A stretch of DNA of 64,000 bases. It comes from a virus. Numbering within the stretch: position 1 is the stretch's first letter; each line of letters begins with the position of its first letter. Shown here in pieces: positions 1 through 64,000 of the stretch. Made by a program: the position numbers and the translations under genes. Location of the stretch: positions 62,001 to 126,000 of IMG/VR virus record IMGVR_UViG_3300028394_000044, one strand, 5' to 3'. The notes beneath the pieces are model-generated. The model worked only from the letters and a program-made list of their open reading frames with translations. It ran no database searches and had not been told where the DNA came from.

Positions 1-41
1 CTGGTAACAATAGATTCTGTTGGTTTAATTCGGATGCTGAC

Positions 42-635
42 ATGATTAATACCACAATCTTAGGTAAGTCATTGGGTTGGTTCAATAAGAATGAAATCTA
101 TGAAATGAAAAATCAAATCACTGCGGTTGTGTATTCAATCGCATTTTTGGATGAAAAGCCTGATGAACATGTTTACCCTTTTGATATTGTGGACACAATA
201 TACTTCGGTATGTCTGGTGGTATGATAAATGATTATAGGTTTGATAGAAAAAACAAAGATACTGGAAAAGGTGTTTTATATTCAATGTTTGCAACAAGAA
301 TTAAAACCCATTTCAATAATCTGGAAAATATCAAAGATAACTCGGAATTCAAGTACCATCTTTTTTATGAGAAATATCTGCCGAATCTGAATCCTGCTAA
401 GAGCATTTATGTCAACTTGTTTGTTCCTGATGAAAATAAGATTGAGCATTTTCTGCACCGATCCTTTATCAGCTCAATGGAATCAGAATTCATCCTACAA
501 TATGGCATCAAGTATGGTAGACTTCCCGTAATGAATCTGGATGAACAATATGATCGCAGTCCAATTAACAAGCAGAGTGTTTCAGGTAGCATGAGGGAAT
601 TTGTATCCCATAATAGTTTAACGAAGTTTTTATAA
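42..635 (+). CDS. Hypothetical protein, possibly GIY-YIG-like
   Basis: I do not recognise the family with confidence. The 197-residue protein has a YFGMSGG segment (residues 54-60), a basic stretch after it and an acidic ESE near residue 147. This is loosely like the GIY-YIG nuclease layout (a Tyr/Gly strand, an Arg, then a Glu). The frame is open back to base 3 and codon 42 lacks a good ribosome binding site, so the gene may begin outside the window. It overlaps the start of the clamp-loader gene (TAATG), so it is co-transcribed with replication genes. The nuclease idea is inference. Confidence 0.55.
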   Translation: MINTTILGKSLGWFNKNEIYEMKNQITAVVYSIAFLDEKPDEHVYPFDIVDTIYFGMSGGMINDYRFDRKNKDTGKGVLYSMFATRIKTHFNNLENIKDNSEFKYHLFYEKYLPNLNPAKSIYVNLFVPDENKIEHFLHRSFISSMESEFILQYGIKYGRLPVMNLDEQYDRSPINKQSVSGSMREFVSHNSLTKFL

Positions 636-1021
636 TGAGTAATCCTTTTGACTATGTAAATGAGATTCTTCAAGGTAAGAAACAACTTATTGTTGATGAC
701 TATACTGAAAAATCCTATGAGCCTTTTTTGACTAATCGTTCTCTATCATACCACAAAGATTGTATCATGTATGCAAATGAGATGAATCGCCGACACTTCC
801 TCGATAAAAAAATGCAGAATGATTTTTTGCTAAATACTATAAGGTCAAGAAAACGACCTTTTAGTAAGTGGGCTAAATCTGAGAAAAGTGAAGATATGTC
901 ATGTGTAAAAACCTATTTCAATCTTTCCGATGCTAAAGCACGTGAAGCTCTACGCCTACTTTCTGATGAACAAATTCGAGAGTTGAAAGATAAAACTGAC
1001 ACCGGTGGTTTGAGAAAATAA
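635..1021 (+). CDS. 62: Sliding-clamp loader small subunit (gp62-like)
   Basis: This resembles the small subunit of the T4-type clamp loader, which with gp44 loads the gp45 sliding clamp onto primer-template junctions. Seen in the sequence: an N-terminal NPFDYVNEI segment, the NRSLSYHKD block with ANEMN after it, an FSKWAK segment and a C-terminal ALRLLSDEQIRELK helix, all typical of gp62 homologues in marine T4-like phages. The length of 128 residues suits the short form of this family. It lies directly before regA, as in T4. The start overlaps the preceding stop codon by one base. Confidence 0.85.
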   Translation: MSNPFDYVNEILQGKKQLIVDDYTEKSYEPFLTNRSLSYHKDCIMYANEMNRRHFLDKKMQNDFLLNTIRSRKRPFSKWAKSEKSEDMSCVKTYFNLSDAKAREALRLLSDEQIRELKDKTDTGGLRK

Positions 1022-1031
1022 CACTTCCAAA

Positions 1032-1077
1032 TGAAGGTTCTTAAACGCTGAATAGTTAGTTACAATAAGAACCTTCA
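1032..1077 (+). promoter_or_regulatory. Perfect 12-bp hairpin in the regA leader
   Basis: Positions 1032-1043 and 1066-1077 are perfect inverted repeats (TGAAGGTTCTTA / TAAGAACCTTCA) around a 22-base loop. The hairpin ends exactly where the regA ribosome binding site (AAAAGG) begins. No T-run follows, so it does not look like a terminator. RegA represses translation, including its own, in T4; that this hairpin takes part is inference. Confidence 0.6.
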
Positions 1078-1091
1078 AAAGGCAAAGTGAT

Positions 1092-1508
1092 ATGATTGAT
1101 ACAAATGATATTTTTCGTGGTGTAGGAGTTGAAATTCTACTGAATGAACAAGATGATTTCCTTAAAGTCCGAGAGACCCTAACTAGAATTGGTGTCTCCT
1201 CTAGCAAAGAAAAAATTCTATACCAATCTTGCCACATCTTACACAAGCAAGCTAGATACACAATATTACATTTTAAAGAATTGTTTGAGTTGGACGGAAA
1301 ACCATCCAATATTTCTGATAATGACATTGAAAGACGGAATGCAATTGCTAAACTTCTTGAAGAATGGGGTTTAGTGAAGATAATTAAACCAGAACTCATA
1401 GGTGAAAAAATAGCACCTATGCACCAGATTAAGATTATTTCATATCGTGAAAAAGATGGATGGCAGTTGGTAAGCAAATACAATATTGGAAAGAAACCTC
1501 AGGAATGA
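1092..1508 (+). CDS. regA: RegA-like translational repressor
   Basis: This is the homologue of T4 RegA, an RNA-binding protein that blocks ribosome access on early phage mRNAs. The protein has 138 residues. It shows KVRETLTRIG near residue 26, YQSCHILHKQ, an HFKELFELDGK block and RRNAIAKLLEEWGLV, the conserved core of the family. T4 RegA is 122 residues; here there is a somewhat longer N-terminus. It follows gp62 as in T4, with its own leader hairpin and an AAAAGG ribosome binding site nine bases before the ATG. Confidence 0.85.
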   Translation: MIDTNDIFRGVGVEILLNEQDDFLKVRETLTRIGVSSSKEKILYQSCHILHKQARYTILHFKELFELDGKPSNISDNDIERRNAIAKLLEEWGLVKIIKPELIGEKIAPMHQIKIISYREKDGWQLVSKYNIGKKPQE

Positions 1509-1514
1509 TATATT

Positions 1515-1700
1515 ATGAAAAAATTGAAAGAGAAAGTGACCAGACTAAAGAACATTTACACTGGTGAAATCGTTATAACTAGTAACTTGTTTGAGAAAAG
1601 AGTTGATAGTACCATGACATTCATTCAGGTATATACCGAGACCAATCCGCAAAGAAAATTCTTTGTTAACGGCGCGGCTTTTGTTCCGGCGACTAAATAA
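1515..1700 (+). CDS. Small hypothetical protein
   Basis: A 61-residue basic protein of unknown function. It starts six bases after the regA stop codon and reads in the same direction, so it probably shares the regA transcript. No motif is recognised. It is followed by about 200 non-coding bases. Confidence 0.6.
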   Translation: MKKLKEKVTRLKNIYTGEIVITSNLFEKRVDSTMTFIQVYTETNPQRKFFVNGAAFVPATK

Positions 1701-1906
1701 TAGTATCTCGGGGATGGGAACATGGCGATAGTAACCATGTAAATAACTATCACTAATTTAAGAACCCACCTTAGGGCTGTTTGATGCTACGGTAAAAGGC
1801 GTCCGGGCAATTGCACTGTCACCCGTTAGTTGTCCCTGTATTAAGTAAGCAGGACCCAGCTACGCTTTCGGGGTAGCTTTTTAACTTGCTTTTAAAGGAG
1901 AAATTT
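1701..1906 (+). other. Non-coding, hairpin-rich intergenic stretch
   Basis: No credible ORF is present. Several inverted repeats are visible. CATGG..CCATG and the overlapping GATAGT..ACTATC lie around 1720-1753. CGGG..CCCG lies around 1803-1825. A GTCC(C)TG..CAGGAC stem with one bulge lies around 1831-1856, just before the terminator hairpin. Overlapping alternative stems followed by a terminator could mean a structured leader or a small RNA; this is inference. Confidence 0.4.
1858..1883 (+). terminator. Rho-independent terminator before hsp20
   Basis: AGCTAC at 1858-1863 pairs with GTAGCT at 1873-1878, followed by a run of T. It ends the replication-accessory transcript or acts as an attenuator before the heat-shock gene. 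Confidence 0.65.
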
Positions 1907-2395
1907 ATGACTAATCTAGGTCGTATTAATTTTGGACCATTGAGTCCAAGTACCGTTGGCTTTGAACGTTTTTTTGATGCGTTTGACCAACTCACCGCGG
2001 ATAAAATTCCGACAAACACTTTTCCACCACATAACATTGTCAAAATTGATGACTATAATTACCAGATAGAACTGGCAGTTGCAGGCTTCAAGATTAGTGA
2101 TATTGATATTGAGGTTTTAAAGGGTGAATTGACAATTTCGGGTAAAAGAACTGAATTAAGTGATAAGTATACTTATTTGCATCGTGGCATTGGTGCTCGA
2201 TCATTTAAGAAGATTGTAAGACTCTCAGATTCTGTAAAAGTTGATGGAGCGACTTTGGAAGACGGAATTCTGACGGTCAAGCTACATAACATCATTCCAG
2301 AAGAAAATCAGCCAAAACGCATTCCAATCGTTTCCAGCGGTAATACTCAAGTATTCAATTCTGAATCCGGCAATAAAAAACTATTGCAAGAATAA
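1907..2395 (+). CDS. Small heat-shock protein (Hsp20 / alpha-crystallin)
   Basis: An ATP-independent holdase of the Hsp20 family. The alpha-crystallin core runs from about residue 45 to 140: HNIVKIDDYNYQIELAVAGF, then the LTISGKR strand and a GVL-like GILTVKL segment before the C-terminal tail. A C-terminal RIPI matches the family's IxI assembly motif. The start at 1907 is chosen because AAAGGAG lies seven bases upstream; an in-frame TTG at 1886 has no such site. Hsp20 genes are common in T4-like cyanophages, where assistance in virion protein folding is assumed. Confidence 0.92.
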   Translation: MTNLGRINFGPLSPSTVGFERFFDAFDQLTADKIPTNTFPPHNIVKIDDYNYQIELAVAGFKISDIDIEVLKGELTISGKRTELSDKYTYLHRGIGARSFKKIVRLSDSVKVDGATLEDGILTVKLHNIIPEENQPKRIPIVSSGNTQVFNSESGNKKLLQE

Positions 2396-2398
2396 TTG

Positions 2399-2443
2399 TT
2401 GACTTTTCTACCTTTCCGTGTTATAATAAACATAGAAAGGTAG
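2399..2443 (+). promoter_or_regulatory. Sigma70-type promoter inside a 9-bp dyad
   Basis: TTGACT at 2399-2404 and TATAAT at 2422-2427 are 17 bases apart. A perfect 9-base inverted repeat (CTACCTTTC 2408-2416, GAAAGGTAG 2435-2443) brackets the -10 box. The right arm lies at about +1, so both arms cannot be in the RNA; an operator is one reading. Confidence 0.75.
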
Positions 2444-2446
2444 ATT

Positions 2447-2689
2447 ATGAACAATGCTTTTTTGAGAAAATTGGCGTCCGATGACTTGCGTGAGACTTTG
2501 ATGTTTTGTGGATTGGTGGATTCTCCAAACTGTAAAACAAAATCAGTTGACAGTAAAGGGAAAACACGATACGTTTTCAATACATATATTGGTGATATTA
2601 TCGTTTATGGACATAATTCAATCTATATAAAGGGTAAGAGATTCCCCTCCATGAATCAAGTGAAATATGAATTGATTAAATATTTATGA
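2447..2689 (+). CDS. Hypothetical protein
   Basis: An 80-residue protein of unknown function, the first gene after a strong promoter. It ends with an ATGA overlap into the metallophosphoesterase gene, which implies translational coupling. No motif is recognised. Confidence 0.65.
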   Translation: MNNAFLRKLASDDLRETLMFCGLVDSPNCKTKSVDSKGKTRYVFNTYIGDIIVYGHNSIYIKGKRFPSMNQVKYELIKYL

Positions 2690-3606
2690 AAATCGCTCTA
2701 GCATCGGACGTCCATTTGGAATTTGGACGCCTCGAATTATTTAATGATGAGAACGCGGACGTTCTAGTTTTGTCTGGTGATATTTGCACAGCAAATGATC
2801 TAAATGACCGTGATATCCATGGCATTATGGGTGAAAATACACGTAGCAATATGTACCATACATTTTTCCAAGAATGTTCAGAACGTTTTCCTCATGTTGT
2901 TTATGTTGCAGGTAACCATGAACATTATAATGGTGACTACGCAATAACTTTGCCAAGATTAAAAGAGAAACTTGGCTACCTAAAAAATCTACACATCCTC
3001 GATAAAGAACATATCGAGTTGGATGGTTATGTTTTTGTTGGTGGTACTTTGTGGACAGATATGAATAAAGAGGATGCTTTAACTTTATATAATATCAAGG
3101 ATATGATGAACGATTTTCGGATTATAAAAAATTCGAATTCAACTGGATCACATAAAGTTCCTATTTACAAAAAAGATTCTGATGGAAATTATTTTAAAAA
3201 TGAAAATGGTTTTAACGTTATTGACCATTACGAATTTGAAACATTTATTCCTAGATTTAATCCAGAAGATGCTGTTAAAGATCATTATAAAATGATGGAT
3301 TATCTAAAAATAATCATTGATACTTTGGGCAAAGACCGTAAATATATTGTATGTGGTCATCATTCTCCCTCCAAACTATCTACTAAACCTCGATATGAAA
3401 AAGAGGTTCTGATGAATGGTGCATATTCTTCCGACTTGTCTGAATTTATTTTGGATCGTCCTTGTATCAAACTGTGGACGCACGGACACACACATCATAT
3501 TTTTGATTATATGATTGGTTCAACTAGAATCGTATGTAATCCTCGTGGTTATGTTGGTTATGAAGTTAATCCTGGCGATTTCAATTTAACATATCTTGAA
3601 GTATGA
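2686..3606 (+). CDS. Calcineurin-like metallophosphoesterase
   Basis: A 306-residue enzyme of the two-metal metallophosphoesterase superfamily. Motifs in order: a DVHLE start (DxH), LSGDIC (GDxx), GNHEHYNGD (GNHE), CGHHSP and the C-terminal THGHTHH (GHxH). Substrates in this superfamily vary (nucleotides, phosphoproteins, nucleic acids) and the sequence does not decide between them. A second, shorter paralogue lies at 54221. The gene overlaps both neighbours by four bases. Confidence 0.85.
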   Translation: MKIALASDVHLEFGRLELFNDENADVLVLSGDICTANDLNDRDIHGIMGENTRSNMYHTFFQECSERFPHVVYVAGNHEHYNGDYAITLPRLKEKLGYLKNLHILDKEHIELDGYVFVGGTLWTDMNKEDALTLYNIKDMMNDFRIIKNSNSTGSHKVPIYKKDSDGNYFKNENGFNVIDHYEFETFIPRFNPEDAVKDHYKMMDYLKIIIDTLGKDRKYIVCGHHSPSKLSTKPRYEKEVLMNGAYSSDLSEFILDRPCIKLWTHGHTHHIFDYMIGSTRIVCNPRGYVGYEVNPGDFNLTYLEV

Positions 3607-3998
3607 TTGATTGTTTAATTATGGGTGATAGTATTGCTGTTGGTGTTTCACAACAACGACCCGAATGTAGTGTTCAGGCTGTTGTTGGTATCACCAGCAA
3701 AAAATGGAATATCACATACAACGGACAAAAACATGAAGCTAAGACTGCAATTATTAGTCTTAGTACGAATGACTTTTCTAGTATTGACACACGAAGAGAA
3801 CTTACTGATTTGCGTAAACAGGTTATTGCTGAGAAAGTTTTTTGGGTAATGCCTGCAAGATTCAATGGGGTGTTTCATATTGTACAAACAATCGCTAGTG
3901 AGAACGGAGATAAATTCTTAATTTCCGCACATCTTTCTCCTGATGGTATACATCCAACAACTAAAGGATATCGCCTTCTTGCGGAACAAACCAAATGA
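3603..3998 (+). CDS. SGNH / GDSL-like hydrolase
   Basis: A small (131-residue) protein with block I MGDSIAVG near residue 7, a STND segment (block III-like) and C-terminal DGIHPTTKGY (block V, Asp-x-x-His). These are the catalytic Ser, Asn, Asp and His positions of SGNH hydrolases, which cleave esters in lipids or glycans. The block II glycine region is GIT. It is shorter than most members and lacks a signal peptide, so it acts inside the cell unless packaged. The substrate is unknown. Confidence 0.7.
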   Translation: MIDCLIMGDSIAVGVSQQRPECSVQAVVGITSKKWNITYNGQKHEAKTAIISLSTNDFSSIDTRRELTDLRKQVIAEKVFWVMPARFNGVFHIVQTIASENGDKFLISAHLSPDGIHPTTKGYRLLAEQTK

Positions 3999-4426
3999 AA
4001 GAAAAGTTTATTGAAGCATACATGCAAATTGCGGAGACATTTGCAGAACTAAGTTCCGCACGTAGATTACATGTTGGTGCAATTGTGGTAAAAGATGACC
4101 GCATCATCTCTATTGGTTATAATGGTATGCCAAGCGGTTGGGATAACAACTGTGAAGAAGAACTTAAATGGCCCAATGGTGAAATTAGATATTTAAAATC
4201 CAAACCAGAAGTACTCCATGCTGAAACGAATGCAATTGCTAAATTAGCTAGGTCTACAGAATCTGGATTGGGAGCTAGTCTTTTTGTTACTCATGCGCCG
4301 TGTTTAGACTGTGCTAAGTTGGTGTATCAGTCTGGCATCAATTCTGTGTATTACCGAGAATCTTATCGTTCCGATGATGGGATTAATTTTTTATTAAAAG
4401 CTGGAGTAGGAGTAAGTAAATTATGA
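3995..4426 (+). CDS. cd: dCMP deaminase
   Basis: A zinc-dependent deoxycytidylate deaminase, converting dCMP to dUMP for thymidylate synthesis. The zinc site is HAETNA (His and catalytic Glu) and PCLDCAK (two Cys). The length of 143 residues suits the family. In this phage the dUMP would feed the ThyX enzyme encoded at 33843. The gene overlaps both neighbours by four bases. Confidence 0.92.
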   Translation: MKEKFIEAYMQIAETFAELSSARRLHVGAIVVKDDRIISIGYNGMPSGWDNNCEEELKWPNGEIRYLKSKPEVLHAETNAIAKLARSTESGLGASLFVTHAPCLDCAKLVYQSGINSVYYRESYRSDDGINFLLKAGVGVSKL

Positions 4427-4761
4427 ATGTGCGTAGAAATTTTTTAAAGGGTGCAGGTATTATCTCTGCATTTGTTGTGGGTGCAGCATCTTATAAACAA
4501 GTGCAAGAAATTGCTGAAGCAAATCGAGATATTAGTCACTTAGCACCACCTGAAGGCGCAACAACACTACAGATTACTGGTAACTATGGTAAAACTGTGG
4601 CGCCATTTATCACTACAAATGCTACAAATGGATATGGAATGTATTCATTTGCGCCCATGTATTCTACACCAACAAACTCTGTTACTATGACTGTTGGTAA
4701 AGATGATCGTCTATGGATTAAAATTAATGAGGAGTGGAAACGTGTCGCAATTGAAGGATAA
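4423..4761 (+). CDS. Hypothetical protein with a Tat-like signal
   Basis: A 112-residue protein starting MNVRRNFLKGAG, followed by a hydrophobic stretch to about residue 24. This closely matches the twin-arginine (Tat) signal consensus S/T-RRxFLK. The rest has no recognised domain. If exported it would reach the periplasm folded, which is unusual for a phage protein. Its 3' end overlaps the next gene, whose ribosome binding site lies inside it. Confidence 0.7.
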   Translation: MNVRRNFLKGAGIISAFVVGAASYKQVQEIAEANRDISHLAPPEGATTLQITGNYGKTVAPFITTNATNGYGMYSFAPMYSTPTNSVTMTVGKDDRLWIKINEEWKRVAIEG

Positions 4762-5269
4762 AAACTATATTGGTAATGTTGTTGAAATTTGTGAAAATGG
4801 TGATGCCATTTTAGAACTTCCTGACGATTTATTATCTGAAATGGGCTGGGGTGAAGGCACCAGATTAAACATTGAAAATAAAAATGGAGGAATAATTTTG
4901 TCTGAGTTGAAAACTGAAATGAATAAAGACGTAAATACTTTTATTGAAGCGTGTGACCAAGTTTCTTCACCCGAGAACGTTAGTCTCTACAGAAATCTTA
5001 TTAATGAAGAGTACTGGGAATTTCAAAATGCATTGAAAGCCAAAGATGATGTGGAACAACTTGATGCATGTATGGACATGATTTGGGTTATTCTGGGTTA
5101 TTGTAAAATGAAAGGTTTTGATGTTGATGGAGCATGGGCAGAAGTTGCACGAAGTAACTTAGCCAAAATTAATTCTGAAACAGGCAAAGTTATCAAGCGC
5201 AATGACGGCAAAGTTTTAAAACCTGAAGGATGGACGCCTCCAGTACTTGACACTTTCGTTCAAAAGTGA
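4742..5269 (+). CDS. AbrB/MazE-like domain fused to MazG-like pyrophosphohydrolase
   Basis: Residues about 8-52 (GNVVEICENGD, ELPDDLLSEMGW, GTRLNI) resemble a SpoVT/AbrB (MazE-type) DNA-binding domain. Residues about 60-135 resemble the all-alpha NTP-pyrophosphohydrolase (MazG/HisE) fold, with NEEYWEF (ExxxE) and DACMDMIWV (metal-binding acids). MazG enzymes hydrolyse (d)NTPs or lower ppGpp-related signals. The GTG start at 4742 is chosen because GGAG lies seven bases before it; the frame upstream is covered by the previous gene. The domain fusion is seen in the sequence; regulation by the N-domain is inference. Confidence 0.75.
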   Translation: MSQLKDKNYIGNVVEICENGDAILELPDDLLSEMGWGEGTRLNIENKNGGIILSELKTEMNKDVNTFIEACDQVSSPENVSLYRNLINEEYWEFQNALKAKDDVEQLDACMDMIWVILGYCKMKGFDVDGAWAEVARSNLAKINSETGKVIKRNDGKVLKPEGWTPPVLDTFVQK

Positions 5270-5280
5270 TACAATACATT

Positions 5281-5556
5281 ATGAACGATGATACACGGGA
5301 AATACTTTTAATACTCCAAGAAGAATGTGCTGAAGTTAGTCAAGCCATCAGCAAATGTTTCCGATTTGGACCTGATCAAATTAAACCTGGCAAAGAACAA
5401 ACTAACATTCAACACCTTCAAGAAGAACTTGGTGATGTACTAGCCATGATTGACTTGTTGGTAAAGAAAAATGTTGGTGTAGAAACCGTTGGCCTCTTAA
5501 ATGCCAAAGTACAAAAAATTGAAAAACTTAAACAATGGAGCAATATCGCACTATGA
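5281..5556 (+). CDS. MazG-like nucleotide pyrophosphohydrolase
   Basis: A compact, single-domain MazG-type protein: EECAEVSQAI near residue 14 (ExxxE) and EELGDVLAMIDLL near residue 46 (ExxD) supply the metal-binding acids. It directly follows a second MazG-like gene, so the phage carries two. The ATG at 5281 is preferred over a GTG at 5266 that overlaps the previous stop. A role in dNTP pool balance or stringent-response control is the usual proposal for phage MazG. Confidence 0.82.
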   Translation: MNDDTREILLILQEECAEVSQAISKCFRFGPDQIKPGKEQTNIQHLQEELGDVLAMIDLLVKKNVGVETVGLLNAKVQKIEKLKQWSNIAL

Positions 5557-5783
5557 ATCCTTCTAAAATTGCATTCCTGTTGGCTCAGAAAATGAACCTG
5601 CGGGCCTATAAATATGACTTGTTTCTACGGGAGTACGATAACGTAGTAGAGTTGGTCGGTTTGGTAAACGACCCAACACAAAACATGGAAGATTTCCGTG
5701 GTCGTGAAATGCTTTTCCCTAAGAAATGGGTAACGCTTAAGACCTTCTTTGCGGAAGAAAAAGTTGAAAGGTTGCTGGCATGA
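5553..5783 (+). CDS. Hypothetical protein
   Basis: A 76-residue protein of unknown function in the replication operon. The start at 5553 gives the usual ATGA overlap with the previous stop and has GGAG 11 bases upstream; an ATG at 5535 is also possible. The 3' end overlaps the next gene by four bases. Confidence 0.65.
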   Translation: MNPSKIAFLLAQKMNLRAYKYDLFLREYDNVVELVGLVNDPTQNMEDFRGREMLFPKKWVTLKTFFAEEKVERLLA

Positions 5784-6079
5784 AGCTAAGACTCATTACA
5801 TTTAAAACTAACCAGACAGTTCTAGGTAATGTATCTGGAGAAAATCCTGCATTTATTTTTATGGAAAAACCTGTACAGGTCATTGTACAGCCAACCAAAG
5901 ATGGTCCAATGATGGGATTCTCTCCTTTCTTAGAATACTCTGAAGAATTCAATACGGGTATTAACTTTAAAGTTGAAGACATTCTATGCGTTACAACTCC
6001 CGTTACTGAACTTCAAAATCAGTACAGCCAAATGTTTGGATCTGGCATTCAAATCGCGTCATCTATTCCAAAATATTAA
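5780..6079 (+). CDS. Conserved phage protein, Sm-like candidate
   Basis: A 99-residue protein with the pattern TVLGNV...FIFMEKPVQVIV...GFSPFLEYSEE, resembling small beta-rich proteins encoded beside gp43 in many marine T4-like phages. The spacing of beta strands recalls Sm/Hfq folds, but I cannot confirm this from sequence alone. It overlaps the DNA polymerase start by one base (TAATG). Confidence 0.65.
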   Translation: MKLRLITFKTNQTVLGNVSGENPAFIFMEKPVQVIVQPTKDGPMMGFSPFLEYSEEFNTGINFKVEDILCVTTPVTELQNQYSQMFGSGIQIASSIPKY

Positions 6080-8625
6080 TGAATAACTTTTACACAAGTG
6101 TTATTTGTGTAGGTAACAACATCCTTTATCGTGGTGTTGAAAACGGTCGGCGTGTTAAGCTAAAGATTGGCTACACGCCGACTATGTTTTTGCCTGCTCA
6201 AAAAACTACAGCATGGAAGAACCTTCAAGGTGAATCACTTGAAGAGATTAAACTCGGCTCGATCCGTGAATGTAGAGATTTTATTAAACGTTACGAGGAA
6301 GTAGACAACTTTAAAATCTATGGAAATACACGCTATGAATATGCCTATATTGCTGATGAGTTTAAAGGAATGGTCGAATGGGACCAAAGCAAAATCCGAA
6401 TCGGTATCATTGATATTGAGGTTGGTTCAGAAAATGGCTTTCCTGACCCATACAAAGCAAGTGAACCAATCACCGCAATTGCGCTCAAAATCTTAGATGG
6501 TGCAATGATTGTTTATGGTTGTGGAGATTTCAATAACTATGATGACAACGTAACCTATGTTAAATGCCGTGATGAATATGATCTATGTAAAAAGTTTCTT
6601 ACAGATTGGTATGAAAATACACCCGACATTATAACTGGTTGGAATACAAAGTTTTTTGATATTCCATACTTAGTTAATCGTTTTGAAAAGATTGTTGGCT
6701 CTGATGAGATGAAGAAGTTATCTCCTTGGGGTATCATTAACGAACGTAAGACAAACATTCACGGCCGTGAAATGATTGCTTATGAGATTTATGGTCTTGC
6801 ATCATTAGACTATATTGAACTGTATAAGTGGTATGCGCCCGGCGGTAAATCACAAGAATCATACCGATTGGATAACATTGCTAACGTTGAGTTGGGTGAA
6901 AGTAAACTATCTTATGATGAGTTTGATAACCTACACCAATTATATCGACTGAATTACCAAAAGTTTATTGAATATAACATCAAAGACGTTGAGTTGATTG
7001 TTAAACTTGAAGGTAAGTTAAAGTTGATTGAATTGGCTTTGACTCTTGCATATGATACAAAATCTAATTATGAAGATGTGTTTGCACAGACCCGAATGTG
7101 GGATGCTATCATTTATGGTTACTTGTTAGAAAGAAACATCGTTGTTCCTCCACGTGAAATCAGTGATAAAGATGGTTGTTTTGAAGGCGCTTATGTTAAA
7201 GAACCACAAGTTGGTCTACATGATTGGGTTGCCTCGTTTGACTTGAATTCGCTATACCCGCATTTGATGATGCAATACAATATTTCTCCTGAGACATTGA
7301 TTGATCCGAGCAAGTACACTCCAGAGATGCGGCAGATTATATCTAATGGAGTAACCGTTGATAAATTGTTGTTTAAGTCACTTAATCTATCAAATATGAG
7401 TGGTGTGACTTTAACTCCTAATGGTCAATTCTTTCGAACTGATATACAGGGCTTCGTGCCTAAGATGCTGGAAGAGATGTACAATGACCGTAAGAAATTT
7501 AAGAAGATGATGCTTGTCGCCAAACAAGACTATGAAAATGAAAAAGATGCAGTCAAACGAATCGAACTTGAAAATAGAATTGCTAGGTATGACAACTTGC
7601 AGTTGGCTAAGAAAGTTTCTTTGAATTCTGCATATGGTGCCATGGGTTCACAATACTTCCGATTTTATGACTTACGTATTGCTCTTGCTGTTACTTCTGC
7701 TGGTCAATTATCTATTCGTTGGATTGAAAATAAATTGAACGGCTATATGAACAAGTTACTTGGTTCATCCGATATTGATTATGTGATTGCATCAGATACA
7801 GATTCTATTTACTTACGTTTATCTGAATTGGTGAACAAAGTTTATGGTGTTGATGGTGTTGTAAAAATGTCAACTCAAAAAGTTATTGAATTTATGGACA
7901 GAGTTTGTGAAGACAAATTACAACCATTTATTGATAGGTCTTATGAAGAATTGGCTAATTATGTGAATGCCTTTGACCAGAAGATGCAAATGAAACGTGA
8001 AGGTCTTTCTAATAAAGGTATCTGGACAGCTAAGAAAAGATACATTCTAAACGTTTATAATAATGAAGGAGTTCAGTATAATGAGCCTCACTTGAAAGTT
8101 ATGGGTTTAGAGATGGTTAAATCTTCCACTCCTTCTGCTATTAGAGTAAAAATGAAAGAGTCTATTCGTCTTATGGTGACTGGTACCGAAGATGATGTTC
8201 AGAAATTTATCTTTGATTTTCGTGAACAGTTTAAGAAATTACCTCCTGAAGAAATTTCTTTTCCGCGTTCAGTTAATGGTTTAAATACATATTCTAATTC
8301 ATCAAGCATTTATATCAAGGGTACTCCTATACATGTGAAGGGTGCTTTAATATATAATTATTTGCTGAAGAAGCATAATTTAGATAAAAAGTATCCTATG
8401 ATTCAAGAAGGTGAGAAGTTGAAATTCACTTACTTGAAACAGCCTAATCTTTTGAATGATACTGTAATTTCTTATCCTTCACGATTGCCAACAGAATTTG
8501 GTCTCGATGACTATATCGATTATGATTTACAATTTAATAAAGCATTCTTAGATCCAATTAAAATTATTCTTGATTGCATGAATTGGCAAGCTGAAAAAAC
8601 AAACTCCTTAGATGATTTCTTCTAA
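6079..8625 (+). CDS. 43: DNA polymerase, family B (gp43)
   Basis: The replicative polymerase. Exonuclease motifs: Exo I IIDIEVGS (about residue 109), Exo II GWNTKFFDIPYLV and Exo III YNIKDVELI. Polymerase motifs: A FDLNSLYPHL (about 384), B KKVSLNSAYGAMG and C ASDTDSIYL (about 571). All catalytic acids are present, so both activities look intact. At 848 residues it is slightly shorter than T4 gp43 (898). It is followed by uvsX. Confidence 0.97.
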   Translation: MNNFYTSVICVGNNILYRGVENGRRVKLKIGYTPTMFLPAQKTTAWKNLQGESLEEIKLGSIRECRDFIKRYEEVDNFKIYGNTRYEYAYIADEFKGMVEWDQSKIRIGIIDIEVGSENGFPDPYKASEPITAIALKILDGAMIVYGCGDFNNYDDNVTYVKCRDEYDLCKKFLTDWYENTPDIITGWNTKFFDIPYLVNRFEKIVGSDEMKKLSPWGIINERKTNIHGREMIAYEIYGLASLDYIELYKWYAPGGKSQESYRLDNIANVELGESKLSYDEFDNLHQLYRLNYQKFIEYNIKDVELIVKLEGKLKLIELALTLAYDTKSNYEDVFAQTRMWDAIIYGYLLERNIVVPPREISDKDGCFEGAYVKEPQVGLHDWVASFDLNSLYPHLMMQYNISPETLIDPSKYTPEMRQIISNGVTVDKLLFKSLNLSNMSGVTLTPNGQFFRTDIQGFVPKMLEEMYNDRKKFKKMMLVAKQDYENEKDAVKRIELENRIARYDNLQLAKKVSLNSAYGAMGSQYFRFYDLRIALAVTSAGQLSIRWIENKLNGYMNKLLGSSDIDYVIASDTDSIYLRLSELVNKVYGVDGVVKMSTQKVIEFMDRVCEDKLQPFIDRSYEELANYVNAFDQKMQMKREGLSNKGIWTAKKRYILNVYNNEGVQYNEPHLKVMGLEMVKSSTPSAIRVKMKESIRLMVTGTEDDVQKFIFDFREQFKKLPPEEISFPRSVNGLNTYSNSSSIYIKGTPIHVKGALIYNYLLKKHNLDKKYPMIQEGEKLKFTYLKQPNLLNDTVISYPSRLPTEFGLDDYIDYDLQFNKAFLDPIKIILDCMNWQAEKTNSLDDFF

Positions 8626-8659
8626 TATGACACACATACAATATACATGAAAGGTTATT

Positions 8660-9712
8660 ATGAGCTTACTGGACAAAATTAAAAAGAACTCTACAATTAA
8701 AGATTCCGCAATTCTTTCAAAGTCTAAGTTTTTCAATGAGAAGGATATGATTTCAACATCTATTCCTATGATTAACGTAGCATTATCAGGAAGACTTGAT
8801 GGTGGTCTAACACCAGGACTTACCATGTGGGCAGGTCCTTCTAAACACTTTAAGACTGCGTTTAGCTTGTTGATGGCTAAATCTTACATGGAGAAATATC
8901 CAGAATCTGTATTGTTGTTTTATGATTCTGAATTTGGTACTCCAAAATCATACTTTGAGACTTTCAACATTGATATGGAGAGAGTTTTACATACTCCATT
9001 AACCGATATTGAACAGTTGAAGTTTGATATTATGAAACAACTAGAAGGTATTGACCGTAGCGACCGAGTAATGATTTTGGTTGATTCTATTGGTAACTTG
9101 GCTTCTAAGAAAGAAGTAGAAGATGCACTTGAAGGTAAGTCTGTTGCTGATATGTCACGTGCAAAACAAGTAAAGAGTTTATTCCGTATGGTTACTCCAC
9201 ATCTATCACTTAAAGATATTCCAATGGTGGTTGTTAACCATACATATAAAACAATGGAATTATATTCAAAAGATGTTGTTGGTGGTGGAACAGGTTCTTA
9301 TTACTCTGCTGATAATATTTTCATCTTGGGTCGCCAACAAGAAAAAGAAGGTACCGAAATTATTGGTTATAACTTTATTATCAACGTTGAGAAATCTCGT
9401 TATGTTAAAGAGAAGTCTAAGATTCCTGTTAATGTATTGTTTGATGGCGGCATTAGCAAATATTCTGGTTTGATGGATGTAGCACTCGAAGGTAAATTTG
9501 TTACTAAGCCTAGCAATGGTTGGTATGCTAAAGTTGATCAATCAACTGGTGAAGTTGGTGAAAAATATCGCCTTACTGATACACTGAGTCCTGAATTCTG
9601 GAACGATTTGCTGGCTGATAATGGATTTAAAGAATATGTGAGAAAAAAATATGAAATCGCTTATGGAAACATTATGGGAACTTCTGAAGTTTTGGAAGAA
9701 GTCGAAGAATAA
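8660..9712 (+). CDS. uvsX: UvsX recombinase (RecA-like)
   Basis: A strand-exchange protein for recombination-dependent replication and repair. Walker A is GPSKHFKT (residues 59-66), the T4-UvsX variant of the P-loop. Walker B is MILVDSIGN. The AAA-type core and a C-terminal acidic tail (EVLEEVEE) are present. At 350 residues it is close to T4 UvsX (391). AAAGG lies upstream of the ATG. It is adjacent to gp43 and gp41, the standard T4-like order. Confidence 0.95.
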   Translation: MSLLDKIKKNSTIKDSAILSKSKFFNEKDMISTSIPMINVALSGRLDGGLTPGLTMWAGPSKHFKTAFSLLMAKSYMEKYPESVLLFYDSEFGTPKSYFETFNIDMERVLHTPLTDIEQLKFDIMKQLEGIDRSDRVMILVDSIGNLASKKEVEDALEGKSVADMSRAKQVKSLFRMVTPHLSLKDIPMVVVNHTYKTMELYSKDVVGGGTGSYYSADNIFILGRQQEKEGTEIIGYNFIINVEKSRYVKEKSKIPVNVLFDGGISKYSGLMDVALEGKFVTKPSNGWYAKVDQSTGEVGEKYRLTDTLSPEFWNDLLADNGFKEYVRKKYEIAYGNIMGTSEVLEEVEE

Positions 9713-10022
9713 ACTTAAAGAAGGTATCGATTTTAAGTTCTACGATTTTGCTGATTCGGACTTGAGGGGTATAGTTTTTCTAACAGGAGAATATGCCGAT
9801 GTTCTATTTTATTATACGAACGCAAGTATTGCTGAAGAAGGCATGGGTGCTAGACTGAAATTCGGCTACCAAGTCGTGAAATCGGGCAAATACACCAGAG
9901 AAGCATTGCAAACAGATGATAAATTTGTTACAATGCTAGGTGACTTGCTAACGGATATTATTTTAATGGATGGTAAATTTGAATCGCCTAGAACTTTCTA
10001 TTCTGAAGAATCTAATCTATAA
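9651..10022 (+). CDS. Conserved hypothetical protein of the uvsX-41 region
   Basis: A 123-residue protein whose first 20 codons overlap the end of uvsX in another frame (an ATG at 9663 is also possible). Its core (GIDFKFYDF, GIVFLTGEYADV, GARLKFGYQVV) resembles small conserved proteins found between uvsX and 41 in T4-like phages. The function is unknown. Its 3' end overlaps the helicase gene by 53 bases. Confidence 0.7.
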   Translation: MKSLMETLWELLKFWKKSKNKLKEGIDFKFYDFADSDLRGIVFLTGEYADVLFYYTNASIAEEGMGARLKFGYQVVKSGKYTREALQTDDKFVTMLGDLLTDIILMDGKFESPRTFYSEESNL

Positions 10023-11379
10023 TGAAGACTATACCCGTAAGGTATTACCCTTCATTCAATCGGAGTATTTTTCAGACAACACCGAAAAAAATGTATTCAA
10101 TGAAATTAAAAACTTCATTGAGACCTACAACAACGTACCAACTTATGAAGCACTGACGATTAATTTCACAGAGAGTAAATCTCACACCGAAGAACAAGTT
10201 CGTGGTGCGATTGAAATTTTGAAAGATATTCGTGCAAACAAAGATGAACCGACTGATGAGAATTGGTTGATAACACAAACAGAAAAGTTTTGTCAAGATA
10301 AAGCAATTTACAATGCCATCATGGAATCAGTTTCCATTCTTGATGACAAGAAGAGTGTGAAAGGAAAAGGCGAAATTCCTAAGATTTTGTCTGATGCACT
10401 TGGTGTATCCTTTGACAATAATATTGGTCACGATTACATTACAGATTTTGAAAGCCGTTATGAATTCTACCACAGAAAAGAAGAACGTGTCCCTTTTGAC
10501 TTGGATTACTTTAACAGAATCACAAAAGGTGGTTTACCTAATAAAACACTCAATATTGCTCTTGCCGGTACTGGTGTGGGAAAAAGTTTGTTTATGTGCC
10601 ACGTGGCTGCTGGTTGTATTGCACAAGGTACTGATGTTCTTTACATTACCATGGAAATGGCTGAAGAAAAAATTGCAGAACGTATAGACGCAAATATGTT
10701 GAATATTCCAATCAATGACCTTCATGTTATTGGTAAAGAAGATTATGTCCGTAGGTTTGAAGCATTACAAAACAAAACTCATGGTAAATTAATTATCAAA
10801 GAATATCCAACTGCAGCCGCATCTTCAATGCACTTTAGAGCATTATTGAATGAGCTTCAATTAAAAAAGAACTTCCGACCAAAAATTATCTTTATAGATT
10901 ATTTGAATATATGTTCATCTTCTCGTATGAAAATGGGTGCAAGTGTTAACTCATACACATATGTCAAGTCGATTGCGGAAGAATTGAGAGGTTTGGCAGT
11001 TGAGTTTAATGTTCCGATTGTATCTGCTACACAAACTACACGGTCTGGCTTCAGTAACTCTGATGTTGGTCTGGAAGATACCAGCGAATCTTTTGGTTTG
11101 CCAGCTACTGCTGATTTTATGTTTGCTTTGATTACTACTGAAGAATTACAACAATTGAATCAGATTATGGTTAAACAGTTGAAAAATAGATACAGTGATC
11201 CAACCATGAACAAGAAATTTGTTATTGGAGTTGACAAATCTAAAATGAGGTTGTATGATGTGGAAGACATAGCACAAAACTTAATCGATTCTGGTCAAGT
11301 TGCGGATGATAAACCTCTGAACACGTTTGGTAATCGTGAGCGTAAATTTATTTCAAAGTTTGATAATGTGCGTGTATAA
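9970..11379 (+). CDS. 41: Replicative DNA helicase (gp41, DnaB-like)
   Basis: The hexameric 5'-3' helicase of the primosome. The N-terminal half matches T4 gp41 (SEYFSD, DENWLITQTEKF). The RecA-like C-domain has Walker A AGTGVGKS (about residue 198), a TMEMAEEKIAERIDANML block, Walker B IIFIDYLNI and the SATQTT sensor segment. The 469-residue length matches T4 gp41 (475). It overlaps the previous gene, and its stop codon forms part of the late promoter of the following gene. Confidence 0.95.
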   Translation: MVNLNRLELSILKNLIYNEDYTRKVLPFIQSEYFSDNTEKNVFNEIKNFIETYNNVPTYEALTINFTESKSHTEEQVRGAIEILKDIRANKDEPTDENWLITQTEKFCQDKAIYNAIMESVSILDDKKSVKGKGEIPKILSDALGVSFDNNIGHDYITDFESRYEFYHRKEERVPFDLDYFNRITKGGLPNKTLNIALAGTGVGKSLFMCHVAAGCIAQGTDVLYITMEMAEEKIAERIDANMLNIPINDLHVIGKEDYVRRFEALQNKTHGKLIIKEYPTAAASSMHFRALLNELQLKKNFRPKIIFIDYLNICSSSRMKMGASVNSYTYVKSIAEELRGLAVEFNVPIVSATQTTRSGFSNSDVGLEDTSESFGLPATADFMFALITTEELQQLNQIMVKQLKNRYSDPTMNKKFVIGVDKSKMRLYDVEDIAQNLIDSGQVADDKPLNTFGNRERKFISKFDNVRV

Positions 11380-11382
11380 ATA
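11375..11382 (+). promoter_or_regulatory. T4-late-type promoter TATAAATA
   Basis: TATAAATA is the T4 late -10 consensus recognised by the gp55 sigma factor. It covers the gp41 stop codon and lies 20 bases before the next ATG. In AT-rich DNA this octamer also arises by chance, so position is the main support. Confidence 0.6.
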
Positions 11383-11402
11383 TCTAATAACTGGAGATTT
11401 TT

Positions 11403-12140
11403 ATGGCAGGTGCATTAGCAGAACGACAAGAATCGGGTGTAGTTGAAAAAATTAATAGCGCATTCAAAGCGAACGGTAAAAATCCAATCACTTTAGTTGC
11501 CGGCAAAACTACAATTGTTGGTGTAGTTGGTGCTGAAAAATACACAGGTAGACAAGCTGGTGGTTCAGAACCATATACAGATGTTGTTATTAGCGCCATC
11601 GTCAAAGGTAAAAAGATTGATATTAATTGTTCCCTAAAAGGTGAATCTGCTCCATCTCTAGCAGGAGGCGGTTTAAAAGGTTTAGAACTTGCTGTGCCTG
11701 GTATTGCAAAAAAGTTTATGGAAGCTGCATTTAAAGAATTAACAGGTAGAAAAAAATTGCAAACGGGCGATAAAGTACCTGACGTATTTGGTAAAATTTC
11801 AGATAATGATAAAGTGAAAATTGTTGTTGGAAATAAAGCGATGGGCGGACCTATTGACTATATGTACATTGGTCCTATGAATGTTACTGGTAAATATGAT
11901 AAAAATAGTAACACCTTGACTTTAAACGGAACATTAACTGAAGCTGTAAAATATGCAAAAACCCATGACTTATATTTCCGACTAAGAGCTAGAAGAGAAG
12001 ATCAAAGATTTGATCCTGATTCGAAAGATAGAGATGGAACACCAAAGATTTATGGTGTTTCTCCTTCCCGTGGCGATAGTGCCGGTCGTATTGTTGTTAC
12101 TGACAAAGTGGCCTCAACAGGCGTAATTGTAAAAATATGA
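11403..12140 (+). CDS. Conserved phage protein, possibly virion-associated
   Basis: A 245-residue, glycine- and lysine-rich protein of unknown function. Features are a GVVGAEKYTGRQAGG segment, GESAPSLAGGGLKGLE and a C-terminal FRLRARREDQRF. It is the first gene after a late-type promoter and has a good GGAG site, which suggests late expression and possibly a structural role. It overlaps the downstream ligase-like gene by four bases. Confidence 0.7.
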   Translation: MAGALAERQESGVVEKINSAFKANGKNPITLVAGKTTIVGVVGAEKYTGRQAGGSEPYTDVVISAIVKGKKIDINCSLKGESAPSLAGGGLKGLELAVPGIAKKFMEAAFKELTGRKKLQTGDKVPDVFGKISDNDKVKIVVGNKAMGGPIDYMYIGPMNVTGKYDKNSNTLTLNGTLTEAVKYAKTHDLYFRLRARREDQRFDPDSKDRDGTPKIYGVSPSRGDSAGRIVVTDKVASTGVIVKI

Positions 12141-13372
12141 AATTTACCGAATTTTTAACCGAAGGTGTCAAAAAAGAAGGTGCAAATCTTCACTTAGAAC
12201 ACATTGAGGACGAAGTATTAAACCGTGGTGTCTCTGGTGCTAGAGATGCTATTAACTTTTTGCGATCTCTTAGAGATATGTTAGCTGGTCATGCTGATTC
12301 CAAAGTAGCCACAACAACTAAATGGGATGGCGCACCTGCTGTCTTCTGCGGTATCAATCCTGACAATGGTAAGTTCTTTGTCGGTACCAAGGGAGTCTTT
12401 AACGTTAATCCGAAGCTGAATTATACAGATGCGGATATTGATACTAATCATCCAAGTGAAGGTCTAAATGCAAAATTAAAAGTTGCTTTGCGCTATTTGC
12501 CTAAACTTGGTATTGATGGTATTCTTCAGGGCGATATGATGTTTACTAAAGGTGATGTGCAGAAAAAAACAATTGATGGCGTTAAGTACATTATCTTTCA
12601 ACCAAACACTATTGTTTATGCTGTGCCCGAAGATTCTGCACTTGCCAAAACGATGCTATCTGCACAAATGGGTATAGTATTTCATACTTCATACACAGGT
12701 AAGACCTTCTCTGATATGAAGGCTTCTTTTAACATTGATATTAATCACTTAAAGACAACAAAAGATGTTTGGTTCCGAGATGCTTACTTTATTGATGCAT
12801 CAGGCACAGCATCGTTTACTGAGAAAGAGACAAAAGAAGTTACTTATGCACTTTCTGATGCAGGTACACTATTTCAAAAAATCAATTCTATGACACTGAA
12901 TAGAATCAGCACTAACGAAACTTTACTAGTTCAAATTAAAACTTTCAATAATACAAAGGTTCGTGAAGGAAAAGCTATCACTGACACAGTTAAACATACA
13001 CAAGAATTGATTAAGTGGGTTGAAGAGAAGCTGAATAAAGAAATCTTAGCTGCTAAAAAAGAAGACACTAAACTAAAACGTCAAGCTGAGAAGAATGAAA
13101 TCATGCGTTTCTACCGAAACAATAATGGTGAACTCATTAAGATTTTCAATTTGATGAATGACTTAGTGATTGTTAAAAATATGATTGTGAATAAATTGCA
13201 ACAAATGAAGCAAGTAACACATACTTTCTTACAAACTGATGATGGATATAAAATTACCAATCCTGAAGGTTTTGTTGCTGTAGATAAACTATCTGGTGGC
13301 GCTGTTAAATTAATTGATCGTTTAGAATTTGCTCATGCCAATTTTACGGCTGCAAAAAATTGGTCAAAATAA
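12137..13372 (+). CDS. Ligase-like covalent nucleotidyltransferase (DUF6267-type)
   Basis: A 411-residue protein resembling a phage family of unknown function. It carries the signature of covalent nucleotidyltransferases: motif I TKWDGAPA with Lys62, an IDGILQGDMM segment (about 126-135) in the place of motif III/IIIa, EGFV (377-380) as motif IV and AVKLIDR (389-395) as motif V. This is the pattern of DNA/RNA ligases and capping enzymes, so lysyl-AMP chemistry is possible; substrate unknown. The N-terminus MKFTEFLTEG resembles a T4 capsid-targeting peptide ending at a prohead-protease site. Confidence 0.72.
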   Translation: MKFTEFLTEGVKKEGANLHLEHIEDEVLNRGVSGARDAINFLRSLRDMLAGHADSKVATTTKWDGAPAVFCGINPDNGKFFVGTKGVFNVNPKLNYTDADIDTNHPSEGLNAKLKVALRYLPKLGIDGILQGDMMFTKGDVQKKTIDGVKYIIFQPNTIVYAVPEDSALAKTMLSAQMGIVFHTSYTGKTFSDMKASFNIDINHLKTTKDVWFRDAYFIDASGTASFTEKETKEVTYALSDAGTLFQKINSMTLNRISTNETLLVQIKTFNNTKVREGKAITDTVKHTQELIKWVEEKLNKEILAAKKEDTKLKRQAEKNEIMRFYRNNNGELIKIFNLMNDLVIVKNMIVNKLQQMKQVTHTFLQTDDGYKITNPEGFVAVDKLSGGAVKLIDRLEFAHANFTAAKNWSK

Positions 13373-13393
13373 AAAATTAAAGAAGATAAAAAA

Positions 13394-13687
13394 ATGAAAA
13401 AAATAATTCTACTTTTAGCTTTGCTATGTGCAAATTTTGCACATGCTCAACATTGGCATCATGGTTATCACCACGGCGGCGGTTATGGTGGTGGTTGGAA
13501 TTGGGTAGTGCCTGCTATTATTGGTGGCGCCGTTGTTTATGGTGTCACACGACCACCAGAAAGACCAGTTGTAATTGAGCAACAAACTATTATTGCACCA
13601 TATGCACCGCCTGCTGGTTTTCATTGGGAACAAATTGTTGATGCAAACTGTAATTGCAAAAGACTTGTACTGGTACAGAATCAATGA
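13394..13687 (+). CDS. Exported His/Gly-rich small membrane protein
   Basis: A 97-residue protein with a clear signal peptide (MKKIILLLALLCANFAHA, likely cleaved after AHA), then a His/Gly-rich stretch (HWHHGYHHGGGYGGG), a hydrophobic segment WVVPAIIGGAVVYGV and a Pro-rich tail with CNC. It is likely located in the envelope. Metal binding by the His cluster is inference. The function is unknown. Confidence 0.7.
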   Translation: MKKIILLLALLCANFAHAQHWHHGYHHGGGYGGGWNWVVPAIIGGAVVYGVTRPPERPVVIEQQTIIAPYAPPAGFHWEQIVDANCNCKRLVLVQNQ

Positions 13688-13842
13688 TAAAATTCAGAAA
13701 ATTTAAAGCACTACATAATAGTGTGAAAGAAGAAAAAGAGAAGAAGTCTCCTAATTCAGATATTCTTCCTGTCGCTGGTGCCGGACAATGGGGCACAAAC
13801 AAATTGACCAACAAGTATAAGAAAGATACGCCAGGTCAGTAA
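13684..13842 (+). CDS. Small conserved phage protein
   Basis: A 52-residue, lysine-rich protein with PVAGAGQWGTNKLTNKYKK near its end, resembling short proteins of marine T4-like phages of unknown role. The start at 13684 gives an ATGA overlap with the preceding stop. Confidence 0.65.
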   Translation: MIKFRKFKALHNSVKEEKEKKSPNSDILPVAGAGQWGTNKLTNKYKKDTPGQ

Positions 13843-13866
13843 TTTATAATTTTTTTGGAGTATATT

Positions 13867-14706
13867 ATGAGAGATTTAATTATAGGATGTTCTACTGGTT
13901 ATTCTTGGGACACAATAAAGTATTGGGTTAATTCTATTAACCAATCAGGATTTGAGGGTGAAAAAGCCCTCATTCTTATGAATTGTGATATTCAAACCGC
14001 ACAAAAAGTTGCTGATGCAGGTTTTATTATTATTGGTTTTGGTCAAGACGAACAGGGAAACCTAATCTTCCAGCACGGTAAGATTCCTGTTCACGTAGAG
14101 AGATTTCTACACATCTACAATCATCTTAATGATAACGAATATCGGTACGTTATTACTACCGATGTGAAAGATGTTATCTTTCAGAAAAATCCAATCGAAT
14201 ATATTGAAAGCAATCTACGTGATTGGGATAACTTGCTGTTTGCTTCTGAAAGTATCAAGTACAAAGATGAAGCATGGGGTAATCAGAATCTCTTGGAGAC
14301 TTACGGTCCTTACATTCATGAACGTTTTAAAGACAATGAAATTTACAACGTTGGTGTTTTAGCTGGTCACGGTAAATCTATGCGTGATTTGTGCATTAAC
14401 ATTTTCACTGCGGCTATCAATCGTCCTATTCCAATTTGTGACCAGTCAACATTTAACTTTATGATTTCAATGTCTCCTTATTTGGAGACCAGCAAATATG
14501 CCAAGTCTGAAGATGGATGGGCAGCACAACTCGGCACAACTGGTGATCCAAGCAAAATGAATATTCACTTGCCTTATTTGCTAGAAGCAATTCCAAAAAT
14601 GGAAGGTGATAAGGTACTAACCTCTACCGGCAAAGAGTTTACAATCGTACACCAGTATGATAGAGTGCCTGAATGGCGTAAGATTATTGAGGCAAAATAT
14701 GGTTGA
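13867..14706 (+). CDS. Glycosyltransferase-like protein
   Basis: A 279-residue protein that opens the glycan cluster. It has YVITTDVKDVIFQ near residue 98, a DxxD signature followed by a hydrophobic strand that resembles the nucleotide-sugar-binding acidic motif of GT-A type enzymes, and a YNVGVLAG segment later, typical of such folds. The substrate cannot be inferred. ATG 13867 with GGAG seven bases upstream is preferred over an in-frame TTG at 13855. Confidence 0.6.
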   Translation: MRDLIIGCSTGYSWDTIKYWVNSINQSGFEGEKALILMNCDIQTAQKVADAGFIIIGFGQDEQGNLIFQHGKIPVHVERFLHIYNHLNDNEYRYVITTDVKDVIFQKNPIEYIESNLRDWDNLLFASESIKYKDEAWGNQNLLETYGPYIHERFKDNEIYNVGVLAGHGKSMRDLCINIFTAAINRPIPICDQSTFNFMISMSPYLETSKYAKSEDGWAAQLGTTGDPSKMNIHLPYLLEAIPKMEGDKVLTSTGKEFTIVHQYDRVPEWRKIIEAKYG

Positions 14707-15385
14707 TGGTGTATTTTTTATTAGTTCTGCTTTGAATGTTAAGCAGTTGTCGGTATTTAACAATGAAGAACGTTACAAACAGACGGCAGAAACGATTAAA
14801 AGTATTGACAAGTATTGTCCAAATAATGTAAAATACATGTTCGACACCTCATATGAAGAACCTAATCTTGAGTATATTGATAGTATGCAGAAGATGGGTG
14901 TAGAGTTCTTCTATACTGGTATACATCCCAGTGTTAAAGAGTTTTCTGATAAAGGTCAACGCAGTCTTGCTGAGACTCTTGGCTTTGCAATGATACTCCA
15001 ACACTTTAAGTATAACAAGATTAATTGTAAAAGAATTTACAAAATGTCAGGTAGATACAAATTGAACGATAATTTCATTTTGAATAAAGAAGAGTTCAAA
15101 GATTCGTTTGTATTTTTACCTACAGTAGATTCTTGGATGTCAAAAGATATTCAAGAGATGGCAGGTGTCGATAAGATTTTTGAATTGAGACTTTGGCATA
15201 TGGATGCTAATTTGTTTGATACCTTTTTTGCAGAGTTGCCTAACATCTTTCAGTGTATGGCACAAAACAATATTGATGTTGAACATTCATATTACAAATA
15301 TCTGAATAAGTATAAGTGGACAACAGTAGAACCGATTGGATTGGAAGGTGCAATTGCACCAACAGGAGAAATTATTAATGAGTAA
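14699..15385 (+). CDS. Hypothetical glycan-cluster protein
   Basis: A 228-residue protein beginning MVDGVFFISSALN. It has an RSLAETLGFAMILQHF helix and IYKMSGRYKLND, reminiscent of glycosyltransferase-like proteins in capsule and LPS clusters, but no decisive motif is visible. It overlaps the previous gene by eight bases and the next by eight, so it is translated as part of the same operon. Confidence 0.55.
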   Translation: MVDGVFFISSALNVKQLSVFNNEERYKQTAETIKSIDKYCPNNVKYMFDTSYEEPNLEYIDSMQKMGVEFFYTGIHPSVKEFSDKGQRSLAETLGFAMILQHFKYNKINCKRIYKMSGRYKLNDNFILNKEEFKDSFVFLPTVDSWMSKDIQEMAGVDKIFELRLWHMDANLFDTFFAELPNIFQCMAQNNIDVEHSYYKYLNKYKWTTVEPIGLEGAIAPTGEIINE

Positions 15386-16412
15386 AAATGTTTTGATTAC
15401 TGGTGGTGCTGGATTTATCGCTCATCATGCTATAGATAAAATGTTGAAAGAAACTGATTGGAATATTATCTGCCTCGACAGGCTTGATATTTCAGGCAAC
15501 TTGAATCGGCTACATGATATGTTACAAGACCATGATCCTGTAATTGTATCTAAGAGGTTGCGGATCATTTTCCATGACCTTCGTGCAGAATTGAATAGTC
15601 AAATTGTTGCTGATATTGGTCACGTTGATATTATTTTGCACCTAGCCGCAGCAAGTCACGTTGACCGTTCTATCACATACCCTATGGAGTTTGTGCAAGA
15701 CAACGTTATTGGTACAGTCAATATGCTCGACTATGCACGTAAGAACTTTCCGACTTTGGATCGTTTTGTTTATTTCTCGACTGATGAAATCTTTGGTGTA
15801 GCACCTCCCGGTGTTAGTTACAAAGAATATGACCGTTACAATAGCACTAATCCATATTCTGCAAGTAAAGCTGCTGCTGAAGAATTCTGTGTTGCTTATG
15901 AGAATACATATAAACTACCAATCGTAGTTACACATACCATGAATGTATTTGGTGAACGTCAACATCCAGAGAAGTTTATTCCTGCAACTATTCAGAAAGT
16001 ACGTGATGGTCAAAAAGTTATCATTCATGCTGATCCTTCTCGTACAAAAGCCGGTACTCGTATGTACATCCATGCTAAAGATGTTGCAGAAGGATTGCTG
16101 TTCATTCTAAATCTAAAAGATTATAAACACACAGGCGATTATGGTCATGCACATTGTCCTAAGTTTAACTTAGTTGGTACTGAAGAGATTGATAACCTGA
16201 CACTCGCACAATTGATTGCTGGTGGTGTTGACAAAGAACTCATTTATGAAATGACTGATTTCCACACTAGCAGACCAGGACACGATTTGCGTTATGCACT
16301 AGATGGTGGTTTATTAAAGAGTCTTGGATGGGAACCTAAAATTAAATTGAGTGAACGAATTAACGAAATGGTTAAATGGTCATTAGAGAACAATCGCTGG
16401 TTAAACAAGTGA
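15378..16412 (+). CDS. NDP-sugar 4,6-dehydratase (RmlB-like SDR)
   Basis: An extended short-chain dehydrogenase of the dTDP-glucose 4,6-dehydratase type (344 residues). Seen: the NAD-binding GGAGFI (residues 9-14), LAAASHVDRS, FSTDEIFG (TDE at the active site) and the catalytic NPYSASK (Tyr-x3-Lys). RTKAGTRMYIHAKDVA resembles the sugar-nucleotide binding region. It would produce an NDP-4-keto-6-deoxy sugar, the usual precursor of the C-methyltransferase reaction encoded next. The start at 15378 has AGGAG upstream. Confidence 0.87.
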   Translation: MSKNVLITGGAGFIAHHAIDKMLKETDWNIICLDRLDISGNLNRLHDMLQDHDPVIVSKRLRIIFHDLRAELNSQIVADIGHVDIILHLAAASHVDRSITYPMEFVQDNVIGTVNMLDYARKNFPTLDRFVYFSTDEIFGVAPPGVSYKEYDRYNSTNPYSASKAAAEEFCVAYENTYKLPIVVTHTMNVFGERQHPEKFIPATIQKVRDGQKVIIHADPSRTKAGTRMYIHAKDVAEGLLFILNLKDYKHTGDYGHAHCPKFNLVGTEEIDNLTLAQLIAGGVDKELIYEMTDFHTSRPGHDLRYALDGGLLKSLGWEPKIKLSERINEMVKWSLENNRWLNK

Positions 16413-16419
16413 GATTATT

Positions 16420-17646
16420 ATGAACTGTGAAATTATTGAATCCTGTATTGCTTGTGGTAGCAATGACCTTGTTCCTGTATTGGACTTAGGTAATCAACCA
16501 CTCGCAAACTCTTACAAGAAAACTGCTGATGAAGTTGAAGAATATTATCCTTTAGCTATCAATCGATGTGAACATTGTTATCATGTACAACTAACTCATC
16601 GTGTCAATCCTGATTTGATGTTTAAAGACTATGCATATGTTTCGGGTACAGCAAAAACTCAGCTAGACTACTTTGAGTGGTTTGCAGATTTTGTATCTGA
16701 AAAATATGGTACTCGTCCAATAAATGCGCTCGATATTGGTTGTAACGATGGCAGTATGTTGAATGCATTTCAGGATAGAGGTGCGGAAACTTATGGTGTT
16801 GATCCTGCTGAGAATTTGTATGCAACTTCATCAGAAAGACATAAAGTTCATTGTGGCTATTTTACTGGCGATGAGTGGTCTGATAAATTTGATGTGATTA
16901 CTTGCATGAATGCATTTGCACATAACTTTGACCAACTTGAATTGTTGAAGAATATCTCTAAGAAGATGCACAAAGACAGTTTATTGTTTGCTACAACTTC
17001 TCAGTGTGATATGATTGTTAATGGTGAATTTGATACAATCTACCATGAACATTTGTCCTTCTACAATATCAAGTCAATTGATGCACTATGCAAGAGAGCA
17101 GGTCTAAATTTGATTGATGTTGAAAAGCATCCAATCCACGGCAACAGCTACATCTTTGTTATCAGCAAATACAAGAAAGCTCCTGCTACAATCAGTAATC
17201 TAATTACACAAGAGCAAGCACTTGGTCTCTATTCTGAATCGACATATTCTACTTATGCGGAAGATTGCTATAAAAACGTGAAGTTATTCAAAACTGTTAT
17301 TGAAAATGCAAGTGAGCAAGGAAAAGTTATTGTTGGTTATGGTGCACCTGCCAAAGGTAATACATTAATGAACTTTGCTGGTATTGGTCCAGATTTTATT
17401 ATTGATGACAATCCATTGAAGCAAGGTTTGTTTGCCCCTGGTGTAAACGTTCCAATCTATGGTTCCAATTATCTCGACAAATATGTAAACGATAAAGGTT
17501 TAGTTTTTATTCCTCTAGCTTGGAATTTCTTCAATGAAATTAAAAGTAAGATTAAATCTAAAAGACCTAATGGTGAAGACTATTTTATAAAATATTTTCC
17601 AACCTTTGTAGTCGAAAATCCTGAAGTAGCGCATCATCCTGTATGA
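16420..17646 (+). CDS. NDP-hexose C-methyltransferase
   Basis: A SAM-dependent C-methyltransferase of the TylC3/NovU type that makes branched-chain deoxysugars. The N-terminal zinc site uses Cys9, Cys12, Cys50 and Cys53 (CIACG ... CEHC). The SAM motif is ALDIGCNDGSML (about residue 104). The C-terminal domain has GYGAPAKGNTLMNF, typical of the family. It acts on 4-keto-6-deoxy sugars, which fits the dehydratase just upstream. The 408-residue length is normal for this family. Confidence 0.87.
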   Translation: MNCEIIESCIACGSNDLVPVLDLGNQPLANSYKKTADEVEEYYPLAINRCEHCYHVQLTHRVNPDLMFKDYAYVSGTAKTQLDYFEWFADFVSEKYGTRPINALDIGCNDGSMLNAFQDRGAETYGVDPAENLYATSSERHKVHCGYFTGDEWSDKFDVITCMNAFAHNFDQLELLKNISKKMHKDSLLFATTSQCDMIVNGEFDTIYHEHLSFYNIKSIDALCKRAGLNLIDVEKHPIHGNSYIFVISKYKKAPATISNLITQEQALGLYSESTYSTYAEDCYKNVKLFKTVIENASEQGKVIVGYGAPAKGNTLMNFAGIGPDFIIDDNPLKQGLFAPGVNVPIYGSNYLDKYVNDKGLVFIPLAWNFFNEIKSKIKSKRPNGEDYFIKYFPTFVVENPEVAHHPV

Positions 17647-18338
17647 AAATAGGTTTTGCTTTTTACGGTATCACTCATGGTACTGATAAGAAAACTGGTT
17701 ACACAAGAGACTTTCGAGAGTGTTGGGATAACATCCAAACGCTTCTGATTGATCCTTTCAAAGAACTTGGACATGAAACTATAAATTATGCTTCCACATA
17801 TCCGTTTGGAGATTTGGAAGTACGTGATGAATTTTATCGATTAGTTGCACCAAAGAAGGTAATCTATCCAGACTTTGAAGGTTCAAATGCATTCACTGCT
17901 AAATCTGCACTGCATGAAGTACTCATCGGAGAAGAATTAGATGCGGTAATCTTCACTCGTTTTGACATTTTATTTCACGATAAGATTGCTATTCATACTC
18001 AAATCGACTATAATAAGGTCAATGTTTTATTTCCTGAAGACCCTAATTGGTGGGCAAGTCATAGATTTGTTTGTGATTGTTTCTACATTTGGAACCACAA
18101 ATTTAGTCCTCTAGTTAAAGACGCTATGCGTGAGACATATGGTTGGCCAAGAGGCACTGAATATCCTGATACACATGGTATTCTGAACTTTTTGGTACCT
18201 AAAATTGGTACTGAGAATGTGAATTTTCTAGACACCGAATGTCAGATAAGTAACGTAAACAAATATTATACACTATGCAGACCGGATGTTCCAGACCATC
18301 CAATGAAGCATTCTTATGTGAAAGCGAAATATGGCTAA
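17643..18338 (+). CDS. Hypothetical glycan-cluster protein
   Basis: A 231-residue protein of unknown function. FTRFDILF near residue 103 recalls the acidic substrate-binding segment of some glycosyltransferases. It overlaps the previous gene by four bases and the next by eight, within the glycan operon. Confidence 0.55.
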   Translation: MKIGFAFYGITHGTDKKTGYTRDFRECWDNIQTLLIDPFKELGHETINYASTYPFGDLEVRDEFYRLVAPKKVIYPDFEGSNAFTAKSALHEVLIGEELDAVIFTRFDILFHDKIAIHTQIDYNKVNVLFPEDPNWWASHRFVCDCFYIWNHKFSPLVKDAMRETYGWPRGTEYPDTHGILNFLVPKIGTENVNFLDTECQISNVNKYYTLCRPDVPDHPMKHSYVKAKYG

Positions 18339-19077
18339 GAATTTGATTATTTGTCCTGTTGGCATGGCGATGCCACACGATACTAGGTGGAAAGAAGAAG
18401 ACCATTGGAGATGGACTCACAATGAACGCAACTATGAAACACTCGTAGTTGTCTACAATGATTTTGAGCCTGAGCCAGGTTCATATGACCATATTCTAAG
18501 AATGAAAGGTCACAAATGGCAAATCGTTCAAGAAGTTGCGAAATCTTTTCCCATTGAAGACTATGAATATATTGGTTGTGTTGATGATGATTTGATTACA
18601 GGTTATCAAGACTTCAATACAGGTCTATCACTTGCTCACCATTTTAATTTCCAATACTGGCAGTTGTCTATGCCATTAGACTCTAGTTTGATTTACCAAT
18701 GCTTGTTCAATGATCCCACTTGCCATTTTTCTGAAACAAACTTCATTGAGATGGGTTCTTGTTTCTTTACACTAGAGAAGTTCAAGTTTCTAATGGAGTT
18801 TATTGGTCACTGGCCATTAGTAATTGCATGGGGAATAGACAAGACATTCTATGACTTGTTCCAATGTCCAGCAAACGTAGTTCATTGTGCCCAAATTCAT
18901 CAACCAATTCGTGATAGTTACTATGATAAAACTGAAGCTATGATGGAAATGAATGATTACTTGAATTTCAGATACCCATCTATTTTACGTGACCACTATA
19001 ATCGCAAGTCCAATTTTGTTGACCAACAACAAACCTTAAAGAAATTTATTTTAAATGTTGAAACTAGTAATACTTGA
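18331..19077 (+). CDS. DUF707-like glycosyltransferase candidate
   Basis: A 248-residue protein with YIGCVDDDLIT (a DDD motif near residue 85) and WGIDKTFYDL (about 168), a combination resembling the DUF707 family of predicted GT-A-like proteins. It lies in a run of overlapping genes for nucleotide-sugar metabolism. The donor and acceptor are unknown. Confidence 0.6.
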   Translation: MAKNLIICPVGMAMPHDTRWKEEDHWRWTHNERNYETLVVVYNDFEPEPGSYDHILRMKGHKWQIVQEVAKSFPIEDYEYIGCVDDDLITGYQDFNTGLSLAHHFNFQYWQLSMPLDSSLIYQCLFNDPTCHFSETNFIEMGSCFFTLEKFKFLMEFIGHWPLVIAWGIDKTFYDLFQCPANVVHCAQIHQPIRDSYYDKTEAMMEMNDYLNFRYPSILRDHYNRKSNFVDQQQTLKKFILNVETSNT

Positions 19078-19588
19078 TGTTGATGGTGTTCTTACTGATG
19101 GTAAGAAATATTATGATCGTGATGGAGCTGTCCGCCTAAAAACTTTCTGTGATAAAGATTGGACTGCTATCAAGCGTTTCAAAGCACTAGGAATTAAAGT
19201 TATCTTTTTAACTGGTGACCCATTCAACGTAACGATTGCTGAGAATAGAAATATTGATGTGATTGTCAATCGTCAGAATGGTACACACCGCGATAAATCA
19301 GACTATCTGCACGAAATTTGCCAAGAATATAATGTAGATGCAAAAGAGATTGTATTTGCTGGTGATGATATTTTTGATTATCATTTAATGGAATTGGTTG
19401 GTAAAGCATATTGTCCTACAGATTCGCCGCTTGAAATTAAATCTGTTGCTATACCTATTGCCAAAGGTGGAGAAAACTTTGTAATGCATATGTTTGACCA
19501 CTTAGAGATGATGGGAGAAATTGTGGTTGGTAATTTTTCAGACCATCTAGCTAAAGTTTATGAGTTGGATTTATTGGAGAAATTCTGA
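19055..19588 (+). CDS. HAD phosphatase, KdsC/YrbI-like
   Basis: A 177-residue HAD enzyme of the KDO-8-phosphate phosphatase type. Motif I is LDVDGVLTDG (Asp8, Asp10), motif II LTGD, motif III a downstream Lys (DKSDYL) and motif IV FAGDDIFD. Members release phosphate from sugar phosphates during activation of KDO, heptose or N-acylneuraminate. With the kinase and nucleotidyltransferase that follow, it suggests a complete phosphosugar activation route. It overlaps the previous gene by 23 bases. Confidence 0.85.
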   Translation: MLKLVILDVDGVLTDGKKYYDRDGAVRLKTFCDKDWTAIKRFKALGIKVIFLTGDPFNVTIAENRNIDVIVNRQNGTHRDKSDYLHEICQEYNVDAKEIVFAGDDIFDYHLMELVGKAYCPTDSPLEIKSVAIPIAKGGENFVMHMFDHLEMMGEIVVGNFSDHLAKVYELDLLEKF

Positions 19589-20262
19589 TGAAAGATATTA
19601 CAATATACGGTCACCTAATTGGTGATACAGTAATGGATGGTGATTATGTTCTACCTCAAATTGGTGGCATGGCGAATGTATGGAGAGCATTATCTGATAT
19701 TGATATTAATTTAAATCTAGCACTCTCACCTACTGCTTACGGACAAGCAACAATTAAAGTATACCGAGATACCTGCACACGAGAATCTTTTGCTAATCTC
19801 AATGAATTGTCATTTGAACCGCATATACAAGAAAGTAAAATTTCACATGTGATGTATATTAATGAGTTGCCTAATACTAGATTCATGCATTACTTGGATG
19901 GTATAATTACTGCTGATACTTGTAAAGGTGAAAAATTTCTGAATAAGTATTTACTTGGAAAGATTGATTATTTGTTTGTTGCAGATGAAGATTGCCAAGA
20001 CTTGAATACATTACTAGCATACATAAAAGGTACAGTGATTTTACATTCTTCAACTGGAAGCAAAGTTTATCCACAAGATAAAGCACCTTGGTGTTTTGAT
20101 ATACCAGAAAGTCTGATTGTCAAAAATGCTAATGTTCTAGGAGCAGGTGATATTTTTGCTGCTAGTTTTCTTTATGGTATTCATAGAGGTATGGAAACTG
20201 AAGGTTGCATATCTTATGCACACTATAAAACGTCTGAATTGATTAGAAAATATAATGAATAA
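19588..20262 (+). CDS. PfkB-family sugar kinase
   Basis: A ribokinase/PfkB-type kinase (224 residues, shorter than the usual ~300). The C-terminal signature VLGAGDIFAASFLYG contains the catalytic Asp in GAGD. The N-terminal region has IYGHLIGDTVMDGDY and PQIGGMANV, matching the family's substrate-binding start (GG..N). It resembles the kinase half of HldE. It lies between the phosphatase and the nucleotidyltransferase-isomerase fusion, so it probably phosphorylates the same sugar. Confidence 0.8.
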   Translation: MKDITIYGHLIGDTVMDGDYVLPQIGGMANVWRALSDIDINLNLALSPTAYGQATIKVYRDTCTRESFANLNELSFEPHIQESKISHVMYINELPNTRFMHYLDGIITADTCKGEKFLNKYLLGKIDYLFVADEDCQDLNTLLAYIKGTVILHSSTGSKVYPQDKAPWCFDIPESLIVKNANVLGAGDIFAASFLYGIHRGMETEGCISYAHYKTSELIRKYNE

Positions 20263-21442
20263 TTTTAAAAAATATAATTTATTGTTGCCAATTGCTGGCA
20301 AAGCACAGAGATTCTTGGATGCTGGTTATATGATGCCAAAGCCTTTAATTCTAGCAAGAGATAAACATGTAATTGATTGGTCTATGGAATCAATAGATTA
20401 TTCTGAATGTAATCTAATATTCATTGTTCGTCTGGATCATATTTACAATTTTAATATTGATAAGATTCTCAAACAAAAGTTTGGTGAAGATATTTCTATT
20501 GTAACTGTAGATCATGTAACCCGTGGTGCATTGGAAACTTGTACTCTTGCAAAAGAATACATTGACAATGATTTACCACTGTACATCTATACACCAGATG
20601 TTTACTTTGAGGAAATGTATAATAAAAAAACAGGAATTAAATTCTCACCCAATTCTATCCAAGGATGTGATGGATTTCTTTTAACCTTTTTAGCTAATAG
20701 TCCAGACCATAGTTATTGTGAGACTGATGATTTTGGTTTTGTTTCACGTGTAGTAGAAAAAGAAGTTATCAGCCAACACGCTAACGTTGGTCTTTACCAA
20801 TTCGGTACAGGTAAGATGTTTCTGAAGTATGCTCAAGAAGCAATTGATAACAACATGCTAGTAAAAGGTGAATTCTATATTGCTCCAATCTACAATCTAA
20901 TGATTCGTGATGGTTTAAAAGTTACATCCAAAGATACAGAAAAAATGCACATTCTAGGTACACCCGCTACCTTTGAATTCTTCTGTAAGAGAGTTTTGCC
21001 ACGATTCGGTGACAAACCAATCGCTATTGCCGCAGACCATTCTGGGTATGAATTGAAAGAAATTTGTAAAAAATTATTGGATGTATATGAGATTCCTTAT
21101 ATTGATGTTGGTACTTACGTAAATAAATCATGTGATTATTTTGATTATGTCAGCCAATCGGCTCAACTAGTTGCTGATGGTCATTGTGATCATGCAATTT
21201 CGTTTTGTAGAACGGGTCAAGGTGTAAATATTGCAGCCAATCACTGTGCGCCATTCATTTCAGCATTATGTTTTGATGACTTCACTACACAAATGGCTGT
21301 TGAACATAATTGTGCAAACCACTTTGCCGTACCTTCTAAATATGTAAGCGCAACAGAAATGGAAAAAATGATTCTCACTTGGTTGAGTGCAACATTTGAC
21401 GGAGGCAGACATTTTACCCGGCTAAACAAGGTTCTACAATGA
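20255..21442 (+). CDS. Nucleotidyltransferase fused to RpiB-type sugar-phosphate isomerase
   Basis: A 395-residue fusion. Residues 1 to about 245 look like a sugar-1-phosphate nucleotidyltransferase: PIAGKAQRFLDAGY (the G-rich NTP loop), MPKPLI (the conserved Lys) and a later FLLTF core. Residues about 250-395 look like ribose-5-phosphate isomerase B / LacA-LacB: IAADHSGYELK, IDVGTY, FCRTGQGVNIAANH (catalytic Cys kept, the usual G after it replaced by R) and CFDDFTTQMAVEHNCAN. The order isomerase, kinase, phosphatase, nucleotidyltransferase recalls the ADP-heptose pathway with RpiB in place of GmhA. The product is unknown. Confidence 0.82.
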   Translation: MNNFKKYNLLLPIAGKAQRFLDAGYMMPKPLILARDKHVIDWSMESIDYSECNLIFIVRLDHIYNFNIDKILKQKFGEDISIVTVDHVTRGALETCTLAKEYIDNDLPLYIYTPDVYFEEMYNKKTGIKFSPNSIQGCDGFLLTFLANSPDHSYCETDDFGFVSRVVEKEVISQHANVGLYQFGTGKMFLKYAQEAIDNNMLVKGEFYIAPIYNLMIRDGLKVTSKDTEKMHILGTPATFEFFCKRVLPRFGDKPIAIAADHSGYELKEICKKLLDVYEIPYIDVGTYVNKSCDYFDYVSQSAQLVADGHCDHAISFCRTGQGVNIAANHCAPFISALCFDDFTTQMAVEHNCANHFAVPSKYVSATEMEKMILTWLSATFDGGRHFTRLNKVLQ

Positions 21443-21891
21443 TTTTAATTTCTCATCGAGGCAATACTGAAGGCCCTAATATTCTATTAGAAAATACACC
21501 TAATTACATTCAGTCCGCAATCGACAGACAGTATATGGTTGAAGTTGATATATGGAAAAAAGATGATGTTTATTATATCGGTCACGATGCAAGTACAATG
21601 AATCCTGTTGACATTAATTGGCTAATTGATCGCCGGCAATGGCTCTGGATTCATTGTAAAAATAGAGAAGCATTAGACTCAATTTTAAGATTAAATCTTC
21701 ATTGTTTTTGGCACAATGAAGATTCTTATACCATGACAAGCAAAGGATACGTTTGGTGTTATCCTGGTCAACCTGCAGTGGGTTGGTTATCTGTAGCAGT
21801 CATGCCAGAAAAAAGAATTGATTTAAAAGACTTTAAATCGAATGAATATTTTGCTGTTTGTAGTGACTTTGTGAGTTTGCTAAATACATAA
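21439..21891 (+). CDS. Glycerophosphodiester phosphodiesterase-like protein
   Basis: A short (150-residue) relative of the GDPD/PLC-like TIM-barrel family. It has SHRGN near the start (catalytic His-Arg), LLENT (Glu-Asn), MVEVDIW (metal-binding Glu and Asp) and YIGHDAS (second His). Complete enzymes are longer (~250), so this may be a minimal or truncated form. Its stop codon overlaps a late-type promoter for the next gene. Confidence 0.7.
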   Translation: MILISHRGNTEGPNILLENTPNYIQSAIDRQYMVEVDIWKKDDVYYIGHDASTMNPVDINWLIDRRQWLWIHCKNREALDSILRLNLHCFWHNEDSYTMTSKGYVWCYPGQPAVGWLSVAVMPEKRIDLKDFKSNEYFAVCSDFVSLLNT

Positions 21892-21894
21892 ATA
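21887..21894 (+). promoter_or_regulatory. Late-type promoter variant CATAAATA
   Basis: CATAAATA covers the stop codon of the GDPD-like gene, 35 bases before the start of the multidomain protein at 21930. The same variant stands before the structural gene at 28121, which supports a late role. Confidence 0.45.
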
Positions 21895-21929
21895 ATATGT
21901 AAAACTAACTTGCTGTAGAGGCATAAAAT

Positions 21930-24257
21930 ATGGATTTCAAGTCGTTTCTAGACGAACAAGCGCAAAAACATGCGGTCCTTGCTTTTGGACGTATGAACCC
22001 ACCAACAACTGGTCATGCAAAGTTAGTTGATAAGGTCAAAGAAGTTGCTAAAGAAGTGGGTGGAACACATCACGTAGTTCTATCTCACAGCCAAGATGTT
22101 AGTAAGAATCCACTATCAGCCGAACAAAAGCTGAAACATGCACACAGATTCTTTCCAGATACCAATCTGAGCACCTCGGATAAAGAACATCCAACATTCT
22201 TACAACACGCAGCCAAATTACATAAAACTGGTGTCACACACTTACATATGGTTGCAGGTTCCGATCGGGTTGGCGAATATGAAAAGAAACTAGCACAATA
22301 CAATGGCACACACAAAGGTGCTTTGTATAATTTCAAAAAAATCACAGTTCATTCTGCCGGAGAACGTGATCCTGATGCCGAAGGCACAGAAGGTATGTCT
22401 GCATCCAAGATGCGTGAACATGCTAAAAATAACAACCTAAAAGACTTTAAAAAAGGTGTTCCGTCCCATGTTTCACATGAACATGCTAAGGAATTGATGC
22501 AGGATGTTCGTAAAGGGATGAATGTTAAAGAAGATTTTAATTCAATCATCTTTAATATACTGACCGAAGGTGTGCATGATAAGAGTATTTTTAAAGCAGT
22601 TTTTCTATCCGGTGGACCAGGTTCAGGTAAAGATTATATCCTCGACAACACATTAGCTGGTCATGGATTGGTAGAAATCAACTCTGATAAAGCATTAGAG
22701 TTCTTGATGGATAAGAACAATCTTGATAAGAAGATGCCAGAGTCCGAAAAAGATATTCGCAACATCGTTCGTGGTAAAGCGAAAGATATGACAGAACTGA
22801 AACAACACCTTGCATTGTTAGGACGTAATGGTCTTATTATCAATGGTACAGGTGATGATCCAGCTAAGTATACAAAAATTAAAAAGAATCTAGAGTCTAT
22901 TGGCTATGAAACTATGATGGTTTCAGTTAATACAAAAGATGAAGTTTCTTCACAAAGAAATATTGAGCGTGGTCAACGTGGCGGTCGTACAGTACCTGAA
23001 GATATTCGTAAAGAAAAATGGGATGCTGTAAACAATGCCAGACCTGAAATGGCAAAGTTGTTTGGTCACAATTACTATGAGATTGATAACTCTGAAGACT
23101 TACGTTCAGCGAAGCCAGATGTTGTCAAAGCTAAAAAAGACGAAATGTTGAACATTTTCAAAAAAGTTCAAGAATTTGTTAAAACAGCACCTAAGAACAA
23201 TGAAGCTAAACAATGGGTTGCTGGCGAATTGAGTAAGAAAGATACATTACCAATCGATAAGAAAGGTGCAGAGTATTCTGGTCCTGCACCCGATGATGCT
23301 GCTCAAACTGAAGCAACCAGACTTGGTTTACAATATTATGGTTTTGGTCGTTACGGAAAAAATAGTAAAGTTACTCACCACTCTGTACATGGTAAATTGG
23401 TGCAAGATCCAACACATGCAGAACAACAAAAAGTTGCAGCCAAAGCTGCAAAAGTCAAACCAAATTTGGGTAGTGGTTCACCTGCATCCAAAAAAGTTTC
23501 TGAAAGTATCAATGAAGAATTTGAGAAACTTATAAGTGAAGTTGGAACTATTCATAATGGAAATTATGATGGTCCAAAAACTGCAAAAGGTCCTGAAGGA
23601 CATACATATACTGCAACGGCTGGAAAGCCAAGAGTTTATGCAATACGTAATTCGGCAGCTAAAGACGCACACCGTATGAATGGTGAAGTTATTAAGACCG
23701 AAAAAGGTTACATGGTTAAATTAAAGGAGAATAAACATGTTGAAATTTCTAAAGAGCTTTTGGAGCAAAAAACAATCAGTATCAGCACCAGTGGTGACAC
23801 CGGAGCCAGTCAAGGTACCAGAACCGGTGGAAGCAGTAAAGCCACCAGTGGTGACACCTACACCTGCACCAGAACCAGTGGTGGAAACACCATTAGTGAA
23901 GACGCCGGATGTGGATGTGACTCCTGCCAAACAACCGGCAGCCGCTATGACACCAGCCCCAAAGAAAAAAAGAAACTCTACCTCTCGCAAGCCAAAGACA
24001 AACTCGCCAAAAAAGTAAAAGAGTCTATCGACCAAGGTATTGAAACTGGAATGTCCATGGCAGCCGGAGGTGAATCCGGTAGCCGTGACATGGGTGAGAA
24101 ATTGAGTAAAAAAGGTAAGGCTATACCTTTCACTAAAGATTCACTCAAAGAAATGGGTGGAGATGAAACTACCGCATCTATTGGTGACCAAAAAGAAGAT
24201 GAGTTGAAGAAACAAGGTATTAGTTTAATTTCATTTAAAAAGAGAAACTACACATGA
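21930..24257 (+). CDS. NMNAT-like / P-loop kinase multidomain protein, CTS-like N-terminus
   Basis: A 775-residue protein. Residues 1-10 (MDFKSFLDEQ) resemble a T4 capsid-targeting peptide. Residues about 14-190 form a nucleotidyltransferase domain of the NMNAT type: FGRMNPPTTGH (the (T/H)xGH motif at 26-29) and GMSASKMR (the SxxxxR-like motif). About 222-400 is a P-loop kinase, zeta-toxin or polynucleotide-kinase-like, with Walker A GGPGSGKD (228-235). Between them lies FNSIIFNILTEG, a possible prohead-protease site. The tail has EKKKLYL and GISLISFKKR. Residues about 608-690 are low-complexity Ser/Thr/Gly and overlap another ORF. Confidence 0.8.
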   Translation: MDFKSFLDEQAQKHAVLAFGRMNPPTTGHAKLVDKVKEVAKEVGGTHHVVLSHSQDVSKNPLSAEQKLKHAHRFFPDTNLSTSDKEHPTFLQHAAKLHKTGVTHLHMVAGSDRVGEYEKKLAQYNGTHKGALYNFKKITVHSAGERDPDAEGTEGMSASKMREHAKNNNLKDFKKGVPSHVSHEHAKELMQDVRKGMNVKEDFNSIIFNILTEGVHDKSIFKAVFLSGGPGSGKDYILDNTLAGHGLVEINSDKALEFLMDKNNLDKKMPESEKDIRNIVRGKAKDMTELKQHLALLGRNGLIINGTGDDPAKYTKIKKNLESIGYETMMVSVNTKDEVSSQRNIERGQRGGRTVPEDIRKEKWDAVNNARPEMAKLFGHNYYEIDNSEDLRSAKPDVVKAKKDEMLNIFKKVQEFVKTAPKNNEAKQWVAGELSKKDTLPIDKKGAEYSGPAPDDAAQTEATRLGLQYYGFGRYGKNSKVTHHSVHGKLVQDPTHAEQQKVAAKAAKVKPNLGSGSPASKKVSESINEEFEKLISEVGTIHNGNYDGPKTAKGPEGHTYTATAGKPRVYAIRNSAAKDAHRMNGEVIKTEKGYMVKLKENKHVEISKELLEQKTISISTSGDTGASQGTRTGGSSKATSGDTYTCTRTSGGNTISEDAGCGCDSCQTTGSRYDTSPKEKKKLYLSQAKDKLAKKVKESIDQGIETGMSMAAGGESGSRDMGEKLSKKGKAIPFTKDSLKEMGGDETTASIGDQKEDELKKQGISLISFKKRNYT
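23737..24018 (+). CDS. Overprinted Pro/Val-rich small protein
   Basis: A 93-residue ORF in the +1 frame wholly inside the 21930 gene. It has a strong ribosome binding site (AAAGGAG at 23725-23731) five bases before its ATG. The product has a basic amphipathic start (MLKFLKSFWSKK), a long Pro/Val/Glu repeat (EPVKVPEPVEAVKPP and similar) and a basic tail (APKKKRNSTSRKPK). This looks like a real linker-type protein, whereas the long frame here reads as Thr/Gly/Ser/Cys filler. Expression is inference. Confidence 0.6.
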   Translation: MLKFLKSFWSKKQSVSAPVVTPEPVKVPEPVEAVKPPVVTPTPAPEPVVETPLVKTPDVDVTPAKQPAAAMTPAPKKKRNSTSRKPKTNSPKK

Positions 24258-24550
24258 AATCATTCATTTCTTTTATTACTGAAGGTTCTCCTGCTTGGCA
24301 ACGCAAAGAAGGTAAAAATCCTGAAGGTGGATTAAACCGTAAAGGTATTGCTTCTTATCGTTCCGAACATCCAGGGTCTAAACTCTCAATGGCTGTTACA
24401 ACTAAGCCCTCAGAATTAAAACCTGGCTCTAAAGCTGCTAATCGTAGAAAATCGTTCTGTGCTAGAATGGGTGGTGTTGATGGACCAATGGAGAAACCAA
24501 ATGGTGAACCAACACGTAAAGCACTAGCATTAAGAAAATGGAATTGCTAA
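24254..24550 (+). CDS. DUF6321-type phage protein, CTS-like N-terminus
   Basis: A 98-residue basic protein with MKSFISFITEG at the start, like a capsid-targeting peptide, then AWQRKEGKNPEGGLNRKG, GSKAANRRKSFCARM and EPTRKALALRKWNC. This composition is typical of a conserved family in T4-like marine phages of unknown function. Its high Lys/Arg content suggests nucleic-acid contact. It overlaps the preceding gene by four bases. Confidence 0.78.
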   Translation: MKSFISFITEGSPAWQRKEGKNPEGGLNRKGIASYRSEHPGSKLSMAVTTKPSELKPGSKAANRRKSFCARMGGVDGPMEKPNGEPTRKALALRKWNC

Positions 24551-24576
24551 TTTAAAATAACAAAAAAGGAAAAAAC

Positions 24577-25818
24577 ATGTTTCAAGACAAATCATTACTC
24601 GCAGTTGCCGAAGCTGTTAAAAAAGTTTGGGCGGAAGGCTTAACAGATAAGCAAAAAAAGATTGATAAAAATCACAATAATAAAATTGATGGTCAAGACT
24701 TGGCTATTTTGCGTAAAGAAGGTTGGGATGATATGATGAAGGCCGTTAAAGATAGAGCGGCTCCACAACCAAATGGTGGTGCAGGTAAGAAGCAAGGTTC
24801 TGCTTACGGTGGTTCTAAGCAAAAAGATGAAAAGCCTTTGAAAGAAGAAGATGCATACAGCAAAGATCGCTATGCAGTTAAAGATGGTAAAGCTATGAAA
24901 GATAATCCTACACACAAGGGTCATCCTGACTATGCAGATAAGCCACATCACGTTTGGGCTACAAGTCCTGAAGAAGCGATGAAAAAAAAGAAGACTGTTA
25001 AAGAAGAAGCATCACAAGCTGAATTCACTGCTGAATTGAAGAAAGCTCAAGCAAAAGCTCAAGGCAAAGAAAAAGCTGATGTTGCAAAGCCTGCTGTGCA
25101 AGCTGTGCAAAATGAACAGACACACACGCAAATAGAAGTATTTAACTTGAATGACGCTAATGGTGTTAAGCGTTCAGTTATTGATTTGGAAGAAGCTAAA
25201 TCTGGTTACGATTTGTATCACTCAATGTATTCTGGTGCAGTTCAACATGGATTAGCTCATCACGAAAAAAGTGGTTTGACAGTTGATCCTGATGATTATC
25301 ATGATAAAGTAACTGTTGGTCCAAAAAAACCTTCAGAAGGTAAAACTGTTAGTCACAATATTAAAGCAACAAATGCTAAAGGTGAATCACATATGATTCA
25401 TATGCAAGTCCACAATAAAGGTGGAAATAAACCTTACGAATTGAATACTTATTCTAGCAAAGTTCCAAAAAAACAAGTTAAAGAAGAACATACTGGTCTA
25501 CATCCAGATGCACAAAAAGTATTGAAGCATATTAAGCCGGAACATCAATCTAAGTATCATGCCGATCTAACACCAAAAACATACAAGGGTGATTATGCTG
25601 ATAGATCAGCAATCCTTGATGCTGCTGAAAGAGCAGGTCATTTAAAAGAAGAAGTTGAGCAAATTGATGAACGTCATTTAACTTCTGCTGAATCTGAAAA
25701 AATGGAAAAGAATGTTAAGTCTATGAAAAAAGGTTTATCTGGTTTTAAAGAACGTTATGGCAAAGATGCTAAATCTGTGATGTATGCGACGGCAACAAAA
25801 CAGGCCAAGGGAGAGTGA
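24577..25818 (+). CDS. Putative head-internal protein with EF-hand loop
   Basis: A 413-residue, Lys/Glu-rich, largely disordered protein. An EF-hand-like calcium loop spans residues 30-41 (DKNHNNKIDGQD: acids or Asn at positions 1, 3, 5, 9 and 12, Ile at 8). Near the end are EEVEQIDE and ERYGKDAKSVMYATATK, segments shared by internal or structural proteins of T4-like phages. VWAEG near residue 20 could be a prohead-protease site. It precedes and overlaps functionally with a similar 754-residue protein. A role as a core or injected protein is inference. Confidence 0.7.
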   Translation: MFQDKSLLAVAEAVKKVWAEGLTDKQKKIDKNHNNKIDGQDLAILRKEGWDDMMKAVKDRAAPQPNGGAGKKQGSAYGGSKQKDEKPLKEEDAYSKDRYAVKDGKAMKDNPTHKGHPDYADKPHHVWATSPEEAMKKKKTVKEEASQAEFTAELKKAQAKAQGKEKADVAKPAVQAVQNEQTHTQIEVFNLNDANGVKRSVIDLEEAKSGYDLYHSMYSGAVQHGLAHHEKSGLTVDPDDYHDKVTVGPKKPSEGKTVSHNIKATNAKGESHMIHMQVHNKGGNKPYELNTYSSKVPKKQVKEEHTGLHPDAQKVLKHIKPEHQSKYHADLTPKTYKGDYADRSAILDAAERAGHLKEEVEQIDERHLTSAESEKMEKNVKSMKKGLSGFKERYGKDAKSVMYATATKQAKGE

Positions 25819-25819
25819 A

Positions 25820-28084
25820 ATGAGAAGTTTCAAGCAGATTGCAAGTCTTGTCCGAGGTGAGGACATTTCGGAAGAGGGTAAAAAGTCTCTCGGAACAGGA
25901 TGGATGCTGAAGGCTGATCCAAAATTGGGAAAAGCCGTCAAAGATAAGATCGACCTTACTAAAAAACGTCAAGCAACTTATGGTGATAAATCGGCTGGCA
26001 AGTCCATCAAAGAAGATATTTCACTTGATGAAGTAATGTTCAAAAAAAGTCCTTATGGTAGAACTGCGGCAAGTCAACAACGAGCTAAAGATTTGCTGAA
26101 CCCTCCAAAAGAATCAACCGAAACTAAAGCGGATGAAAAGAAAGAGGTTAAAGAAGCTGTTAAGCAACCAACAGGTAAATTGAAAGATGCCTGCTGGACT
26201 GGTTACACTGCTGTTGGTACAAAAATGAAGAACGGTAGAGAAGTTCCTAATTGTGTACCAGTCAAAGAAGATTTTGAGCAACTTGACGAAATGCCAGGTG
26301 CTAACATGGATACACGGGCTGTACATTCTCACCTAAAGAAAAAAGGTTGGTCTTTAAGTCGTACTTCTGGTGGGCATGATGTATTCACCCATCCTAATGC
26401 GGCTCATCATATTCCAGTTCCTCGTCACCGCCAGTTAAAAGCACCTCTGATTAAAGGTATTTTAAAATCCTCTCAGATTAGTGAAGAAACTAAAGATGTT
26501 GGTGAATATGACTATGAAGGTCAAATGGCTCGTACACAATTACAAACAACATTGCGTAATTGTGAAGATTTACTTGGAATGATTAACGATAATGATAATA
26601 TGCCTGAGTGGGTACAATCTAAGATAACCTTAGCTCAAGACTATATCACAACTGTTAGAGATTATCTACAATCAAAAGAGGAACTCGGTGAAGAAGTTGA
26701 TCCTGCACATAAAAAGATTCTAGATAAAGCGAAAACCAGTACACCTAAATCACCTAAAGGTGAATATGATCGCAAGGTTGAAAAGTATCTGAAGAAAAAG
26801 CATGGCATGAAAGAAGAAGTTGAGCAGATTGATGAGTTGTCTAAGAAAACTCTTGGCTCGTATGTCAATAAAGCACTGGACAGCGCAAGAGAAATGCCTG
26901 GCTCTGGCACGAATGCTGAAGCCAGCAAAAAGTCAAAACGTTTCGCTTCTGTTTCTGCGGCTGCATATCGCACACAAGGTCTTGCGCCAAGAAAAGGCAC
27001 TGATATGTTTAAAAAGTACAAAGCTGAAAGTGTTGTGGCGGAAGGCTCATTAGAAGAAGATAAATATGATAAAATGCTAAGAGATTTGGTGAAGGCAAGA
27101 CCTGACTTAAATAAAAAATATGCCAAAGATGTTAAAAGGTCAAAAGATATTGAAAGTGGCAAAGAGTTAAACAAACTTGTTAAAAAGAATCCTGGTGTAT
27201 TGAAAACACACAGTGATGCTGTAAAGAGAGATAAGAAACTAGGTATGGCGGAAGGCCTATCAGAAATGGACAAATCACAAACTCCGCCAGGACGAGACGG
27301 TCACGTAAGTCATGGCACATACGGTTCTAGAGACAAGAAAGATCCGGATGCTGGTAAGAAACAAGTCTACGGCAAAATGGAGCGCCCTGAAAAAACAACC
27401 AAAACGGCATCGGATATTCTTAACAAAGCATTTAATAAAGGTGTGGCAGAAGCTGTGACATATGAGCCAAGTCCGGGTGCTCGTCCAAATAACGCTGGAC
27501 ATACGCTTGTTGGTTTCTCATTTCATTCCGATAACACAAAACATGCTAACATTATGAAGCATGGTGAGACTGGTAAGTATTATGCTGCAGGTGGCAGTTC
27601 TTCACATCCCGTTAAAAGTACCACATTTCACGATACACCCGAAGATGCTGTTAAAAGCAAAAAGTCTTATGTTAAAGAAGAAGTTGGTCAAGCAACAAAT
27701 TCAAATGAAAATCCAAACAAGGGTCGTTTCATGTCTGCACCAGCTAAAAAAGTAATGAAGCCATCACCTATGGTAACTTCAGAGCAATCTGCTTCTGATA
27801 TTGGTCAACCACAAAGAGAAATTCCTCTTGATACAGCTAAAACTGACCACTCCACCGCTATGAAGATAGCTAAGTTGGCTGCACGTAGACAAGCAGGAAT
27901 CAAAGAGGACATGGAAGCAGACAACTCACTAGGTAAAAATGATACTCTTGCTAAACAAAGCCTTAGCAGAACTGCTGGCATTACAAAAGACCTTGCACTT
28001 ACTGGCAAGAATAAAGAAAATGTGAAGAATAAGGAAAAGTTCGAGCCTGAACCAGAACTATCTTCACAAATCGTTAAACCTTAA
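25820..28084 (+). CDS. Multidomain polyprotein with embedded HicA-like domain
   Basis: A 754-residue modular protein beginning MRSFKQIASLVRGEDISEEG, loosely CTS-like. Modules: a CWTGYTAVG...VPNCVPV segment (about 125-148) common in T4-like marine phages; a HicA-like double-stranded-RNA-binding mRNA interferase fold (about 166-220: HLKKKGWSLSRTSGGHDVFT, then IPVPRHRQL and IKGILK), with the expected catalytic His186; EEVEQIDELSKKTLGSYV (about 330); and a C-terminal EDMEADNS region. Repeated (V/I)xE-G/S sites could be cut by the prohead protease. The start at 25820 has GGGAGA just upstream. The HicA activity is inference. Confidence 0.72.
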   Translation: MRSFKQIASLVRGEDISEEGKKSLGTGWMLKADPKLGKAVKDKIDLTKKRQATYGDKSAGKSIKEDISLDEVMFKKSPYGRTAASQQRAKDLLNPPKESTETKADEKKEVKEAVKQPTGKLKDACWTGYTAVGTKMKNGREVPNCVPVKEDFEQLDEMPGANMDTRAVHSHLKKKGWSLSRTSGGHDVFTHPNAAHHIPVPRHRQLKAPLIKGILKSSQISEETKDVGEYDYEGQMARTQLQTTLRNCEDLLGMINDNDNMPEWVQSKITLAQDYITTVRDYLQSKEELGEEVDPAHKKILDKAKTSTPKSPKGEYDRKVEKYLKKKHGMKEEVEQIDELSKKTLGSYVNKALDSAREMPGSGTNAEASKKSKRFASVSAAAYRTQGLAPRKGTDMFKKYKAESVVAEGSLEEDKYDKMLRDLVKARPDLNKKYAKDVKRSKDIESGKELNKLVKKNPGVLKTHSDAVKRDKKLGMAEGLSEMDKSQTPPGRDGHVSHGTYGSRDKKDPDAGKKQVYGKMERPEKTTKTASDILNKAFNKGVAEAVTYEPSPGARPNNAGHTLVGFSFHSDNTKHANIMKHGETGKYYAAGGSSSHPVKSTTFHDTPEDAVKSKKSYVKEEVGQATNSNENPNKGRFMSAPAKKVMKPSPMVTSEQSASDIGQPQREIPLDTAKTDHSTAMKIAKLAARRQAGIKEDMEADNSLGKNDTLAKQSLSRTAGITKDLALTGKNKENVKNKEKFEPEPELSSQIVKP

Positions 28085-28087
28085 TTT

Positions 28088-28095
28088 CATAAATA
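28088..28095 (+). promoter_or_regulatory. Late-type promoter variant CATAAATA
   Basis: CATAAATA lies four bases after the preceding stop codon and 25 bases before the start of the structural gene at 28121, in the short gap between two genes. Confidence 0.55.
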
Positions 28096-28120
28096 GAATA
28101 ATAACAAAAGGAGACACTAA

Positions 28121-28684
28121 ATGTCACTATGGTCCGTTTCAGATTCAAGCAATGCCGCACCTAAATTTGCAGGTGTTGATGTAAGTATTGGTGCCAGCGC
28201 AACTGGTTCATCATTGTTTGGTAACACACAAATTGCCGCATTCCAGACTACTAAAAATATCACTGTTGGTGTTTTTGGTGTAGGTACAACTGAACAAGGT
28301 GTATCCGCTTCATCAAATATACATCCACAACATGCTGGTTGGGTTCTGGTTAAAAGTGGCACTGGCCCAGTTGTTAGCATTACAGCTAACGCATCGGCAG
28401 TTGCAACTAATACTTACTTGACTTTCACAGGTACAACAGGTTCTACTACTGCCAACGCAACTGTGACAGTTAATACTGCTGGTTATATCCAATCAGTTAC
28501 TGTTAACTCTGGTGGTAACTACTTGAGAGCACCTGCTATTACTCAAGTTGGTAACGCTAACTTCACAATCACCATGGGTGGTCGTGCTGGTCGTGTACAA
28601 ACAGAAACTCTTGTTGCTATGGCATCTATTGGCACACAAGGTGTTGCTGATGCAAGCGACAATGCTACTTTCCCAAATAGCTAA
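28121..28684 (+). CDS. Virion structural protein
   Basis: A 187-residue Gly/Thr/Ala-rich protein. The start MSLWSVSDSSNAAPKF, a GVFGV...HAGWVL block and the end GGRAGRVQTETLVAMAS match a structural protein common in T4-like marine phages. Between them (about residues 86-150) is an inserted beta-rich, Thr/Ser-rich stretch with SVTVNSGGNYLRAPA, as in tail-fibre or Ig-like repeats. It has a strong GGAG site and a late-type promoter. The exact position in the virion is unknown. Confidence 0.8.
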   Translation: MSLWSVSDSSNAAPKFAGVDVSIGASATGSSLFGNTQIAAFQTTKNITVGVFGVGTTEQGVSASSNIHPQHAGWVLVKSGTGPVVSITANASAVATNTYLTFTGTTGSTTANATVTVNTAGYIQSVTVNSGGNYLRAPAITQVGNANFTITMGGRAGRVQTETLVAMASIGTQGVADASDNATFPNS

Positions 28685-29070
28685 TGATTGATTTTAAATT
28701 ATTCTTGAGTGAAGAATTGGAAGACTCTGAAGTTAATTTGGTGTCTTCCTACAACAGTCAAGAACTAAATGATAGTTTGTTCAGAGATTTGAGTAGTCCT
28801 TTTCTTTCTGTACAAGCTGGATTTTCTTACTTAAGAAAAACTTTATTTTCTTATGGTATAGATATTCCACCTGTGTTTGATTTGGATCCAGAAGGTGACG
28901 AAATGTTGTTGGATGTTTCCGGGTATGGTGCAGAGCAGTCATCAATATTGTATGTTTTATATTCTCTAACCGATGATGGTTATTATGATTTCTATGCTGA
29001 ACTCACTGATGAGTCTGGTGCGGATGAATTGCTGAAATCTGGTACAGAGGAGCAAGAAGAAGAAGTTTAA
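28684..29070 (+). CDS. Hypothetical acidic protein, CTS-like N-terminus
   Basis: A 128-residue acidic protein beginning MIDFKLFLSEELEDSE, again resembling a capsid-targeting peptide with an LSE cleavage-like site. No other domain is recognised. The C-terminus is poly-Glu. It overlaps both neighbours by one base. Confidence 0.65.
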   Translation: MIDFKLFLSEELEDSEVNLVSSYNSQELNDSLFRDLSSPFLSVQAGFSYLRKTLFSYGIDIPPVFDLDPEGDEMLLDVSGYGAEQSSILYVLYSLTDDGYYDFYAELTDESGADELLKSGTEEQEEEV

Positions 29071-29462
29071 TGTCCTTTGATGATTTGACCAGTGAAAATA
29101 TTTTAATTTATGCAATGAAGGCTTATGATAGACCAGATTGCATAATGAGTGAATTTAAAGAGGACATGAAACGGTTCAATTACTTAAAAAGATTGTTTCG
29201 TAAATATCGCAAGTTGGGTGAAATTAAAGATCGATTGGTCATAAATCACTTAGTTGTTCTGTATAATGTTTTTGGTGTTGAAGTTGCAACTCGTTTGCTT
29301 TTTTATAAAGTATCAGAAGAAGATCATATCACATTAAAAACGTACCTTCTATTCTTGAATTATATGCCAAGTGTTATACCAAAAATTAATGGAAAAGATA
29401 TATTATCTTCCGATATTGCTGTCGATATGAATATAGCTGAAGTATTGAGGCAAATTAAATGA
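29070..29462 (+). CDS. Conserved phage protein of unknown function
   Basis: A 130-residue helical protein with ENILIYAMKAYDRPDCIMSE, EDMKRFNYLKRLFRKY and INHLVVLYNVFG. This resembles a family found beside structural genes in T4-like marine phages; the function is unknown. It overlaps its neighbours by one and four bases. Confidence 0.7.
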   Translation: MSFDDLTSENILIYAMKAYDRPDCIMSEFKEDMKRFNYLKRLFRKYRKLGEIKDRLVINHLVVLYNVFGVEVATRLLFYKVSEEDHITLKTYLLFLNYMPSVIPKINGKDILSSDIAVDMNIAEVLRQIK

Positions 29463-29833
29463 ACGAATATATTATTCAAAAGAGAGGATTTCAAGTGCAT
29501 ATGCATGAAGACGGTGAAGCTCCAATGAATTCTGTTGGTTCTGGTAACGTAGCGGGTATTGGTATTAATAATCCAAAACTTTCAGACCAAGCGCAGCCTG
29601 GTGTTAAACGTAAAAAGTTTGCAGGCTCAACGGTATTTAAAGTACCAACTAAATCTTTTGTTATGGCTAAAATGCTTAAACGCAAATACGCACGATTTGA
29701 ATCTTACCTTGGTGATCCAGTTGTTTCTAAAGAAATTTCTGAATTTGCTAATTCTAATTGGAAAGAAGGTATTGTTTTAGAAGATGAACAAACTGGTGCA
29801 ATGATGTATGTTCGTTATGGCAAAGGAAAATAA
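29459..29833 (+). CDS. Hypothetical protein
   Basis: A 124-residue protein of unknown function with GSGNVAGIGI near residue 27 and a basic central part (GVKRKKF). It overlaps its neighbours by four and one bases, between structural and lysis genes. Confidence 0.6.
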   Translation: MNEYIIQKRGFQVHMHEDGEAPMNSVGSGNVAGIGINNPKLSDQAQPGVKRKKFAGSTVFKVPTKSFVMAKMLKRKYARFESYLGDPVVSKEISEFANSNWKEGIVLEDEQTGAMMYVRYGKGK

Positions 29834-30279
29834 TGTGGATATTAAAATTTCTTCCTGACTGGATTTTCCACGCAGTGTTTTTTTTGGGGTTAATTGGGCT
29901 TGTAGCAACATATTTGCTCAAACTAATTCCAATTCCATTTCTCTACGTCTACAAAACTCCCATACAATTAATCTCTATCGCATGTATCGTTATTGGCGTA
30001 TACATGGCTGGCGCTATTGCTAATGAAGATGCATGGAATGCTAGAGTTGCTGAGTTACAAATAAAGGTAGCAGAAGCAGAAGCCAAATCTACACAGGTTA
30101 ACACAGAGGTTGTTGAGAAAGTTGTTAATCGCACTCAAGTGATTAAAGAAAAAGGTGATGAAGTCATCAAGTATGTAGAAACAGAAGTTGTCAAATATGA
30201 CACTAAATTTTTACCGGGTGGTCAATGTGAAATGCCTAAAGAATTTATTATAGCATTGAATAAAGCGGCTTTACCATGA
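29833..30279 (+). CDS. i-spanin (Rz-like)
   Basis: The inner-membrane half of a two-component spanin, which fuses the membranes of Gram-negative hosts in the last step of lysis. The 148-residue protein has two hydrophobic segments in residues 1-63, then a long coiled coil (ARVAELQIKVAEAEAK..., to about residue 125) in the periplasm. It is followed, with a four-base overlap, by a small lipoprotein gene, the standard Rz/Rz1 arrangement. Confidence 0.8.
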   Translation: MWILKFLPDWIFHAVFFLGLIGLVATYLLKLIPIPFLYVYKTPIQLISIACIVIGVYMAGAIANEDAWNARVAELQIKVAEAEAKSTQVNTEVVEKVVNRTQVIKEKGDEVIKYVETEVVKYDTKFLPGGQCEMPKEFIIALNKAALP

Positions 30280-30533
30280 GATATATAATTTTAACTCTAT
30301 TATTGACAGGTTGTGCAAGCACTACAGTTCCAGTAACTGTTCCTTTTCCACAAGCACCACAAGTATTGATGCAAAGATGCCCACCTTTAAAACTGATGCC
30401 CGAGGATGCTAAATTGAGTGATGTTGCTCGGGTTATTACTGAAAATTATACTTTATATTATAATTGTGCTATCAAAAATGATGCGTGGATTGAGTGGTTT
30501 GATAAACAAAAACAAATTTATGGAGACTTCTAA
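30276..30533 (+). CDS. o-spanin lipoprotein (Rz1-like)
   Basis: An 85-residue lipoprotein with lipobox LLTGC (Cys13), then a Pro-rich stretch (TVPVTVPFPQAPQ), as in outer-membrane spanins. It pairs with the coiled-coil i-spanin just upstream. Its presence indicates a host with an outer membrane. Confidence 0.82.
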   Translation: MRYIILTLLLTGCASTTVPVTVPFPQAPQVLMQRCPPLKLMPEDAKLSDVARVITENYTLYYNCAIKNDAWIEWFDKQKQIYGDF

Positions 30534-31156
30534 TGGAATTATCAAAAGAACAATTAAAACAATTGTTACCTAAAAATCCGTATATTGACCATTGGTACGA
30601 TGCTCTGTCCAAATTACTACCCGATTACGAAATCAATACGCGCCAGCGTATAGCTGCATTTGTTGCACAATGTTCTCATGAATCTGGTGGTTTTACCGCA
30701 CTAAAAGAAAATTTAAATTACAAAGCACAAACGCTTCGTAAGATTTTTCCAAAGTATTTTCCTACTGATGCTCTTGCTAATGAATATGTAAACAAGCCTA
30801 ATAAACAAGAAGCTATTGCTAACAAAGTTTATGCTAATCGCATGGGTAATGGCAATGAAGCCTCGGGTGATGGATACAAATATTGTGGTCGCGGTTTAAT
30901 TCAATTAACGGGTAAAGAAAACTATTCATGGTTTGCAGCATCTTTAGAAATTTCAGTTGAAGACGCTGCGGAATATTTACAAACATTTGAAGGTGCTGCA
31001 CAGTCTGCATGTTGGTTTTGGGAAACAAATAACCTCAATCAGTGGGCAGACAAGGGTGATATTGTCACTCTAACTAAACGTATTAATGGTGGTACTATTG
31101 GTCTTGAGGACCGCATTAAACACTATGAACATGCGCTACATGTATTAGGAGCATAA
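30533..31156 (+). CDS. Endolysin, GH19 chitinase-like muramidase
   Basis: A 207-residue glycoside hydrolase family 19 protein that cuts peptidoglycan. AQCSHESGGF carries the catalytic Glu50 and KENLNY the second acid; YCGRGLIQLTGKENY is the family's conserved core, and RINGG near the end completes the cleft. No signal peptide is present, so it needs a holin. It lies directly after the spanins. Confidence 0.92.
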   Translation: MELSKEQLKQLLPKNPYIDHWYDALSKLLPDYEINTRQRIAAFVAQCSHESGGFTALKENLNYKAQTLRKIFPKYFPTDALANEYVNKPNKQEAIANKVYANRMGNGNEASGDGYKYCGRGLIQLTGKENYSWFAASLEISVEDAAEYLQTFEGAAQSACWFWETNNLNQWADKGDIVTLTKRINGGTIGLEDRIKHYEHALHVLGA

Positions 31157-31157
31157 T

Positions 31158-31463
31158 ATGTACGATGATAAAAAATTATTTAAATTGTTGGCTTTTTTAA
31201 TTATTTTACCTGTAACTTTGGCTATATTTGGTGGAGATAAATTTCGTTATCCATGTCAAAATCCAGATAATTGGGATAAAAAAATATGTCAAAAACCAGC
31301 ATGTGATGTGACCAGAAGTTGTCCTGAACATATTTTTAAAGGACAACACGACCCTAGATTAGGAATTCAAGATGATAAAGCGATTAATAACAATTCTACA
31401 ACTTCATTTTCCGGTTCTAAACCAGATGCATGTAATGGACAAGGAGCAACCTGTGCAAAATAA
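31158..31463 (+). CDS. Small Cys-rich membrane protein
   Basis: A 101-residue protein with one N-terminal hydrophobic segment (about residues 9-24) and six Cys in the remainder (PCQNPDNW, ICQKPACDV, SCPEH, ACNGQGATCAK), suggesting a disulfide-bonded periplasmic domain. It sits in the lysis cassette; the function is unknown. Confidence 0.65.
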   Translation: MYDDKKLFKLLAFLIILPVTLAIFGGDKFRYPCQNPDNWDKKICQKPACDVTRSCPEHIFKGQHDPRLGIQDDKAINNNSTTSFSGSKPDACNGQGATCAK

Positions 31464-31917
31464 TAATATTTTTATATATTCAGACGAACAATTAATGTCT
31501 CGTCTAAAATTCTTCATTGGTGTATGTCTAGCAACTACACTAACTGGTATCGTATTTGTTGTTCTGTATTCAATTATTTTTGTTACACAACCATTGAATG
31601 CCATCAGTCCGATTGACCAAAAATTCTTTGAATTAATCATTCCTATTGCTACATTTTTAACAGGTACATTATCGGGCATCATGTTGTCGGGTGGTACAAA
31701 GGAAGAAAATGAAGCTAAATTGGCGGCAATGAAAATGGCTGGTGAAAATCAAGCGCAGGCAGCTAAAGCTGTACCATTCACACCACCTTCAGCGCCTGTG
31801 CCTGCAGCAGTTTTTGTACCTCAAGCAACTACTGATTTTGGTTCATTTAATGCCGCACCTATCACAGGTTTTGGTGGTAAATTAGCACCACCTCCAGCAC
31901 CACAGCCTGAAAAATGA
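31453..31917 (+). CDS. Two-pass membrane protein, holin candidate
   Basis: A 154-residue protein with transmembrane segments at about residues 19-42 and 58-78, then a Pro/Ala-rich cytoplasmic tail. The GTG start at 31453 is chosen because AAGGAG lies six bases upstream, although the frame is open further back. Its position after the endolysin makes a holin role possible but unproven. Confidence 0.6.
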   Translation: MQNNNIFIYSDEQLMSRLKFFIGVCLATTLTGIVFVVLYSIIFVTQPLNAISPIDQKFFELIIPIATFLTGTLSGIMLSGGTKEENEAKLAAMKMAGENQAQAAKAVPFTPPSAPVPAAVFVPQATTDFGSFNAAPITGFGGKLAPPPAPQPEK

Positions 31918-32147
31918 TGAACGGATTGTTGCAAGACGGACATAATGGTTCTCTTAGTAGTAAGAGAGTCATTACTTTTCTTGCATTCATACTATGTGGC
32001 ATATCTTTTATTGCTAATTTATTTTGGAACTTTAAAATAGAAGCTCACATGTATGATGGTATGATATACTTGACCATGGCAGGTCTTGGATTTACTGTAA
32101 CAGAAAAATTTGCAACTATAAATAAAACAAATTCATTGGAGAAATAA
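31914..32147 (+). CDS. Small membrane protein, holin candidate
   Basis: A 77-residue protein with two transmembrane segments (about 18-38 and 47-65), an SSKRVITFLAF start and a charged tail. Size, topology and place in the lysis cassette fit a class II holin, but there is no diagnostic motif. It overlaps the previous stop codon. Confidence 0.6.
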   Translation: MMNGLLQDGHNGSLSSKRVITFLAFILCGISFIANLFWNFKIEAHMYDGMIYLTMAGLGFTVTEKFATINKTNSLEK

Positions 32148-32148
32148 C

Positions 32149-32340
32149 ATGTCTGTCGTATTTAAAACCCTAGTGATTGCACTTTTTCTGTCTATTGGTA
32201 CTTTTGCTGTAGCTGAAATTAAAACTCAAAAGTCTTGTATAACTCAAAAAGATCCTAAAAATGGAAAAGAAAAAGAAGTATGCAAAACAATCAAGGTTCA
32301 CAAGAAATTGGAAGGAACAAAAGTTCCTGACAAAAAATAA
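32149..32340 (+). CDS. Small secreted protein
   Basis: A 63-residue protein with a signal peptide (VIALFLSIGTFAVAEI, likely cut after AVA), then a lysine-rich mature part with two Cys (KSCIT, VCKTI) that could form a disulfide. The function is unknown. GGAG lies seven bases before the ATG. Confidence 0.6.
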   Translation: MSVVFKTLVIALFLSIGTFAVAEIKTQKSCITQKDPKNGKEKEVCKTIKVHKKLEGTKVPDKK

Positions 32341-32777
32341 TGGCTGATATAAATGATAATATTCAAATGAAGGTTGATGTTGGCGTCCTGAAAACGCAGG
32401 TCGCATCGATTACCAATTTGTGTGATAAAATGGATAAAGTTATTGAAAAATTAATAGATAACCATGACCGTATGGTTGAACAGATTTACACGGACATGGA
32501 AAAAAGAAAATCGGACACAATAATTGATATTAAAGAGATGCATTCTCGCATCACCACTATTGACAGAAGCCTATCTGATAAGATAGAATTGACAGAACGC
32601 CGTATTATGGAAGAAATTAAATCTCTCCGTGAAGATATTAGTGAACACAATAAAAGAGGAGATGACGAATTTAAAAAAATTCTTGAATGGAAATGGATGG
32701 CAGCTGGAGGTATAGTTGCCCTTGCTTGGATATTATCAAATGTAAAATTTGAGGCAATTAGTAAACTTTTTGGTTGA
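32340..32777 (+). CDS. Coiled-coil protein with C-terminal membrane anchor
   Basis: A 145-residue protein that is mostly charged coiled coil (about residues 15-115), ending in one transmembrane segment (WMAAGGIVALAWILSNV). This tail-anchored layout resembles a phage family of unknown function found near lysis genes. It ends inside the -35 box of the primase promoter. Confidence 0.65.
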   Translation: MADINDNIQMKVDVGVLKTQVASITNLCDKMDKVIEKLIDNHDRMVEQIYTDMEKRKSDTIIDIKEMHSRITTIDRSLSDKIELTERRIMEEIKSLREDISEHNKRGDDEFKKILEWKWMAAGGIVALAWILSNVKFEAISKLFG

Positions 32778-32801
32778 CAATTCATGAAAAAGGTATATAA
32801 T
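32774..32801 (+). promoter_or_regulatory. Sigma70-type promoter of the primase gene
   Basis: TTGACA (32774-32779), a 16-base spacer and TATAAT (32796-32801). The ATG at 32810 lies only nine bases after the -10 box, so the transcript would be nearly leaderless. Confidence 0.8.
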
Positions 32802-32809
32802 GATTGAAT

Positions 32810-33841
32810 ATGTCACTTCCTACAGACCTCAAATTTATTCTTCTAGTCTCACCTAAATTCGAAAAATTTCAGCGTAAATCTGATTACCTCTTCAATGTGA
32901 GGTGCCCGATCTGCGGAGATTCGCAGAAAAATAAATCTAAAATGCGCGGCTACATTTACCGCAAAGGTAATGATCTATTTTACCGCTGTCACAATTGTGG
33001 CGCAGGAATGGGTATCGGCAATCTTCTCAAACACATGGATGGTTCTCTACATAGAGAATATATCCTTGAGCGTTACAAAACTGGCGAAATCAATACCAGC
33101 AACAATAAAACTCACATGTTTGATATACCAGCACCTCGATTCGGCAAGGTTGATATACCCACATACGAAAATGCAGAACGGTGTGATATGTTACCAGATG
33201 AACACTTCTGTAAAAAATACATAAAAGCCCGTCAAATACCAGAGTGGGCATTCAAAAAGTTATATTTCACAGCTAACTTTAAAAAGTTTTGTGATGAAAT
33301 TAATCCAAGTCATGGAAAAGAAGAACTTACACAAGACGCTAGGTTAATCATTCCTTTTTATGATGAATACAATTCTCTAATTGGTGTCTCTGGCAGAGCA
33401 TTAGTTATAGCAGACTATAAGTTGCGGTATATCAAAATAAAAGCAAATGATAATATAAAAAAGCTAATCTATGGAATAGATCGTATAGATACTACTCTGG
33501 CTGTAAAAATTGTTGAGGGTGAAATTGATTCTCTATTTTTGACCAATGCTATTGCATCGGGAGATTCCAGTTTATCAATAACCGCTGATGCTATTACAGC
33601 AAAAGAAAAAATATTAATTTTTGACAATGAGCCTAGAAATAAAGAAATTGTCAAATTGATGAGTAATGCTATCCTAGATGGTCGTAACATTGTTATTTGG
33701 CCTAATACTGTAGAAGGTAAAGATATCAATGAAATGGTGTTGAATGGCTTTTCATGTGACGAAATTGAAAGTATCATAAGTAATAACACATTCAAGGGTA
33801 TTGAAGCACAAATCAATTATAATTATTGGAAAAAAGTATAA
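32810..33841 (+). CDS. 61: DNA primase (gp61-like)
   Basis: Synthesises RNA primers with the gp41 helicase. The N-terminal zinc-binding domain has CPICGD (Cys32, Cys35) and CHNCG (Cys60, Cys63). The C-terminal TOPRIM-type catalytic domain has VEGEIDSLF (conserved Glu) and LIFDNEPRN (Asp-x-x-x). At 343 residues it matches T4 gp61 (342). ATG 32810 is preferred over the in-frame TTG at 32804. There is no nearby ribosome binding site, in keeping with a leaderless message. Confidence 0.92.
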   Translation: MSLPTDLKFILLVSPKFEKFQRKSDYLFNVRCPICGDSQKNKSKMRGYIYRKGNDLFYRCHNCGAGMGIGNLLKHMDGSLHREYILERYKTGEINTSNNKTHMFDIPAPRFGKVDIPTYENAERCDMLPDEHFCKKYIKARQIPEWAFKKLYFTANFKKFCDEINPSHGKEELTQDARLIIPFYDEYNSLIGVSGRALVIADYKLRYIKIKANDNIKKLIYGIDRIDTTLAVKIVEGEIDSLFLTNAIASGDSSLSITADAITAKEKILIFDNEPRNKEIVKLMSNAILDGRNIVIWPNTVEGKDINEMVLNGFSCDEIESIISNNTFKGIEAQINYNYWKKV

Positions 33842-33842
33842 A

Positions 33843-34514
33843 ATGAAAGTAAAATTGATTAGTTCTAGCAAATCTTCAAGAGAGATGCATAGTGAGGGAA
33901 TGTATGATGTTCAAGACCTTATTGCGTTTTGTGCAAGGGTTTCAAACCCAAGCAACCAATTCAATACAGAGACTGCTGAGAAGCTGATTCGCTATTTGAT
34001 TAAGCACCAGCATTGGTCACCACTTGAAATGGTTTCAGCATGTTTGGAGATTGAAACCACCCGAGATATTGCAAGACAAATTCTCCGTCACCGTTCTTTT
34101 AGTTTCCAAGAGTTTAGCCAACGATATGCAGATCCAACTAAAGATTTGGATTTTGTTATTCGTGAGGCTAGGCTACAGGATACAAAGAACAGACAGAATA
34201 GTATTGTGACTGATGATGTAGTGTTGCAAGTATGGTGGAATGCGAAACAGCAATTTATTATTAATTATGTGAAAGAAACCTATGCTGAGGCAATGGCTAA
34301 AGGTATGGCTAAAGAACAAGCAAGGGTAATTTTACCAGAAGGTAATACTGTATCTCGCCTATACATGAATGGAACACTGCGTAGTTGGATCCATTTCATT
34401 GAGTTGCGTAGTGCTAATGGAACACAACAAGAACACAGAGAAGTTGCACGTGAGTGTGCAAGAGTCATTGCGGAGATTTTCCCAATGGCAGACGAATTCG
34501 TAGAAAAACAATAA
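33843..34514 (+). CDS. thyX: Flavin-dependent thymidylate synthase ThyX
   Basis: Converts dUMP to dTMP using FAD and folate. The ThyX motif RHRSFSFQEFSQRY (residues 82-95) is intact. The ARQILRH segment before it and the ARVILPEGNTVSRLYM block fit the family. The 223-residue length is normal. It is placed with nrdA/nrdB, and with the dCMP deaminase at 3995 it gives the phage its own route to dTMP. Confidence 0.95.
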   Translation: MKVKLISSSKSSREMHSEGMYDVQDLIAFCARVSNPSNQFNTETAEKLIRYLIKHQHWSPLEMVSACLEIETTRDIARQILRHRSFSFQEFSQRYADPTKDLDFVIREARLQDTKNRQNSIVTDDVVLQVWWNAKQQFIINYVKETYAEAMAKGMAKEQARVILPEGNTVSRLYMNGTLRSWIHFIELRSANGTQQEHREVARECARVIAEIFPMADEFVEKQ

Positions 34515-34526
34515 ACTGGAGTTAAA

Positions 34527-36326
34527 ATGGAAAATATCGTACATGATATTGTGGTAGATTATTCGCGTGATAAATTATTTGATGAATTGGGTAGAATGCG
34601 TTTAAAAGAAAGTTACATGAAAGATGAAGAAATATCTCCACAAGAAAGATTTGCTTTCGTTTCTAAAACCTTCGGGAGCAATCAAGAACATTCTCAACGT
34701 TTATATGAGTATTCTTCTAAGCATTGGCTATCATATTCTACTCCCATTCTTTCTTTTGGTCGTAGCAAGCGGGGCTTACCTATTTCTTGCTTTCTACCAT
34801 ATCTCCACGATAGTGCAGAAGGTTTGGTCAATTGCCTTTCAGAGGTAAATTGGCTAAGTATGTTAGGAGGAGGAATTGGAATTGGACTTGGTATTCGATC
34901 TGCTGACGATAAGTCTACTGGTATTATGCCTCATCTTCGGACATATGATGCGTCAAGCCTCGCATACCGTCAAGGTCGTACTCGCCGTGGTTCTTATGCC
35001 GCTTATCTTGATATTAGTCATCCAGACATACCTATCTTTTTGGAGATGAGAAAGCCAACGGGTGATCCAAACATGAGAGCGATGAATTTACATCATGGAA
35101 TTAATATTACTGATGATTTCATGCAATTGATTGAAAAGTCTATGATAAACCCGATGGCTGATGATACGTGGCAATTCAAAGACCCACATAATGGTGAAGT
35201 TCGTGATACTTGTTCAGCCCGTGATCTGTGGCAACAGATACTTGAAATGCGTATGCATACGGGTGAACCCTACATCCATTTTATTGATACTAGCAATCGA
35301 ATGATGCCTCAGTATCAAAAAGATTTGGGTCTAAAAATTAACCAATCCAATTTGTGCAGTGAAATTATTTTGCCCACCAACAAAGACCGCACTGCGGTGT
35401 GTTGTTTATCCTCGGTTAATTTAGAATACTATGATGAATGGAAAAATGATCCATTATTTCTACGTGACATTGCAGAAATGTTGGACAATGTATTGCAGTA
35501 TTTTATCGACCATGCAGAAGATAATATTTCTAGAGCAAAATTCAGCGCAACACAAGAACGTAGTATTGGCGTTGGTGCATTAGGTTTTCATGCTGCATTA
35601 CAAAAAAGAGGTATTGCATTTGAAGGTGTTATGGCTAAAGTGACCAACAATCAAATGTTCAAACACATTAGAACTAAACTAAATGAAGCTAATTTAGAGT
35701 TGGGGGCTGAAAGAGGTTCTCCAGCAGATTGCGTGGGCACAGGATTACGTTTTGCTCATGTCATGGCTATTGCTCCTAATGCATCATCCTCTATCATTAT
35801 GGGCAATACCAGTCCCTCTATTGAACCATATCGGGCCAATGCATATCGTCAAGATACACTCTCGGGATCACACCTGACTAAGAATAAATGGCTTGATAGA
35901 ATCATACAAAAAGAAGCTGAAAATCACAAAGAAATCTGGTGGTCAGATGAAGTTTGGTCTTCAATCATTGCAAACGATGGTTCAGTTCAACATTTAACTT
36001 GGCTATCAGATATTGACAAAGAGGTGTTTAAAACTTCAATGGAAATTGACCAGCGTTGGATAATTGAACATGCGGCAGATCGTCAACAATATGTTGACCA
36101 AGCACAGTCATTGAATGTATTTTTCCGACCTGATGCTAACATTAAATATCTACATGCAGTTCATTTTCTTGCATGGAAAAAAGGTTTAAAAACATTATAC
36201 TATTGCCGTTCCGAAAAGTTAGCTAAGGCTGACAAGGTATCTAAACGGATTGAGCGTGAAGTTATAAAAGAACTGGATATGTCATTGATTGTTCAGGGTA
36301 ACGAATGTTTGGCTTGCGAAGGTTAA
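34527..36326 (+). CDS. nrdA: Ribonucleotide reductase class I, alpha subunit
   Basis: The catalytic subunit making deoxyribonucleotides. Key residues: ISCFLP (first redox Cys), SNLCSEI (thiyl-radical Cys with the Glu two on), CCLSSVNLE (partner Cys) and the C-terminal CLACEG, a CxxC shuttle pair. It is 599 residues long against 754 in T4, because the N-terminal ATP-cone is missing, so allosteric shut-off by dATP is not expected. It has a GGAG site and is followed by nuclease and nrdB genes. Confidence 0.95.
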   Translation: MENIVHDIVVDYSRDKLFDELGRMRLKESYMKDEEISPQERFAFVSKTFGSNQEHSQRLYEYSSKHWLSYSTPILSFGRSKRGLPISCFLPYLHDSAEGLVNCLSEVNWLSMLGGGIGIGLGIRSADDKSTGIMPHLRTYDASSLAYRQGRTRRGSYAAYLDISHPDIPIFLEMRKPTGDPNMRAMNLHHGINITDDFMQLIEKSMINPMADDTWQFKDPHNGEVRDTCSARDLWQQILEMRMHTGEPYIHFIDTSNRMMPQYQKDLGLKINQSNLCSEIILPTNKDRTAVCCLSSVNLEYYDEWKNDPLFLRDIAEMLDNVLQYFIDHAEDNISRAKFSATQERSIGVGALGFHAALQKRGIAFEGVMAKVTNNQMFKHIRTKLNEANLELGAERGSPADCVGTGLRFAHVMAIAPNASSSIIMGNTSPSIEPYRANAYRQDTLSGSHLTKNKWLDRIIQKEAENHKEIWWSDEVWSSIIANDGSVQHLTWLSDIDKEVFKTSMEIDQRWIIEHAADRQQYVDQAQSLNVFFRPDANIKYLHAVHFLAWKKGLKTLYYCRSEKLAKADKVSKRIEREVIKELDMSLIVQGNECLACEG

Positions 36327-36457
36327 TGGAAAAAAATATCAAAGCAAGAATCTCATAAACCATATGTTTGGTGGATTATGCGTATAATTGAAATGATAAC
36401 GTGTTTACATATCATAGCGGGTGTTTGGAGACATTGGTAAAAAATTTAAGAAATAAA

Positions 36458-37114
36458 ATGAAAACTATAGCATTATTCCAAGACGATAGAAATAAAGAAT
36501 CAATATCTTGTGGGGATGGTGTGATTGAAGCACTATCTTCACATTATAATATCAAAATATTTAAGAAAGAAGAATGTACATTGGAAACATTTGAGAATGT
36601 TGATATGCTGGTATTTCCAGGAGGTGTTGGTGATGCTGATGATTATTTTCATATGTTTCCCAGAAAAAGAGCAAATGCAATAGTTGAATTTATTGAAAAA
36701 GGTGGTGCATATCTTGGCATATGCGTGGGTGCTTATTGGGCTGGTCCAGATTATTTTGATATACTAAAAGGTGCTGAACCTGTACAATATATAAAAAGAC
36801 CAACCGCAGACATTACGAGAAGTTTTAATATTGCGGCTCATTGTATATGGGAAGGAGAAGAAGAACAAATATTCTTTCGTGATGGTTGTACATTTGTAGG
36901 AGACCTTAGTCATTCAGAAATAGTAAGCACATATTTTAATAGAGAACCAATGTGTATTGTTCAAGGTAAGATTGGTGTGATGGGTGCATGTTTAGATTCG
37001 TTAGAGTGGTGGTATGATAACAAAAAATTAAAACAATACTGGCATGAAGGTAGGCACCACAAATTGCTTTTAGATTTTGTAGACAAATTAATTAATTATA
37101 AAGAAAGTAGATAA
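36458..37114 (+). CDS. Class I glutamine-amidotransferase-like protein (BPL_N type)
   Basis: A 218-residue protein with LVFPGGVGDADDY and GGAYLGICVGAYWAG, where the Cys is the nucleophile of the elbow. This pattern belongs to the BPL_N group of GATase1-like domains. No synthetase partner is visible, so the amide donor role is unproven. The ATG at 36458 is chosen because MKTIALFQDD is the usual start of the fold; the upstream part of the frame looks non-coding. Confidence 0.72.
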   Translation: MKTIALFQDDRNKESISCGDGVIEALSSHYNIKIFKKEECTLETFENVDMLVFPGGVGDADDYFHMFPRKRANAIVEFIEKGGAYLGICVGAYWAGPDYFDILKGAEPVQYIKRPTADITRSFNIAAHCIWEGEEEQIFFRDGCTFVGDLSHSEIVSTYFNREPMCIVQGKIGVMGACLDSLEWWYDNKKLKQYWHEGRHHKLLLDFVDKLINYKESR

Positions 37115-37118
37115 AGAA

Positions 37119-37559
37119 ATGGAAAAAATAATAACAACAATCCTATTGGCACTGTGTATCGCACCAGTATTTGCCCAAAAAGAAAAAAGTGGTGTAACTT
37201 ATGATGTGGTATTGACAAGGGTTATAGATGGTGATACCGTAGCGTTTCAAGCCAGCTGGTTACCTGATCCATTGAAGAAGGAACTAAGCCTTCGTGTCTT
37301 TGGTGTTGACACTCCAGAAAAAGGATTCCGTGCAAAATGTCCAAGTGAAGATGCCCGCGGTCAAGCTGCATCCACTTTCACTAAAGCACAAATTAATGCA
37401 TCACAGAAAAAACAGATTATCTTAATGGATTGGGACAAGTATGGTGGACGAGTATTGGGTGACTTGATACTTGATGGTAAGAGTTTAAGACAAATGTTAA
37501 TAGCAAATGGTTTTGCCCGTGAATATTACGGTGAAGCCAAAACTTCATGGTGCGAATAA
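37119..37559 (+). CDS. Secreted staphylococcal-nuclease-like thermonuclease
   Basis: A 146-residue protein with a signal peptide (TTILLALCIAPVFA, likely cut after VFA) and an SNase domain: RVIDGDT (Asp39, Thr40), LRVFGVDTPE (Arg59 and Glu67, the catalytic eight-residue spacing) and KYGGRVLGD (second Arg). Calcium-dependent nucleases of this type degrade DNA and RNA. The signal peptide directs it to the periplasm or outside, where it could destroy incoming DNA; that role is inference. It is set between nrdA and nrdB. Confidence 0.88.
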   Translation: MEKIITTILLALCIAPVFAQKEKSGVTYDVVLTRVIDGDTVAFQASWLPDPLKKELSLRVFGVDTPEKGFRAKCPSEDARGQAASTFTKAQINASQKKQIILMDWDKYGGRVLGDLILDGKSLRQMLIANGFAREYYGEAKTSWCE

Positions 37560-37560
37560 T

Positions 37561-38553
37561 ATGATTAAAAAAATAGCTTCTAAATTAACCGATGACAGAG
37601 ATGCATTTAAGCCTTTCAATTATCCATGGGCATATGATGCATGGTTAAAACATGAACAAAGTCATTGGTTACACACTGAAGTGCCGATGCTTGAAGACGT
37701 TAAAGATTGGAAGAAACGCCTAACAGTTGAAGAGAAACAATTCTTAACCCATATCTTTCGATTCTTCACACAAGGTGATATTGATGTAGCCGGTGGTTAT
37801 GTTAACAACTATCTTCCTTACTTTCCACAGCCTGAAGTTAGAATGATGTTGTTAGGTTTTGCAGCTAGAGAAGCATTACACGTAGCAGCTTATTCACACT
37901 TGATTGAAACTCTCGGTTTGCCTGAGACCATGTACAATGAATTCTTATCATACCAAGAAATGAAAGATAAGCACGATTATGTAATGGACATATCAGATAA
38001 AAATGGCACCAAAGAAAACACAGCCCGTCATATTGCAGTTTTTAGCGCATTCACTGAAGGTATGCAGTTGTTCTCTTCATTCATTATGTTGTTAAACTTC
38101 CCACGCCATGGCAAGATGAAAGGTATGGGTCAGATTGTTACTTGGTCTATCGTTGATGAAACAATGCACGCCGAGAATATGATGAAGTTGTTTAAAACTT
38201 ACATCAATGAAAATCAGGAAATATGGACTGATGATTTGAAGAGTTCAATTTACACTATTGCTGAGAAAATGGTAGCACTTGAAGATAAATTTATTGATCT
38301 AGCATTTGGTATTAATGAAGGTGAAAACCTAACAAAAGAGGACGTGAAAAAATATATTCGGTATATTGCAGATCGTAGGCTGATTGGTTTGGGCATGAAG
38401 GGCATTTTTAAAGTCAAACGTAATCCATTGCCATGGGTTGAAGAAATGATTAATGCACCGACACACACAAACTTTTTTGAGAACCGAGCTACAGATTATG
38501 CAAAAGGTGCATTGTCTGGCACATGGGGTGATGTTTGGGGTAAAGCTGCATAA
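37561..38553 (+). CDS. nrdB: Ribonucleotide reductase class I, beta subunit
   Basis: The radical-generating subunit. Ligands and radical site are intact: an early TEVPM acid, REALHVAAY with Glu-x-x-His and the tyrosyl-radical Tyr four residues after the His, FTEGMQLF (Glu) and DETMHAEN (Glu-x-x-His). The 330-residue length is normal for a short phage NrdB. The ATG at 37561 follows one base after the nuclease stop. Confidence 0.95.
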   Translation: MIKKIASKLTDDRDAFKPFNYPWAYDAWLKHEQSHWLHTEVPMLEDVKDWKKRLTVEEKQFLTHIFRFFTQGDIDVAGGYVNNYLPYFPQPEVRMMLLGFAAREALHVAAYSHLIETLGLPETMYNEFLSYQEMKDKHDYVMDISDKNGTKENTARHIAVFSAFTEGMQLFSSFIMLLNFPRHGKMKGMGQIVTWSIVDETMHAENMMKLFKTYINENQEIWTDDLKSSIYTIAEKMVALEDKFIDLAFGINEGENLTKEDVKKYIRYIADRRLIGLGMKGIFKVKRNPLPWVEEMINAPTHTNFFENRATDYAKGALSGTWGDVWGKAA

Positions 38554-38574
38554 CGGCAAACATCCAATATTCTA

Positions 38575-38616
38575 TTGACATTTGACAGAAAGAGAGCTAT
38601 AATAAGTTCTCTTTCT
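38575..38616 (+). promoter_or_regulatory. Sigma70-type promoter inside a 9-bp dyad
   Basis: TTGACA (38575-38580), 17 bases, TATAAT (38598-38603). A 9-base inverted repeat (AGAAAGAGA / TCTCTTTCT) brackets the -10 box with the right arm near +1, the same geometry as at 2399. Confidence 0.75.
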
Positions 38617-38630
38617 TATTGGAACATACC

Positions 38631-38819
38631 ATGATTAAAATTACATTTATTTTCTTATTGATTCTTTTTGCCGTAGTATTCAGCCCACTCATATCAATTT
38701 GGTCATTGAATACAATATTCACAACAAATATTGCATATACCTTTGAAACTTGGGCAGCTACAGTTTGGTTGACTATATTAATTTTTGGTCGAATTAGCAT
38801 GAAAACCAATGAAAAGTAA
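38631..38819 (+). CDS. Small two-pass membrane protein
   Basis: A 62-residue hydrophobic protein with two transmembrane segments (about 3-22 and 34-54). Unknown function; first gene after a strong promoter. It overlaps the next gene by 11 bases. Confidence 0.6.
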   Translation: MIKITFIFLLILFAVVFSPLISIWSLNTIFTTNIAYTFETWAATVWLTILIFGRISMKTNEK

Positions 38820-39087
38820 AAAACTAACAGAATTAGCCAAACAAGCAGGCTTTGTTTTCTGGGAAGAAGATGAAGGTGCACCTTGGCATGACGAGACTGA
38901 TATCGATTGGTCTAGCGACTACACCAAAGAGGTTGAACGATTATATGGTATCATCTTGCTTGAAATATTAAAAACAATCGATGAGACAAATGTAAATTCC
39001 GTAGTATTTACATCATATGATGTTGACGTATGCAAGTATGTCAAGAATTTGATACGTAAGAACGTTGCTCAAAAATTTGGAGAATAA
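38809..39087 (+). CDS. Hypothetical protein of the LAKQAG/ELAEQ type
   Basis: A 92-residue protein. KKLTELAKQAGF followed by acidic residues and a helical C-terminus recalls the MNERIKELAEQ paralogues at 47895-48716, so it may be a distant member of that family. Function unknown. Confidence 0.6.
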   Translation: MKSKKLTELAKQAGFVFWEEDEGAPWHDETDIDWSSDYTKEVERLYGIILLEILKTIDETNVNSVVFTSYDVDVCKYVKNLIRKNVAQKFGE

Positions 39088-39138
39088 CAATGAGACTAAT
39101 TGATTTAATCCATTCATTTAACACAAAGGAAAATTAAA

Positions 39139-39309
39139 ATGGCAGACGAAAAAGAAAAAACATCTAAAGCAAAAGCTGTGCAAATTGCAACAGCAACCAC
39201 CAATACAGGTCAAGTTGTATTGTTTGCATTGCTTGATGATGGAACAATTCAGTCAATTCGACCAATGGCAGAGGAATCGGATTGGGTTGTAGTTAAAAAA
39301 GTAAAATGA
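39139..39309 (+). CDS. Small hypothetical protein
   Basis: A 56-residue protein (MADEKEKTSKAKAVQ..., with the beta-strand-like TGQVVLFALLDDGTIQSI) preceded by AAAGGA. Codon use and the ribosome binding site support a real gene. The function is unknown. It overlaps the next small gene by four bases. Confidence 0.6.
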   Translation: MADEKEKTSKAKAVQIATATTNTGQVVLFALLDDGTIQSIRPMAEESDWVVVKKVK

Positions 39310-39467
39310 ACAAAACTCTAGTTGCATTTGGTGTTTTGTTGTATAATCTTGCCATTGTAGCCGGCACCGCATATATGTGTGCCGAATATGATTGGTCGCC
39401 TTGGACTTTTTTAGCTACATGGGTTTTTCTTATTACTTTTAAAGAGGATACGGATGATAAACATTGA
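39306..39467 (+). CDS. Small two-pass membrane peptide
   Basis: A 53-residue protein with two short hydrophobic segments (LVAFGVLLYNLAIVAGTAYM and PWTFLATWVFLITF). Unknown function. It overlaps both neighbours. Confidence 0.55.
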   Translation: MNKTLVAFGVLLYNLAIVAGTAYMCAEYDWSPWTFLATWVFLITFKEDTDDKH

Positions 39468-39756
39468 TACTGATAGAATAGATTTTTCGATCAAACACTA
39501 TGCTATTGGTGGTAAAATGCTCATTGGTAAATATGAGTTAGCTTCAAACGAATTTGAAAACTTTAAATTTGAACCAAAATTAGTTGATTATATTAAAGAA
39601 AAACTAGCATACGAGTTGGCTAAAAAAATGATTGAAGATAGACTGATCGGATTCACCGAGTATAAAAATATAAGTACAGATTCATCAACAATAGCCTTTC
39701 GTTGCTACTTAGCCCCCGATGACCAAATCAAAATATTAAGGGCATATAATGTTTAG
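39454..39756 (+). CDS. Hypothetical protein
   Basis: A 100-residue protein of unknown function with AAAGAGGA nine bases before its ATG. No motif is recognised. It overlaps the following nucleotidyltransferase-like gene by eight bases. Confidence 0.62.
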   Translation: MINIDTDRIDFSIKHYAIGGKMLIGKYELASNEFENFKFEPKLVDYIKEKLAYELAKKMIEDRLIGFTEYKNISTDSSTIAFRCYLAPDDQIKILRAYNV

Positions 39757-40306
39757 TAAAGCAGACAATGCTGAAATTTTATCAGTCAAAGCATTGATAA
39801 AAATTAAACTGAATACTGCATTAAAATCTTTGCCGCCAGAATTGAGTAAATTTATAAGTGATTTTGGTATCGTTTCAGGTGGTATTTCAGCATCAATTAT
39901 TCATAATGAAAAAGTCAATGATATTGATATATACCTCAAAACTGAAAAAGCTATCGATACCTTTAATCAAGCGATTTTACACGATTCGGTTAAGGATCAT
40001 ATTTCTGATGTAGATGAAAATTATAGTAATGTCTTGGTAAAAGGTAAAATGGTTACATCATGTGCAGTTACTTTTGGCTGTAATATACAAGTTATTACCA
40101 TGTATGCATCAATTGCAAGAACAACTTTTGATTTTATTCATACGATGCCATACTATGATATTTCAATGGATACATATTTTATCTCGCGGGCTGAATATGA
40201 TTCTATTATTAGTAAAAAACTAATTGCAAATCCAAATGGGACAACCACACCAAAAAGAATAAAGAAATTCATAGACAGAGGATGGTCATATGATGAAAAC
40301 CAGTGA
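39749..40306 (+). CDS. Pol-beta-fold nucleotidyltransferase-like protein
   Basis: A 185-residue protein with GIVSGGISASII followed by NDIDIYLK, the GG(S/I) loop and Asp-x-Asp metal site of the pol-beta nucleotidyltransferase superfamily. A third acid may lie in a following strand. RIKKFIDRGW near the end is typical of phage members. Substrates in this group range from nucleotides to tRNA and antibiotics and cannot be chosen here. Confidence 0.7.
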   Translation: MFSKADNAEILSVKALIKIKLNTALKSLPPELSKFISDFGIVSGGISASIIHNEKVNDIDIYLKTEKAIDTFNQAILHDSVKDHISDVDENYSNVLVKGKMVTSCAVTFGCNIQVITMYASIARTTFDFIHTMPYYDISMDTYFISRAEYDSIISKKLIANPNGTTTPKRIKKFIDRGWSYDENQ

Positions 40307-40330
40307 ATAAAAATAGAGCCGGCATTCTAG

Positions 40331-40388
40331 TAAATACTAGTGTTTATACTTAGTTTTTATTGCATTGCAGCATATATAATGTTATACT
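40331..40388 (+). promoter_or_regulatory. Operator-like palindrome and promoter
   Basis: TAAATACTAGTGTTTA (40331-40346) is a 16-base palindrome with one mismatched pair. It is followed by TTGCAT (40360-40365), a 17-base spacer and TATACT (40383-40388). This arrangement suits a regulated promoter; the regulator is unknown. Confidence 0.5.
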
Positions 40389-40418
40389 TATGCTCACTAA
40401 AGAGGTCACTATAATTTT

Positions 40419-40562
40419 ATGTTAAAAAAACTAATCGAACTATTCAAACCAAAATCTTTCCACTGCCAAATGGAAGAGTATATCAATTCAAAAAATCCAA
40501 CGTGTGAAGCTGATGTTGAACGACTGATGCGCCAATACACATTAAGAAGAGGTTCTCTATGA
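40419..40562 (+). CDS. Small hypothetical protein
   Basis: A 47-residue basic protein (MLKKLIELFKPKSFHC...) downstream of the promoter at 40360. Unknown function. It ends with an ATGA overlap into a 20-residue ORF. Confidence 0.5.
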   Translation: MLKKLIELFKPKSFHCQMEEYINSKNPTCEADVERLMRQYTLRRGSL

Positions 40563-40621
40563 TTGAAATACTCCGTGAAATTTTAGAACTAATGAAAAAC
40601 CAACCAATCGCTTACCAATAA
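40559..40621 (+). CDS. Very short ORF
   Basis: A 20-residue ORF (MIEILREILELMKNQPIAYQ) coupled to the previous stop by ATGA, with AGAGG upstream. It may be a real micropeptide or only a translational relay to the gene at 40631. Confidence 0.35.
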   Translation: MIEILREILELMKNQPIAYQ

Positions 40622-40630
40622 GGATAAACA

Positions 40631-40858
40631 ATGACAAATTTTACCGACACAACCAAAATCTCCGACCTTGCACTAGCTATGATTACAGCTAATGACTCTG
40701 CTACAAAATCATATATTTCCGCACTGAACCAATTTGTAGGTTCTGAATATGCTACATATACGTATGGACTAACCTACATAGCATCAGAAATTACAAAAAA
40801 TGCAAGAAAAATCGTTGAAGAATTCGCTACTCTTGCGCCAGCAGGAATTAAAGGCTAA
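40631..40858 (+). CDS. Hypothetical protein
   Basis: A 75-residue Ala/Thr-rich helical protein with AAGGA eight bases before its ATG. Unknown function. Confidence 0.6.
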   Translation: MTNFTDTTKISDLALAMITANDSATKSYISALNQFVGSEYATYTYGLTYIASEITKNARKIVEEFATLAPAGIKG

Positions 40859-41057
40859 TACAAAATATCATAGACCTGTTGTAAGAAACGGGTGGATCAT
40901 ACAATTCTCAGTGTATAAAGACTCTGAGATTTTATTGTTTATGACCTCTCGATATACAGGTCAAACGATAGTTAGATTTTTCAGTGATGAAGATCCTGCT
41001 GTGAAGTTTATCAATATGCTGATGCATAGAGACTCAACAACAATTCAACGAATTTAA
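40800..41057 (+). CDS. Hypothetical protein, start uncertain
   Basis: An 85-residue ORF overlapping the previous gene by 59 bases. The part after the overlap (RPVVRNGWIIQFSVYKDSEI and on) looks like genuine coding sequence, but no other start codon follows until 40939. A -1/+1 frameshift product of the preceding gene is an alternative. A terminator follows the stop. Confidence 0.5.
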   Translation: MQEKSLKNSLLLRQQELKANTKYHRPVVRNGWIIQFSVYKDSEILLFMTSRYTGQTIVRFFSDEDPAVKFINMLMHRDSTTIQRI

Positions 41058-41078
41058 CCCACATTCAGTGGGTTTTTT
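41056..41078 (+). terminator. Rho-independent terminator
   Basis: AACCCAC / GTGGGTT, a 7-bp stem with loop ATTCA, followed by TTTT; it begins inside the stop codon of the preceding ORF. Confidence 0.85.
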
Positions 41079-41087
41079 CATTATTGC

Positions 41088-41116
41088 CTGACATAAATCT
41101 ATTTTTGGTGTATAAT
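41088..41116 (+). promoter_or_regulatory. Sigma70-type promoter
   Basis: CTGACA (41088-41093), 17 bases, TATAAT (41111-41116), with GTG before the -10 box as in the other early promoters. Confidence 0.8.
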
Positions 41117-41133
41117 ACATTAAGGAGCAAACT

Positions 41134-41334
41134 ATGAGCATAATCCTATCGTGTCTACATGAAGTTGAAAACACATATGATGGACATACAATCATTACTA
41201 AAAATTATGATCGTAAGAGTAGGCGAGCTATATCTTACATGAGTGTATGCACAAAGTGTAAATTGCAATATGTAACGGATGATGCAATTTTTGCCAATGA
41301 AGATGAAGCTATTAACTGGATGTTTGGAGAATAA
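41134..41334 (+). CDS. Small protein with CxxC
   Basis: A 66-residue protein with CTKCKLQYV near residue 39 and a Cys-His near residue 7, a possible single zinc site. AAGGAG lies seven bases before the start. Function unknown. Confidence 0.6.
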   Translation: MSIILSCLHEVENTYDGHTIITKNYDRKSRRAISYMSVCTKCKLQYVTDDAIFANEDEAINWMFGE

Positions 41335-41335
41335 T

Positions 41336-41581
41336 ATGACAGTATTTGAATTGATTGAACGATTGAAAGAACTTGACCAAGAAGCTATGGTCGTAGTAAA
41401 TGGCTACGAAGGTGGCGTAAACGAGGTCAAATATGCTACTGAATCAGAATTAGCATTGGATGTTAACACCGCTTGGTACTATGGCAAACACGAACTGGTG
41501 AGCCACAGTTACGAAGATATGAGTGAGTACAAAAAAATAAACTCGGTGCATCTTGGTGGACTTGGTGGATTAAGTGACTAA
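41336..41581 (+). CDS. Conserved small phage protein
   Basis: An 81-residue protein: FELIERLKELDQEAMVVVNG then YEGGVNEV, resembling a short family found in phages and bacteria with unknown function. The start at 41336 follows the previous stop by one base. Confidence 0.65.
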   Translation: MTVFELIERLKELDQEAMVVVNGYEGGVNEVKYATESELALDVNTAWYYGKHELVSHSYEDMSEYKKINSVHLGGLGGLSD

Positions 41582-41583
41582 TT

Positions 41584-41760
41584 ATGGATCATAAACAATA
41601 TATCAATTTTGAAGACTGGTTTGATGAACTTGAAAGTTATAGCATGAGGTCAGAAAGATTCTTTGAAAGCCTTGGTCAATTTAAAGAAGGCCAATTATAC
41701 CAAAGAAACTTAATCTTGTGGTTAGAATCAGCATTCCAAGCTGGAAGAGAAAGCAAATAA
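41584..41760 (+). CDS. Small hypothetical protein
   Basis: A 58-residue acidic/aromatic protein (FEDWFDELESYSMRSERFFE). The stop overlaps the next start (TAATG), so it is in the same operon as the exonuclease. Function unknown. Confidence 0.6.
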   Translation: MDHKQYINFEDWFDELESYSMRSERFFESLGQFKEGQLYQRNLILWLESAFQAGRESK

Positions 41761-42335
41761 TGTTTGTATTTGATGTTGAGACCTTAGGTAAAAGGTCAAG
41801 TTCCGTGATATTATCCATGGCCGCTGTATATTTTAATCCAGATGAGAAGCCGGATCACATCCAGCTAAGACAAAACTCCTTCTTTATCAAGTTTGATGTA
41901 CAAGACCAAATTAAGAGATTAAACCGTGAGGTAGGTAAATCCACCATAGATTGGTGGGCTAAACAATGCGAGAATGTCAAAAACAAATCATTTAAACCAT
42001 CATCCAATGACGTACCATTTGAAACTGGGCATGAATTAATGCGTGAATGGGCTAAGTCAAAGAACGACAACAAATGTTGGGTATGGGCTAGAGGTAATCT
42101 AGATCAATTAGTGTTGGATGATATAGAAGAACAATTAGAGATAGAACCAATATGGGAATACAATCGTTGGAGAGATGTGAGAACAGCAGTAGATTTCCTG
42201 TATGGAACAACAACAGGCTACACCGAAGTCCACCATCCAGTATTTGATTCAAAGCTACATATAACGAAACACAATCCAGTAGATGATTGTATTTTTGATG
42301 CTATGATGTTAATGTATGGGAACAAAAATGAATGA
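41760..42335 (+). CDS. dexA: DexA-like 3'-5' exonuclease
   Basis: A 191-residue DnaQ-type exonuclease. Motif I FVFDVETLG (Asp, Glu) is at the N-terminus, the middle acid lies in a WARGNLDQL segment, and DDCIFDAMMLM carries the C-terminal acid. The ordering matches T4 DexA. It is predicted to degrade host DNA or proofread ends. The track of overlapping small genes suggests early expression. Confidence 0.82.
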   Translation: MFVFDVETLGKRSSSVILSMAAVYFNPDEKPDHIQLRQNSFFIKFDVQDQIKRLNREVGKSTIDWWAKQCENVKNKSFKPSSNDVPFETGHELMREWAKSKNDNKCWVWARGNLDQLVLDDIEEQLEIEPIWEYNRWRDVRTAVDFLYGTTTGYTEVHHPVFDSKLHITKHNPVDDCIFDAMMLMYGNKNE

Positions 42336-42501
42336 ACAAACCAAAGCCAAACTGTATGAGTTAGTAGAGTACTATATCAATGGAAAAGTCCAAGAATTCC
42401 ATAGTACCTCATATTCCAGTATAACATTTAAGAACAATAGATTCCAAGAGCTACAAAAAGAACATAGTGACCTGATGAACATGGTAGATTCTATTGAGTA
42501 A
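42328..42501 (+). CDS. Small hypothetical protein
   Basis: A 57-residue acidic helical protein of unknown function, overlapping the exonuclease gene by eight bases. Confidence 0.55.
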   Translation: MNEQTKAKLYELVEYYINGKVQEFHSTSYSSITFKNNRFQELQKEHSDLMNMVDSIE

Positions 42502-42524
42502 ATGGGTATAATAATCTAAAATAG

Positions 42525-42544
42525 TGTGGATAAGCTGTGGATAA
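42525..42544 (+). promoter_or_regulatory. Two tandem perfect DnaA boxes
   Basis: TGTGGATAA occurs at 42525-42533 and again at 42536-42544. This is the exact reverse complement of the consensus DnaA box TTATCCACA. The two are spaced 11 bases start to start, one helical turn, in a gap between genes beside an AT-rich GTATAATAATCTAAAATAG stretch. Host DnaA binding is likely; whether it serves an origin or transcription control is inference. Confidence 0.7.
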
Positions 42545-42590
42545 GTAAGTACTCACTAACTTGTGAACGCACTACTGAGGATTTTGCACT

Positions 42591-42905
42591 ATGAAACAAT
42601 GCCCACGATGTGGTGTTGAACACCAAAAAAGAGGTCCGTTTTGTAGCCAATCTTGCGGTAATGTCCGAGAACAACCAGCGGAGCTACGACAAGCAAAAAG
42701 CGAAAAGCTGAGAGCCTATCATGCATCACCGGAAGGTGCAGCCACGCGGTCGATATCCAGCGATTTTGCATCACGCCTTAATAAGAACAGAGCATTAGAA
42801 AGGGCTGGCGAATACGTTTTGACCGATCCAGACTGGATGCTAGACGTTCCGCTATCAGTTGACCAGATGCATACATATGACGATGATGATAACTCATGGT
42901 TATAG
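42591..42905 (+). CDS. Zinc-finger protein
   Basis: A 104-residue protein with CPRCG and CSQSCG (a C2-C2-type zinc site in residues 4-23) and a basic helix (ELRQAKSEKLRAYHASPEG) resembling the DNA-binding NUMOD-like part of homing-type proteins. Function unknown. GAGGA lies upstream of the ATG. Confidence 0.62.
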   Translation: MKQCPRCGVEHQKRGPFCSQSCGNVREQPAELRQAKSEKLRAYHASPEGAATRSISSDFASRLNKNRALERAGEYVLTDPDWMLDVPLSVDQMHTYDDDDNSWL

Positions 42906-42932
42906 GGCGATCAAAGCCCTCAAAGGATATGC

Positions 42933-43085
42933 ATGAAAACACTAAAGAACCATTGCGAGAATTGCGAAAGCACCTATAAAATCGTATATGATGAAGAAAC
43001 GATAACAGACGAACCACACTTTTGTCCAGTATGTGCTGAGTACATAACTGAAGATAGTGAGGACACGGATGAATTGGACCTATAG
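42933..43085 (+). CDS. Small zinc-ribbon protein
   Basis: A 50-residue protein with CENC near residue 8 and CPVC near residue 32, an intact zinc ribbon, and an acidic tail. AAAGGA precedes the start. It overlaps the next gene by 17 bases. Confidence 0.65.
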   Translation: MKTLKNHCENCESTYKIVYDEETITDEPHFCPVCAEYITEDSEDTDELDL

Positions 43086-43470
43086 AGGCACAGAGATAAC
43101 GCCAGAGGTCATTGGAGATTCATATGGATTCGTATACATCATAACCAATCTTAAGACCAATCGCCGATACATTGGTCGAAAGTATTTTACTAAAGCTGGT
43201 TACAAGACAGTAAAGGGTAAGAGAAAGAAGATTAGACTTTCCTCTGGATGGGAATCCTACTATGGATCCAATAAAGTATTGCTAGAAGACGTTGCTACAC
43301 TTGGTGCAGACTATTTTGATAGGGAAATTATTCACCTGTGCCGTAACCGGTCAGAGTGTTCCTACTGGGAAACGCATTACATCTTCCAGTATGAAGCCTT
43401 ACTAAGTGACAGATGGTACAATGAGTGGTGCTCATGTAAAGTGATGAAGCGGAACTTGGTGCCTAAGTAA
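43069..43470 (+). CDS. GIY-YIG nuclease family protein
   Basis: A 133-residue protein with GFVYIITNLKTNRRYIGRKY (the GIY...YIG strands and conserved Arg) and a Glu in CSYWETHYIF. It resembles the short putative endonucleases of T4-like phages. It may cut DNA or be a homing endonuclease. The start at 43069 is chosen as the first ATG after the ribosome-binding region. Confidence 0.78.
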   Translation: MNWTYRGTEITPEVIGDSYGFVYIITNLKTNRRYIGRKYFTKAGYKTVKGKRKKIRLSSGWESYYGSNKVLLEDVATLGADYFDREIIHLCRNRSECSYWETHYIFQYEALLSDRWYNEWCSCKVMKRNLVPK

Positions 43471-43639
43471 ATTCTTGGTTTTTTCTTGTTATAAATCAAC
43501 AACTTACAGCCGGGTTTTTCAGGAGTTTGCTGTTATTGCATGGGCATGTAGGGTAGAAGCTAGGCTGTGGCTTAACCTGCATTGGAGCAAGGCATTTGGT
43601 AGACGCCCACTCCCACCGTCCACCCCCACACTGTTCGAC
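43471..43639 (-). ncRNA. Candidate minus-strand small RNA, GC-rich
   Basis: A minus-strand promoter (43646-43673) points into about 170 bases with higher G+C than the surroundings and no conserved ORF. A 48-codon frame starting ATG GTC GAA at about 43637 exists but has no room for a leader. Stems include GTGGGC pairing GCCCAT. The RNA would run antisense to the end of the GIY-YIG gene. Confidence 0.35.
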
Positions 43640-43645
43640 CATTCT

Positions 43646-43673
43646 ATTATACCAGGTTCTAGGTAATTGTCAA
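43646..43673 (-). promoter_or_regulatory. Minus-strand early promoter
   Basis: On the minus strand: TTGACA, a 16-base spacer ending ACCTGG, then TATAATAGAAT. It is nearly identical to the promoter at 44539-44566. Confidence 0.75.
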
Positions 43674-43687
43674 GTACAGTAAAAGTA

Positions 43688-43843
43688 CTACACGGAGTTC
43701 CACTTATCACAATAGTATTTGGCATCCCGACGAAGGTCAAAGGCATCCGTCACGAAGTCTCCGTCCATGACATACCACACCACCTTTTCTAGACCGGTCT
43801 TGGTCATGGTGTAGGCTCGTTTGATGGTATATTTTGGCGTCAT
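43688..43843 (-). CDS. Small hypothetical protein, leaderless
   Basis: A 51-residue basic protein (MTPKYTIKRAYTMTKTGLEK...) on the minus strand. Its ATG begins six bases after a perfect TATAAT, so the message should start at the initiation codon. Unknown function. Confidence 0.6.
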   Translation of the reverse strand: MTPKYTIKRAYTMTKTGLEKVVWYVMDGDFVTDAFDLRRDAKYYCDKWNSV

Positions 43844-43849
43844 GAGTTA

Positions 43850-43878
43850 ATTATACCATAGATACCGTGCGGTGTCAA
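43850..43878 (-). promoter_or_regulatory. Minus-strand early promoter, leaderless
   Basis: TTGACA, 17 bases, TATAAT on the minus strand, then TAACTC and ATG. Confidence 0.75.
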
Positions 43879-43897
43879 GTCAGAAGAAAGTTCTCTT

Positions 43898-44284
43898 TTA
43901 CCACAAGACGTGGTTATCGCCCCATTCCCTTATGTGAGCACCTCGTTCCCTCATTGAATCGATGGTTTCATCCGCTTCCTTATCCAGAAGGTCTTTAATA
44001 TAATTGACCTCAGCATAGGATAATTCGAACCATTCGCCTTTAATTTTCCTCTTAGAGTAATTCTTATGTAAATACAATTCAACGTCATATGGTTCTGGAA
44101 TTTGAGGTGAGATATATTCTATACCCAACTGCACCCAATTTCCAGTATTCAAAGTTGACAGGCGTTTGGCTACACCTTTATTGCTTTTGGAGACACCAAT
44201 TTTGAATGGCCATGTTCCAGTTCCACTAGTCCAATCTTTGTGAGGTTTGATAGGTCCAATTAAGTATACGTGTCCAATGGCCAT
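43898..44284 (-). CDS. T5orf172 / GIY-YIG-like protein
   Basis: A 128-residue protein: GHVYLIG, then WPFKIGVSKSNKGVAKRLST and LHKNYSKRKIKGEWFEL. This is the layout of the T5orf172/MUG113 branch of the GIY-YIG superfamily (Tyr strand, KIG strand, Arg and a Glu-Trp-Phe block). GGAG six bases upstream fixes the start at 44284. It is read from the minus strand behind a 54-residue gene. Confidence 0.75.
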   Translation of the reverse strand: MAIGHVYLIGPIKPHKDWTSGTGTWPFKIGVSKSNKGVAKRLSTLNTGNWVQLGIEYISPQIPEPYDVELYLHKNYSKRKIKGEWFELSYAEVNYIKDLLDKEADETIDSMRERGAHIREWGDNHVLW

Positions 44285-44285
44285 A

Positions 44286-44450
44286 TCACTCCGACCAGTC
44301 GGAGATATACTCCTCAATGTTTTCAATCTCTGCACGAAGTACCTCAGGAGAAACCTTCTCCAATAGCTTTAGGATATCCGCTAGAGCATCTCCTAGGTCC
44401 ATATCATACTGGTCTACCATATCAAGGTATTGTTGGGCTAATGTTTTCAT
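44286..44450 (-). CDS. Small acidic helical protein
   Basis: A 54-residue acidic protein (MKTLAQQYLDMVDQYDMDLG...) with GGAGA before the start. The stop is one base from the next minus-strand start. Unknown function. Confidence 0.6.
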   Translation of the reverse strand: MKTLAQQYLDMVDQYDMDLGDALADILKLLEKVSPEVLRAEIENIEEYISDWSE

Positions 44451-44538
44451 ACAGTCTCCATAAGTTCATCATTGTCCACCAGAAGGGAGGTTGCAGGCTC
44501 AGTGCGCCATGGACACCAAAGCGTCTTGGTATGGTTCT

Positions 44539-44566
44539 ATTATACCAGGTTTTTGGCAATTGTCAA
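44539..44566 (-). promoter_or_regulatory. Minus-strand early promoter
   Basis: TTGACA, 16 bases, TATAATAGAACC on the minus strand; it would drive the genes at 44450 and 44284 with a leader of about 80 bases. Confidence 0.78.
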
Positions 44567-44600
44567 TAGGCAATCATTCAAATAGTTGCAAAAAAACAAC

Positions 44601-44629
44601 TTGACAACTTTGGACATACCAATTATAAT
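44601..44629 (+). promoter_or_regulatory. Plus-strand early promoter
   Basis: TTGACA (44601-44606), 17 bases, TATAAT (44624-44629). It is divergent from the promoter at 44539. Confidence 0.75.
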
Positions 44630-44696
44630 CCATGTGTTGGGTGTTTAAATGATATTTTGTAGTAAATGGTTCTCAGTAATTTTACTATGGTATTCG

Positions 44697-44725
44697 TTGA
44701 CACATTGGTAAAACTCTGGTATAAT
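44697..44725 (+). promoter_or_regulatory. Plus-strand early promoter, leaderless
   Basis: TTGACA (44697-44702), 17 bases, TATAAT (44720-44725), then AGAGAC and ATGATG. Confidence 0.8.
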
Positions 44726-44731
44726 AGAGAC

Positions 44732-44830
44732 ATGATGAAACGAATTACTGAACTTTTTCAAGCCGCTGTAGTTGCGGTGGTGATGTTTTCACCTCTTTTT
44801 TACTACATTCTTTTTCAGATGGAACCTTAA
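44732..44830 (+). CDS. Single-pass membrane micropeptide, leaderless
   Basis: A 32-residue peptide (MMKRITELFQ then AAVVAVVMFSPLFYYILF) with one transmembrane segment. It begins at about +1 of the promoter at 44697, with a double ATG and no ribosome binding site. Unknown function. Confidence 0.55.
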   Translation: MMKRITELFQAAVVAVVMFSPLFYYILFQMEP

Positions 44831-44832
44831 TT

Positions 44833-45081
44833 ATGCGAACTAAAAGACTCTTTGTTGGTCTTAGGAACTCCCAGCGGATCCGAGTGATTATGGATGGTAT
44901 AGGTTTTTATACCACCGTAGCCGGTACCAATGAACTTCCGTTTGTGAACCAACGGTTAGCTATCCAAATGAGCCTTATTCAGATTGGTAAAGAAAATATA
45001 AGTGGACTTGGCACCACTTATAATTACTATGATGAAAAAATGGTATATAAAAGTATTCAAGTACAGGTGAATTTAGTATGA
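44833..45081 (+). CDS. Hypothetical protein
   Basis: An 82-residue basic protein of unknown function, two bases after the micropeptide stop, probably translated from the same message. It overlaps the next start by four bases. Confidence 0.6.
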   Translation: MRTKRLFVGLRNSQRIRVIMDGIGFYTTVAGTNELPFVNQRLAIQMSLIQIGKENISGLGTTYNYYDEKMVYKSIQVQVNLV

Positions 45082-45248
45082 AAAATAACGATTTAGCCAA
45101 ACGGATTGGTCTTGCGGAAGACATTTTATATGAAGTTTGCTTGGAGATTGATGACCAAGCTACTGAGGAGCAATCCCGACTGATTGAGGAAGCTAAAGAA
45201 GCACTGGAAAATCTCTATTTTTCTCTCCGAGACTTAAAAATAGTCTAA
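45078..45248 (+). CDS. Small hypothetical protein
   Basis: A 56-residue acidic helical protein (LAKRIGLAEDILYEVCLEID...), ATGA-coupled to the previous gene. Unknown function. Confidence 0.55.
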   Translation: MKNNDLAKRIGLAEDILYEVCLEIDDQATEEQSRLIEEAKEALENLYFSLRDLKIV

Positions 45249-45254
45249 AAACAC

Positions 45255-45282
45255 TTGACAATTACCCGGAATCGTGTATAAT
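45255..45282 (+). promoter_or_regulatory. Early promoter, CCCGGAATCGTG family
   Basis: TTGACA, 16-base spacer ending CCCGGAATCGTG, TATAATAGAATC. The GAATC on both sides of the -10 box forms a direct repeat. Confidence 0.85.
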
Positions 45283-45314
45283 AGAATCTTAGACAGTAAA
45301 GAAAAGGTTAGAAA

Positions 45315-45587
45315 ATGTCAGAACTTACAGAATACACACTGGAAATCTACAAAGCAGATAAACGTACCAAAGAAGGTAAACGTTTGGTTGCAAAACAAGA
45401 CTTTGCTCCTAGTACTAAAGCGTATATTAATATTGTAGCCGATGGTAAGCGTAAGTTGGGTTTCAGTGTTGAAGTGTTTGAGACCTTTGTTACCCGTAAA
45501 AATATTATGTCTGGTAAAGAGTTTCAGGAACGCTATGATACTCCGTATTACTGCTCTCCGTCCAGTGAATCTTTTTGGTCAATGTAA
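45315..45587 (+). CDS. Conserved small phage protein
   Basis: A 90-residue basic protein (TLEIYKADKRTKEGKRL...), behind a member of the early promoter family, with AAAAGG upstream. Unknown function. Confidence 0.6.
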   Translation: MSELTEYTLEIYKADKRTKEGKRLVAKQDFAPSTKAYINIVADGKRKLGFSVEVFETFVTRKNIMSGKEFQERYDTPYYCSPSSESFWSM

Positions 45588-45597
45588 AGTTTTACAA

Positions 45598-45822
45598 ATG
45601 AAATCAAAAATCTTTATTGTTCAACGTGACAACGACAAGTATTTTAAGCAGAAACTGCCTACATGGCGCAATGGTTTCTGTGAAATCGTCCGGAATGTCA
45701 CTATTGAAAAGGACCCGCACGATATTTACCAAGATGGTGAATGGGGTTACATCACGGTCTATGGCCGTAAGATTTATGTCACACGGGCAGGCACTGAATT
45801 TGCATTTGAAATTCGTGGCTAA
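45598..45822 (+). CDS. Small hypothetical protein
   Basis: A 74-residue protein (MKSKIFIVQRDNDKYFKQK...). The start at 45598 is the first ATG after the preceding gene. Unknown function. Confidence 0.55.
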   Translation: MKSKIFIVQRDNDKYFKQKLPTWRNGFCEIVRNVTIEKDPHDIYQDGEWGYITVYGRKIYVTRAGTEFAFEIRG

Positions 45823-45828
45823 AAAGAC

Positions 45829-45856
45829 TTGACAAGTACCCGGAATCGTGTATAAT
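45829..45856 (+). promoter_or_regulatory. Early promoter, CCCGGAATCGTG family
   Basis: TTGACA, 16-base spacer with ACCCGGAATCGTG, TATAATAGAGCC. Confidence 0.85.
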
Positions 45857-45876
45857 AGAGCCATAGAGAGAAAAAA

Positions 45877-46095
45877 ATGAACGATTTAAATTCTATTTCA
45901 GTTGCTGATATGATGGCTGCCTTGGCTCGTTTGCCTGCGGATGCACGTTTGGTGGTTACTCATTCCGGTTATTACTGCTATGATGACTTTGCAGATATTT
46001 ACGCACCTACTCCAGTGGATGCTAACGGTGACCGTGTTATGTATCCAGCGGATGCAGTTGCTTGGTCTATCGGTCATTCTCATCAGTCTTATTAA
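45877..46095 (+). CDS. Small hypothetical protein
   Basis: A 72-residue protein with SVADMMAALARLPADARLVV near the start, behind an early promoter. Unknown function. A terminator begins at its stop codon. Confidence 0.6.
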   Translation: MNDLNSISVADMMAALARLPADARLVVTHSGYYCYDDFADIYAPTPVDANGDRVMYPADAVAWSIGHSHQSY

Positions 46096-46124
46096 TACCT
46101 GACTAAACCGGTCAGGTATTTCTT
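46094..46124 (+). terminator. Rho-independent terminator
   Basis: AATACCTGAC and GTCAGGTATT form a perfect 10-bp stem with a 7-base loop and a T-rich tail; the next promoter's -35 box starts at its end. Confidence 0.8.
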
Positions 46125-46150
46125 GCCATGGGTACGGAATCGTGTATAAT
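46123..46150 (+). promoter_or_regulatory. Early promoter, CGGAATCGTG family
   Basis: TTGCCA, 16 bases ending TACGGAATCGTG, TATAATAGAGCC. It nests against the upstream terminator. Confidence 0.82.
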
Positions 46151-46180
46151 AGAGCCATAGATTAGAGAAAAGGTTAGAAA

Positions 46181-46381
46181 ATGTCATTCGAGAAAAATGT
46201 CCTGGAAGTTGTAGGTAATACTGTCGGTATTGAAGTTTTTGCTAAATTTGAGTACGGTACTTTGTTCGTTGAGTGTACACCGCGTGAAGCCTCTAAGATT
46301 GAAACTGCATTGCTCAAAGTGGTTAATTGTGGTGTTATCGTTTCACCTGTTGCTGGTGAATTTGCTTTTGATTTTACCTAA
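46181..46381 (+). CDS. Small hypothetical protein
   Basis: A 66-residue protein (FEKNVLEVVGNTVGIEVFAK...), AAAAGG before the ATG, behind an early promoter. Unknown function. Confidence 0.6.
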   Translation: MSFEKNVLEVVGNTVGIEVFAKFEYGTLFVECTPREASKIETALLKVVNCGVIVSPVAGEFAFDFT

Positions 46382-46389
46382 GGAATAAA

Positions 46390-46539
46390 ATGTCCGTTAT
46401 GTCTGACCTCTACATCCAGATTCAGGAAATGCTTGAATCTGATGAAAGTTTTTATTACATCTCCAAAAAACTTGACATTCCGGTGTCATGGGTCCTGCAA
46501 GTAAACCAAGATATGCAGGAAGATTATGTCCAAGATTAA
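46390..46539 (+). CDS. Small HTH-like protein
   Basis: A 49-residue acidic protein. FYYISKKLDIPVSWVLQVNQ fits a short helix-turn-helix (two helices with a DIP turn), so DNA binding is possible. Unknown role. It overlaps the next ORF by 14 bases. Confidence 0.5.
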   Translation: MSVMSDLYIQIQEMLESDESFYYISKKLDIPVSWVLQVNQDMQEDYVQD

Positions 46540-46702
46540 ATCTCAATTTGTAACTTCCGATGGTGTTAAAATCACCATTTATAAGCCTTCTGGACCTAGA
46601 GCTGGTGAAAAGACTTGGCGTAATAATAAGTACTCAGTTTATAACCTAGGTGCTCAAGCATGTAAGACTGGGCGGCGTAGCGTTTTTGCAACACCCGGTT
46701 AA
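46526..46702 (+). CDS. Small basic protein
   Basis: A 58-residue basic protein (MSKIKSQFVTSDGVKITIYK... and KTGRRSVF). Unknown function, overlapping the previous gene. Confidence 0.55.
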   Translation: MSKIKSQFVTSDGVKITIYKPSGPRAGEKTWRNNKYSVYNLGAQACKTGRRSVFATPG

Positions 46703-46709
46703 ATAATTG

Positions 46710-46737
46710 TTGACTATTTCCCGGGAACGTGTATAAT
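46710..46737 (+). promoter_or_regulatory. Early promoter, CCCGGGAACGTG family
   Basis: TTGACT, 16 bases ending CCCGGGAACGTG, TATAATAGG. Confidence 0.82.
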
Positions 46738-46773
46738 AGGTACTGTTGAGTTGATAAATTGTTTGGAGTTTTT

Positions 46774-46857
46774 ATGTTGACCTTTGTTTTGTGTGTTTTT
46801 ACTGTTTGTGTCTTGGCTGGCGCTTTTGTTGGTGGTTCAGTCAAAACTTTGGGTTAA
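46774..46857 (+). CDS. Membrane micropeptide
   Basis: A 27-residue peptide (MLTFVLCVFTVCVLAGAFVG...), one hydrophobic segment, with TTTGGAG before the ATG and its own promoter. Unknown function. Confidence 0.5.
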   Translation: MLTFVLCVFTVCVLAGAFVGGSVKTLG

Positions 46858-46877
46858 TTTTTACACAGGAGAATAAA

Positions 46878-47072
46878 ATGTCCTACTATTTTGCTATGTT
46901 TACTGATGCTGGTAATGCGGCTGTTTTAGATGTGTGCGTTTATGCTAAGACCAATGGTCTAAGTTGGAATAATGTCTGTGACCAATTAGAGGATTTGTCG
47001 AGACTTGAAGGTTTTGGTGAAGCTACGGATACAGAAGTCCGTGAATGTGTTTGGTTATATCTTGGCTACTAA
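46878..47072 (+). CDS. Small hypothetical protein
   Basis: A 64-residue protein (SYYFAMFTDAGNAAVLD...), AGGAG eight bases before the ATG. Unknown function. Confidence 0.6.
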   Translation: MSYYFAMFTDAGNAAVLDVCVYAKTNGLSWNNVCDQLEDLSRLEGFGEATDTEVRECVWLYLGY

Positions 47073-47089
47073 GATAAGAGGACTCAAAA

Positions 47090-47464
47090 ATGACTACAGA
47101 ATTGAAATCTTGGGATAAGTTGACAGTGTTGGAACAGGCTCATTATACCTATTGGGAAATGCACAAGGATGCATACGGTTTCCGTCCCCGTGGTATTGAT
47201 ACTTCAACTTGGACCTTGGCCGAGTTTGAGGCTGAGTTCGTAGTCCTTGGCCAAGCTATTGAAGCTGGAGAAAAGGCTCGTCTAGAAGAAGAATCTCGTG
47301 CTATTGTGGAGTTTGAAAACCGTGTTACAAATTTAATGCACCCCGGTACTAACCGTGAGCGTGTTATTTCATGGTTGATGGATGCTGAAAGTGCTAACGG
47401 AGATTTTGAGTACTTTTGTTTCACACAGGGTTTACCCTATCAATACTTTCATAAGGTAGCATAA
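47090..47464 (+). CDS. Conserved hypothetical protein
   Basis: A 124-residue Glu-rich helical protein (KLTVLEQAHYTYWEMH, MHPGTNRERVISWLMDAE). It resembles small early proteins of marine phages. Unknown function. Confidence 0.6.
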   Translation: MTTELKSWDKLTVLEQAHYTYWEMHKDAYGFRPRGIDTSTWTLAEFEAEFVVLGQAIEAGEKARLEEESRAIVEFENRVTNLMHPGTNRERVISWLMDAESANGDFEYFCFTQGLPYQYFHKVA

Positions 47465-47465
47465 C

Positions 47466-47494
47466 TTGCCAATAAATGGGTATTGTGCTATAAT
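47466..47494 (+). promoter_or_regulatory. Early promoter
   Basis: TTGCCA (47466-47471), 17 bases, TATAAT (47489-47494), followed by AGAATCATAGATTAGAG as in the sister promoters. Confidence 0.82.
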
Positions 47495-47525
47495 AGAATC
47501 ATAGATTAGAGAAAAAGGAATTAAG

Positions 47526-47855
47526 ATGCTTACAGATACAGACTTTCCTGCGGTACATGCTACTGCATCCATGGCCGCTAGAAAAACAACCGAAGACTTT
47601 TTAGCAAAAAATGGTGACCGTGATTGTTGCGGTTTTGCTTGGGTTAATGTGTACAAAGTGCGATCCAATAGCAAATTGGGTAAGGCTCTGGTAAAAGTTG
47701 GATTTTCAAAATCCTATGAAGGCGGTTTACAGTTGTGGAATCCAAGCGGTTCATTTACACAATGCATCACTGCTAAAGAGGAAGGCGCTAGAGCATATGC
47801 CTCCGAGTTGCGAAAATATGGTATTGAAGCCTATGCTGGTTCAAGAATGGATTAA
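47526..47855 (+). CDS. Conserved hypothetical protein
   Basis: A 109-residue protein (DCCGFAWVNVYKVRSNSKLG, YEGGLQLWNPSG, AYASELRKYGIEAYAGSRMD). It resembles a family present in many large phages, with unknown function. It has AAAAGG before the ATG. Confidence 0.65.
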   Translation: MLTDTDFPAVHATASMAARKTTEDFLAKNGDRDCCGFAWVNVYKVRSNSKLGKALVKVGFSKSYEGGLQLWNPSGSFTQCITAKEEGARAYASELRKYGIEAYAGSRMD

Positions 47856-47894
47856 ATTATACAGTATGTTTAACCTGTTATAAGAAAGATCCAG

Positions 47895-48116
47895 ATGAAC
47901 GAACGAATTGAAGAACTTGCCATACAGTCTGGTTTACCAACTGCACTTGATTATCACCAAAAACGATACGAGAAGTTCGCCCACCTGTTGATGCGTGAAA
48001 TTATGAGAGTTCAAGTCTCGTATCAAACAGGCATGGACTTAGAGAATAAAAAAATGGATAACCCAGCAAGAGAATTGACTTGGGCAGTGATTGAACATTT
48101 CGGAGTTGAAGAATGA
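47895..48116 (+). CDS. MNERI-ELA family protein, copy 1
   Basis: A 73-residue protein. It shares MNERIEELA at the start, a FAHLLMREIM central block and HFGVEE at the end with the copies at 48319 and 48510. It overlaps the next gene by four bases. The function is unknown, but repeated copies suggest a dosage or diversification role. Confidence 0.6.
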   Translation: MNERIEELAIQSGLPTALDYHQKRYEKFAHLLMREIMRVQVSYQTGMDLENKKMDNPARELTWAVIEHFGVEE

Positions 48117-48322
48117 ACAAGCGTAAAATCACCACCCGAGTTATCCTTGACGGTGTTGTGGATAATACCTTTACACAGATGCGACAGGTTTACGTTGACG
48201 ATAAAGGTGAGTATGTAAATTGCGACCGCAATCGGTATCACATTACTAATGATAGTTTTGACATTGTTTATACTACTGGTCGAGCATTTACATTCGCAGA
48301 AGTGTTAAAGGATTTGGTATGA
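48113..48322 (+). CDS. Small hypothetical protein
   Basis: A 69-residue protein placed between two MNERI-family genes and overlapping both by four bases. It contains a TGTGGATAA (DnaA-box-like) sequence at 48157. Unknown function. Confidence 0.58.
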   Translation: MNKRKITTRVILDGVVDNTFTQMRQVYVDDKGEYVNCDRNRYHITNDSFDIVYTTGRAFTFAEVLKDLV

Positions 48323-48513
48323 ACGAACGAATTAAAGAACTGGCTGAACAAGTGGATAAAGAGTTCAATAGTCCTTATGACAGGCATAAAGCGATTGAAA
48401 GATTCGCCCAGTTGATTGTTCGGGAATGTGCCCTTACTGCTGGTTTGATGGAACGTGAAGGTCGCATGGGTATTGGAGCACAAATATTAGATAATTTCGG
48501 AGTTGAAGAATGA
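48319..48513 (+). CDS. MNERI-ELA family protein, copy 2
   Basis: A 64-residue protein: MNERIKELAEQ, ERFAQLIVREC, then NFGVEE at the end. It is a paralogue of the neighbouring copies, joined by four-base overlaps. Unknown function. Confidence 0.6.
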   Translation: MNERIKELAEQVDKEFNSPYDRHKAIERFAQLIVRECALTAGLMEREGRMGIGAQILDNFGVEE

Positions 48514-48716
48514 ACGAACGAATTAAAGAACTTGCTGAACAGGCTACTACTTACATTGAGCCAACATCAAACAGTGGTGAAGGTTGGATCTTTGATAAAG
48601 AAAAGTTCGCCGAGTTGATTGTGAAAGAAACGATGCAAGTTGTTGCTAACCAATTGCCAAGCAATCAATATCTTGATGTGGCACATGCAGTAATAGAACA
48701 TTACAAGGAACATTGA
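48510..48716 (+). CDS. MNERI-ELA family protein, copy 3
   Basis: A 68-residue protein: MNERIKELAEQAT, EKFAELIVKET and HAVIEHYKEH. The C-terminal HFGVEE of the other copies is replaced, as if by recombination. Unknown function. Confidence 0.6.
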   Translation: MNERIKELAEQATTYIEPTSNSGEGWIFDKEKFAELIVKETMQVVANQLPSNQYLDVAHAVIEHYKEH

Positions 48717-48829
48717 TGTTACTTGAAATTCTAGGATTTGTTATTGGAGTGATTGGTTTGCTTTTGCTTTTCCGTTGGGTAGACCGGGTTAGAACCGATC
48801 CTTTAGATTACCCTCAAGATTATTATTAA
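48716..48829 (+). CDS. Small membrane peptide
   Basis: A 37-residue peptide with one transmembrane segment (ILGFVIGVIGLLLLFRWV) and a charged tail. It overlaps the previous gene by one base. Unknown function. Confidence 0.5.
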   Translation: MLLEILGFVIGVIGLLLLFRWVDRVRTDPLDYPQDYY

Positions 48830-48830
48830 G

Positions 48831-48854
48831 AAACATTTTGGAGTTGAAGAATGA
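48831..48854 (+). pseudogene. Remnant of a MNERI-family gene
   Basis: AAACATTTTGGAGTTGAAG continues as the codons for K-H-F-G-V-E-E and a stop, the C-terminus of the MNERI paralogues, with no gene body. It looks like the scar of a deleted copy and now supplies the GGAG site for the next ATG. Confidence 0.55.
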
Positions 48855-49039
48855 TTGAATTAGATGATGAAATTGCTGATGGTATCACTAAGGCTTCCTT
48901 GAAGTGGCACCGAGACAATACAAAAGATATGGTGGAAAAACATCAAAGAGGTGAGTATGTCCATCCTGATGATGTTGTTTATAATATTGAGTTGCTAAGA
49001 GCATTGAATGTGGTTCTAGCGTATTTTGGAGAAAAATGA
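48851..49039 (+). CDS. Small hypothetical protein
   Basis: A 62-residue protein (ELDDEIADGITKASLKWHRD...), starting inside the remnant. Unknown function. It overlaps the ligase start by four bases. Confidence 0.58.
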   Translation: MIELDDEIADGITKASLKWHRDNTKDMVEKHQRGEYVHPDDVVYNIELLRALNVVLAYFGEK

Positions 49040-50046
49040 TGCGTAAAATGGCTACTCTACGGAAGATTGATGCATTGCTGCCTATTGAAGGAGCTGATGC
49101 TATTGAGGCTGCTGTTGTTGGTGGCTGGAAAGTTGTAGTTAAAAAAGGTGAGTTTACAGTCGGTGATTTGGCTGTGTACTGTGAAATCGATTCTTGGATT
49201 CCTACTGAATTGGCTCCATTCCTCTCTAAAGGTAAAGAACCGCGAGAGTATGAGGGTATTAAAGGCGAAAGGCTCAAAACGGTTAAACTCCGTGGTCAAT
49301 TGTCACAAGGTCTATTGCTGAATCTTGATAATGTTTTACAGGATACTAATTCGTTCCAAGAAGGTGATGATGTTTCCGAAGTATTGAATATTGTGAAGTG
49401 GGACCGCCCTATGCCAGCACAATTAGCTGGCATGGCTAAAGGTAACTTTCCATCATTGATTCCTAAGACGGATCAGGAACGTGTTCAAAACTTGACTAAG
49501 GAAATTGAAGCGGCTAAATCATTGCGGTTCGAGGTGACTGAAAAGCTGGAAGGCTCTTCTATGACCGTATACATGATTGATGGCGAATTCGGTGTTTGCT
49601 CACGTAATATGGACTTGAAGCGGGATGAAAATAACTCATTCTGGAAAGTTGCTATTCGTGATAACATTGAATTGAAGATTCGTTCTATGGACATGGACAA
49701 TGTTGCTATTCAAGGTGAATTGATTGGTCCTGGTATTCAAGGCAATATCTATAAACTAGACTCACTGGAATTCTATGTTTTTGATATGTACAGCATTAAA
49801 GCTGGTCAGTACATTTCTCCAAAGATGCGGGAATATTATGCGAATCAACTTAGGATGAAACATGTTCCAGTGTTGATGGTGAACGAAGACCTTGGTACTG
49901 GTTCTATTGATGAACTTCTACAGTGGGCGGAAGGTAAATCTAAGTTGAACCCTAAACAGGAACGTGAAGGTATCGTTTTTAAACAGGTTGATGGTGGAAT
50001 GACTTTTAAAGCTATTTCAAACAAGTACCTTCTTGGAGAAAAGTGA
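49036..50046 (+). CDS. RNA ligase (Rnl5 / DRB0094-like)
   Basis: A 336-residue ATP-dependent RNA ligase of the DraRnl group. An N-terminal OB-like domain (about 1-120) precedes the catalytic domain with motif I KLEG (Lys170), IQGELIG (motif III/IIIa), EGIVFK (311-316, motif IV) and FKAISNKY (324-331, motif V). It could seal nicked RNA, such as tRNAs cut by anticodon nucleases. That would fit a phage carrying a full tRNA set; the link is inference. Confidence 0.82.
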   Translation: MMRKMATLRKIDALLPIEGADAIEAAVVGGWKVVVKKGEFTVGDLAVYCEIDSWIPTELAPFLSKGKEPREYEGIKGERLKTVKLRGQLSQGLLLNLDNVLQDTNSFQEGDDVSEVLNIVKWDRPMPAQLAGMAKGNFPSLIPKTDQERVQNLTKEIEAAKSLRFEVTEKLEGSSMTVYMIDGEFGVCSRNMDLKRDENNSFWKVAIRDNIELKIRSMDMDNVAIQGELIGPGIQGNIYKLDSLEFYVFDMYSIKAGQYISPKMREYYANQLRMKHVPVLMVNEDLGTGSIDELLQWAEGKSKLNPKQEREGIVFKQVDGGMTFKAISNKYLLGEK

Positions 50047-50084
50047 TAATACTTGACCGGAGAGTGTGAATACTTTTTACTGAC

Positions 50085-50112
50085 TTGACAACTGGCGTGG
50101 TTGTGTTAAACT
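50085..50112 (+). promoter_or_regulatory. Early promoter, leaderless
   Basis: TTGACA (50085-50090), 16 bases, TAAACT (50107-50112), then GTACCT and ATG. Confidence 0.65.
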
Positions 50113-50118
50113 GTACCT

Positions 50119-50340
50119 ATGTTGAAAGTTATTGAGTTTGTTGGTGTTTTTTGTGGTATTCTTGGGTCATTCTTGGTGGCTCGGGGAGTACTTTCCATTG
50201 GTTTCTGTCTTTTCTTGGTCTCTTCTGTAGCATTATGTTACTCAGCTATTAAGCAAAAGAATTGGAATTTAACATTGTTGCAAAGTGCATTCTTATTTTC
50301 GAATGTACTTGGTGTTTCTAATTATGTTTTTGGAATTTAA
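50119..50340 (+). CDS. Small membrane protein, leaderless
   Basis: A 73-residue hydrophobic protein with about three transmembrane segments (VIEFVGVFCGILGSFLVARG; then GFCLFLVSSVALCYSAI; then LLQSAFLFSNVLGV). Resembles short membrane proteins of phages whose role is unknown. It has no leader or ribosome binding site. Confidence 0.6.
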   Translation: MLKVIEFVGVFCGILGSFLVARGVLSIGFCLFLVSSVALCYSAIKQKNWNLTLLQSAFLFSNVLGVSNYVFGI

Positions 50341-50342
50341 TC

Positions 50343-50897
50343 ATGTTTAAAATTGAAACTCTGAAGGTAAAAGGTAGTGTTGCGGATTTTCTTACTGAAA
50401 TTCAAAATATTATGGGTATGAAATATCTTGGTTCTGGTATTAATGGTCGTGCATTTGCAGTTGATAATACAGAAATTATCAAAGTTTTTTATAAAGATGA
50501 TGCATATCGATATTTCATTAAGAAATTATCAAAATTAAAACAAGAAAATAGTTTTGCACCACGTATCAACTATGTCTTGAAATTAAAAGGTAATTTTGAA
50601 ACCTGCTACATGGTTTCTATGGAACGTTTATTAGGTGTTAATGAATTGAAGAAACCAGAACGTGAGAAATTTTATGAATTTCAGCGTTTTATTGAGAGAT
50701 ATATTAGTGATGATTTGCCTTTTCCTAAAAAAATTATTGATCCAATCTTTCCAAAAGAATTGATTGATATTCTTGAGATTATCGAGACTGGTACAAAAAA
50801 ACTTCGTTTTGCTTGTGATTTACATGCAGGTAATGTAATGGTCCGTGCAAATGGTGATTATGTTATTACCGATCCTATGGTTGGTGATTACGATTGA
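50343..50897 (+). CDS. Protein-kinase-like / aminoglycoside-phosphotransferase-fold protein
   Basis: A 184-residue small kinase fold: Gly-rich loop YLGSGINGRAFAV (about 28-40), Lys47 in TEIIKVF, catalytic loop CDLHAGNVMV (Asp159, Asn164) and metal-binding ITDP (Asp177). It lacks most of the C-lobe of full kinases. It could phosphorylate host proteins or small molecules early in infection; the target is unknown. Confidence 0.72.
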   Translation: MFKIETLKVKGSVADFLTEIQNIMGMKYLGSGINGRAFAVDNTEIIKVFYKDDAYRYFIKKLSKLKQENSFAPRINYVLKLKGNFETCYMVSMERLLGVNELKKPEREKFYEFQRFIERYISDDLPFPKKIIDPIFPKELIDILEIIETGTKKLRFACDLHAGNVMVRANGDYVITDPMVGDYD

Positions 50898-50929
50898 TGT
50901 TGTATTTGTGCAACAATGCAAAAAAGTTG

Positions 50930-50957
50930 TTGACATGTTGGCTGGAACGTGTATAAT
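50930..50957 (+). promoter_or_regulatory. Early promoter, CTGGAACGTG family
   Basis: TTGACA (50930-50935), 16 bases ending CTGGAACGTG, TATAATAGATTA. Confidence 0.83.
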
Positions 50958-50986
50958 AGATTATGTTGAGTTGAAAAGGAATTGAT

Positions 50987-51238
50987 ATGACTGTTTATTG
51001 CCTCTGGTCTTCTGGTTACAGCGTTTCCGCTTCTTTAGCGGTTTCTATTGTGAAGGAATCTGATAAAGCTATTCAGTTCCAGGTTCTGGACAATGAAAAA
51101 TGTCTCTTCTGGTTGCCTAAAAAAGCGGTGAAGTTTGATACGAAAACTGAAGGTGTCATAAATCTGGCTTCTTGGTTTGCAAAAGATTCGTTTTTAGCTT
51201 CTATGTTCAATCGGTACGGCAATCACTACAAAAGGTAA
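50987..51238 (+). CDS. Hypothetical protein
   Basis: An 83-residue protein (MTVYCLWSSGYSVSASLAVS..., LFWLPKKAVKF) behind an early promoter. Unknown function. Confidence 0.6.
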   Translation: MTVYCLWSSGYSVSASLAVSIVKESDKAIQFQVLDNEKCLFWLPKKAVKFDTKTEGVINLASWFAKDSFLASMFNRYGNHYKR

Positions 51239-51239
51239 T

Positions 51240-51458
51240 ATGATTCGCAAAAAAAACATTCATAGAGGTCCATTGATTATTGATTTGACTGGACCTGAAG
51301 GTAATGCATATTGTCTTATGGGTTATGCAACAAAATTTTCTAGGCAACTAGGGCTTGATTCTGAGTCTATCATTGATGAAATGAAGTCTGGCGACTATGA
51401 AAACTTAATTAAGGTTTTTGATAGTTATTTTGGTAATTATGTTATTTTGGAGAAGTGA
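51240..51458 (+). CDS. Conserved small phage protein
   Basis: A 72-residue protein with LIIDLTGPEGNAYCLMGYA, resembling a family widespread in large phages with unknown function. Confidence 0.65.
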   Translation: MIRKKNIHRGPLIIDLTGPEGNAYCLMGYATKFSRQLGLDSESIIDEMKSGDYENLIKVFDSYFGNYVILEK

Positions 51459-51460
51459 AA

Positions 51461-51838
51461 ATGGGTACTCGTTCTTTGACTTTTGTGTATGATGATTTGT
51501 CTCCTGTTATGTGTATGTACCGTCAATTTGATGGTTATCCTTCAGGTCATGGTCGTGAGCTTGCTACATTCTTGACTGGTTTTGATGCTATCGTAAATGG
51601 TATTCCTGTTGGTGATAAACGTAAAATCGCCAATGGTATGGGTTGCCTTGCTGCTCAATTGGTTGGTAATTTTAAAGTTGGAGTTGGTGGTTTTTATTTG
51701 TATCCTACCGATACCACTGATGTTGGTGAGGAATATGTGTATCACTTGTACTCCGATAAAATTGTCGTGAAAGATGGTGATGGTGCAAAACTGTTCACTG
51801 GTACTTGGTCCGAGTTTTCTAAATACTGCCAAGAATAA
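51461..51838 (+). CDS. Conserved hypothetical protein (MGTRSL family)
   Basis: A 125-residue protein beginning MGTRSLTFVYDD, with MYRQFDGYPSGHGRELATFL. The same start and block occur in small proteins of many phages and bacteria; function unknown. TTGGAG lies before the ATG at 51461. Confidence 0.7.
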   Translation: MGTRSLTFVYDDLSPVMCMYRQFDGYPSGHGRELATFLTGFDAIVNGIPVGDKRKIANGMGCLAAQLVGNFKVGVGGFYLYPTDTTDVGEEYVYHLYSDKIVVKDGDGAKLFTGTWSEFSKYCQE

Positions 51839-51841
51839 TAT

Positions 51842-51955
51842 ATGTGGCTAAAACTTAAAATTTTATGTTGGAAAATGTCAATACAATCCGTTCTCATAGA
51901 GTGGATTGTGCTTGTGGCATTAGGAATATTGTTGCTAACTGCAATTGCAATTTGA
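51842..51955 (+). CDS. Membrane micropeptide
   Basis: A 37-residue peptide with one C-terminal transmembrane segment (WIVLVALGILLLTAIAI). Unknown function. Confidence 0.45.
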   Translation: MWLKLKILCWKMSIQSVLIEWIVLVALGILLLTAIAI

Positions 51956-51968
51956 TTGGAAAAACTAA

Positions 51969-52169
51969 ATGGCATATATTGACGTTGATTTATCTGAATT
52001 CAGTGATGAAGAATTGATGGAAGAATTAGAAGACCGGGGTTTATATGAATCTAAAGGCATAAACGTGTCAGAATTGGTTGATAAAATTTATCAACTACGT
52101 AGATTAGGAAAAAACTTCGATAAAGAATTGGACCTATTGCTTTATGATATGACGGGTCACACTCTATAA
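51969..52169 (+). CDS. Small acidic protein
   Basis: A 66-residue acidic protein (AYIDVDLSEFSDEELMEELE) of unknown function. Confidence 0.58.
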   Translation: MAYIDVDLSEFSDEELMEELEDRGLYESKGINVSELVDKIYQLRRLGKNFDKELDLLLYDMTGHTL

Positions 52170-52178
52170 GGATTAAAA

Positions 52179-52316
52179 ATGTTTAAGCCGAGGAATTTCA
52201 TAGCAAAAGATTTACGCACACCAAAATATCGAATGCGGGTAATTCCTTTGGCAAAAATGTATGACAGAAAAAAAGAAGTTGCTAAATTCATTCGAGAATT
52301 AAAAGATGGAAACTAA
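52179..52316 (+). CDS. Small basic protein
   Basis: A 45-residue basic protein (MFKPRNFIAKDLRTPKYRMR...), AAGGA before the ATG. Unknown function. Confidence 0.52.
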   Translation: MFKPRNFIAKDLRTPKYRMRVIPLAKMYDRKKEVAKFIRELKDGN

Positions 52317-52317
52317 A

Positions 52318-52665
52318 ATGCAAGATTATGATGGCATGATGTTTCTGCCTATGGATACTGATAATGAAGATGAGGATGCGCTTGAGTTTAAGTTCATTAC
52401 ATTCAATGAAGATTTTGGTAAAAAGATAGAGGGTAATACTCTTGGTGAAAAATATCACGTGGCATTTTTTAAATGTGATGATGAAGGTGAATATACCTTC
52501 GATGAAACGTTTGAGGCTATCTTTATGGATCCTGTAGAGTATGCTAAAACATTTGTTGGTATGAATCTAGCCGGCACATTTATCAAAAAACGCGAAAAAA
52601 CAACGGAATGGTTTAAAAATTACTTGCAAGGTATCTTAGATACGTGTAAAATACAGAATGTTTAA
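52318..52665 (+). CDS. Hypothetical acidic protein
   Basis: A 115-residue acidic protein (MQDYDGMMFLPMDTDNEDED...). ATG 52318 is used; an in-frame ATG at 52306, overlapping the previous gene, is also possible. Unknown function. Confidence 0.55.
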   Translation: MQDYDGMMFLPMDTDNEDEDALEFKFITFNEDFGKKIEGNTLGEKYHVAFFKCDDEGEYTFDETFEAIFMDPVEYAKTFVGMNLAGTFIKKREKTTEWFKNYLQGILDTCKIQNV

Positions 52666-52678
52666 TGAAAGGATTATT

Positions 52679-52969
52679 ATGAATGTTTTTTCTGATGGTG
52701 TGAATGATGTTGCTGGTCGTGAATGGTTAATTGGTGCATTGACAAAAGGCACTTTGACTGTCAAGTTTGTAAAATTGGATGGTACAGTTCGGAGTATGAC
52801 TTGTACTTTGGATCCTGCTTTACTTCCGAAATCTGTGAACACAGAAAAACCTAAAGTTGAACGAAAGAAATCACCAGATGTTCTTGCTGTGTATGATACG
52901 ATTGAACAGGGTTGGCGATCATTTCGTTGGGATTCGGTTGAGTCTGTAATTTTTGATTCTAATAATTAA
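52679..52969 (+). CDS. DUF2693-like SH3-fold protein
   Basis: A 96-residue protein: WLIGALTKGTLTVKFVKLDG and YDTIEQGWRSFRWDSVESV, the two blocks of the WYL_2/Sm-like SH3 family found in T4-like phages. Function unknown. AAAGGA precedes the start. Confidence 0.72.
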   Translation: MNVFSDGVNDVAGREWLIGALTKGTLTVKFVKLDGTVRSMTCTLDPALLPKSVNTEKPKVERKKSPDVLAVYDTIEQGWRSFRWDSVESVIFDSNN

Positions 52970-52986
52970 ATTTTAAAAGGTAAAAA

Positions 52987-53274
52987 ATGAAATATATTGT
53001 GGAAACTTTGAGTTTGTTTAAGCTGTATCATGTAGTAGAAGCCGAAAATGAGGCTGATGCTATGTTGATTGCAGAAAATGCTGATGATAATTATCAAGAC
53101 TGGCTTGGTATTACTAAATGTGACATTGAAGAATGTACGGATATTAGACTTGAGAAATTAAAAGGTAAAGAATATTTTTTTGACGGTGTTTCCTTTATCA
53201 ATGATGAAGGTTTTATTGCATATAAACATGCTGACGGAAATACTCGTACCATCGATAGTGTTAAAGTAAAGTAA
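52987..53274 (+). CDS. Hypothetical protein
   Basis: A 95-residue acidic protein (VETLSLFKLYHVVEAENEAD...) of unknown function, following AAAAGG. Confidence 0.6.
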   Translation: MKYIVETLSLFKLYHVVEAENEADAMLIAENADDNYQDWLGITKCDIEECTDIRLEKLKGKEYFFDGVSFINDEGFIAYKHADGNTRTIDSVKVK

Positions 53275-53295
53275 AAAATATTTTCAAAAAGTCTA

Positions 53296-53323
53296 TTGCC
53301 AAAAGAAAAAAAGCATATATACT
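53296..53323 (+). promoter_or_regulatory. Early promoter, leaderless
   Basis: TTGCCA (53296-53301), 16 bases, TATACT (53318-53323), then AGTACT and ATGATG. Confidence 0.7.
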
Positions 53324-53329
53324 AGTACT

Positions 53330-53455
53330 ATGATGAATAAACATTCCTTTAAACAACCAACGCGAATTAATTCGTGGTTAGCCAACTATTGCCTTGAGGA
53401 TTCAAGAGTAATTGGTGAAAGTGGAAAAGGGGTTAGTGAAGGTCGAGACAACTAA
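53330..53455 (+). CDS. Small basic protein, leaderless
   Basis: A 41-residue protein (MMNKHSFKQPTRINSWLANY...) starting at about +1 of its promoter with a double ATG and no ribosome binding site. A strong terminator follows. Unknown function. Confidence 0.5.
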   Translation: MMNKHSFKQPTRINSWLANYCLEDSRVIGESGKGVSEGRDN

Positions 53456-53477
53456 AAGAAGTCTAAACTAATTTGCA

Positions 53478-53510
53478 AACCCCTAGAATCCAAAGTTCTA
53501 GGGGTTTTTT
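53478..53510 (+). terminator. Strong rho-independent terminator before the tRNA array
   Basis: AACCCCTAGAA and TTCTAGGGGTT form a perfect 11-bp stem with a 7-base loop and a T-run. It isolates the early-gene region from the tRNA operon. Confidence 0.92.
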
Positions 53511-53549
53511 CTTATGTGTTGTTTTTTTACAGCATATTAGAAAAAAGAG

Positions 53550-53606
53550 TTGACAGTTGCATCGCCATCTGTTACAATGAGGTAGTTCTTTAAAAATTTG
53601 TAGAGT
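53550..53606 (+). promoter_or_regulatory. tRNA operon promoter with boxA-like leader, first copy
   Basis: TTGACA (53550-53555), 17 bases, TACAAT (53573-53578). The leader has GTTCTTTAAAAATTTG then TAGAGT (53585-53606), close to the rrn boxA consensus (TGYTCTTTAA) used for NusB/NusE antitermination. Confidence 0.75.
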
Positions 53607-53613
53607 AATATTT

Positions 53614-53688
53614 ACCCGGTTAGCCAAGCGGAAAGGCAATGGACTTTGACTCCATGATGCGTAGGTTCGATCCCTCCACCGGGTGCCA
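53614..53688 (+). tRNA. tRNA-Gln(TTG)
   Basis: ACCCGGT/ACCGGGT acceptor stem, anticodon loop CTTTGAC, CCA encoded. First tRNA after the boxA-like leader. Confidence 0.93.
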
Positions 53689-53726
53689 TATTAAAATTCA
53701 TTTAATGAGTGAGTTTCAGTATGTCT

Positions 53727-53818
53727 GGAAAGTAATGCAGGTGGGTTGGTCCGCCGACCAGCCTTGAAAACTGGGTTCTCAGAAATGGGATGGGGTTCGA
53801 CTCCTCTGCTTTCCGCCA
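53727..53818 (+). tRNA. tRNA-Ser(TGA)
   Basis: GGAAAGT/GCTTTCC acceptor stem, anticodon loop CTTGAAA, long variable arm as in class II tRNAs, CCA encoded. One anticodon-stem pair is mismatched. Confidence 0.88.
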
Positions 53819-53838
53819 ATTTTTAAGGAGTGAATTAT

Positions 53839-54219
53839 ATGTTGTGTGTAAATTTTGAATCCCTATTAGGGAAAGTTTTAAAAGAAGTTGATGTTGATAA
53901 TGATAACATCAAATTTGTTACTGTTGATGGTGAAGTGTACAACATGTACCATGACCAAGATTGTTGCGAGTCTGTTTCAGTTGAGTCCGTTGTTGGTGAT
54001 GTTCAAGACCTGATCGGTGTTCCATTGCTTGTTGCTGAAGAGTCATCGAGCAATGAAAATCCAGAAGGTGCTGAAGTGCCAAATTACCAAGATTCGTTCA
54101 CATGGACATTCTACAAGCTAGCCACTATCAAAGGTTATGTTGACATTCGTTGGTATGGTGAGTCTAATGGCTACTATTCCGAAAGCGTTTCATTGCATAA
54201 AGTGGTAAAAGGAGTTTGA
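53839..54219 (+). CDS. DUF7448-like protein
   Basis: A 126-residue acidic protein: VNFESLLGKVLKEV, MYHDQDCCESVSVESVVGD and TFYKLATIKGYVDIRWYGES then NGYYSE. The pattern resembles a phage and bacterial family of unknown function. It lies between tRNA genes; AAGGAG supports ATG 53839. Confidence 0.72.
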   Translation: MLCVNFESLLGKVLKEVDVDNDNIKFVTVDGEVYNMYHDQDCCESVSVESVVGDVQDLIGVPLLVAEESSSNENPEGAEVPNYQDSFTWTFYKLATIKGYVDIRWYGESNGYYSESVSLHKVVKGV

Positions 54220-54220
54220 T

Positions 54221-54784
54221 ATGCCATCAGTATTTCTCGTAAGTGACACACACTTTGGTCATGCCGGTGTATGTCGTTTCACAGATTCTAAAACAAATGA
54301 AAAGATTAGACCATGGACGGATCCAAATGAAATGGATGAAGAAATGGTCAAACGTTGGAATGAAACCGTTGGTCCAAAAGATAAAGTGTATCATCTGGGT
54401 GACGTTGTTATTAACCGTAAATCACTTAGCATTATGCATAGGCTGAATGGTGACAAAGTTCTCATCCGAGGTAACCATGATATTTTTCGTGATGATGAAT
54501 ATCGAGTACACTTTCGGGAACTCCGTGCATATCACGTAATGAACGGAATGATTCTTTCTCATATTCCACTTCACCCTGAAAGTCTTGGTCGATTTGGAGT
54601 TAACATTCATGGACACCTTCATACAGGACGTGTTATGAAGGATGAAAAGATTGATACAAGGTACCATTGTGTATGTGTAGAACAAACTGATTTTACTCCT
54701 ATTCTTTTTGAAAATGTTATCAAACGAATCAAAGAAGAAGGTGGTGAAGTAGGATTTAGGAACGGTAACGGTCCTACAATGTAA
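54221..54784 (+). CDS. Metallophosphoesterase (YfcE/MJ0936-like)
   Basis: A 187-residue single-domain phosphoesterase: SDTHFGH (DxH), YHLGDVV (GD), LIRGNHD (GNHD), LSHIPLHP and HGHLHTG (GHLH). It resembles small phosphodiesterases acting on nucleotides or cyclic dinucleotides. It is a second member beside the protein at 2686 and stands between tRNA genes. Confidence 0.87.
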   Translation: MPSVFLVSDTHFGHAGVCRFTDSKTNEKIRPWTDPNEMDEEMVKRWNETVGPKDKVYHLGDVVINRKSLSIMHRLNGDKVLIRGNHDIFRDDEYRVHFRELRAYHVMNGMILSHIPLHPESLGRFGVNIHGHLHTGRVMKDEKIDTRYHCVCVEQTDFTPILFENVIKRIKEEGGEVGFRNGNGPTM

Positions 54785-54787
54785 TTT

Positions 54788-54877
54788 GGAGAGTGGGCAG
54801 GACGGTAATGCAGTAGATTGCTAATCTATAGACTATAGTAATATGGTCACAGGGTTCGACTCCCTGACTCTCCACCA
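54788..54877 (+). tRNA. tRNA-Ser(GCT)
   Basis: GGAGAGT/ACTCTCC acceptor stem, anticodon loop TTGCTAA, long variable arm, CCA encoded. Confidence 0.93.
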
Positions 54878-54883
54878 AAAAAT

Positions 54884-54959
54884 GTAGGTGTGACCCGAAA
54901 GGCTAGGGAACAGATTGCAAATCTGTTTTATGCAGGTTCGATTCCTGTCACCTACTCCA
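54884..54959 (+). tRNA. tRNA-Cys(GCA)
   Basis: GTAGGTG/CACCTAC acceptor stem, anticodon loop TTGCAAA, U73 as expected for Cys, CCA encoded. Confidence 0.93.
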
Positions 54960-54991
54960 GTTGTTAAAAAACAACAACATGCAAATAGATG

Positions 54992-55067
54992 TTGACAAAA
55001 CCTCTGGTTGTGTTATACTCTATTCATGAGTTGAGAAATCAACATGTTCTTTAAAAATTTGTAGAGT
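54992..55067 (+). promoter_or_regulatory. tRNA operon promoter with boxA-like leader, second copy
   Basis: TTGACA (54992-54997), 16 bases, TATACT (55014-55019). The leader contains GTTCTTTAAAAATTTG then TAGAGT (55046-55067), a 22-base exact copy of the first leader element. Confidence 0.8.
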
Positions 55068-55074
55068 TTAATTT

Positions 55075-55149
55075 ACTCCGTTCGTCTATCGGTTAGGACA
55101 CCGGGTTTTCAACCCGATAAGACCAGTTCGATTCTGGTACGGAGTACCA
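55075..55149 (+). tRNA. tRNA-Glu(TTC)
   Basis: ACTCCGT/ACGGAGT acceptor stem, anticodon loop TTTTCAA, CCA encoded; the 3' end is part of a long spacer stem. Confidence 0.92.
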
Positions 55150-55261
55150 TATTAAAACATATTACAGGTTGGGCAGTATTCGCGGTGCTGCTATTTGGGT
55201 ATTATGAACTAGATAATTACTAGCATCGATACTAAGATACGTAGTATGTTTTAATATGGTA
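55145..55261 (+). repeat. 21-bp stem-loop spacer between tRNA-Glu and tRNA-Met
   Basis: 17 bases at 55145-55161 (starting TACCATATTAAAACATA) are the perfect reverse complement of 55245-55261; four more pairs (one G-U) extend the stem. The loop of about 75 bases has smaller hairpins. The left arm begins inside the CCA end of tRNA-Glu. An RNase III-type processing stem is one reading. Confidence 0.75.
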
Positions 55262-55266
55262 GAAAT

Positions 55267-55341
55267 GCCTTGGTAGCTTAATGGTAAAGCAGGCGACTCA
55301 TAATCGCTTGAGTGGGAGTTCAATTCTCTCTCAAGGCACCA
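55267..55341 (+). tRNA. tRNA-Met(CAT) or tRNA-Ile2
   Basis: GCCTTGG/TCAAGGC acceptor stem (last pair G-U), anticodon loop CTCATAA, CCA encoded. A paired 1-72 argues against an initiator; lysidine modification to Ile cannot be excluded. Confidence 0.88.
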
Positions 55342-55347
55342 AGATTC

Positions 55348-55422
55348 GGGGGTATAACTTAACGGCTAAAGTATCTGGCTTTTAACCAGGTAATCCGAGT
55401 TCGATTCTCGGTACCCCTACCA
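55348..55422 (+). tRNA. tRNA-Lys(TTT)
   Basis: GGGGGTA/TACCCCT acceptor stem (first pair G-U), anticodon loop CTTTTAA, CCA encoded. Confidence 0.92.
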
Positions 55423-55433
55423 AAACAATTTTA

Positions 55434-55515
55434 GGAGATGATGCTCTAATGGTAGGGCAGCGGACTGTAACTCCGTGGCTTCGGCAAGTAGGTTCGATTC
55501 CTACCATCTCCACCA
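55434..55515 (+). tRNA. tRNA-Tyr(GTA)
   Basis: Perfect acceptor stem GGAGATG/CATCTCC, anticodon loop CTGTAAC, class II variable arm, CCA encoded. Confidence 0.93.
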
Positions 55516-55588
55516 AGCCGAACAGTGTAGCAATACACTCAATGTTTGTTAGTTTTAATGGGTACGTATAGAAACTATCACAAATTTA

Positions 55589-55663
55589 GGTGCGTTCATA
55601 TAATGGTCATTATCTCGGATTGTCTATCCGAAGACGGGGGTTCGATTCCCCCACGCATCGCCA
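55589..55663 (+). tRNA. tRNA-Asp(GTC)
   Basis: GGTGCGT/ACGCATC acceptor stem, anticodon loop TTGTCTA, G73, CCA encoded. Confidence 0.92.
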
Positions 55664-55754
55664 ATTTTGTGGCAAGGAAAGTAAAAGGAGAATGGGCAAC
55701 GAAAAGGATTTGAAGCCTTTAGTGGATACCTCACCTGCCATAAATTTTTATTAT

Positions 55755-55830
55755 TCCCCAATAGCTCAGTTGGTAGAGCGTTCCGCTGTTAACGGAAATG
55801 TCGGTGGGTCGGAGCCATCTTGGGGAGCCA
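55755..55830 (+). tRNA. tRNA-Asn(GTT)
   Basis: TCCCCAA/TTGGGGA acceptor stem, anticodon loop CTGTTAA, G73, CCA encoded. Confidence 0.93.
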
Positions 55831-55833
55831 AAT

Positions 55834-56044
55834 TTTGTAAGTGTCAGCAAGTGAAGTCACGCTATTCAGTATTCTTCAAAGGTACTGTATAGTAGAAGGT
55901 TTTGGGTTCAACTCCCACCCGCGGGGAACTGCGGAGGTCTGTAAAGGAGACAAACTGGATGAATCCCAAGTGACGTACCGAGTCCCGGCCGGCTTAATTA
56001 CACGGGTGAATGGTTGCTATAACGATGGGGCAACAACTTACAAA
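55834..56044 (+). ncRNA. Structured RNA candidate A in tRNA array
   Basis: A 211-base element closed by TTTGTAAGT (55834-55842) and ACTTACAAA (56036-56044). Internal stems: CTAT-CAGTA/TACTG-ATAG (55862-55892), a T-arm-like TGGGTTCAACTCCCA near 55908, CCGC/GCGG (55919-55934), GTCT/AGAC (55937-55951) and GTTGC/GCAAC (56013-56034). It is more G+C-rich than the genome. No ORF or known RNA family is recognised. Confidence 0.5.
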
Positions 56045-56053
56045 TTCAACATT

Positions 56054-56129
56054 GCCCCGGTGACGGAATGGTATACGTGTTGGTCTTAGAAACCAAATTT
56101 TAGGAGTTCGAGTCTCCTCTGGGGCACCA
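56054..56129 (+). tRNA. tRNA-Leu(TAG)
   Basis: GCCCCGG/CTGGGGC acceptor stem, anticodon loop CTTAGAA, CCA encoded. It begins ten bases after structured RNA A. Confidence 0.9.
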
Positions 56130-56184
56130 AATATCGCCGTGACTGGTGGCGTACAATGAGATAAGTAATCAGTTAACCAAATTT

Positions 56185-56259
56185 GGGCTGTTAGTGATAA
56201 TGGTAGCACAGTGGCTTTGCAAGCCTCGGGCAGGAGTTCGATTCTCCTACGGTCCACCA
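56185..56259 (+). tRNA. tRNA-Ala(TGC)
   Basis: GGGCTGT/ACGGTCC acceptor stem with two G-U pairs, anticodon loop TTTGCAA, CCA encoded; one anticodon-stem mismatch. Confidence 0.88.
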
Positions 56260-56265
56260 AATTTA

Positions 56266-56340
56266 GCTCTTAAAGCATTGCTGGCGATGCACGGGTCTTG
56301 TAAGCCTGAGAATACAGTTCGATTCTGTATGAGAGCACCA
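56266..56340 (+). tRNA. tRNA-Thr(TGT)
   Basis: GCTCTTA/TGAGAGC acceptor stem, anticodon loop CTTGTAA, CCA encoded. Confidence 0.92.
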
Positions 56341-56347
56341 AGTTTTT

Positions 56348-56421
56348 CTCCGATTAGTGAAATGGCATCACCCGTGGTTTGGGACCATGAAGCGCAAGTT
56401 CGATTCTTGCATCGGAGACCA
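56348..56421 (+). tRNA. tRNA-Pro(TGG)
   Basis: CTCCGAT/ATCGGAG acceptor stem with the C1-G72 typical of tRNA-Pro, anticodon loop TTTGGGA, CCA encoded. Confidence 0.92.
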
Positions 56422-56429
56422 GTTTTTAT

Positions 56430-56500
56430 TGCGGGTATTCAGGGTATCGGTAAGTCTCATAAGCTCTACCTAGTGGGTTCGAATCCCACACCCGCTACCA
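56430..56500 (+). tRNA. Degenerate tRNA(CAT)-like gene
   Basis: GCGGGT/ACCCGC acceptor stem with an unpaired T1-T72, anticodon loop CTCATAA and an intact T-arm (GTGGG/CCCAC), CCA encoded. The D-arm is cut to about 12 bases and the anticodon stem has two mismatches. It may be a decaying or specialised tRNA. Confidence 0.55.
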
Positions 56501-56505
56501 GTTTT

Positions 56506-56580
56506 GGTGATATAGTTCAATGGTAGAACACCACCTTCATACGGTGACTGTTGGGAGTTCAAGTCTCTCTATCACCACCA
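56506..56580 (+). tRNA. tRNA-Met(CAT)
   Basis: Perfect acceptor stem GGTGATA/TATCACC, anticodon loop TTCATAC, CCA encoded. Confidence 0.9.
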
Positions 56581-56585
56581 AATAT

Positions 56586-56663
56586 GCGTCCTTAGTTCAA
56601 CTGGATAGAGCACCGGGCTACGAACCCGTGAGGTTGGGAGTTCGAATCTCTCAGGACGCACCA
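56586..56663 (+). tRNA. tRNA-Arg(ACG)
   Basis: Perfect acceptor stem GCGTCCT/AGGACGC, anticodon loop CTACGAA (ACG, to be read as inosine), CCA encoded. Confidence 0.93.
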
Positions 56664-56892
56664 AGACCCGTCAGAGTAACGTCTGGCTACTGTGACACGC
56701 AGGAAGTGAAGTGAGTTCGTTACTCAAGTGTGGTACTACTCTTACCGAAGTAGCGTTGGCAATACGAGAATTCTTTTTGGTTGGGAAGCGGGTGGAAGGT
56801 GTGTGTTACAAGGCGTTGAACCGAACGGGGAGCCGAAGTAACAACGGTGCGAGCTGACACACTAAATTACCGCCGCAGAAAGAAAGCATTAT
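56664..56892 (+). ncRNA. Structured RNA candidate B in tRNA array
   Basis: A 229-base gap with several strong stems: GCTACT/AGTAGC (56686-56754), TGAGT/ACTCA (56712-56726), GTGTGT/ACACAC (56801-56862) enclosing CGTTG/CAACG (56814-56846). It shares a CAGGAAGTGAAGT-like stretch with candidate A (CAGCAAGTGAAGT). No convincing ORF; no RNA family is recognised. Confidence 0.5.
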
Positions 56893-56968
56893 ACCCTAAT
56901 AGCTCAGCGGTAGCAGCACCGTCTTGATAAGGCGTAGGTCGGTGGTTCGAATCCACCTTAGGGTACCA
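56893..56968 (+). tRNA. tRNA-Ile(GAT)
   Basis: Perfect acceptor stem ACCCTAA/TTAGGGT, anticodon loop TTGATAA, CCA encoded. Confidence 0.92.
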
Positions 56969-57000
56969 GATTGCACAGTAGTTCTCAAGACTGATGTTAT

Positions 57001-57008
57001 TATAAATA
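57001..57008 (+). promoter_or_regulatory. T4-late-type promoter TATAAATA before HNH gene
   Basis: TATAAATA, 17 bases before the ATG of the HNH endonuclease, in a gap between tRNA genes. Confidence 0.5.
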
Positions 57009-57025
57009 TCCATAAAGGAGATTGT

Positions 57026-57376
57026 ATGAAGACAATTACATCAGGAAAAAACTACCAAGGATTATTAAAGTTTAATAAGAGTAGAAAATTTCCAACAGAA
57101 GATATTCTTGTTGAAAACTCAAGTTATGCTAGACATAACTTAAAAAGAAGAATATTGGAAGAAAAATTAATTCAATATAAATGTGCATGTTGTAATCTTG
57201 ATAATGAATGGAATGATAAGCCAATTGTTTTACAATTGGATCATATTAACGGTGTAAACAATGACCATAGATTGGAAAATTTAAGGTTTCTTTGTCCAAA
57301 TTGCCATTCACAACAAGACACATATGCAGCTAAAAATAGGTTTAATCCGAAAAGAAAACCTAAAAAATATGTATAA
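57026..57376 (+). CDS. HNH endonuclease inserted between tRNA genes
   Basis: A 116-residue HNH nuclease, with the zinc-binding CACC and CPNCHS and the catalytic QLDHINGV (H-N) with LRFLCPN, followed by a basic tail. AAAGGAG before ATG 57026 and a late-type promoter give it its own expression. Its stop is one base from the next tRNA, so it looks like a homing element that moved into the array. Confidence 0.88.
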   Translation: MKTITSGKNYQGLLKFNKSRKFPTEDILVENSSYARHNLKRRILEEKLIQYKCACCNLDNEWNDKPIVLQLDHINGVNNDHRLENLRFLCPNCHSQQDTYAAKNRFNPKRKPKKYV

Positions 57377-57377
57377 A

Positions 57378-57451
57378 ATCTCCGTAGTGTAATGGCAGCA
57401 TAAGGATCTCCAAAATCTTTGGTGGGAGTTCGAATCTCTCCGGGGATGCCA
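57378..57451 (+). tRNA. tRNA-Trp(CCA)
   Basis: ATCTCCG/CGGGGAT acceptor stem, anticodon loop CTCCAAA, G73, CCA encoded. Confidence 0.9.
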
Positions 57452-57471
57452 AGTTTTTAAAGGTTATCAAT

Positions 57472-57960
57472 ATGAAAAAATTCGATATAAACGAAGTCAA
57501 AGAATTCCTTGCAAAACAAGGACCAAACACCAAAGTATATCTTGGTGCTGACTCTGAAAGAATCAGAGTGAATGAAGTTTGGTATGCTGACTACGCTTTA
57601 GCTGTTGTAGTTCATATTGATGGATGTCATGGCTGTAAGATTTTTGGTTTTGTTGACCGTGAATTAGATTACGACCATAAGAAAAGTAAACCTGCTATGC
57701 GTCTAATGACAGAAGTGTATAAGGTTTCGGAATTGTTTCAATCATTACAAGATGTGTTGGAAGATTATCATGTTGAAGTCCATTTGGATTTAAATAAATC
57801 AGATGAGTTCGGTAGTTCTTGTGTTGTTCAGCAAGCGATTGGTTATATCAAAGGTACATGTAACATGACACCAATGGTTAAACCTGATGCGCCTGCGGCT
57901 TCATTCTGTGCAGATCGTTTAAAACGGATTTTAGCAGAACAAGAATTAGCGACTACATAA
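57472..57960 (+). CDS. RNase H-like protein (YkuK/DUF458-type)
   Basis: A 162-residue protein: VYLGADSERIR (first acid strand), YALAVVVHI, FVDRELDYD (Glu/Asp) and VEVHLDLNKSDEF (acidic strand). This resembles the predicted RNase H-fold nuclease family of YkuK. It lies within the tRNA array, so an RNA-processing role is possible. Confidence 0.75.
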   Translation: MKKFDINEVKEFLAKQGPNTKVYLGADSERIRVNEVWYADYALAVVVHIDGCHGCKIFGFVDRELDYDHKKSKPAMRLMTEVYKVSELFQSLQDVLEDYHVEVHLDLNKSDEFGSSCVVQQAIGYIKGTCNMTPMVKPDAPAASFCADRLKRILAEQELATT

Positions 57961-57966
57961 TATTAT

Positions 57967-58040
57967 GCGGGATTAGTTTAGTGGTAAAACGTCATCCTTC
58001 CAAGTTGAAGTTGCGAGTTCGATTCTCGCATCCCGCTCCA
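57967..58040 (+). tRNA. tRNA-Gly(TCC)
   Basis: Perfect acceptor stem GCGGGAT/ATCCCGC, anticodon loop CTTCCAA, U73, CCA encoded. Confidence 0.93.
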
Positions 58041-58119
58041 TATACAAACACATTTTGATGCCTATAAGATTGTAGATTTGATCGCCTACGATACGGTGCG
58101 TGATGAGTGTGTTTCTATA
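58041..58119 (+). repeat. Stem-loop spacer between the two tRNA-Gly genes
   Basis: 58041-58052 pairs with 58108-58119 over 11 bp with one C-C mismatch (AAACACA / TGTGTTT core). It fills the gap between the two tRNAs, similar in design to the spacer at 55145. Confidence 0.65.
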
Positions 58120-58120
58120 T

Positions 58121-58194
58121 GCGGGTATGATGTAAAGGTAGCCTGTGACCTTGCCAAGGTTAGTGTGAGAGTTCGATTCTCTCTACCCGCTCCA
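58121..58194 (+). tRNA. tRNA-Gly(GCC)
   Basis: Perfect acceptor stem GCGGGTA/TACCCGC, anticodon loop TTGCCAA, U73, CCA encoded. Confidence 0.93.
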
Positions 58195-58215
58195 ATCAAT
58201 TAAAGGTGGTTCATT

Positions 58216-58824
58216 ATGGTTATTGTTCCTGTTTTTGCAACAAATATTTTTATGACAGAGTTAAAACCTGAAGACTATGAATTGGTCCAGGAAGAATTGC
58301 AAAGAGTGTATGATGATAATACACAAAATAAATTATTTAATGATCCGTGGAATAACGGACGTATGAGATTAAGTCACAATGCATTTGAAGGTGATATTAT
58401 AAAAAAATATGACCTCAAAAATTTCAAACGAGTTCTGACTGATGCTGTTGCTTTCTTAAATGAAGATGGTAAAGTTAGAGCGTTTAATGTTGTGAATTCT
58501 TGGATGACAAGCCTGAAAAAAGGCATGTATGCTCATAATCATCAACATATTGCCCCGTATGGTTCGCATATTTCTGGTGTCTATTACTTTAAAACGGCAG
58601 AAGACGATTCACCAATTGTTTTTGAGAATCCAAATTTGTCTAATGTTTGTTTTAGTCCAGCATTAGGTTCTGAAGAAACACTATCATGTAAACCTATTCA
58701 AGGACACTTGCTGATGTTCCCATCTTGGTTGAGACACTATATTGAAACTCAACTTGATGACCGAGAAAGAGTTAGTGTTTCTTTTACTTTAGGTCTAGAA
58801 AATCCATATCTCGATAAATGGTAA
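58216..58824 (+). CDS. 2-oxoglutarate/Fe(II)-dependent oxygenase-like protein
   Basis: A 202-residue protein with the double-stranded beta-helix layout of 2OG oxygenases: AHNHQHIAPYG then HISGVYYF (metal His/Asp strand), FENP, GHLLMFPSWLRHYIE (second His) and ERVSVSFTL (Arg for 2OG). Resembles phage members that hydroxylate unknown targets. It lies between tRNA genes. Confidence 0.82.
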   Translation: MVIVPVFATNIFMTELKPEDYELVQEELQRVYDDNTQNKLFNDPWNNGRMRLSHNAFEGDIIKKYDLKNFKRVLTDAVAFLNEDGKVRAFNVVNSWMTSLKKGMYAHNHQHIAPYGSHISGVYYFKTAEDDSPIVFENPNLSNVCFSPALGSEETLSCKPIQGHLLMFPSWLRHYIETQLDDRERVSVSFTLGLENPYLDKW

Positions 58825-58828
58825 TTAT

Positions 58829-58903
58829 GGAGTTGTTAGTTTAGTGGTAAAACCGCGGGTTGTGATTCCGCTATCACGGGTTCGATTCCCGTACTTCTCC
58901 CCA
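58829..58903 (+). tRNA. tRNA-His(GTG)
   Basis: Anticodon loop TTGTGAT; extra G at -1 opposite C73, the tRNA-His identity pair; CCA encoded. The acceptor stem has two adjacent U-U mismatches (GGAGTTGT/ACTTCTCC), which is unusual. Confidence 0.85.
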
Positions 58904-58906
58904 AGC

Positions 58907-58981
58907 GCCTTGTTAACTCAGCGGTAGAGTGTCTCCCTTACAAGGAGAAGGTCGGCGGTTCGATCCCGTCACAAGGTACCA
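58907..58981 (+). tRNA. tRNA-Val(TAC)
   Basis: GCCTTGT/ACAAGGT acceptor stem (first pair G-U), anticodon loop CTTACAA, CCA encoded. Confidence 0.92.
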
Positions 58982-58985
58982 ATTT

Positions 58986-59059
58986 GCTCCCATAGTACAG
59001 TGATAGTACACGCCCTTGGTACGGGTGAGACCTGAGTTTGATTCTCGGTGAGAGCACCA
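58986..59059 (+). tRNA. tRNA-Thr(GGT)
   Basis: GCTCCCA/TGAGAGC acceptor stem with one C-A mismatch, anticodon loop TTGGTAC, CCA encoded. Confidence 0.9.
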
Positions 59060-59064
59060 ATTTA

Positions 59065-59140
59065 GCAACTTTAGCTGATGTGGTCATAGCGGTGGTCTGA
59101 AGAACCATTGAAGTAGGTTCGATTCCTACAGGTTGCACCA
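59065..59140 (+). tRNA. tRNA-Phe(GAA)
   Basis: GCAACTT/AGGTTGC acceptor stem, anticodon loop CTGAAGA, CCA encoded. Confidence 0.91.
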
Positions 59141-59148
59141 AAATTCTG

Positions 59149-59223
59149 CGGATATAGCGCAAAGGTAGAGGCAAGGGACTTAAAATCCCTCAAGTCTGGG
59201 TTCGAATCCCAGTATCCGCACCA
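59149..59223 (+). tRNA. tRNA-Leu(TAA)
   Basis: Perfect acceptor stem GCGGATA/TATCCGC, anticodon loop CTTAAAA, CCA encoded. Confidence 0.92.
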
Positions 59224-59226
59224 TAT

Positions 59227-59303
59227 GCCCTTGTAGCCCAATTGGTAGAGGCAATGGATTCAAAATCCATTCAGTGTCGGTTCGAATCTGACCAAGGGTA
59301 CCA
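59227..59303 (+). tRNA. tRNA-Leu(CAA)
   Basis: GCCCTTG/CAAGGGT acceptor stem, anticodon loop TTCAAAA, CCA encoded. Confidence 0.91.
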
Positions 59304-59309
59304 CACAAT

Positions 59310-59384
59310 GTCTCTATAGTTCAACGGACAGAATAGGGACCTCCTAAGTCCCGGATACAGGTTCGATTCCTGTTGGAGACACCA
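59310..59384 (+). tRNA. tRNA-Arg(CCT)
   Basis: GTCTCTA/TGGAGAC acceptor stem, anticodon loop CTCCTAA, CCA encoded. Confidence 0.92.
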
Positions 59385-59411
59385 AATGGTAAACATGTAA
59401 ATAATATATTA

Positions 59412-59428
59412 ACTCTACAAATTTTTTA
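59412..59428 (+). other. Segment complementary to the tRNA leader elements
   Basis: ACTCTACAAATTTTTTA is the reverse complement, over at least 15 bases, of the boxA-like leader element found at 53585 and 55046. It lies just before the last tRNA. In RNA it could pair with the leader, closing the array like an rRNA-type processing stalk. Confidence 0.55.
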
Positions 59429-59429
59429 T

Positions 59430-59504
59430 CTGGCGTTCGTTCAATGGATAGGACAAGATTCTTCTAAAGTCTTTATAGAGGTTCGATTCCTCTACGCCGG
59501 ACCA
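59430..59504 (+). tRNA. tRNA-Arg(TCT)
   Basis: CTGGCGT/ACGCCGG acceptor stem, anticodon loop CTTCTAA, CCA encoded. Its last 13 bases lie antisense to the end of the racemase gene. Confidence 0.91.
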
Positions 59505-60193
59505 CCAATATAATATTTTTTTAAAACGGCATCAACTAAACTATCGATACTGTTTACGATTTGCACGCCATTACATTCGACTTCTCTAATCGCTAATGGT
59601 ATCTCTGTGCAACCTAATACAATAGATTTTGCACCACGCTCTATTAAACTTTGTATTACAATCATCAATATTGAATGTGCTTGATCTATATTTCCACCCT
59701 TGATTAAATCTATTGCATGTTGAACTAGTGTGTCCATTTCTACTATAGAAGGCACAATACAATCCCATCCAAATTTATTCAACATGTATTGATACAACCC
59801 GAATTCGATTGTGCTTTGGGTTCCTATAATTCCTATGGTTGTATTACTGATGCCTATGGAATTTAATGTATCTGCAACACTATCTACAATGTGTATAATG
59901 GGAACCTCTAATTTAATTAGTTCCTGATACCAAAAATGTGCGGTGTTACATGGTATGACTATTAAATCACAACCTGTAAATTTCAATGCTTGTACACCTT
60001 CTATCAAGTAGGGTAATGGCTCATCATTGCCTTTTCGCATACTTGTGCTACGGTCTGGAATTCTTGGTTCATTCCAAAGAACAAATGGAATATGATCTTG
60101 ATCTTTATTAGCAGGAGTTTTTTTAATTAATCTAGTTATAAACTCTGCACTTGCTGCTGGACCCATTCCACCCAAAACTCCCAACTTTTTCAT
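59492..60193 (-). CDS. Aspartate/glutamate racemase
   Basis: A 233-residue cofactor-independent racemase of the Asp/Glu racemase family. The start KKLGVLGGMGPAAS is diagnostic, with the catalytic pair Cys82 (PCNTAH) and Cys195 (LGCTEI). It would interconvert L- and D-aspartate or glutamate. The start at 60193 is chosen because the family begins there; the frame stays open to 60286 but that extension overlaps the upstream gene and has no family match. No clear ribosome binding site. It is the last gene of the minus-strand operon. Confidence 0.87.
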   Translation of the reverse strand: MKKLGVLGGMGPAASAEFITRLIKKTPANKDQDHIPFVLWNEPRIPDRSTSMRKGNDEPLPYLIEGVQALKFTGCDLIVIPCNTAHFWYQELIKLEVPIIHIVDSVADTLNSIGISNTTIGIIGTQSTIEFGLYQYMLNKFGWDCIVPSIVEMDTLVQHAIDLIKGGNIDQAHSILMIVIQSLIERGAKSIVLGCTEIPLAIREVECNGVQIVNSIDSLVDAVLKKYYIGGPA

Positions 60194-60254
60194 AACAGTA
60201 CAACCAGTAAAATAATTATTATGATGACACAGAATATAACAGAAGGAAGTCTCA

Positions 60255-60863
60255 TCATTTTTTAAATAATAAACTACTAGCAACATGCATCACAGCTTGC
60301 TCATTAGCAACCTCATCTGGGTCAGGTTTTGATTTCCATCCAACTGAAATTTGTCCAATAAATGTACCGGGTTCCGCAGGTACACTTATACGACACATAT
60401 ATTTTACGCCTCTTTCAACATAAACGAATCCCATAAAACTTTGAGGTGTTAGGTAATCTTGACATGGTACTTTTCCTGACATCATTGAAATCACATCATT
60501 ATTATTGTCGTAATTTTTAGTCAGTAGACCAACATCTGTGCCATAGTAATCTTTTTCAATTCCACCGCTGCGAGTAGTAAAATAAACTAGCTTGCGCGTG
60601 TTTAATATTGTATTGACTTGAAATACTGCAATCAATTCCGCTTGGCTATATTTCAATATAAAATTTGAGGCTTTTTCATACTCTCCGTTCATATGCGGTA
60701 ATGCTTTTTCGGCACGATAACTTGCCATAAATGCATCTTTTTCGGAATATAAAAACCAACCACCGAATCCAAATACACATAAAATTATAACCGCAAATAG
60801 GCGAAATGGACTCTCGCCTATCCAAGTCAATAAACTAAGAAGTATTTCCTTAGCTTTGTCCAC
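60255..60863 (-). CDS. Single-pass membrane protein with exported domain
   Basis: A 202-residue protein with one transmembrane segment near the N-terminus (FRLFAVIILCVFGFGGWFLY) and a C-terminal domain of about 160 residues outside the membrane with two Cys (VPCQDYL, MCRIS). No family is recognised. It lies between the symporter and racemase genes and overlaps the symporter gene by 14 bases, so it is probably part of the same system. Confidence 0.65.
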   Translation of the reverse strand: MDKAKEILLSLLTWIGESPFRLFAVIILCVFGFGGWFLYSEKDAFMASYRAEKALPHMNGEYEKASNFILKYSQAELIAVFQVNTILNTRKLVYFTTRSGGIEKDYYGTDVGLLTKNYDNNNDVISMMSGKVPCQDYLTPQSFMGFVYVERGVKYMCRISVPAEPGTFIGQISVGWKSKPDPDEVANEQAVMHVASSLLFKK

Positions 60864-62124
60864 CGATAGCTACCTCTTTATCACAGACAAATGCTGTTAC
60901 TGCAATATTACCGTGTACATGACTTGCTGTGCGAATCATATCCATTAATGGATCAACTGCAATTAGCAAAACTAATACAGCTTCACTTGGTAGTTTTAAC
61001 AAGTCACAAACAACTGCCACGGTTGCAACAGTAAGGATACCTGTTGTACCTGCACTTGCCAAACCAGCCAATATACTACCAAACAGTACTACTAACAATC
61101 CCACAGCACCTAATGGTGAATCATAAATGTTAGCAATAAACACTGTAGCAATCGCATAATAAACAATACTGCCAATTCTGTTGACTGTAAAACTCAGCGG
61201 AACAGTTAGTTCAACACCACCTTTGTCAAAATGCAATCTGTGTAATGCTTCCTGTGCGTATGGAATACAAGCTAATGAACTGCGTGAACTAATAGCAACA
61301 ATCAATGTTTCTTTAGTTTCTTTAATAACAGTCATCAAACTCAACCCACTACGCATCCATATTACCACAGTACCTGCAATAACCACTAATACTCCACCAA
61401 CAAACTGTTGAAATACAAAATCAAACATGGTCATAAAGATGCCCACCCCAACTTTGCCAACTTGACTGCTAATCATTGCTAACAATGCGAATGGTAAGAA
61501 GTAGTTTAGGAATTTAAAGATACTGATACTTGCCTGTTGAACACTCTTTAATACTTCAACCAACATACGTTGACCTTCTGTTTGTAAATGCCCTAATGCA
61601 ACACCAAAAATTAAACAGAAGATAACAATCTTCAAACTCTCACCATTGTTTAGTGTGTTGAAAATGTTTTCTGGAATAAATTTCTCTGCCATCTTACCTG
61701 CACTGATTGGAGGTGATGTTGGCATTGGCTCATGTAACGTGATGTTTAAATCAGTTCCTGTGTCCTTGTTGTTCACTAGTACACCAAATTCTGTTTTCTT
61801 TTGCGGAGTCATTTCTGTGCCTGTAACCAACACAGTTCCTACACCAATGACCGCGGCTAAGAACATACTTCCTATAAATCCAATAATAATTTTACGTATC
61901 AGTGTTTCACTACCTTCTTTTTGTAATAGTCCTATAATACCAACTAGAATAGTTGCCAACAAGAATGGTAGCACAACTACTTTTAATAAACTGATGTAGA
62001 TACTACCAATGCTGTCAAGGTTCATACTAAACTCAGGGGTATAAACTCCACCAAGAATACCCAGTACAATTGAACCAAGAATAGTCCACGGACTAGTTAA
62101 GAAGGTTTTCAAGTGGGAGATCAT
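60850..62124 (-). CDS. DAACS-family dicarboxylate/amino-acid symporter
   Basis: A 424-residue secondary transporter of the glutamate/aspartate/C4-dicarboxylate:cation symporter family. It has LLKVVVLPFLLATI (TM2 block), a serine-rich ISSRSSLACIP (HP1), GLASAGTTGILTVA (HP2 tip) and VDPLMDMIRTASHVHGN (TM8 substrate/Na site; the usual Asn and Asp are Ser and Asn here). About eight membrane passes are predicted. It overlaps the binding-protein gene by four bases. Confidence 0.9.
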   Translation of the reverse strand: MISHLKTFLTSPWTILGSIVLGILGGVYTPEFSMNLDSIGSIYISLLKVVVLPFLLATILVGIIGLLQKEGSETLIRKIIIGFIGSMFLAAVIGVGTVLVTGTEMTPQKKTEFGVLVNNKDTGTDLNITLHEPMPTSPPISAGKMAEKFIPENIFNTLNNGESLKIVIFCLIFGVALGHLQTEGQRMLVEVLKSVQQASISIFKFLNYFLPFALLAMISSQVGKVGVGIFMTMFDFVFQQFVGGVLVVIAGTVVIWMRSGLSLMTVIKETKETLIVAISSRSSLACIPYAQEALHRLHFDKGGVELTVPLSFTVNRIGSIVYYAIATVFIANIYDSPLGAVGLLVVLFGSILAGLASAGTTGILTVATVAVVCDLLKLPSEAVLVLLIAVDPLMDMIRTASHVHGNIAVTAFVCDKEVAIGGQS

Positions 62125-62948
62125 TTTTTATCCTTTTTCTCTGCTTTATATCTGTCCATCAACTTTTTAGTGTCAATGTTGTTATATTCATTTCTAATAA
62201 CATAATTAACCATACTTAGCAATTGAATTGCTTTTGGATTAACTGCCACTGCAATATAGTCCACACTGTCAGAAATTGTAATTGTCTTGGTGCTGATTGC
62301 AGCATCTGGCTTTTCAAAACTAATTTTCTTAATTTCAAACTCGTCACGGTAAGCAGCAGCAATATCTCCACGTGTGACTCTATCAATGATTACATCCCAC
62401 TTTTCTTCAGGAAGAAATGTTGCATTAGGAAAATTAATTCGTGCAAATGTATCATAGCTGGAGTTTTTGATGAAACTTATTTTTCCATTGAAATCACGAA
62501 TCACTTGATATGTTTCTTTACCCTGACTGTTTTGACTGAGCCATAACCTGTTGATAATTAAACTCTGTCTTAGTTTGATATACGGCTCACTAAATCTAAC
62601 AACTTGTAAACGCGGACCAGTTACGGATAATTTACTAACCGCAATGTCTGCTCTACCGTCTCTAACTTGTTCCACAACCTCAGCAAAACTTTCTGCATCT
62701 CGTCTAAACTGAACAGGAACTCCAAGTAATACACCAATTCGTTGTGCAATTTCAACGTCAAGACCATGAATGTTATCTCCTTCTCCTGAAAAGAAAGGAG
62801 GAACATCTTTTTTGGTCATTGCCACAATAAGAACATTGGCTTTCTTAATTGCAGCGATATCTGGTGGCAAAGGAATAGTTGATGTGGGTAATTGTGCATA
62901 CGTAGCCGCAATAAACAACAAAGCCAACAAAGCAAATAATTTTTTCAT
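62121..62948 (-). CDS. Family-3 extracellular solute-binding protein
   Basis: A 275-residue protein with a signal peptide (MKKLFALLALLFIAATYA, cut after TYA). The domain is of the SBP_bac_3 type that binds polar amino acids: GLDVEIAQRIGVLLGVPVQF, DGRADIAVSKLSVT and VRFSEPYIKLRQSLII match the family. No ABC permease or ATPase is nearby; the next gene is a secondary symporter. It is the first gene of the operon. Confidence 0.88.
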   Translation of the reverse strand: MKKLFALLALLFIAATYAQLPTSTIPLPPDIAAIKKANVLIVAMTKKDVPPFFSGEGDNIHGLDVEIAQRIGVLLGVPVQFRRDAESFAEVVEQVRDGRADIAVSKLSVTGPRLQVVRFSEPYIKLRQSLIINRLWLSQNSQGKETYQVIRDFNGKISFIKNSSYDTFARINFPNATFLPEEKWDVIIDRVTRGDIAAAYRDEFEIKKISFEKPDAAISTKTITISDSVDYIAVAVNPKAIQLLSMVNYVIRNEYNNIDTKKLMDRYKAEKKDKK

Positions 62949-62999
62949 TGAAAATTTCCATTAAACTTGATAAAATTGATAAAATTATCATATTTTTAG

Positions 63000-63007
63000 T
63001 ATTTATA
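63000..63007 (-). promoter_or_regulatory. T4-late-type promoter for the transporter operon
   Basis: TATAAATA on the minus strand (plus reads TATTTATA), about 50 bases before the ATG at 62948. No good sigma70 -35/-10 pair is seen in this direction. This suggests late transcription of the operon. Confidence 0.5.
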
Positions 63008-63050
63008 TTCCAAATACTTGACCAAAAATGTTGAGAACTTTTTTCTTATA

Positions 63051-63078
63051 TTGACATTCTTGCAAATTTCTGTATAAT
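63051..63078 (+). promoter_or_regulatory. Early promoter
   Basis: TTGACA (63051-63056), 16 bases ending TTTCTG, TATAATAGG (from 63073). It is divergent to the transporter operon. Confidence 0.82.
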
Positions 63079-63110
63079 AGGTCTTGTTGATTGATTGAAA
63101 AGGATTTAAA

Positions 63111-63521
63111 ATGGCTTATATGAACCAAGAACGCAAAGCTAAAATTAAAGCGATGCTGGACAAAAACCTCAAAGGCACCGGCGTTAAATTTTCGTTGCGT
63201 TGCACCTCTCTTTCTATTACTTGTACAATTAAATCAGCACCAATTGATTTGATTGCTAATAGTAATGAAACTTGCTCCAAAGATTTCTATCAAGTAGCCC
63301 GTGGGTTTAAACCAAATACGACTGCATATGAACAAGTAAATCAGTATCATTATAAAAATCATTTTTCTGGTGAAGCACTAGATATTATGAATCGAATCGT
63401 AAAATCAATGTATGCCGCTGATTATTATGATAATTCGGATGCAATGACTGATTATTTTGATACTGCATACTATGTAAATATTCAAATTGGTCAATGGGAT
63501 AAACCTTTTATTGTAAAATGA
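63111..63521 (+). CDS. Conserved hypothetical protein
   Basis: A 136-residue protein beginning MAYMNQERKAKIKAML, then SLSITCTIKSAPIDLI. It resembles a conserved family present in phages and bacteria with unknown function. AAAAGG supports the start. Confidence 0.72.
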   Translation: MAYMNQERKAKIKAMLDKNLKGTGVKFSLRCTSLSITCTIKSAPIDLIANSNETCSKDFYQVARGFKPNTTAYEQVNQYHYKNHFSGEALDIMNRIVKSMYAADYYDNSDAMTDYFDTAYYVNIQIGQWDKPFIVK

Positions 63522-63640
63522 AAAGATGCATAGTTATTGCCGATAACCAAATTGTCGGCATCTTTATCGTTTTTGCTTGTGCCGAAATTTATGCCAGAGG
63601 CTTAAAAAACACTTGCATTGAAATTGTAGATATGTTATAA
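63518..63640 (+). CDS. Small hypothetical protein
   Basis: A 40-residue protein (MKRCIVIADNQIVGIFIVFA...) ATGA-coupled to the previous gene. The end is inside the next promoter. Unknown function. Confidence 0.5.
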   Translation: MKRCIVIADNQIVGIFIVFACAEIYARGLKNTCIEIVDML

Positions 63641-63641
63641 T
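63613..63641 (+). promoter_or_regulatory. Early promoter, leaderless
   Basis: TTGCAT (63613-63618), 17 bases, TATAAT (63636-63641), then GGACTT and ATGATG. Confidence 0.72.
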
Positions 63642-63647
63642 GGACTT

Positions 63648-63782
63648 ATGATGAAAAATATTGAAACACTCCAAGATTTGTATGAAGATTCGCCAGCCTC
63701 TCCCGAGTTGACCGATGGTGAATTGTTAGCTATGGCTAAATATTATGGGTATGAGGATGAACCAGAATGTGAGTTTGGATAA
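63648..63782 (+). CDS. Small acidic protein, leaderless
   Basis: A 44-residue acidic protein (MMKNIETLQDLYEDSPASPE...) beginning at about +1 of its promoter with a double ATG. Unknown function. Confidence 0.55.
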   Translation: MMKNIETLQDLYEDSPASPELTDGELLAMAKYYGYEDEPECEFG

Positions 63783-64000
63783 TGCGCGGAATTTATATAC
63801 TAATGACTAGTGACGGTTTTCGTGTTGCTGGTATGGACAACTATGAAGATTTGTATGACGGTTATGCATGTGATATGAAACGTTACATCAATACTGAGGT
63901 ATTAACAAAAACTTTTAATGATTGTGTGCCTTTATTAGAACTTGATGCCCGTGAAGTAGCAAACAATATGGCAAAAGCCTACCGCGAATTACCTGATGGC
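63782..64000 (+). CDS. Hypothetical protein, cut by window end
   Basis: A 73-residue partial protein (MRGIYILMTSDGFRVAGMDN...) that runs off the window. It overlaps the previous stop by one base. Unknown function. Confidence 0.6.
   Translation, partial: MRGIYILMTSDGFRVAGMDNYEDLYDGYACDMKRYINTEVLTKTFNDCVPLLELDAREVANNMAKAYRELPDG

Follow-up and report, generated by a model that had tools for sequence, protein, structure and literature searches.

Capsid-targeting-like N-termini of the T4 type on enzymes of a lake phage

Several unrelated proteins encoded by a T4-related lake phage, enzymes among them, start with a similar stretch of about ten residues, which raises the question of what this shared beginning is for. 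In T4, the internal proteins IPI–IPIII bear a capsid-targeting sequence, and Alt a short propeptide, processed by gp21; there, as here, the element occupies the N-terminal 9–10 residues. In IPIII, targeting depends mainly on residues 4 and 7, and processing is governed by residues 8 and 10 (PMC9026906). The genes lie in a window of 64,000 nucleotides that belongs to a genome of 162 kb; a nucleotide similarity search against known phages gave no match. The genes, tags, sites and promoter motifs given below with coordinate ranges are on the plus strand. We consider it highly likely that these short stretches act as capsid-targeting sequences of the T4 type and load enzymes into the head; packaging, cleavage and injection have not been shown directly in this phage.

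The N-terminal motif and its conservation

A rule based on the T4 sequence (M-x(1-3)-hydrophobic-xx-[FYW]-[LIVM]-x-E) matched ipII and ipIII and no others among 29 T4 genes; their N-terminus, taken from the T4 record, is MKTYQEFIAE/A (slashes mark the expected cut). Over the 162-kb genome the rule gave five matches in 236 open reading frames (660 candidate starts), against a mean of 0.76 after shuffling and a maximum of five among 2,000 shuffles. Four of these are N-termini that the original prediction, whose coordinates are all correct, had likened to the T4 sequence: MKFTEFLTE/G (12137..12163), MDFKSFLDE/Q (21930..21956), MKSFISFITE/G (24254..24283) and MIDFKLFLSE/E (28684..28713). Their spacing is that of T4 ipII/ipIII, and they meet the definition of a T4-type capsid-targeting sequence, a motif of about ten residues with aromatic or hydrophobic residues three apart and an [L/I]-x-E site. 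A protein at 25820 had been proposed as a looser example; its N-terminus, MRSFKQIASLVRGED, does not match the rule and was rejected as a tag. The fifth match, MRLIDFIFE/G, begins the small basic ORF 41184, whose gene is placed between those for the portal and the prohead protease.

Proteins of at least four unrelated families begin with the tag; the protein clusters were built without the first 10 residues. It is carried by 95 of 101 complete, distinct DUF6267 homologues, by 80/119 NMNAT and 58/80 DUF6321 homologues and, under the strict rule, by 14 of 22 relatives of the 128-residue protein at 28684, whose fold is unknown. Homologues of the interspersed neighbouring genes lack it (0/14 for the gene that opens the DUF6267 operon, 11403..12140, itself untagged, and 0/65 and 0/38 for others). 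Distinct tagged proteins number 264, compared with 17 for the reversed motif, 32 when the glutamate is changed to K and 50 when it is changed to D/Q. The codons for F, L and E vary synonymously. Most tagged genes are clustered in a single island, flanked by helicase on one side and primase/nrdA on the other, and the enzymes that bear the tag differ between lineages.

Tagged proteins and sites between modules

The DUF6267 protein (12137..13372; 411 aa; PF19782, E 6e-113) has residues 1–17 disordered in its AlphaFold model, so that the tag lies outside the predicted fold. K62, D64, G65, E377, G378, V380 and K391 are invariant in an alignment of 45 sequences; they supply motif I (KxDG, 12320-12331), motif IV (EGxV, here EGFV, 13265-13276) and the downstream K of motif V, the signature of covalent nucleotidyltransferases (RNA/DNA ligases). 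No ligase fold or profile emerged from PDB Foldseek, from a profile comparison with PDB or from a Pfam scan of the 45 members, and the best BFVD match outside the family was an RNA ligase with an E value of only 0.33. The earlier description of this enzyme as ligase-like thus rests on motifs only. The classic marine cyanophage S-PM2 encodes a DUF6267-NMNAT fusion without the tag, which counts against the targeting reading.

The 775-aa product of 21930..24257 is an NMNAT-like nucleotidyltransferase fused to a Zeta-toxin/polynucleotide-kinase-like P-loop kinase (PF01467 and PF06414; phrog_3041 and phrog_2071). It contains GRMNPPTTGH (21987-22016), SASKMR (22398-22415) and GGPGSGKD (22611-22634), and its catalytic motifs are kept, with G28 and H29 invariant and the P-loop at residues 228-235. 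At the boundary between its two domains is a prohead-protease-like site, FNILTE/G (22551..22568; expected cut between E213 and G214, with L211 at P3), which falls in a disordered linker (202-216) of the structure model, corresponds to the N-terminus MIPFILKEG of a standalone kinase in HTVC008M, and appears as [LIVM]xE in 50 of 51 distinct contexts before the kinase.

Downstream lies the DUF6321 protein (24254..24550; 98 aa; PF19846, E 4e-21), a module that also occurs within larger cargo proteins and is preceded by [LIVM]xE in 74 of 77 contexts. The modular protein at 24577..25818 has no strict tag; an EF-hand-like module follows VWAE/G (24625-24636) and a C-terminal module follows QIDE/R (25654-25671). 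The recurrence of ILTEG and VWAEG sites had been pointed out before: the former is well supported, the latter more weakly, as P3 is W and the site precedes the EF-hand-like module in 31/38 contexts under a relaxed rule only. The polyprotein-like product of 25820..28084 contains candidate sites at 26018-26032, 26276-26290, 26471-26485, 26822-26836, 27029-27043, 27239-27253 and 27437-27451. Between QLDE/ and QISE/ it houses the anticipated HicA-like module (26291..26476; PF07927, E 5e-9), which with its SGGH satisfies the profile and catalytic-histidine definition of a HicA mRNA interferase, in the absence of activity data. This module is preceded by [LIVM]xE in 18/18 contexts and is properly tagged in some relatives, for example MKSFTQFINEEVEILDE/MPGAN in L226.

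For the kinase, HicA and DUF6321 modules taken together, 142 of 146 contexts have [LIVM]xE directly before the module, with control anchors at 0/57 (YGFGR) and 11/60 (DYEG); the DYEG module often has its site about 6-10 residues further upstream (61/70 under the relaxed rule). Generic BLAST boundaries show a moderate enrichment (37.5% vs 22.7%), far less clear than the module-anchored counts. The large proteins, judged by their sequences, look like polyproteins. The weight of the internal sites, which point to polyprotein cargo, had been understated.

Head genes, late-promoter motifs and virions of relatives

Among the genes of this phage are those for a gp21-type prohead protease (PF03420, E 2e-35) and for homologues of the gp22 scaffold (T4_CASP, E 4e-66) and of gp23 (Gp23, E 9e-138). 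The gp23 homologue carries an LxE/A site, KDAGYLTE/AVP. The late-type motif NATAAATA stands before all three tagged operons and before gp18, gp19 and gp22, a match of motif alone without expression data. It heads the 11403-12137 operon as TATAAATA (11375..11382), and as CATAAATA both the 21930-28084 operon (21887..21894, at −43 from the ATG at 21930) and the 28121-28684 operon (28088..28095, at −33 from the ATG at 28121). The count of exact TATAAATA within the window is at chance level, and only placement before genes is informative.

Published mass spectrometry of relatives places tagged proteins in virions. In S-CREM2 four of five are virion proteins (gp6, gp13, gp14 and gp154; gp175 was undetected), an enrichment over all other genes with p = 0.0003 outside the morphogenesis blocks. 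The NMNAT homologue is both tagged and virion-borne in S-CREM2, S-SZBM1 and S-SCSM1, and kinase-like proteins have also been found in mature virions of relatives. Untagged DUF6267 homologues do not appear among the virion proteins listed for S-CREM2 and S-SZBM1. Many virion proteins from the same island have no strict tag, such as SSCSM1_90 and 92 and S-CREM2 gp156, which indicates that other routes into the virion exist. The reported particles were purified on CsCl, which cannot alone exclude contamination, and the S-CREM2 authors themselves state that co-purified abundant proteins cannot be ruled out. As a side observation, an S-CREM2 protein annotated as 'Cas9' has LRFASFMAEA within its N-terminal region; the annotation is unconfirmed (no Pfam match, phrog_3561 only).

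The proposal that the enzymes are head cargo is supported because five lines, each of which could have failed, agree with it: conservation across families with synonymous codons, the gp21-type protease, the operons headed by late-promoter motifs, the virion data of relatives and the absence of tag-less homologues from two virion lists. It had been advanced originally with 25820 among the tagged proteins and with a ligase-like enzyme; the former falls away, the latter is reduced to motifs, and the core is upheld, with the published mass spectrometry of relatives as its main test.

An unlikely alternative is that the tag is real and the proteins are scaffold-like components of the head core, consumed during assembly, so that enzymes are undelivered or reach the host only as inert fragments. 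ORF 41184 is suggestive here, as its tag-like N-terminus sits in the slot of the T4 core proteins gp67/gp68, and a number of cargo proteins have long, charged sequences of low complexity; the conserved catalytic motifs of the NMNAT and kinase, the presence of such proteins in mature virions of relatives and the lineage-dependent choice of tagged enzymes argue otherwise. Less credible still is a shared peptide that binds scaffold or another structure and stays uncleaved. The hydrophobic/aromatic part alone would be enough for binding, and T4 IPIII with aspartate at position 10 is blocked in processing and keeps its targeting (PMC9026906); however, the P1 glutamate and the P3 L/I/V/M are conserved as a pair and turn up again, minus the aromatic part, precisely where modules meet inside larger proteins, as a protease site predicts, and D/Q/K versions are much rarer. 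Coincidence or common descent, through duplication or a conserved DNA element such as a promoter or ribosome site, with the virion matches as contaminants, is very improbable: modules are common to some cargo families, whose 5' ends could be common too, and abundant cytosolic proteins do occur in CsCl preparations, but the unrelated families, the synonymous codons, the enrichment of tagged proteins among virion proteins and the undetected untagged DUF6267 homologues speak against it.

Probable head cargo in aquatic T4-like phages

On the capsid-targeting reading, the tagged enzymes probably travel in the head and enter the cell with the DNA, packaging being inferred here and injection inferred from T4. 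The proteins would be made late in infection together with the structural proteins; the hydrophobic/aromatic residues of the tag would attach them to the scaffold core while the head assembles, so that they become enclosed. The gp21-type protease would then cut behind the glutamate of the tag and, probably, at the corresponding sites that separate modules, and the mature head would contain the NMNAT-like enzyme, the P-loop kinase, the ligase-like DUF6267, DUF6321 and perhaps the HicA-like domain, each as a protein of its own. These may leave with the DNA and serve counter-defence or host takeover.

This phage and T4 have in common the distance between the two targeting residues and the placement of the L/I-x-E site, a gp21-family protease and late-type promoter motifs. 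The T4 cargo consists of small basic internal proteins and Alt, whereas the cargo proposed here consists of enzymes of metabolism and nucleic acids together with modular polyproteins, in aquatic phages of the Kyanoviridae type; unlike in T4, protease-type sites lie between modules and most tagged genes share one island. The T4-like cyanophages S-CREM2, S-SCSM1, S-SZBM1 and S-CRM01 possess an NMNAT domain homologous to this one, for the most part at the equivalent place in the genome, and mass spectrometry has detected it in virions (PMC10665884, PMC9602691, PMC9146016); the parts of these papers available describe no targeting signal and do not settle the question of contamination, and the tag described here ties their proteins to the T4 route. 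Neither the kinase fused to NMNAT nor a tagged DUF6267 was found in these four phages. The giant phages phiKZ and SPN3US, a separate group, likewise enclose many proteins in the head, and their ejection proteins are cut by a gp21-related prohead protease and delivered with the DNA (PMC5694885, PMC10052503).

A broader proposal, for which we hold the chances to be even, is that the tag is a general loading address in aquatic T4-like phages and that the prohead protease splits tagged polyprotein cargo into separate enzymes, a kit injected with the DNA that, ahead of any phage gene expression, could act on NAD, on nucleotide signals and on restriction. Such a kit would include NMNAT, the P-loop kinase, HicA and DUF6321 and, in other lineages, SAM lyase, a protein kinase and an Acb1-type anti-CBASS enzyme.

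Enzymes have turned up time and again in cyanophage virions, and proteomics has not settled whether they belong there as cargo or are contaminants, nor by what route they would enter. A conserved loading tag of the T4 type would offer both a mechanism and a sequence rule by which cargo could be predicted from genome sequence alone, and this for phages that abound in lakes and oceans. Effectors carried in the head, likely counter-defence enzymes among them, would become directly testable, and alternative tags would be on offer for loading proteins into phage heads.

Targeting-like N-termini in the phage genome

On sequence grounds the phage is a T4-like myovirus. The full IMG/VR record comprises 162,299 bases, the window being its bases 62001–126000, and the protein relatives belong to the Kyanoviridae, including Methylophilales phage Melnitz, Pelagibacter phage HTVC008M, C48C1 and cyanophages, as well as Stenotrophomonas phage DLP6. 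Within the window, sequence and synteny identify genes for a DNA polymerase, UvsX, a helicase, a primase and RNR, along with 27 tRNA genes. The head module is found in the flanks outside it and includes a prohead protease (Peptidase_S77, E 2e-35), a scaffold protein (T4_CASP) and gp23. The tRNA genes form a near-complete set at 53614–59504. Beside them, an unusual location, minus-strand genes at 59492–62948 resemble by eye, without database search, a bacterial amino-acid racemase, a dicarboxylate symporter and a periplasmic binding protein.

In the T4 record, ipII and ipIII begin with MKTYQEFIAE/A (the slash marks the position after the glutamate of the site); targeting of IPIII depends mainly on residues 4 and 7, and processing on residues 8 and 10 (PMC9026906). 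A single search rule built from this tag, M-x(1-3)-[FYLIWM]-xx-[FYW]-[LIVM]-x-E, matches only ipII and ipIII among the 29 genes of a 15-kb T4 stretch, where it does not catch ipI. In the phage under study it matches exactly five proteins, against a chance expectation of 0.76 from shuffled N-termini: the DUF6267 protein (12137), the NMNAT-kinase protein (21930), the DUF6321 protein (24254), a 128-aa protein (28684) and a small basic ORF at genome 41184. The modular protein 25820, which the original prediction had counted as a looser member, falls outside the rule. The ORF at 41184–41624 (L004:2184-2621) lies in the portal–protease interval and starts MRLIDFIFEG; it is probably a core protein of the gp67/gp68 kind that shares the tag. 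At genome 40492, the preceding ORF starts MKSLQEFKLISEE.

The tagged genes in the window occupy a slot between the helicase (9970) and primase/RNR (32804, 34527). In the matching slot of cyanophage S-SCSM1, seven proteins carry a virion-protein label in the record. Between the two tagged operons, genes at 13855–21891 resembling sugar or nucleotide-sugar metabolism part DUF6267 from NMNAT, which in relatives, unlike this phage, are near neighbours. The motif NATAAATA stands upstream of 19 of 191 genes versus 0.5% of coding windows, and the genes that it precedes are mainly structural (sheath, tube, scaffold, baseplate). On the window's plus strand, with genes shorter than 80 aa or beyond about position 62 kb set aside, it precedes three only: 11403, the untagged first gene of the operon with 12137; 21930, heading an operon to 28084; and 28121, in operon with 28684. 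All tagged window genes thus lie in late-type operons, on motif evidence alone.

Conservation of the tag

Among relatives gathered from IMG/VR by three queries, the tag is present in 95 of 101 complete DUF6267 homologues, 80/119 for NMNAT, 58/80 for DUF6321 and 14/22 for p28684, and in none of the homologues of neighbouring genes (0/14, 0/65, 0/38). It is kept in DUF6267 proteins of only 30% identity, and an AlphaFold model of DUF6267 (pLDDT 85) places residues 1–17 in disorder. Rule-matching homologues have F at P7 in about 80–100% and F or Y at P4 in all. Since the rule itself dictates P1 (E) and P3 in such proteins, the unbiased figures are the complete-homologue counts and a second set with starts picked on distance alone. 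The codons for the tag F, L and E vary synonymously, which indicates that the peptide is selected and not a DNA element. Applied to all fetched loci, the rule yields 264 distinct proteins, which fall into 33 clusters if residues 1–10 are disregarded; altered motifs give 17 (reversed), 32 (E to K) and 50 (E to D/Q). Because the loci were fetched for these families, the clusters do not sample phage genes at random; related sequences are also not independent, so that the evolutionary events behind the large counts are fewer than the counts suggest.

Tagged proteins in virions of relatives and sites between modules

A virion list by mass spectrometry has been published for cyanophage S-CREM2 (PMC10665884 Table 3). 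Reading of 201 S-CREM2 genes yields five rule matches, against 0.2 expected. Four are virion proteins: gp6 (SAM lyase, MKDFDSFLEE), gp13 (MKDLHSFLTE), gp14 (kinase, MKRFDAFLTE) and gp154 (cytidylyltransferase, MKNFSSFLTE); the fifth, gp175, is not among them. Tag and presence in the virion are associated with Fisher p = 0.007 for all genes and 0.0003 outside morphogenesis blocks. Tagged NMNAT homologues are likewise reported in virions of S-SZBM1 (MRFRQFIIEA) and S-SCSM1 (MKSFLQFLKEA). The DUF6267 proteins of S-CREM2 and S-SZBM1 lack the tag and are missing from both virion lists, and are a natural control. S-PM2 has an untagged DUF6267–NMNAT fusion, so tagging of DUF6267 is lineage-specific. 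A protein kinase is cited as present in S-CRM01 virions (PMC10665884); the likeliest candidate is g130, with the N-terminus MISFDQFLSE.

Virion enzymes could be contaminants, and the S-CREM2 authors leave cargo versus contaminant undecided (PMC10665884). Virions of relatives also contain untagged proteins; the tag argues for cargo over contamination for the S-CREM2 enzymes. In the open literature, with subscription papers and preprints outside coverage, 'capsid targeting sequence' with 'cyanophage' returned a T4 review only. Packaging, cleavage and injection in the phage itself, as originally proposed, remain inferred, without direct data.

Two further observations concern virion proteins of relatives. 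S-CREM2 gp12 (L012:7704-10313, minus), annotated Cas9, carries LRFASFMAEA at residues 17–26; its name is doubtful, as it has no Pfam domain and its PHROG match is to an unknown family only. S-CREM2 gp160 (L013:18343-19236) and SSCSM1_97 (L233:4622-4807) contain a stretch similar to the one that directly follows the gp23 cleavage region (GFTGAAAPEGPVAGYDPLM); judged by sequence, the N-terminus of mature gp23 seems to be copied into these other proteins.

Similar sites recur inside the proteins. In 21930, FNILTE/G precedes the kinase and, in the AlphaFold model, sits within a disordered stretch (202–216) with a folded domain on each side. At this boundary [LIVM]xE is found in 50 of 51 distinct contexts, despite widely varying preceding sequence, and HTVC008M encodes the kinase on its own, in a gene starting MIPFILKE/G. 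The motif also precedes the DUF6321 module (74/77 contexts, some after an N-terminal tag, some internal) and the HicA (18/18), LSKKT (5/5) and LTSAE (37/39) modules. Two other module anchors have it in 0/57 and 11/60 contexts, so the boundary motif does not reflect general composition. On the simplest interpretation, the prohead protease would cut the modules apart inside the head, an inference without cleavage data. Because 25820 has no strict tag, its entry into the head is not explained.

Putative cargo functions

Protein 21930 has intact NMNAT motifs (GRMNPPTTGH, SASKMR) and an intact kinase P-loop. DUF6267 proteins share three invariant elements of ligase-type nucleotidyltransferases, KxDG, EGxV and a K; fold and profile searches gave no support for that assignment. 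Tagged proteins with a HAD-phosphatase-like DIDDTLF start (L198:1944-2684, L228:1305-2054, L143:2243-2881) are another cargo family, whose identity is not established. An Acb1-type anti-CBASS 2H phosphoesterase with the tag MKSFKSYLTEQ is encoded at L113:10724-11227 (IMGVR_UViG_3300042868_003730), with a PF23474 match (E 7e-14) and both HxT motifs; tagged versions are present in three IMG/VR contigs, which suggests that an anti-CBASS enzyme is carried in the head. Together with the SAM lyase among the tagged cargo of S-CREM2, it points, by inference, to an early counter-defence role of the tagged cargo.
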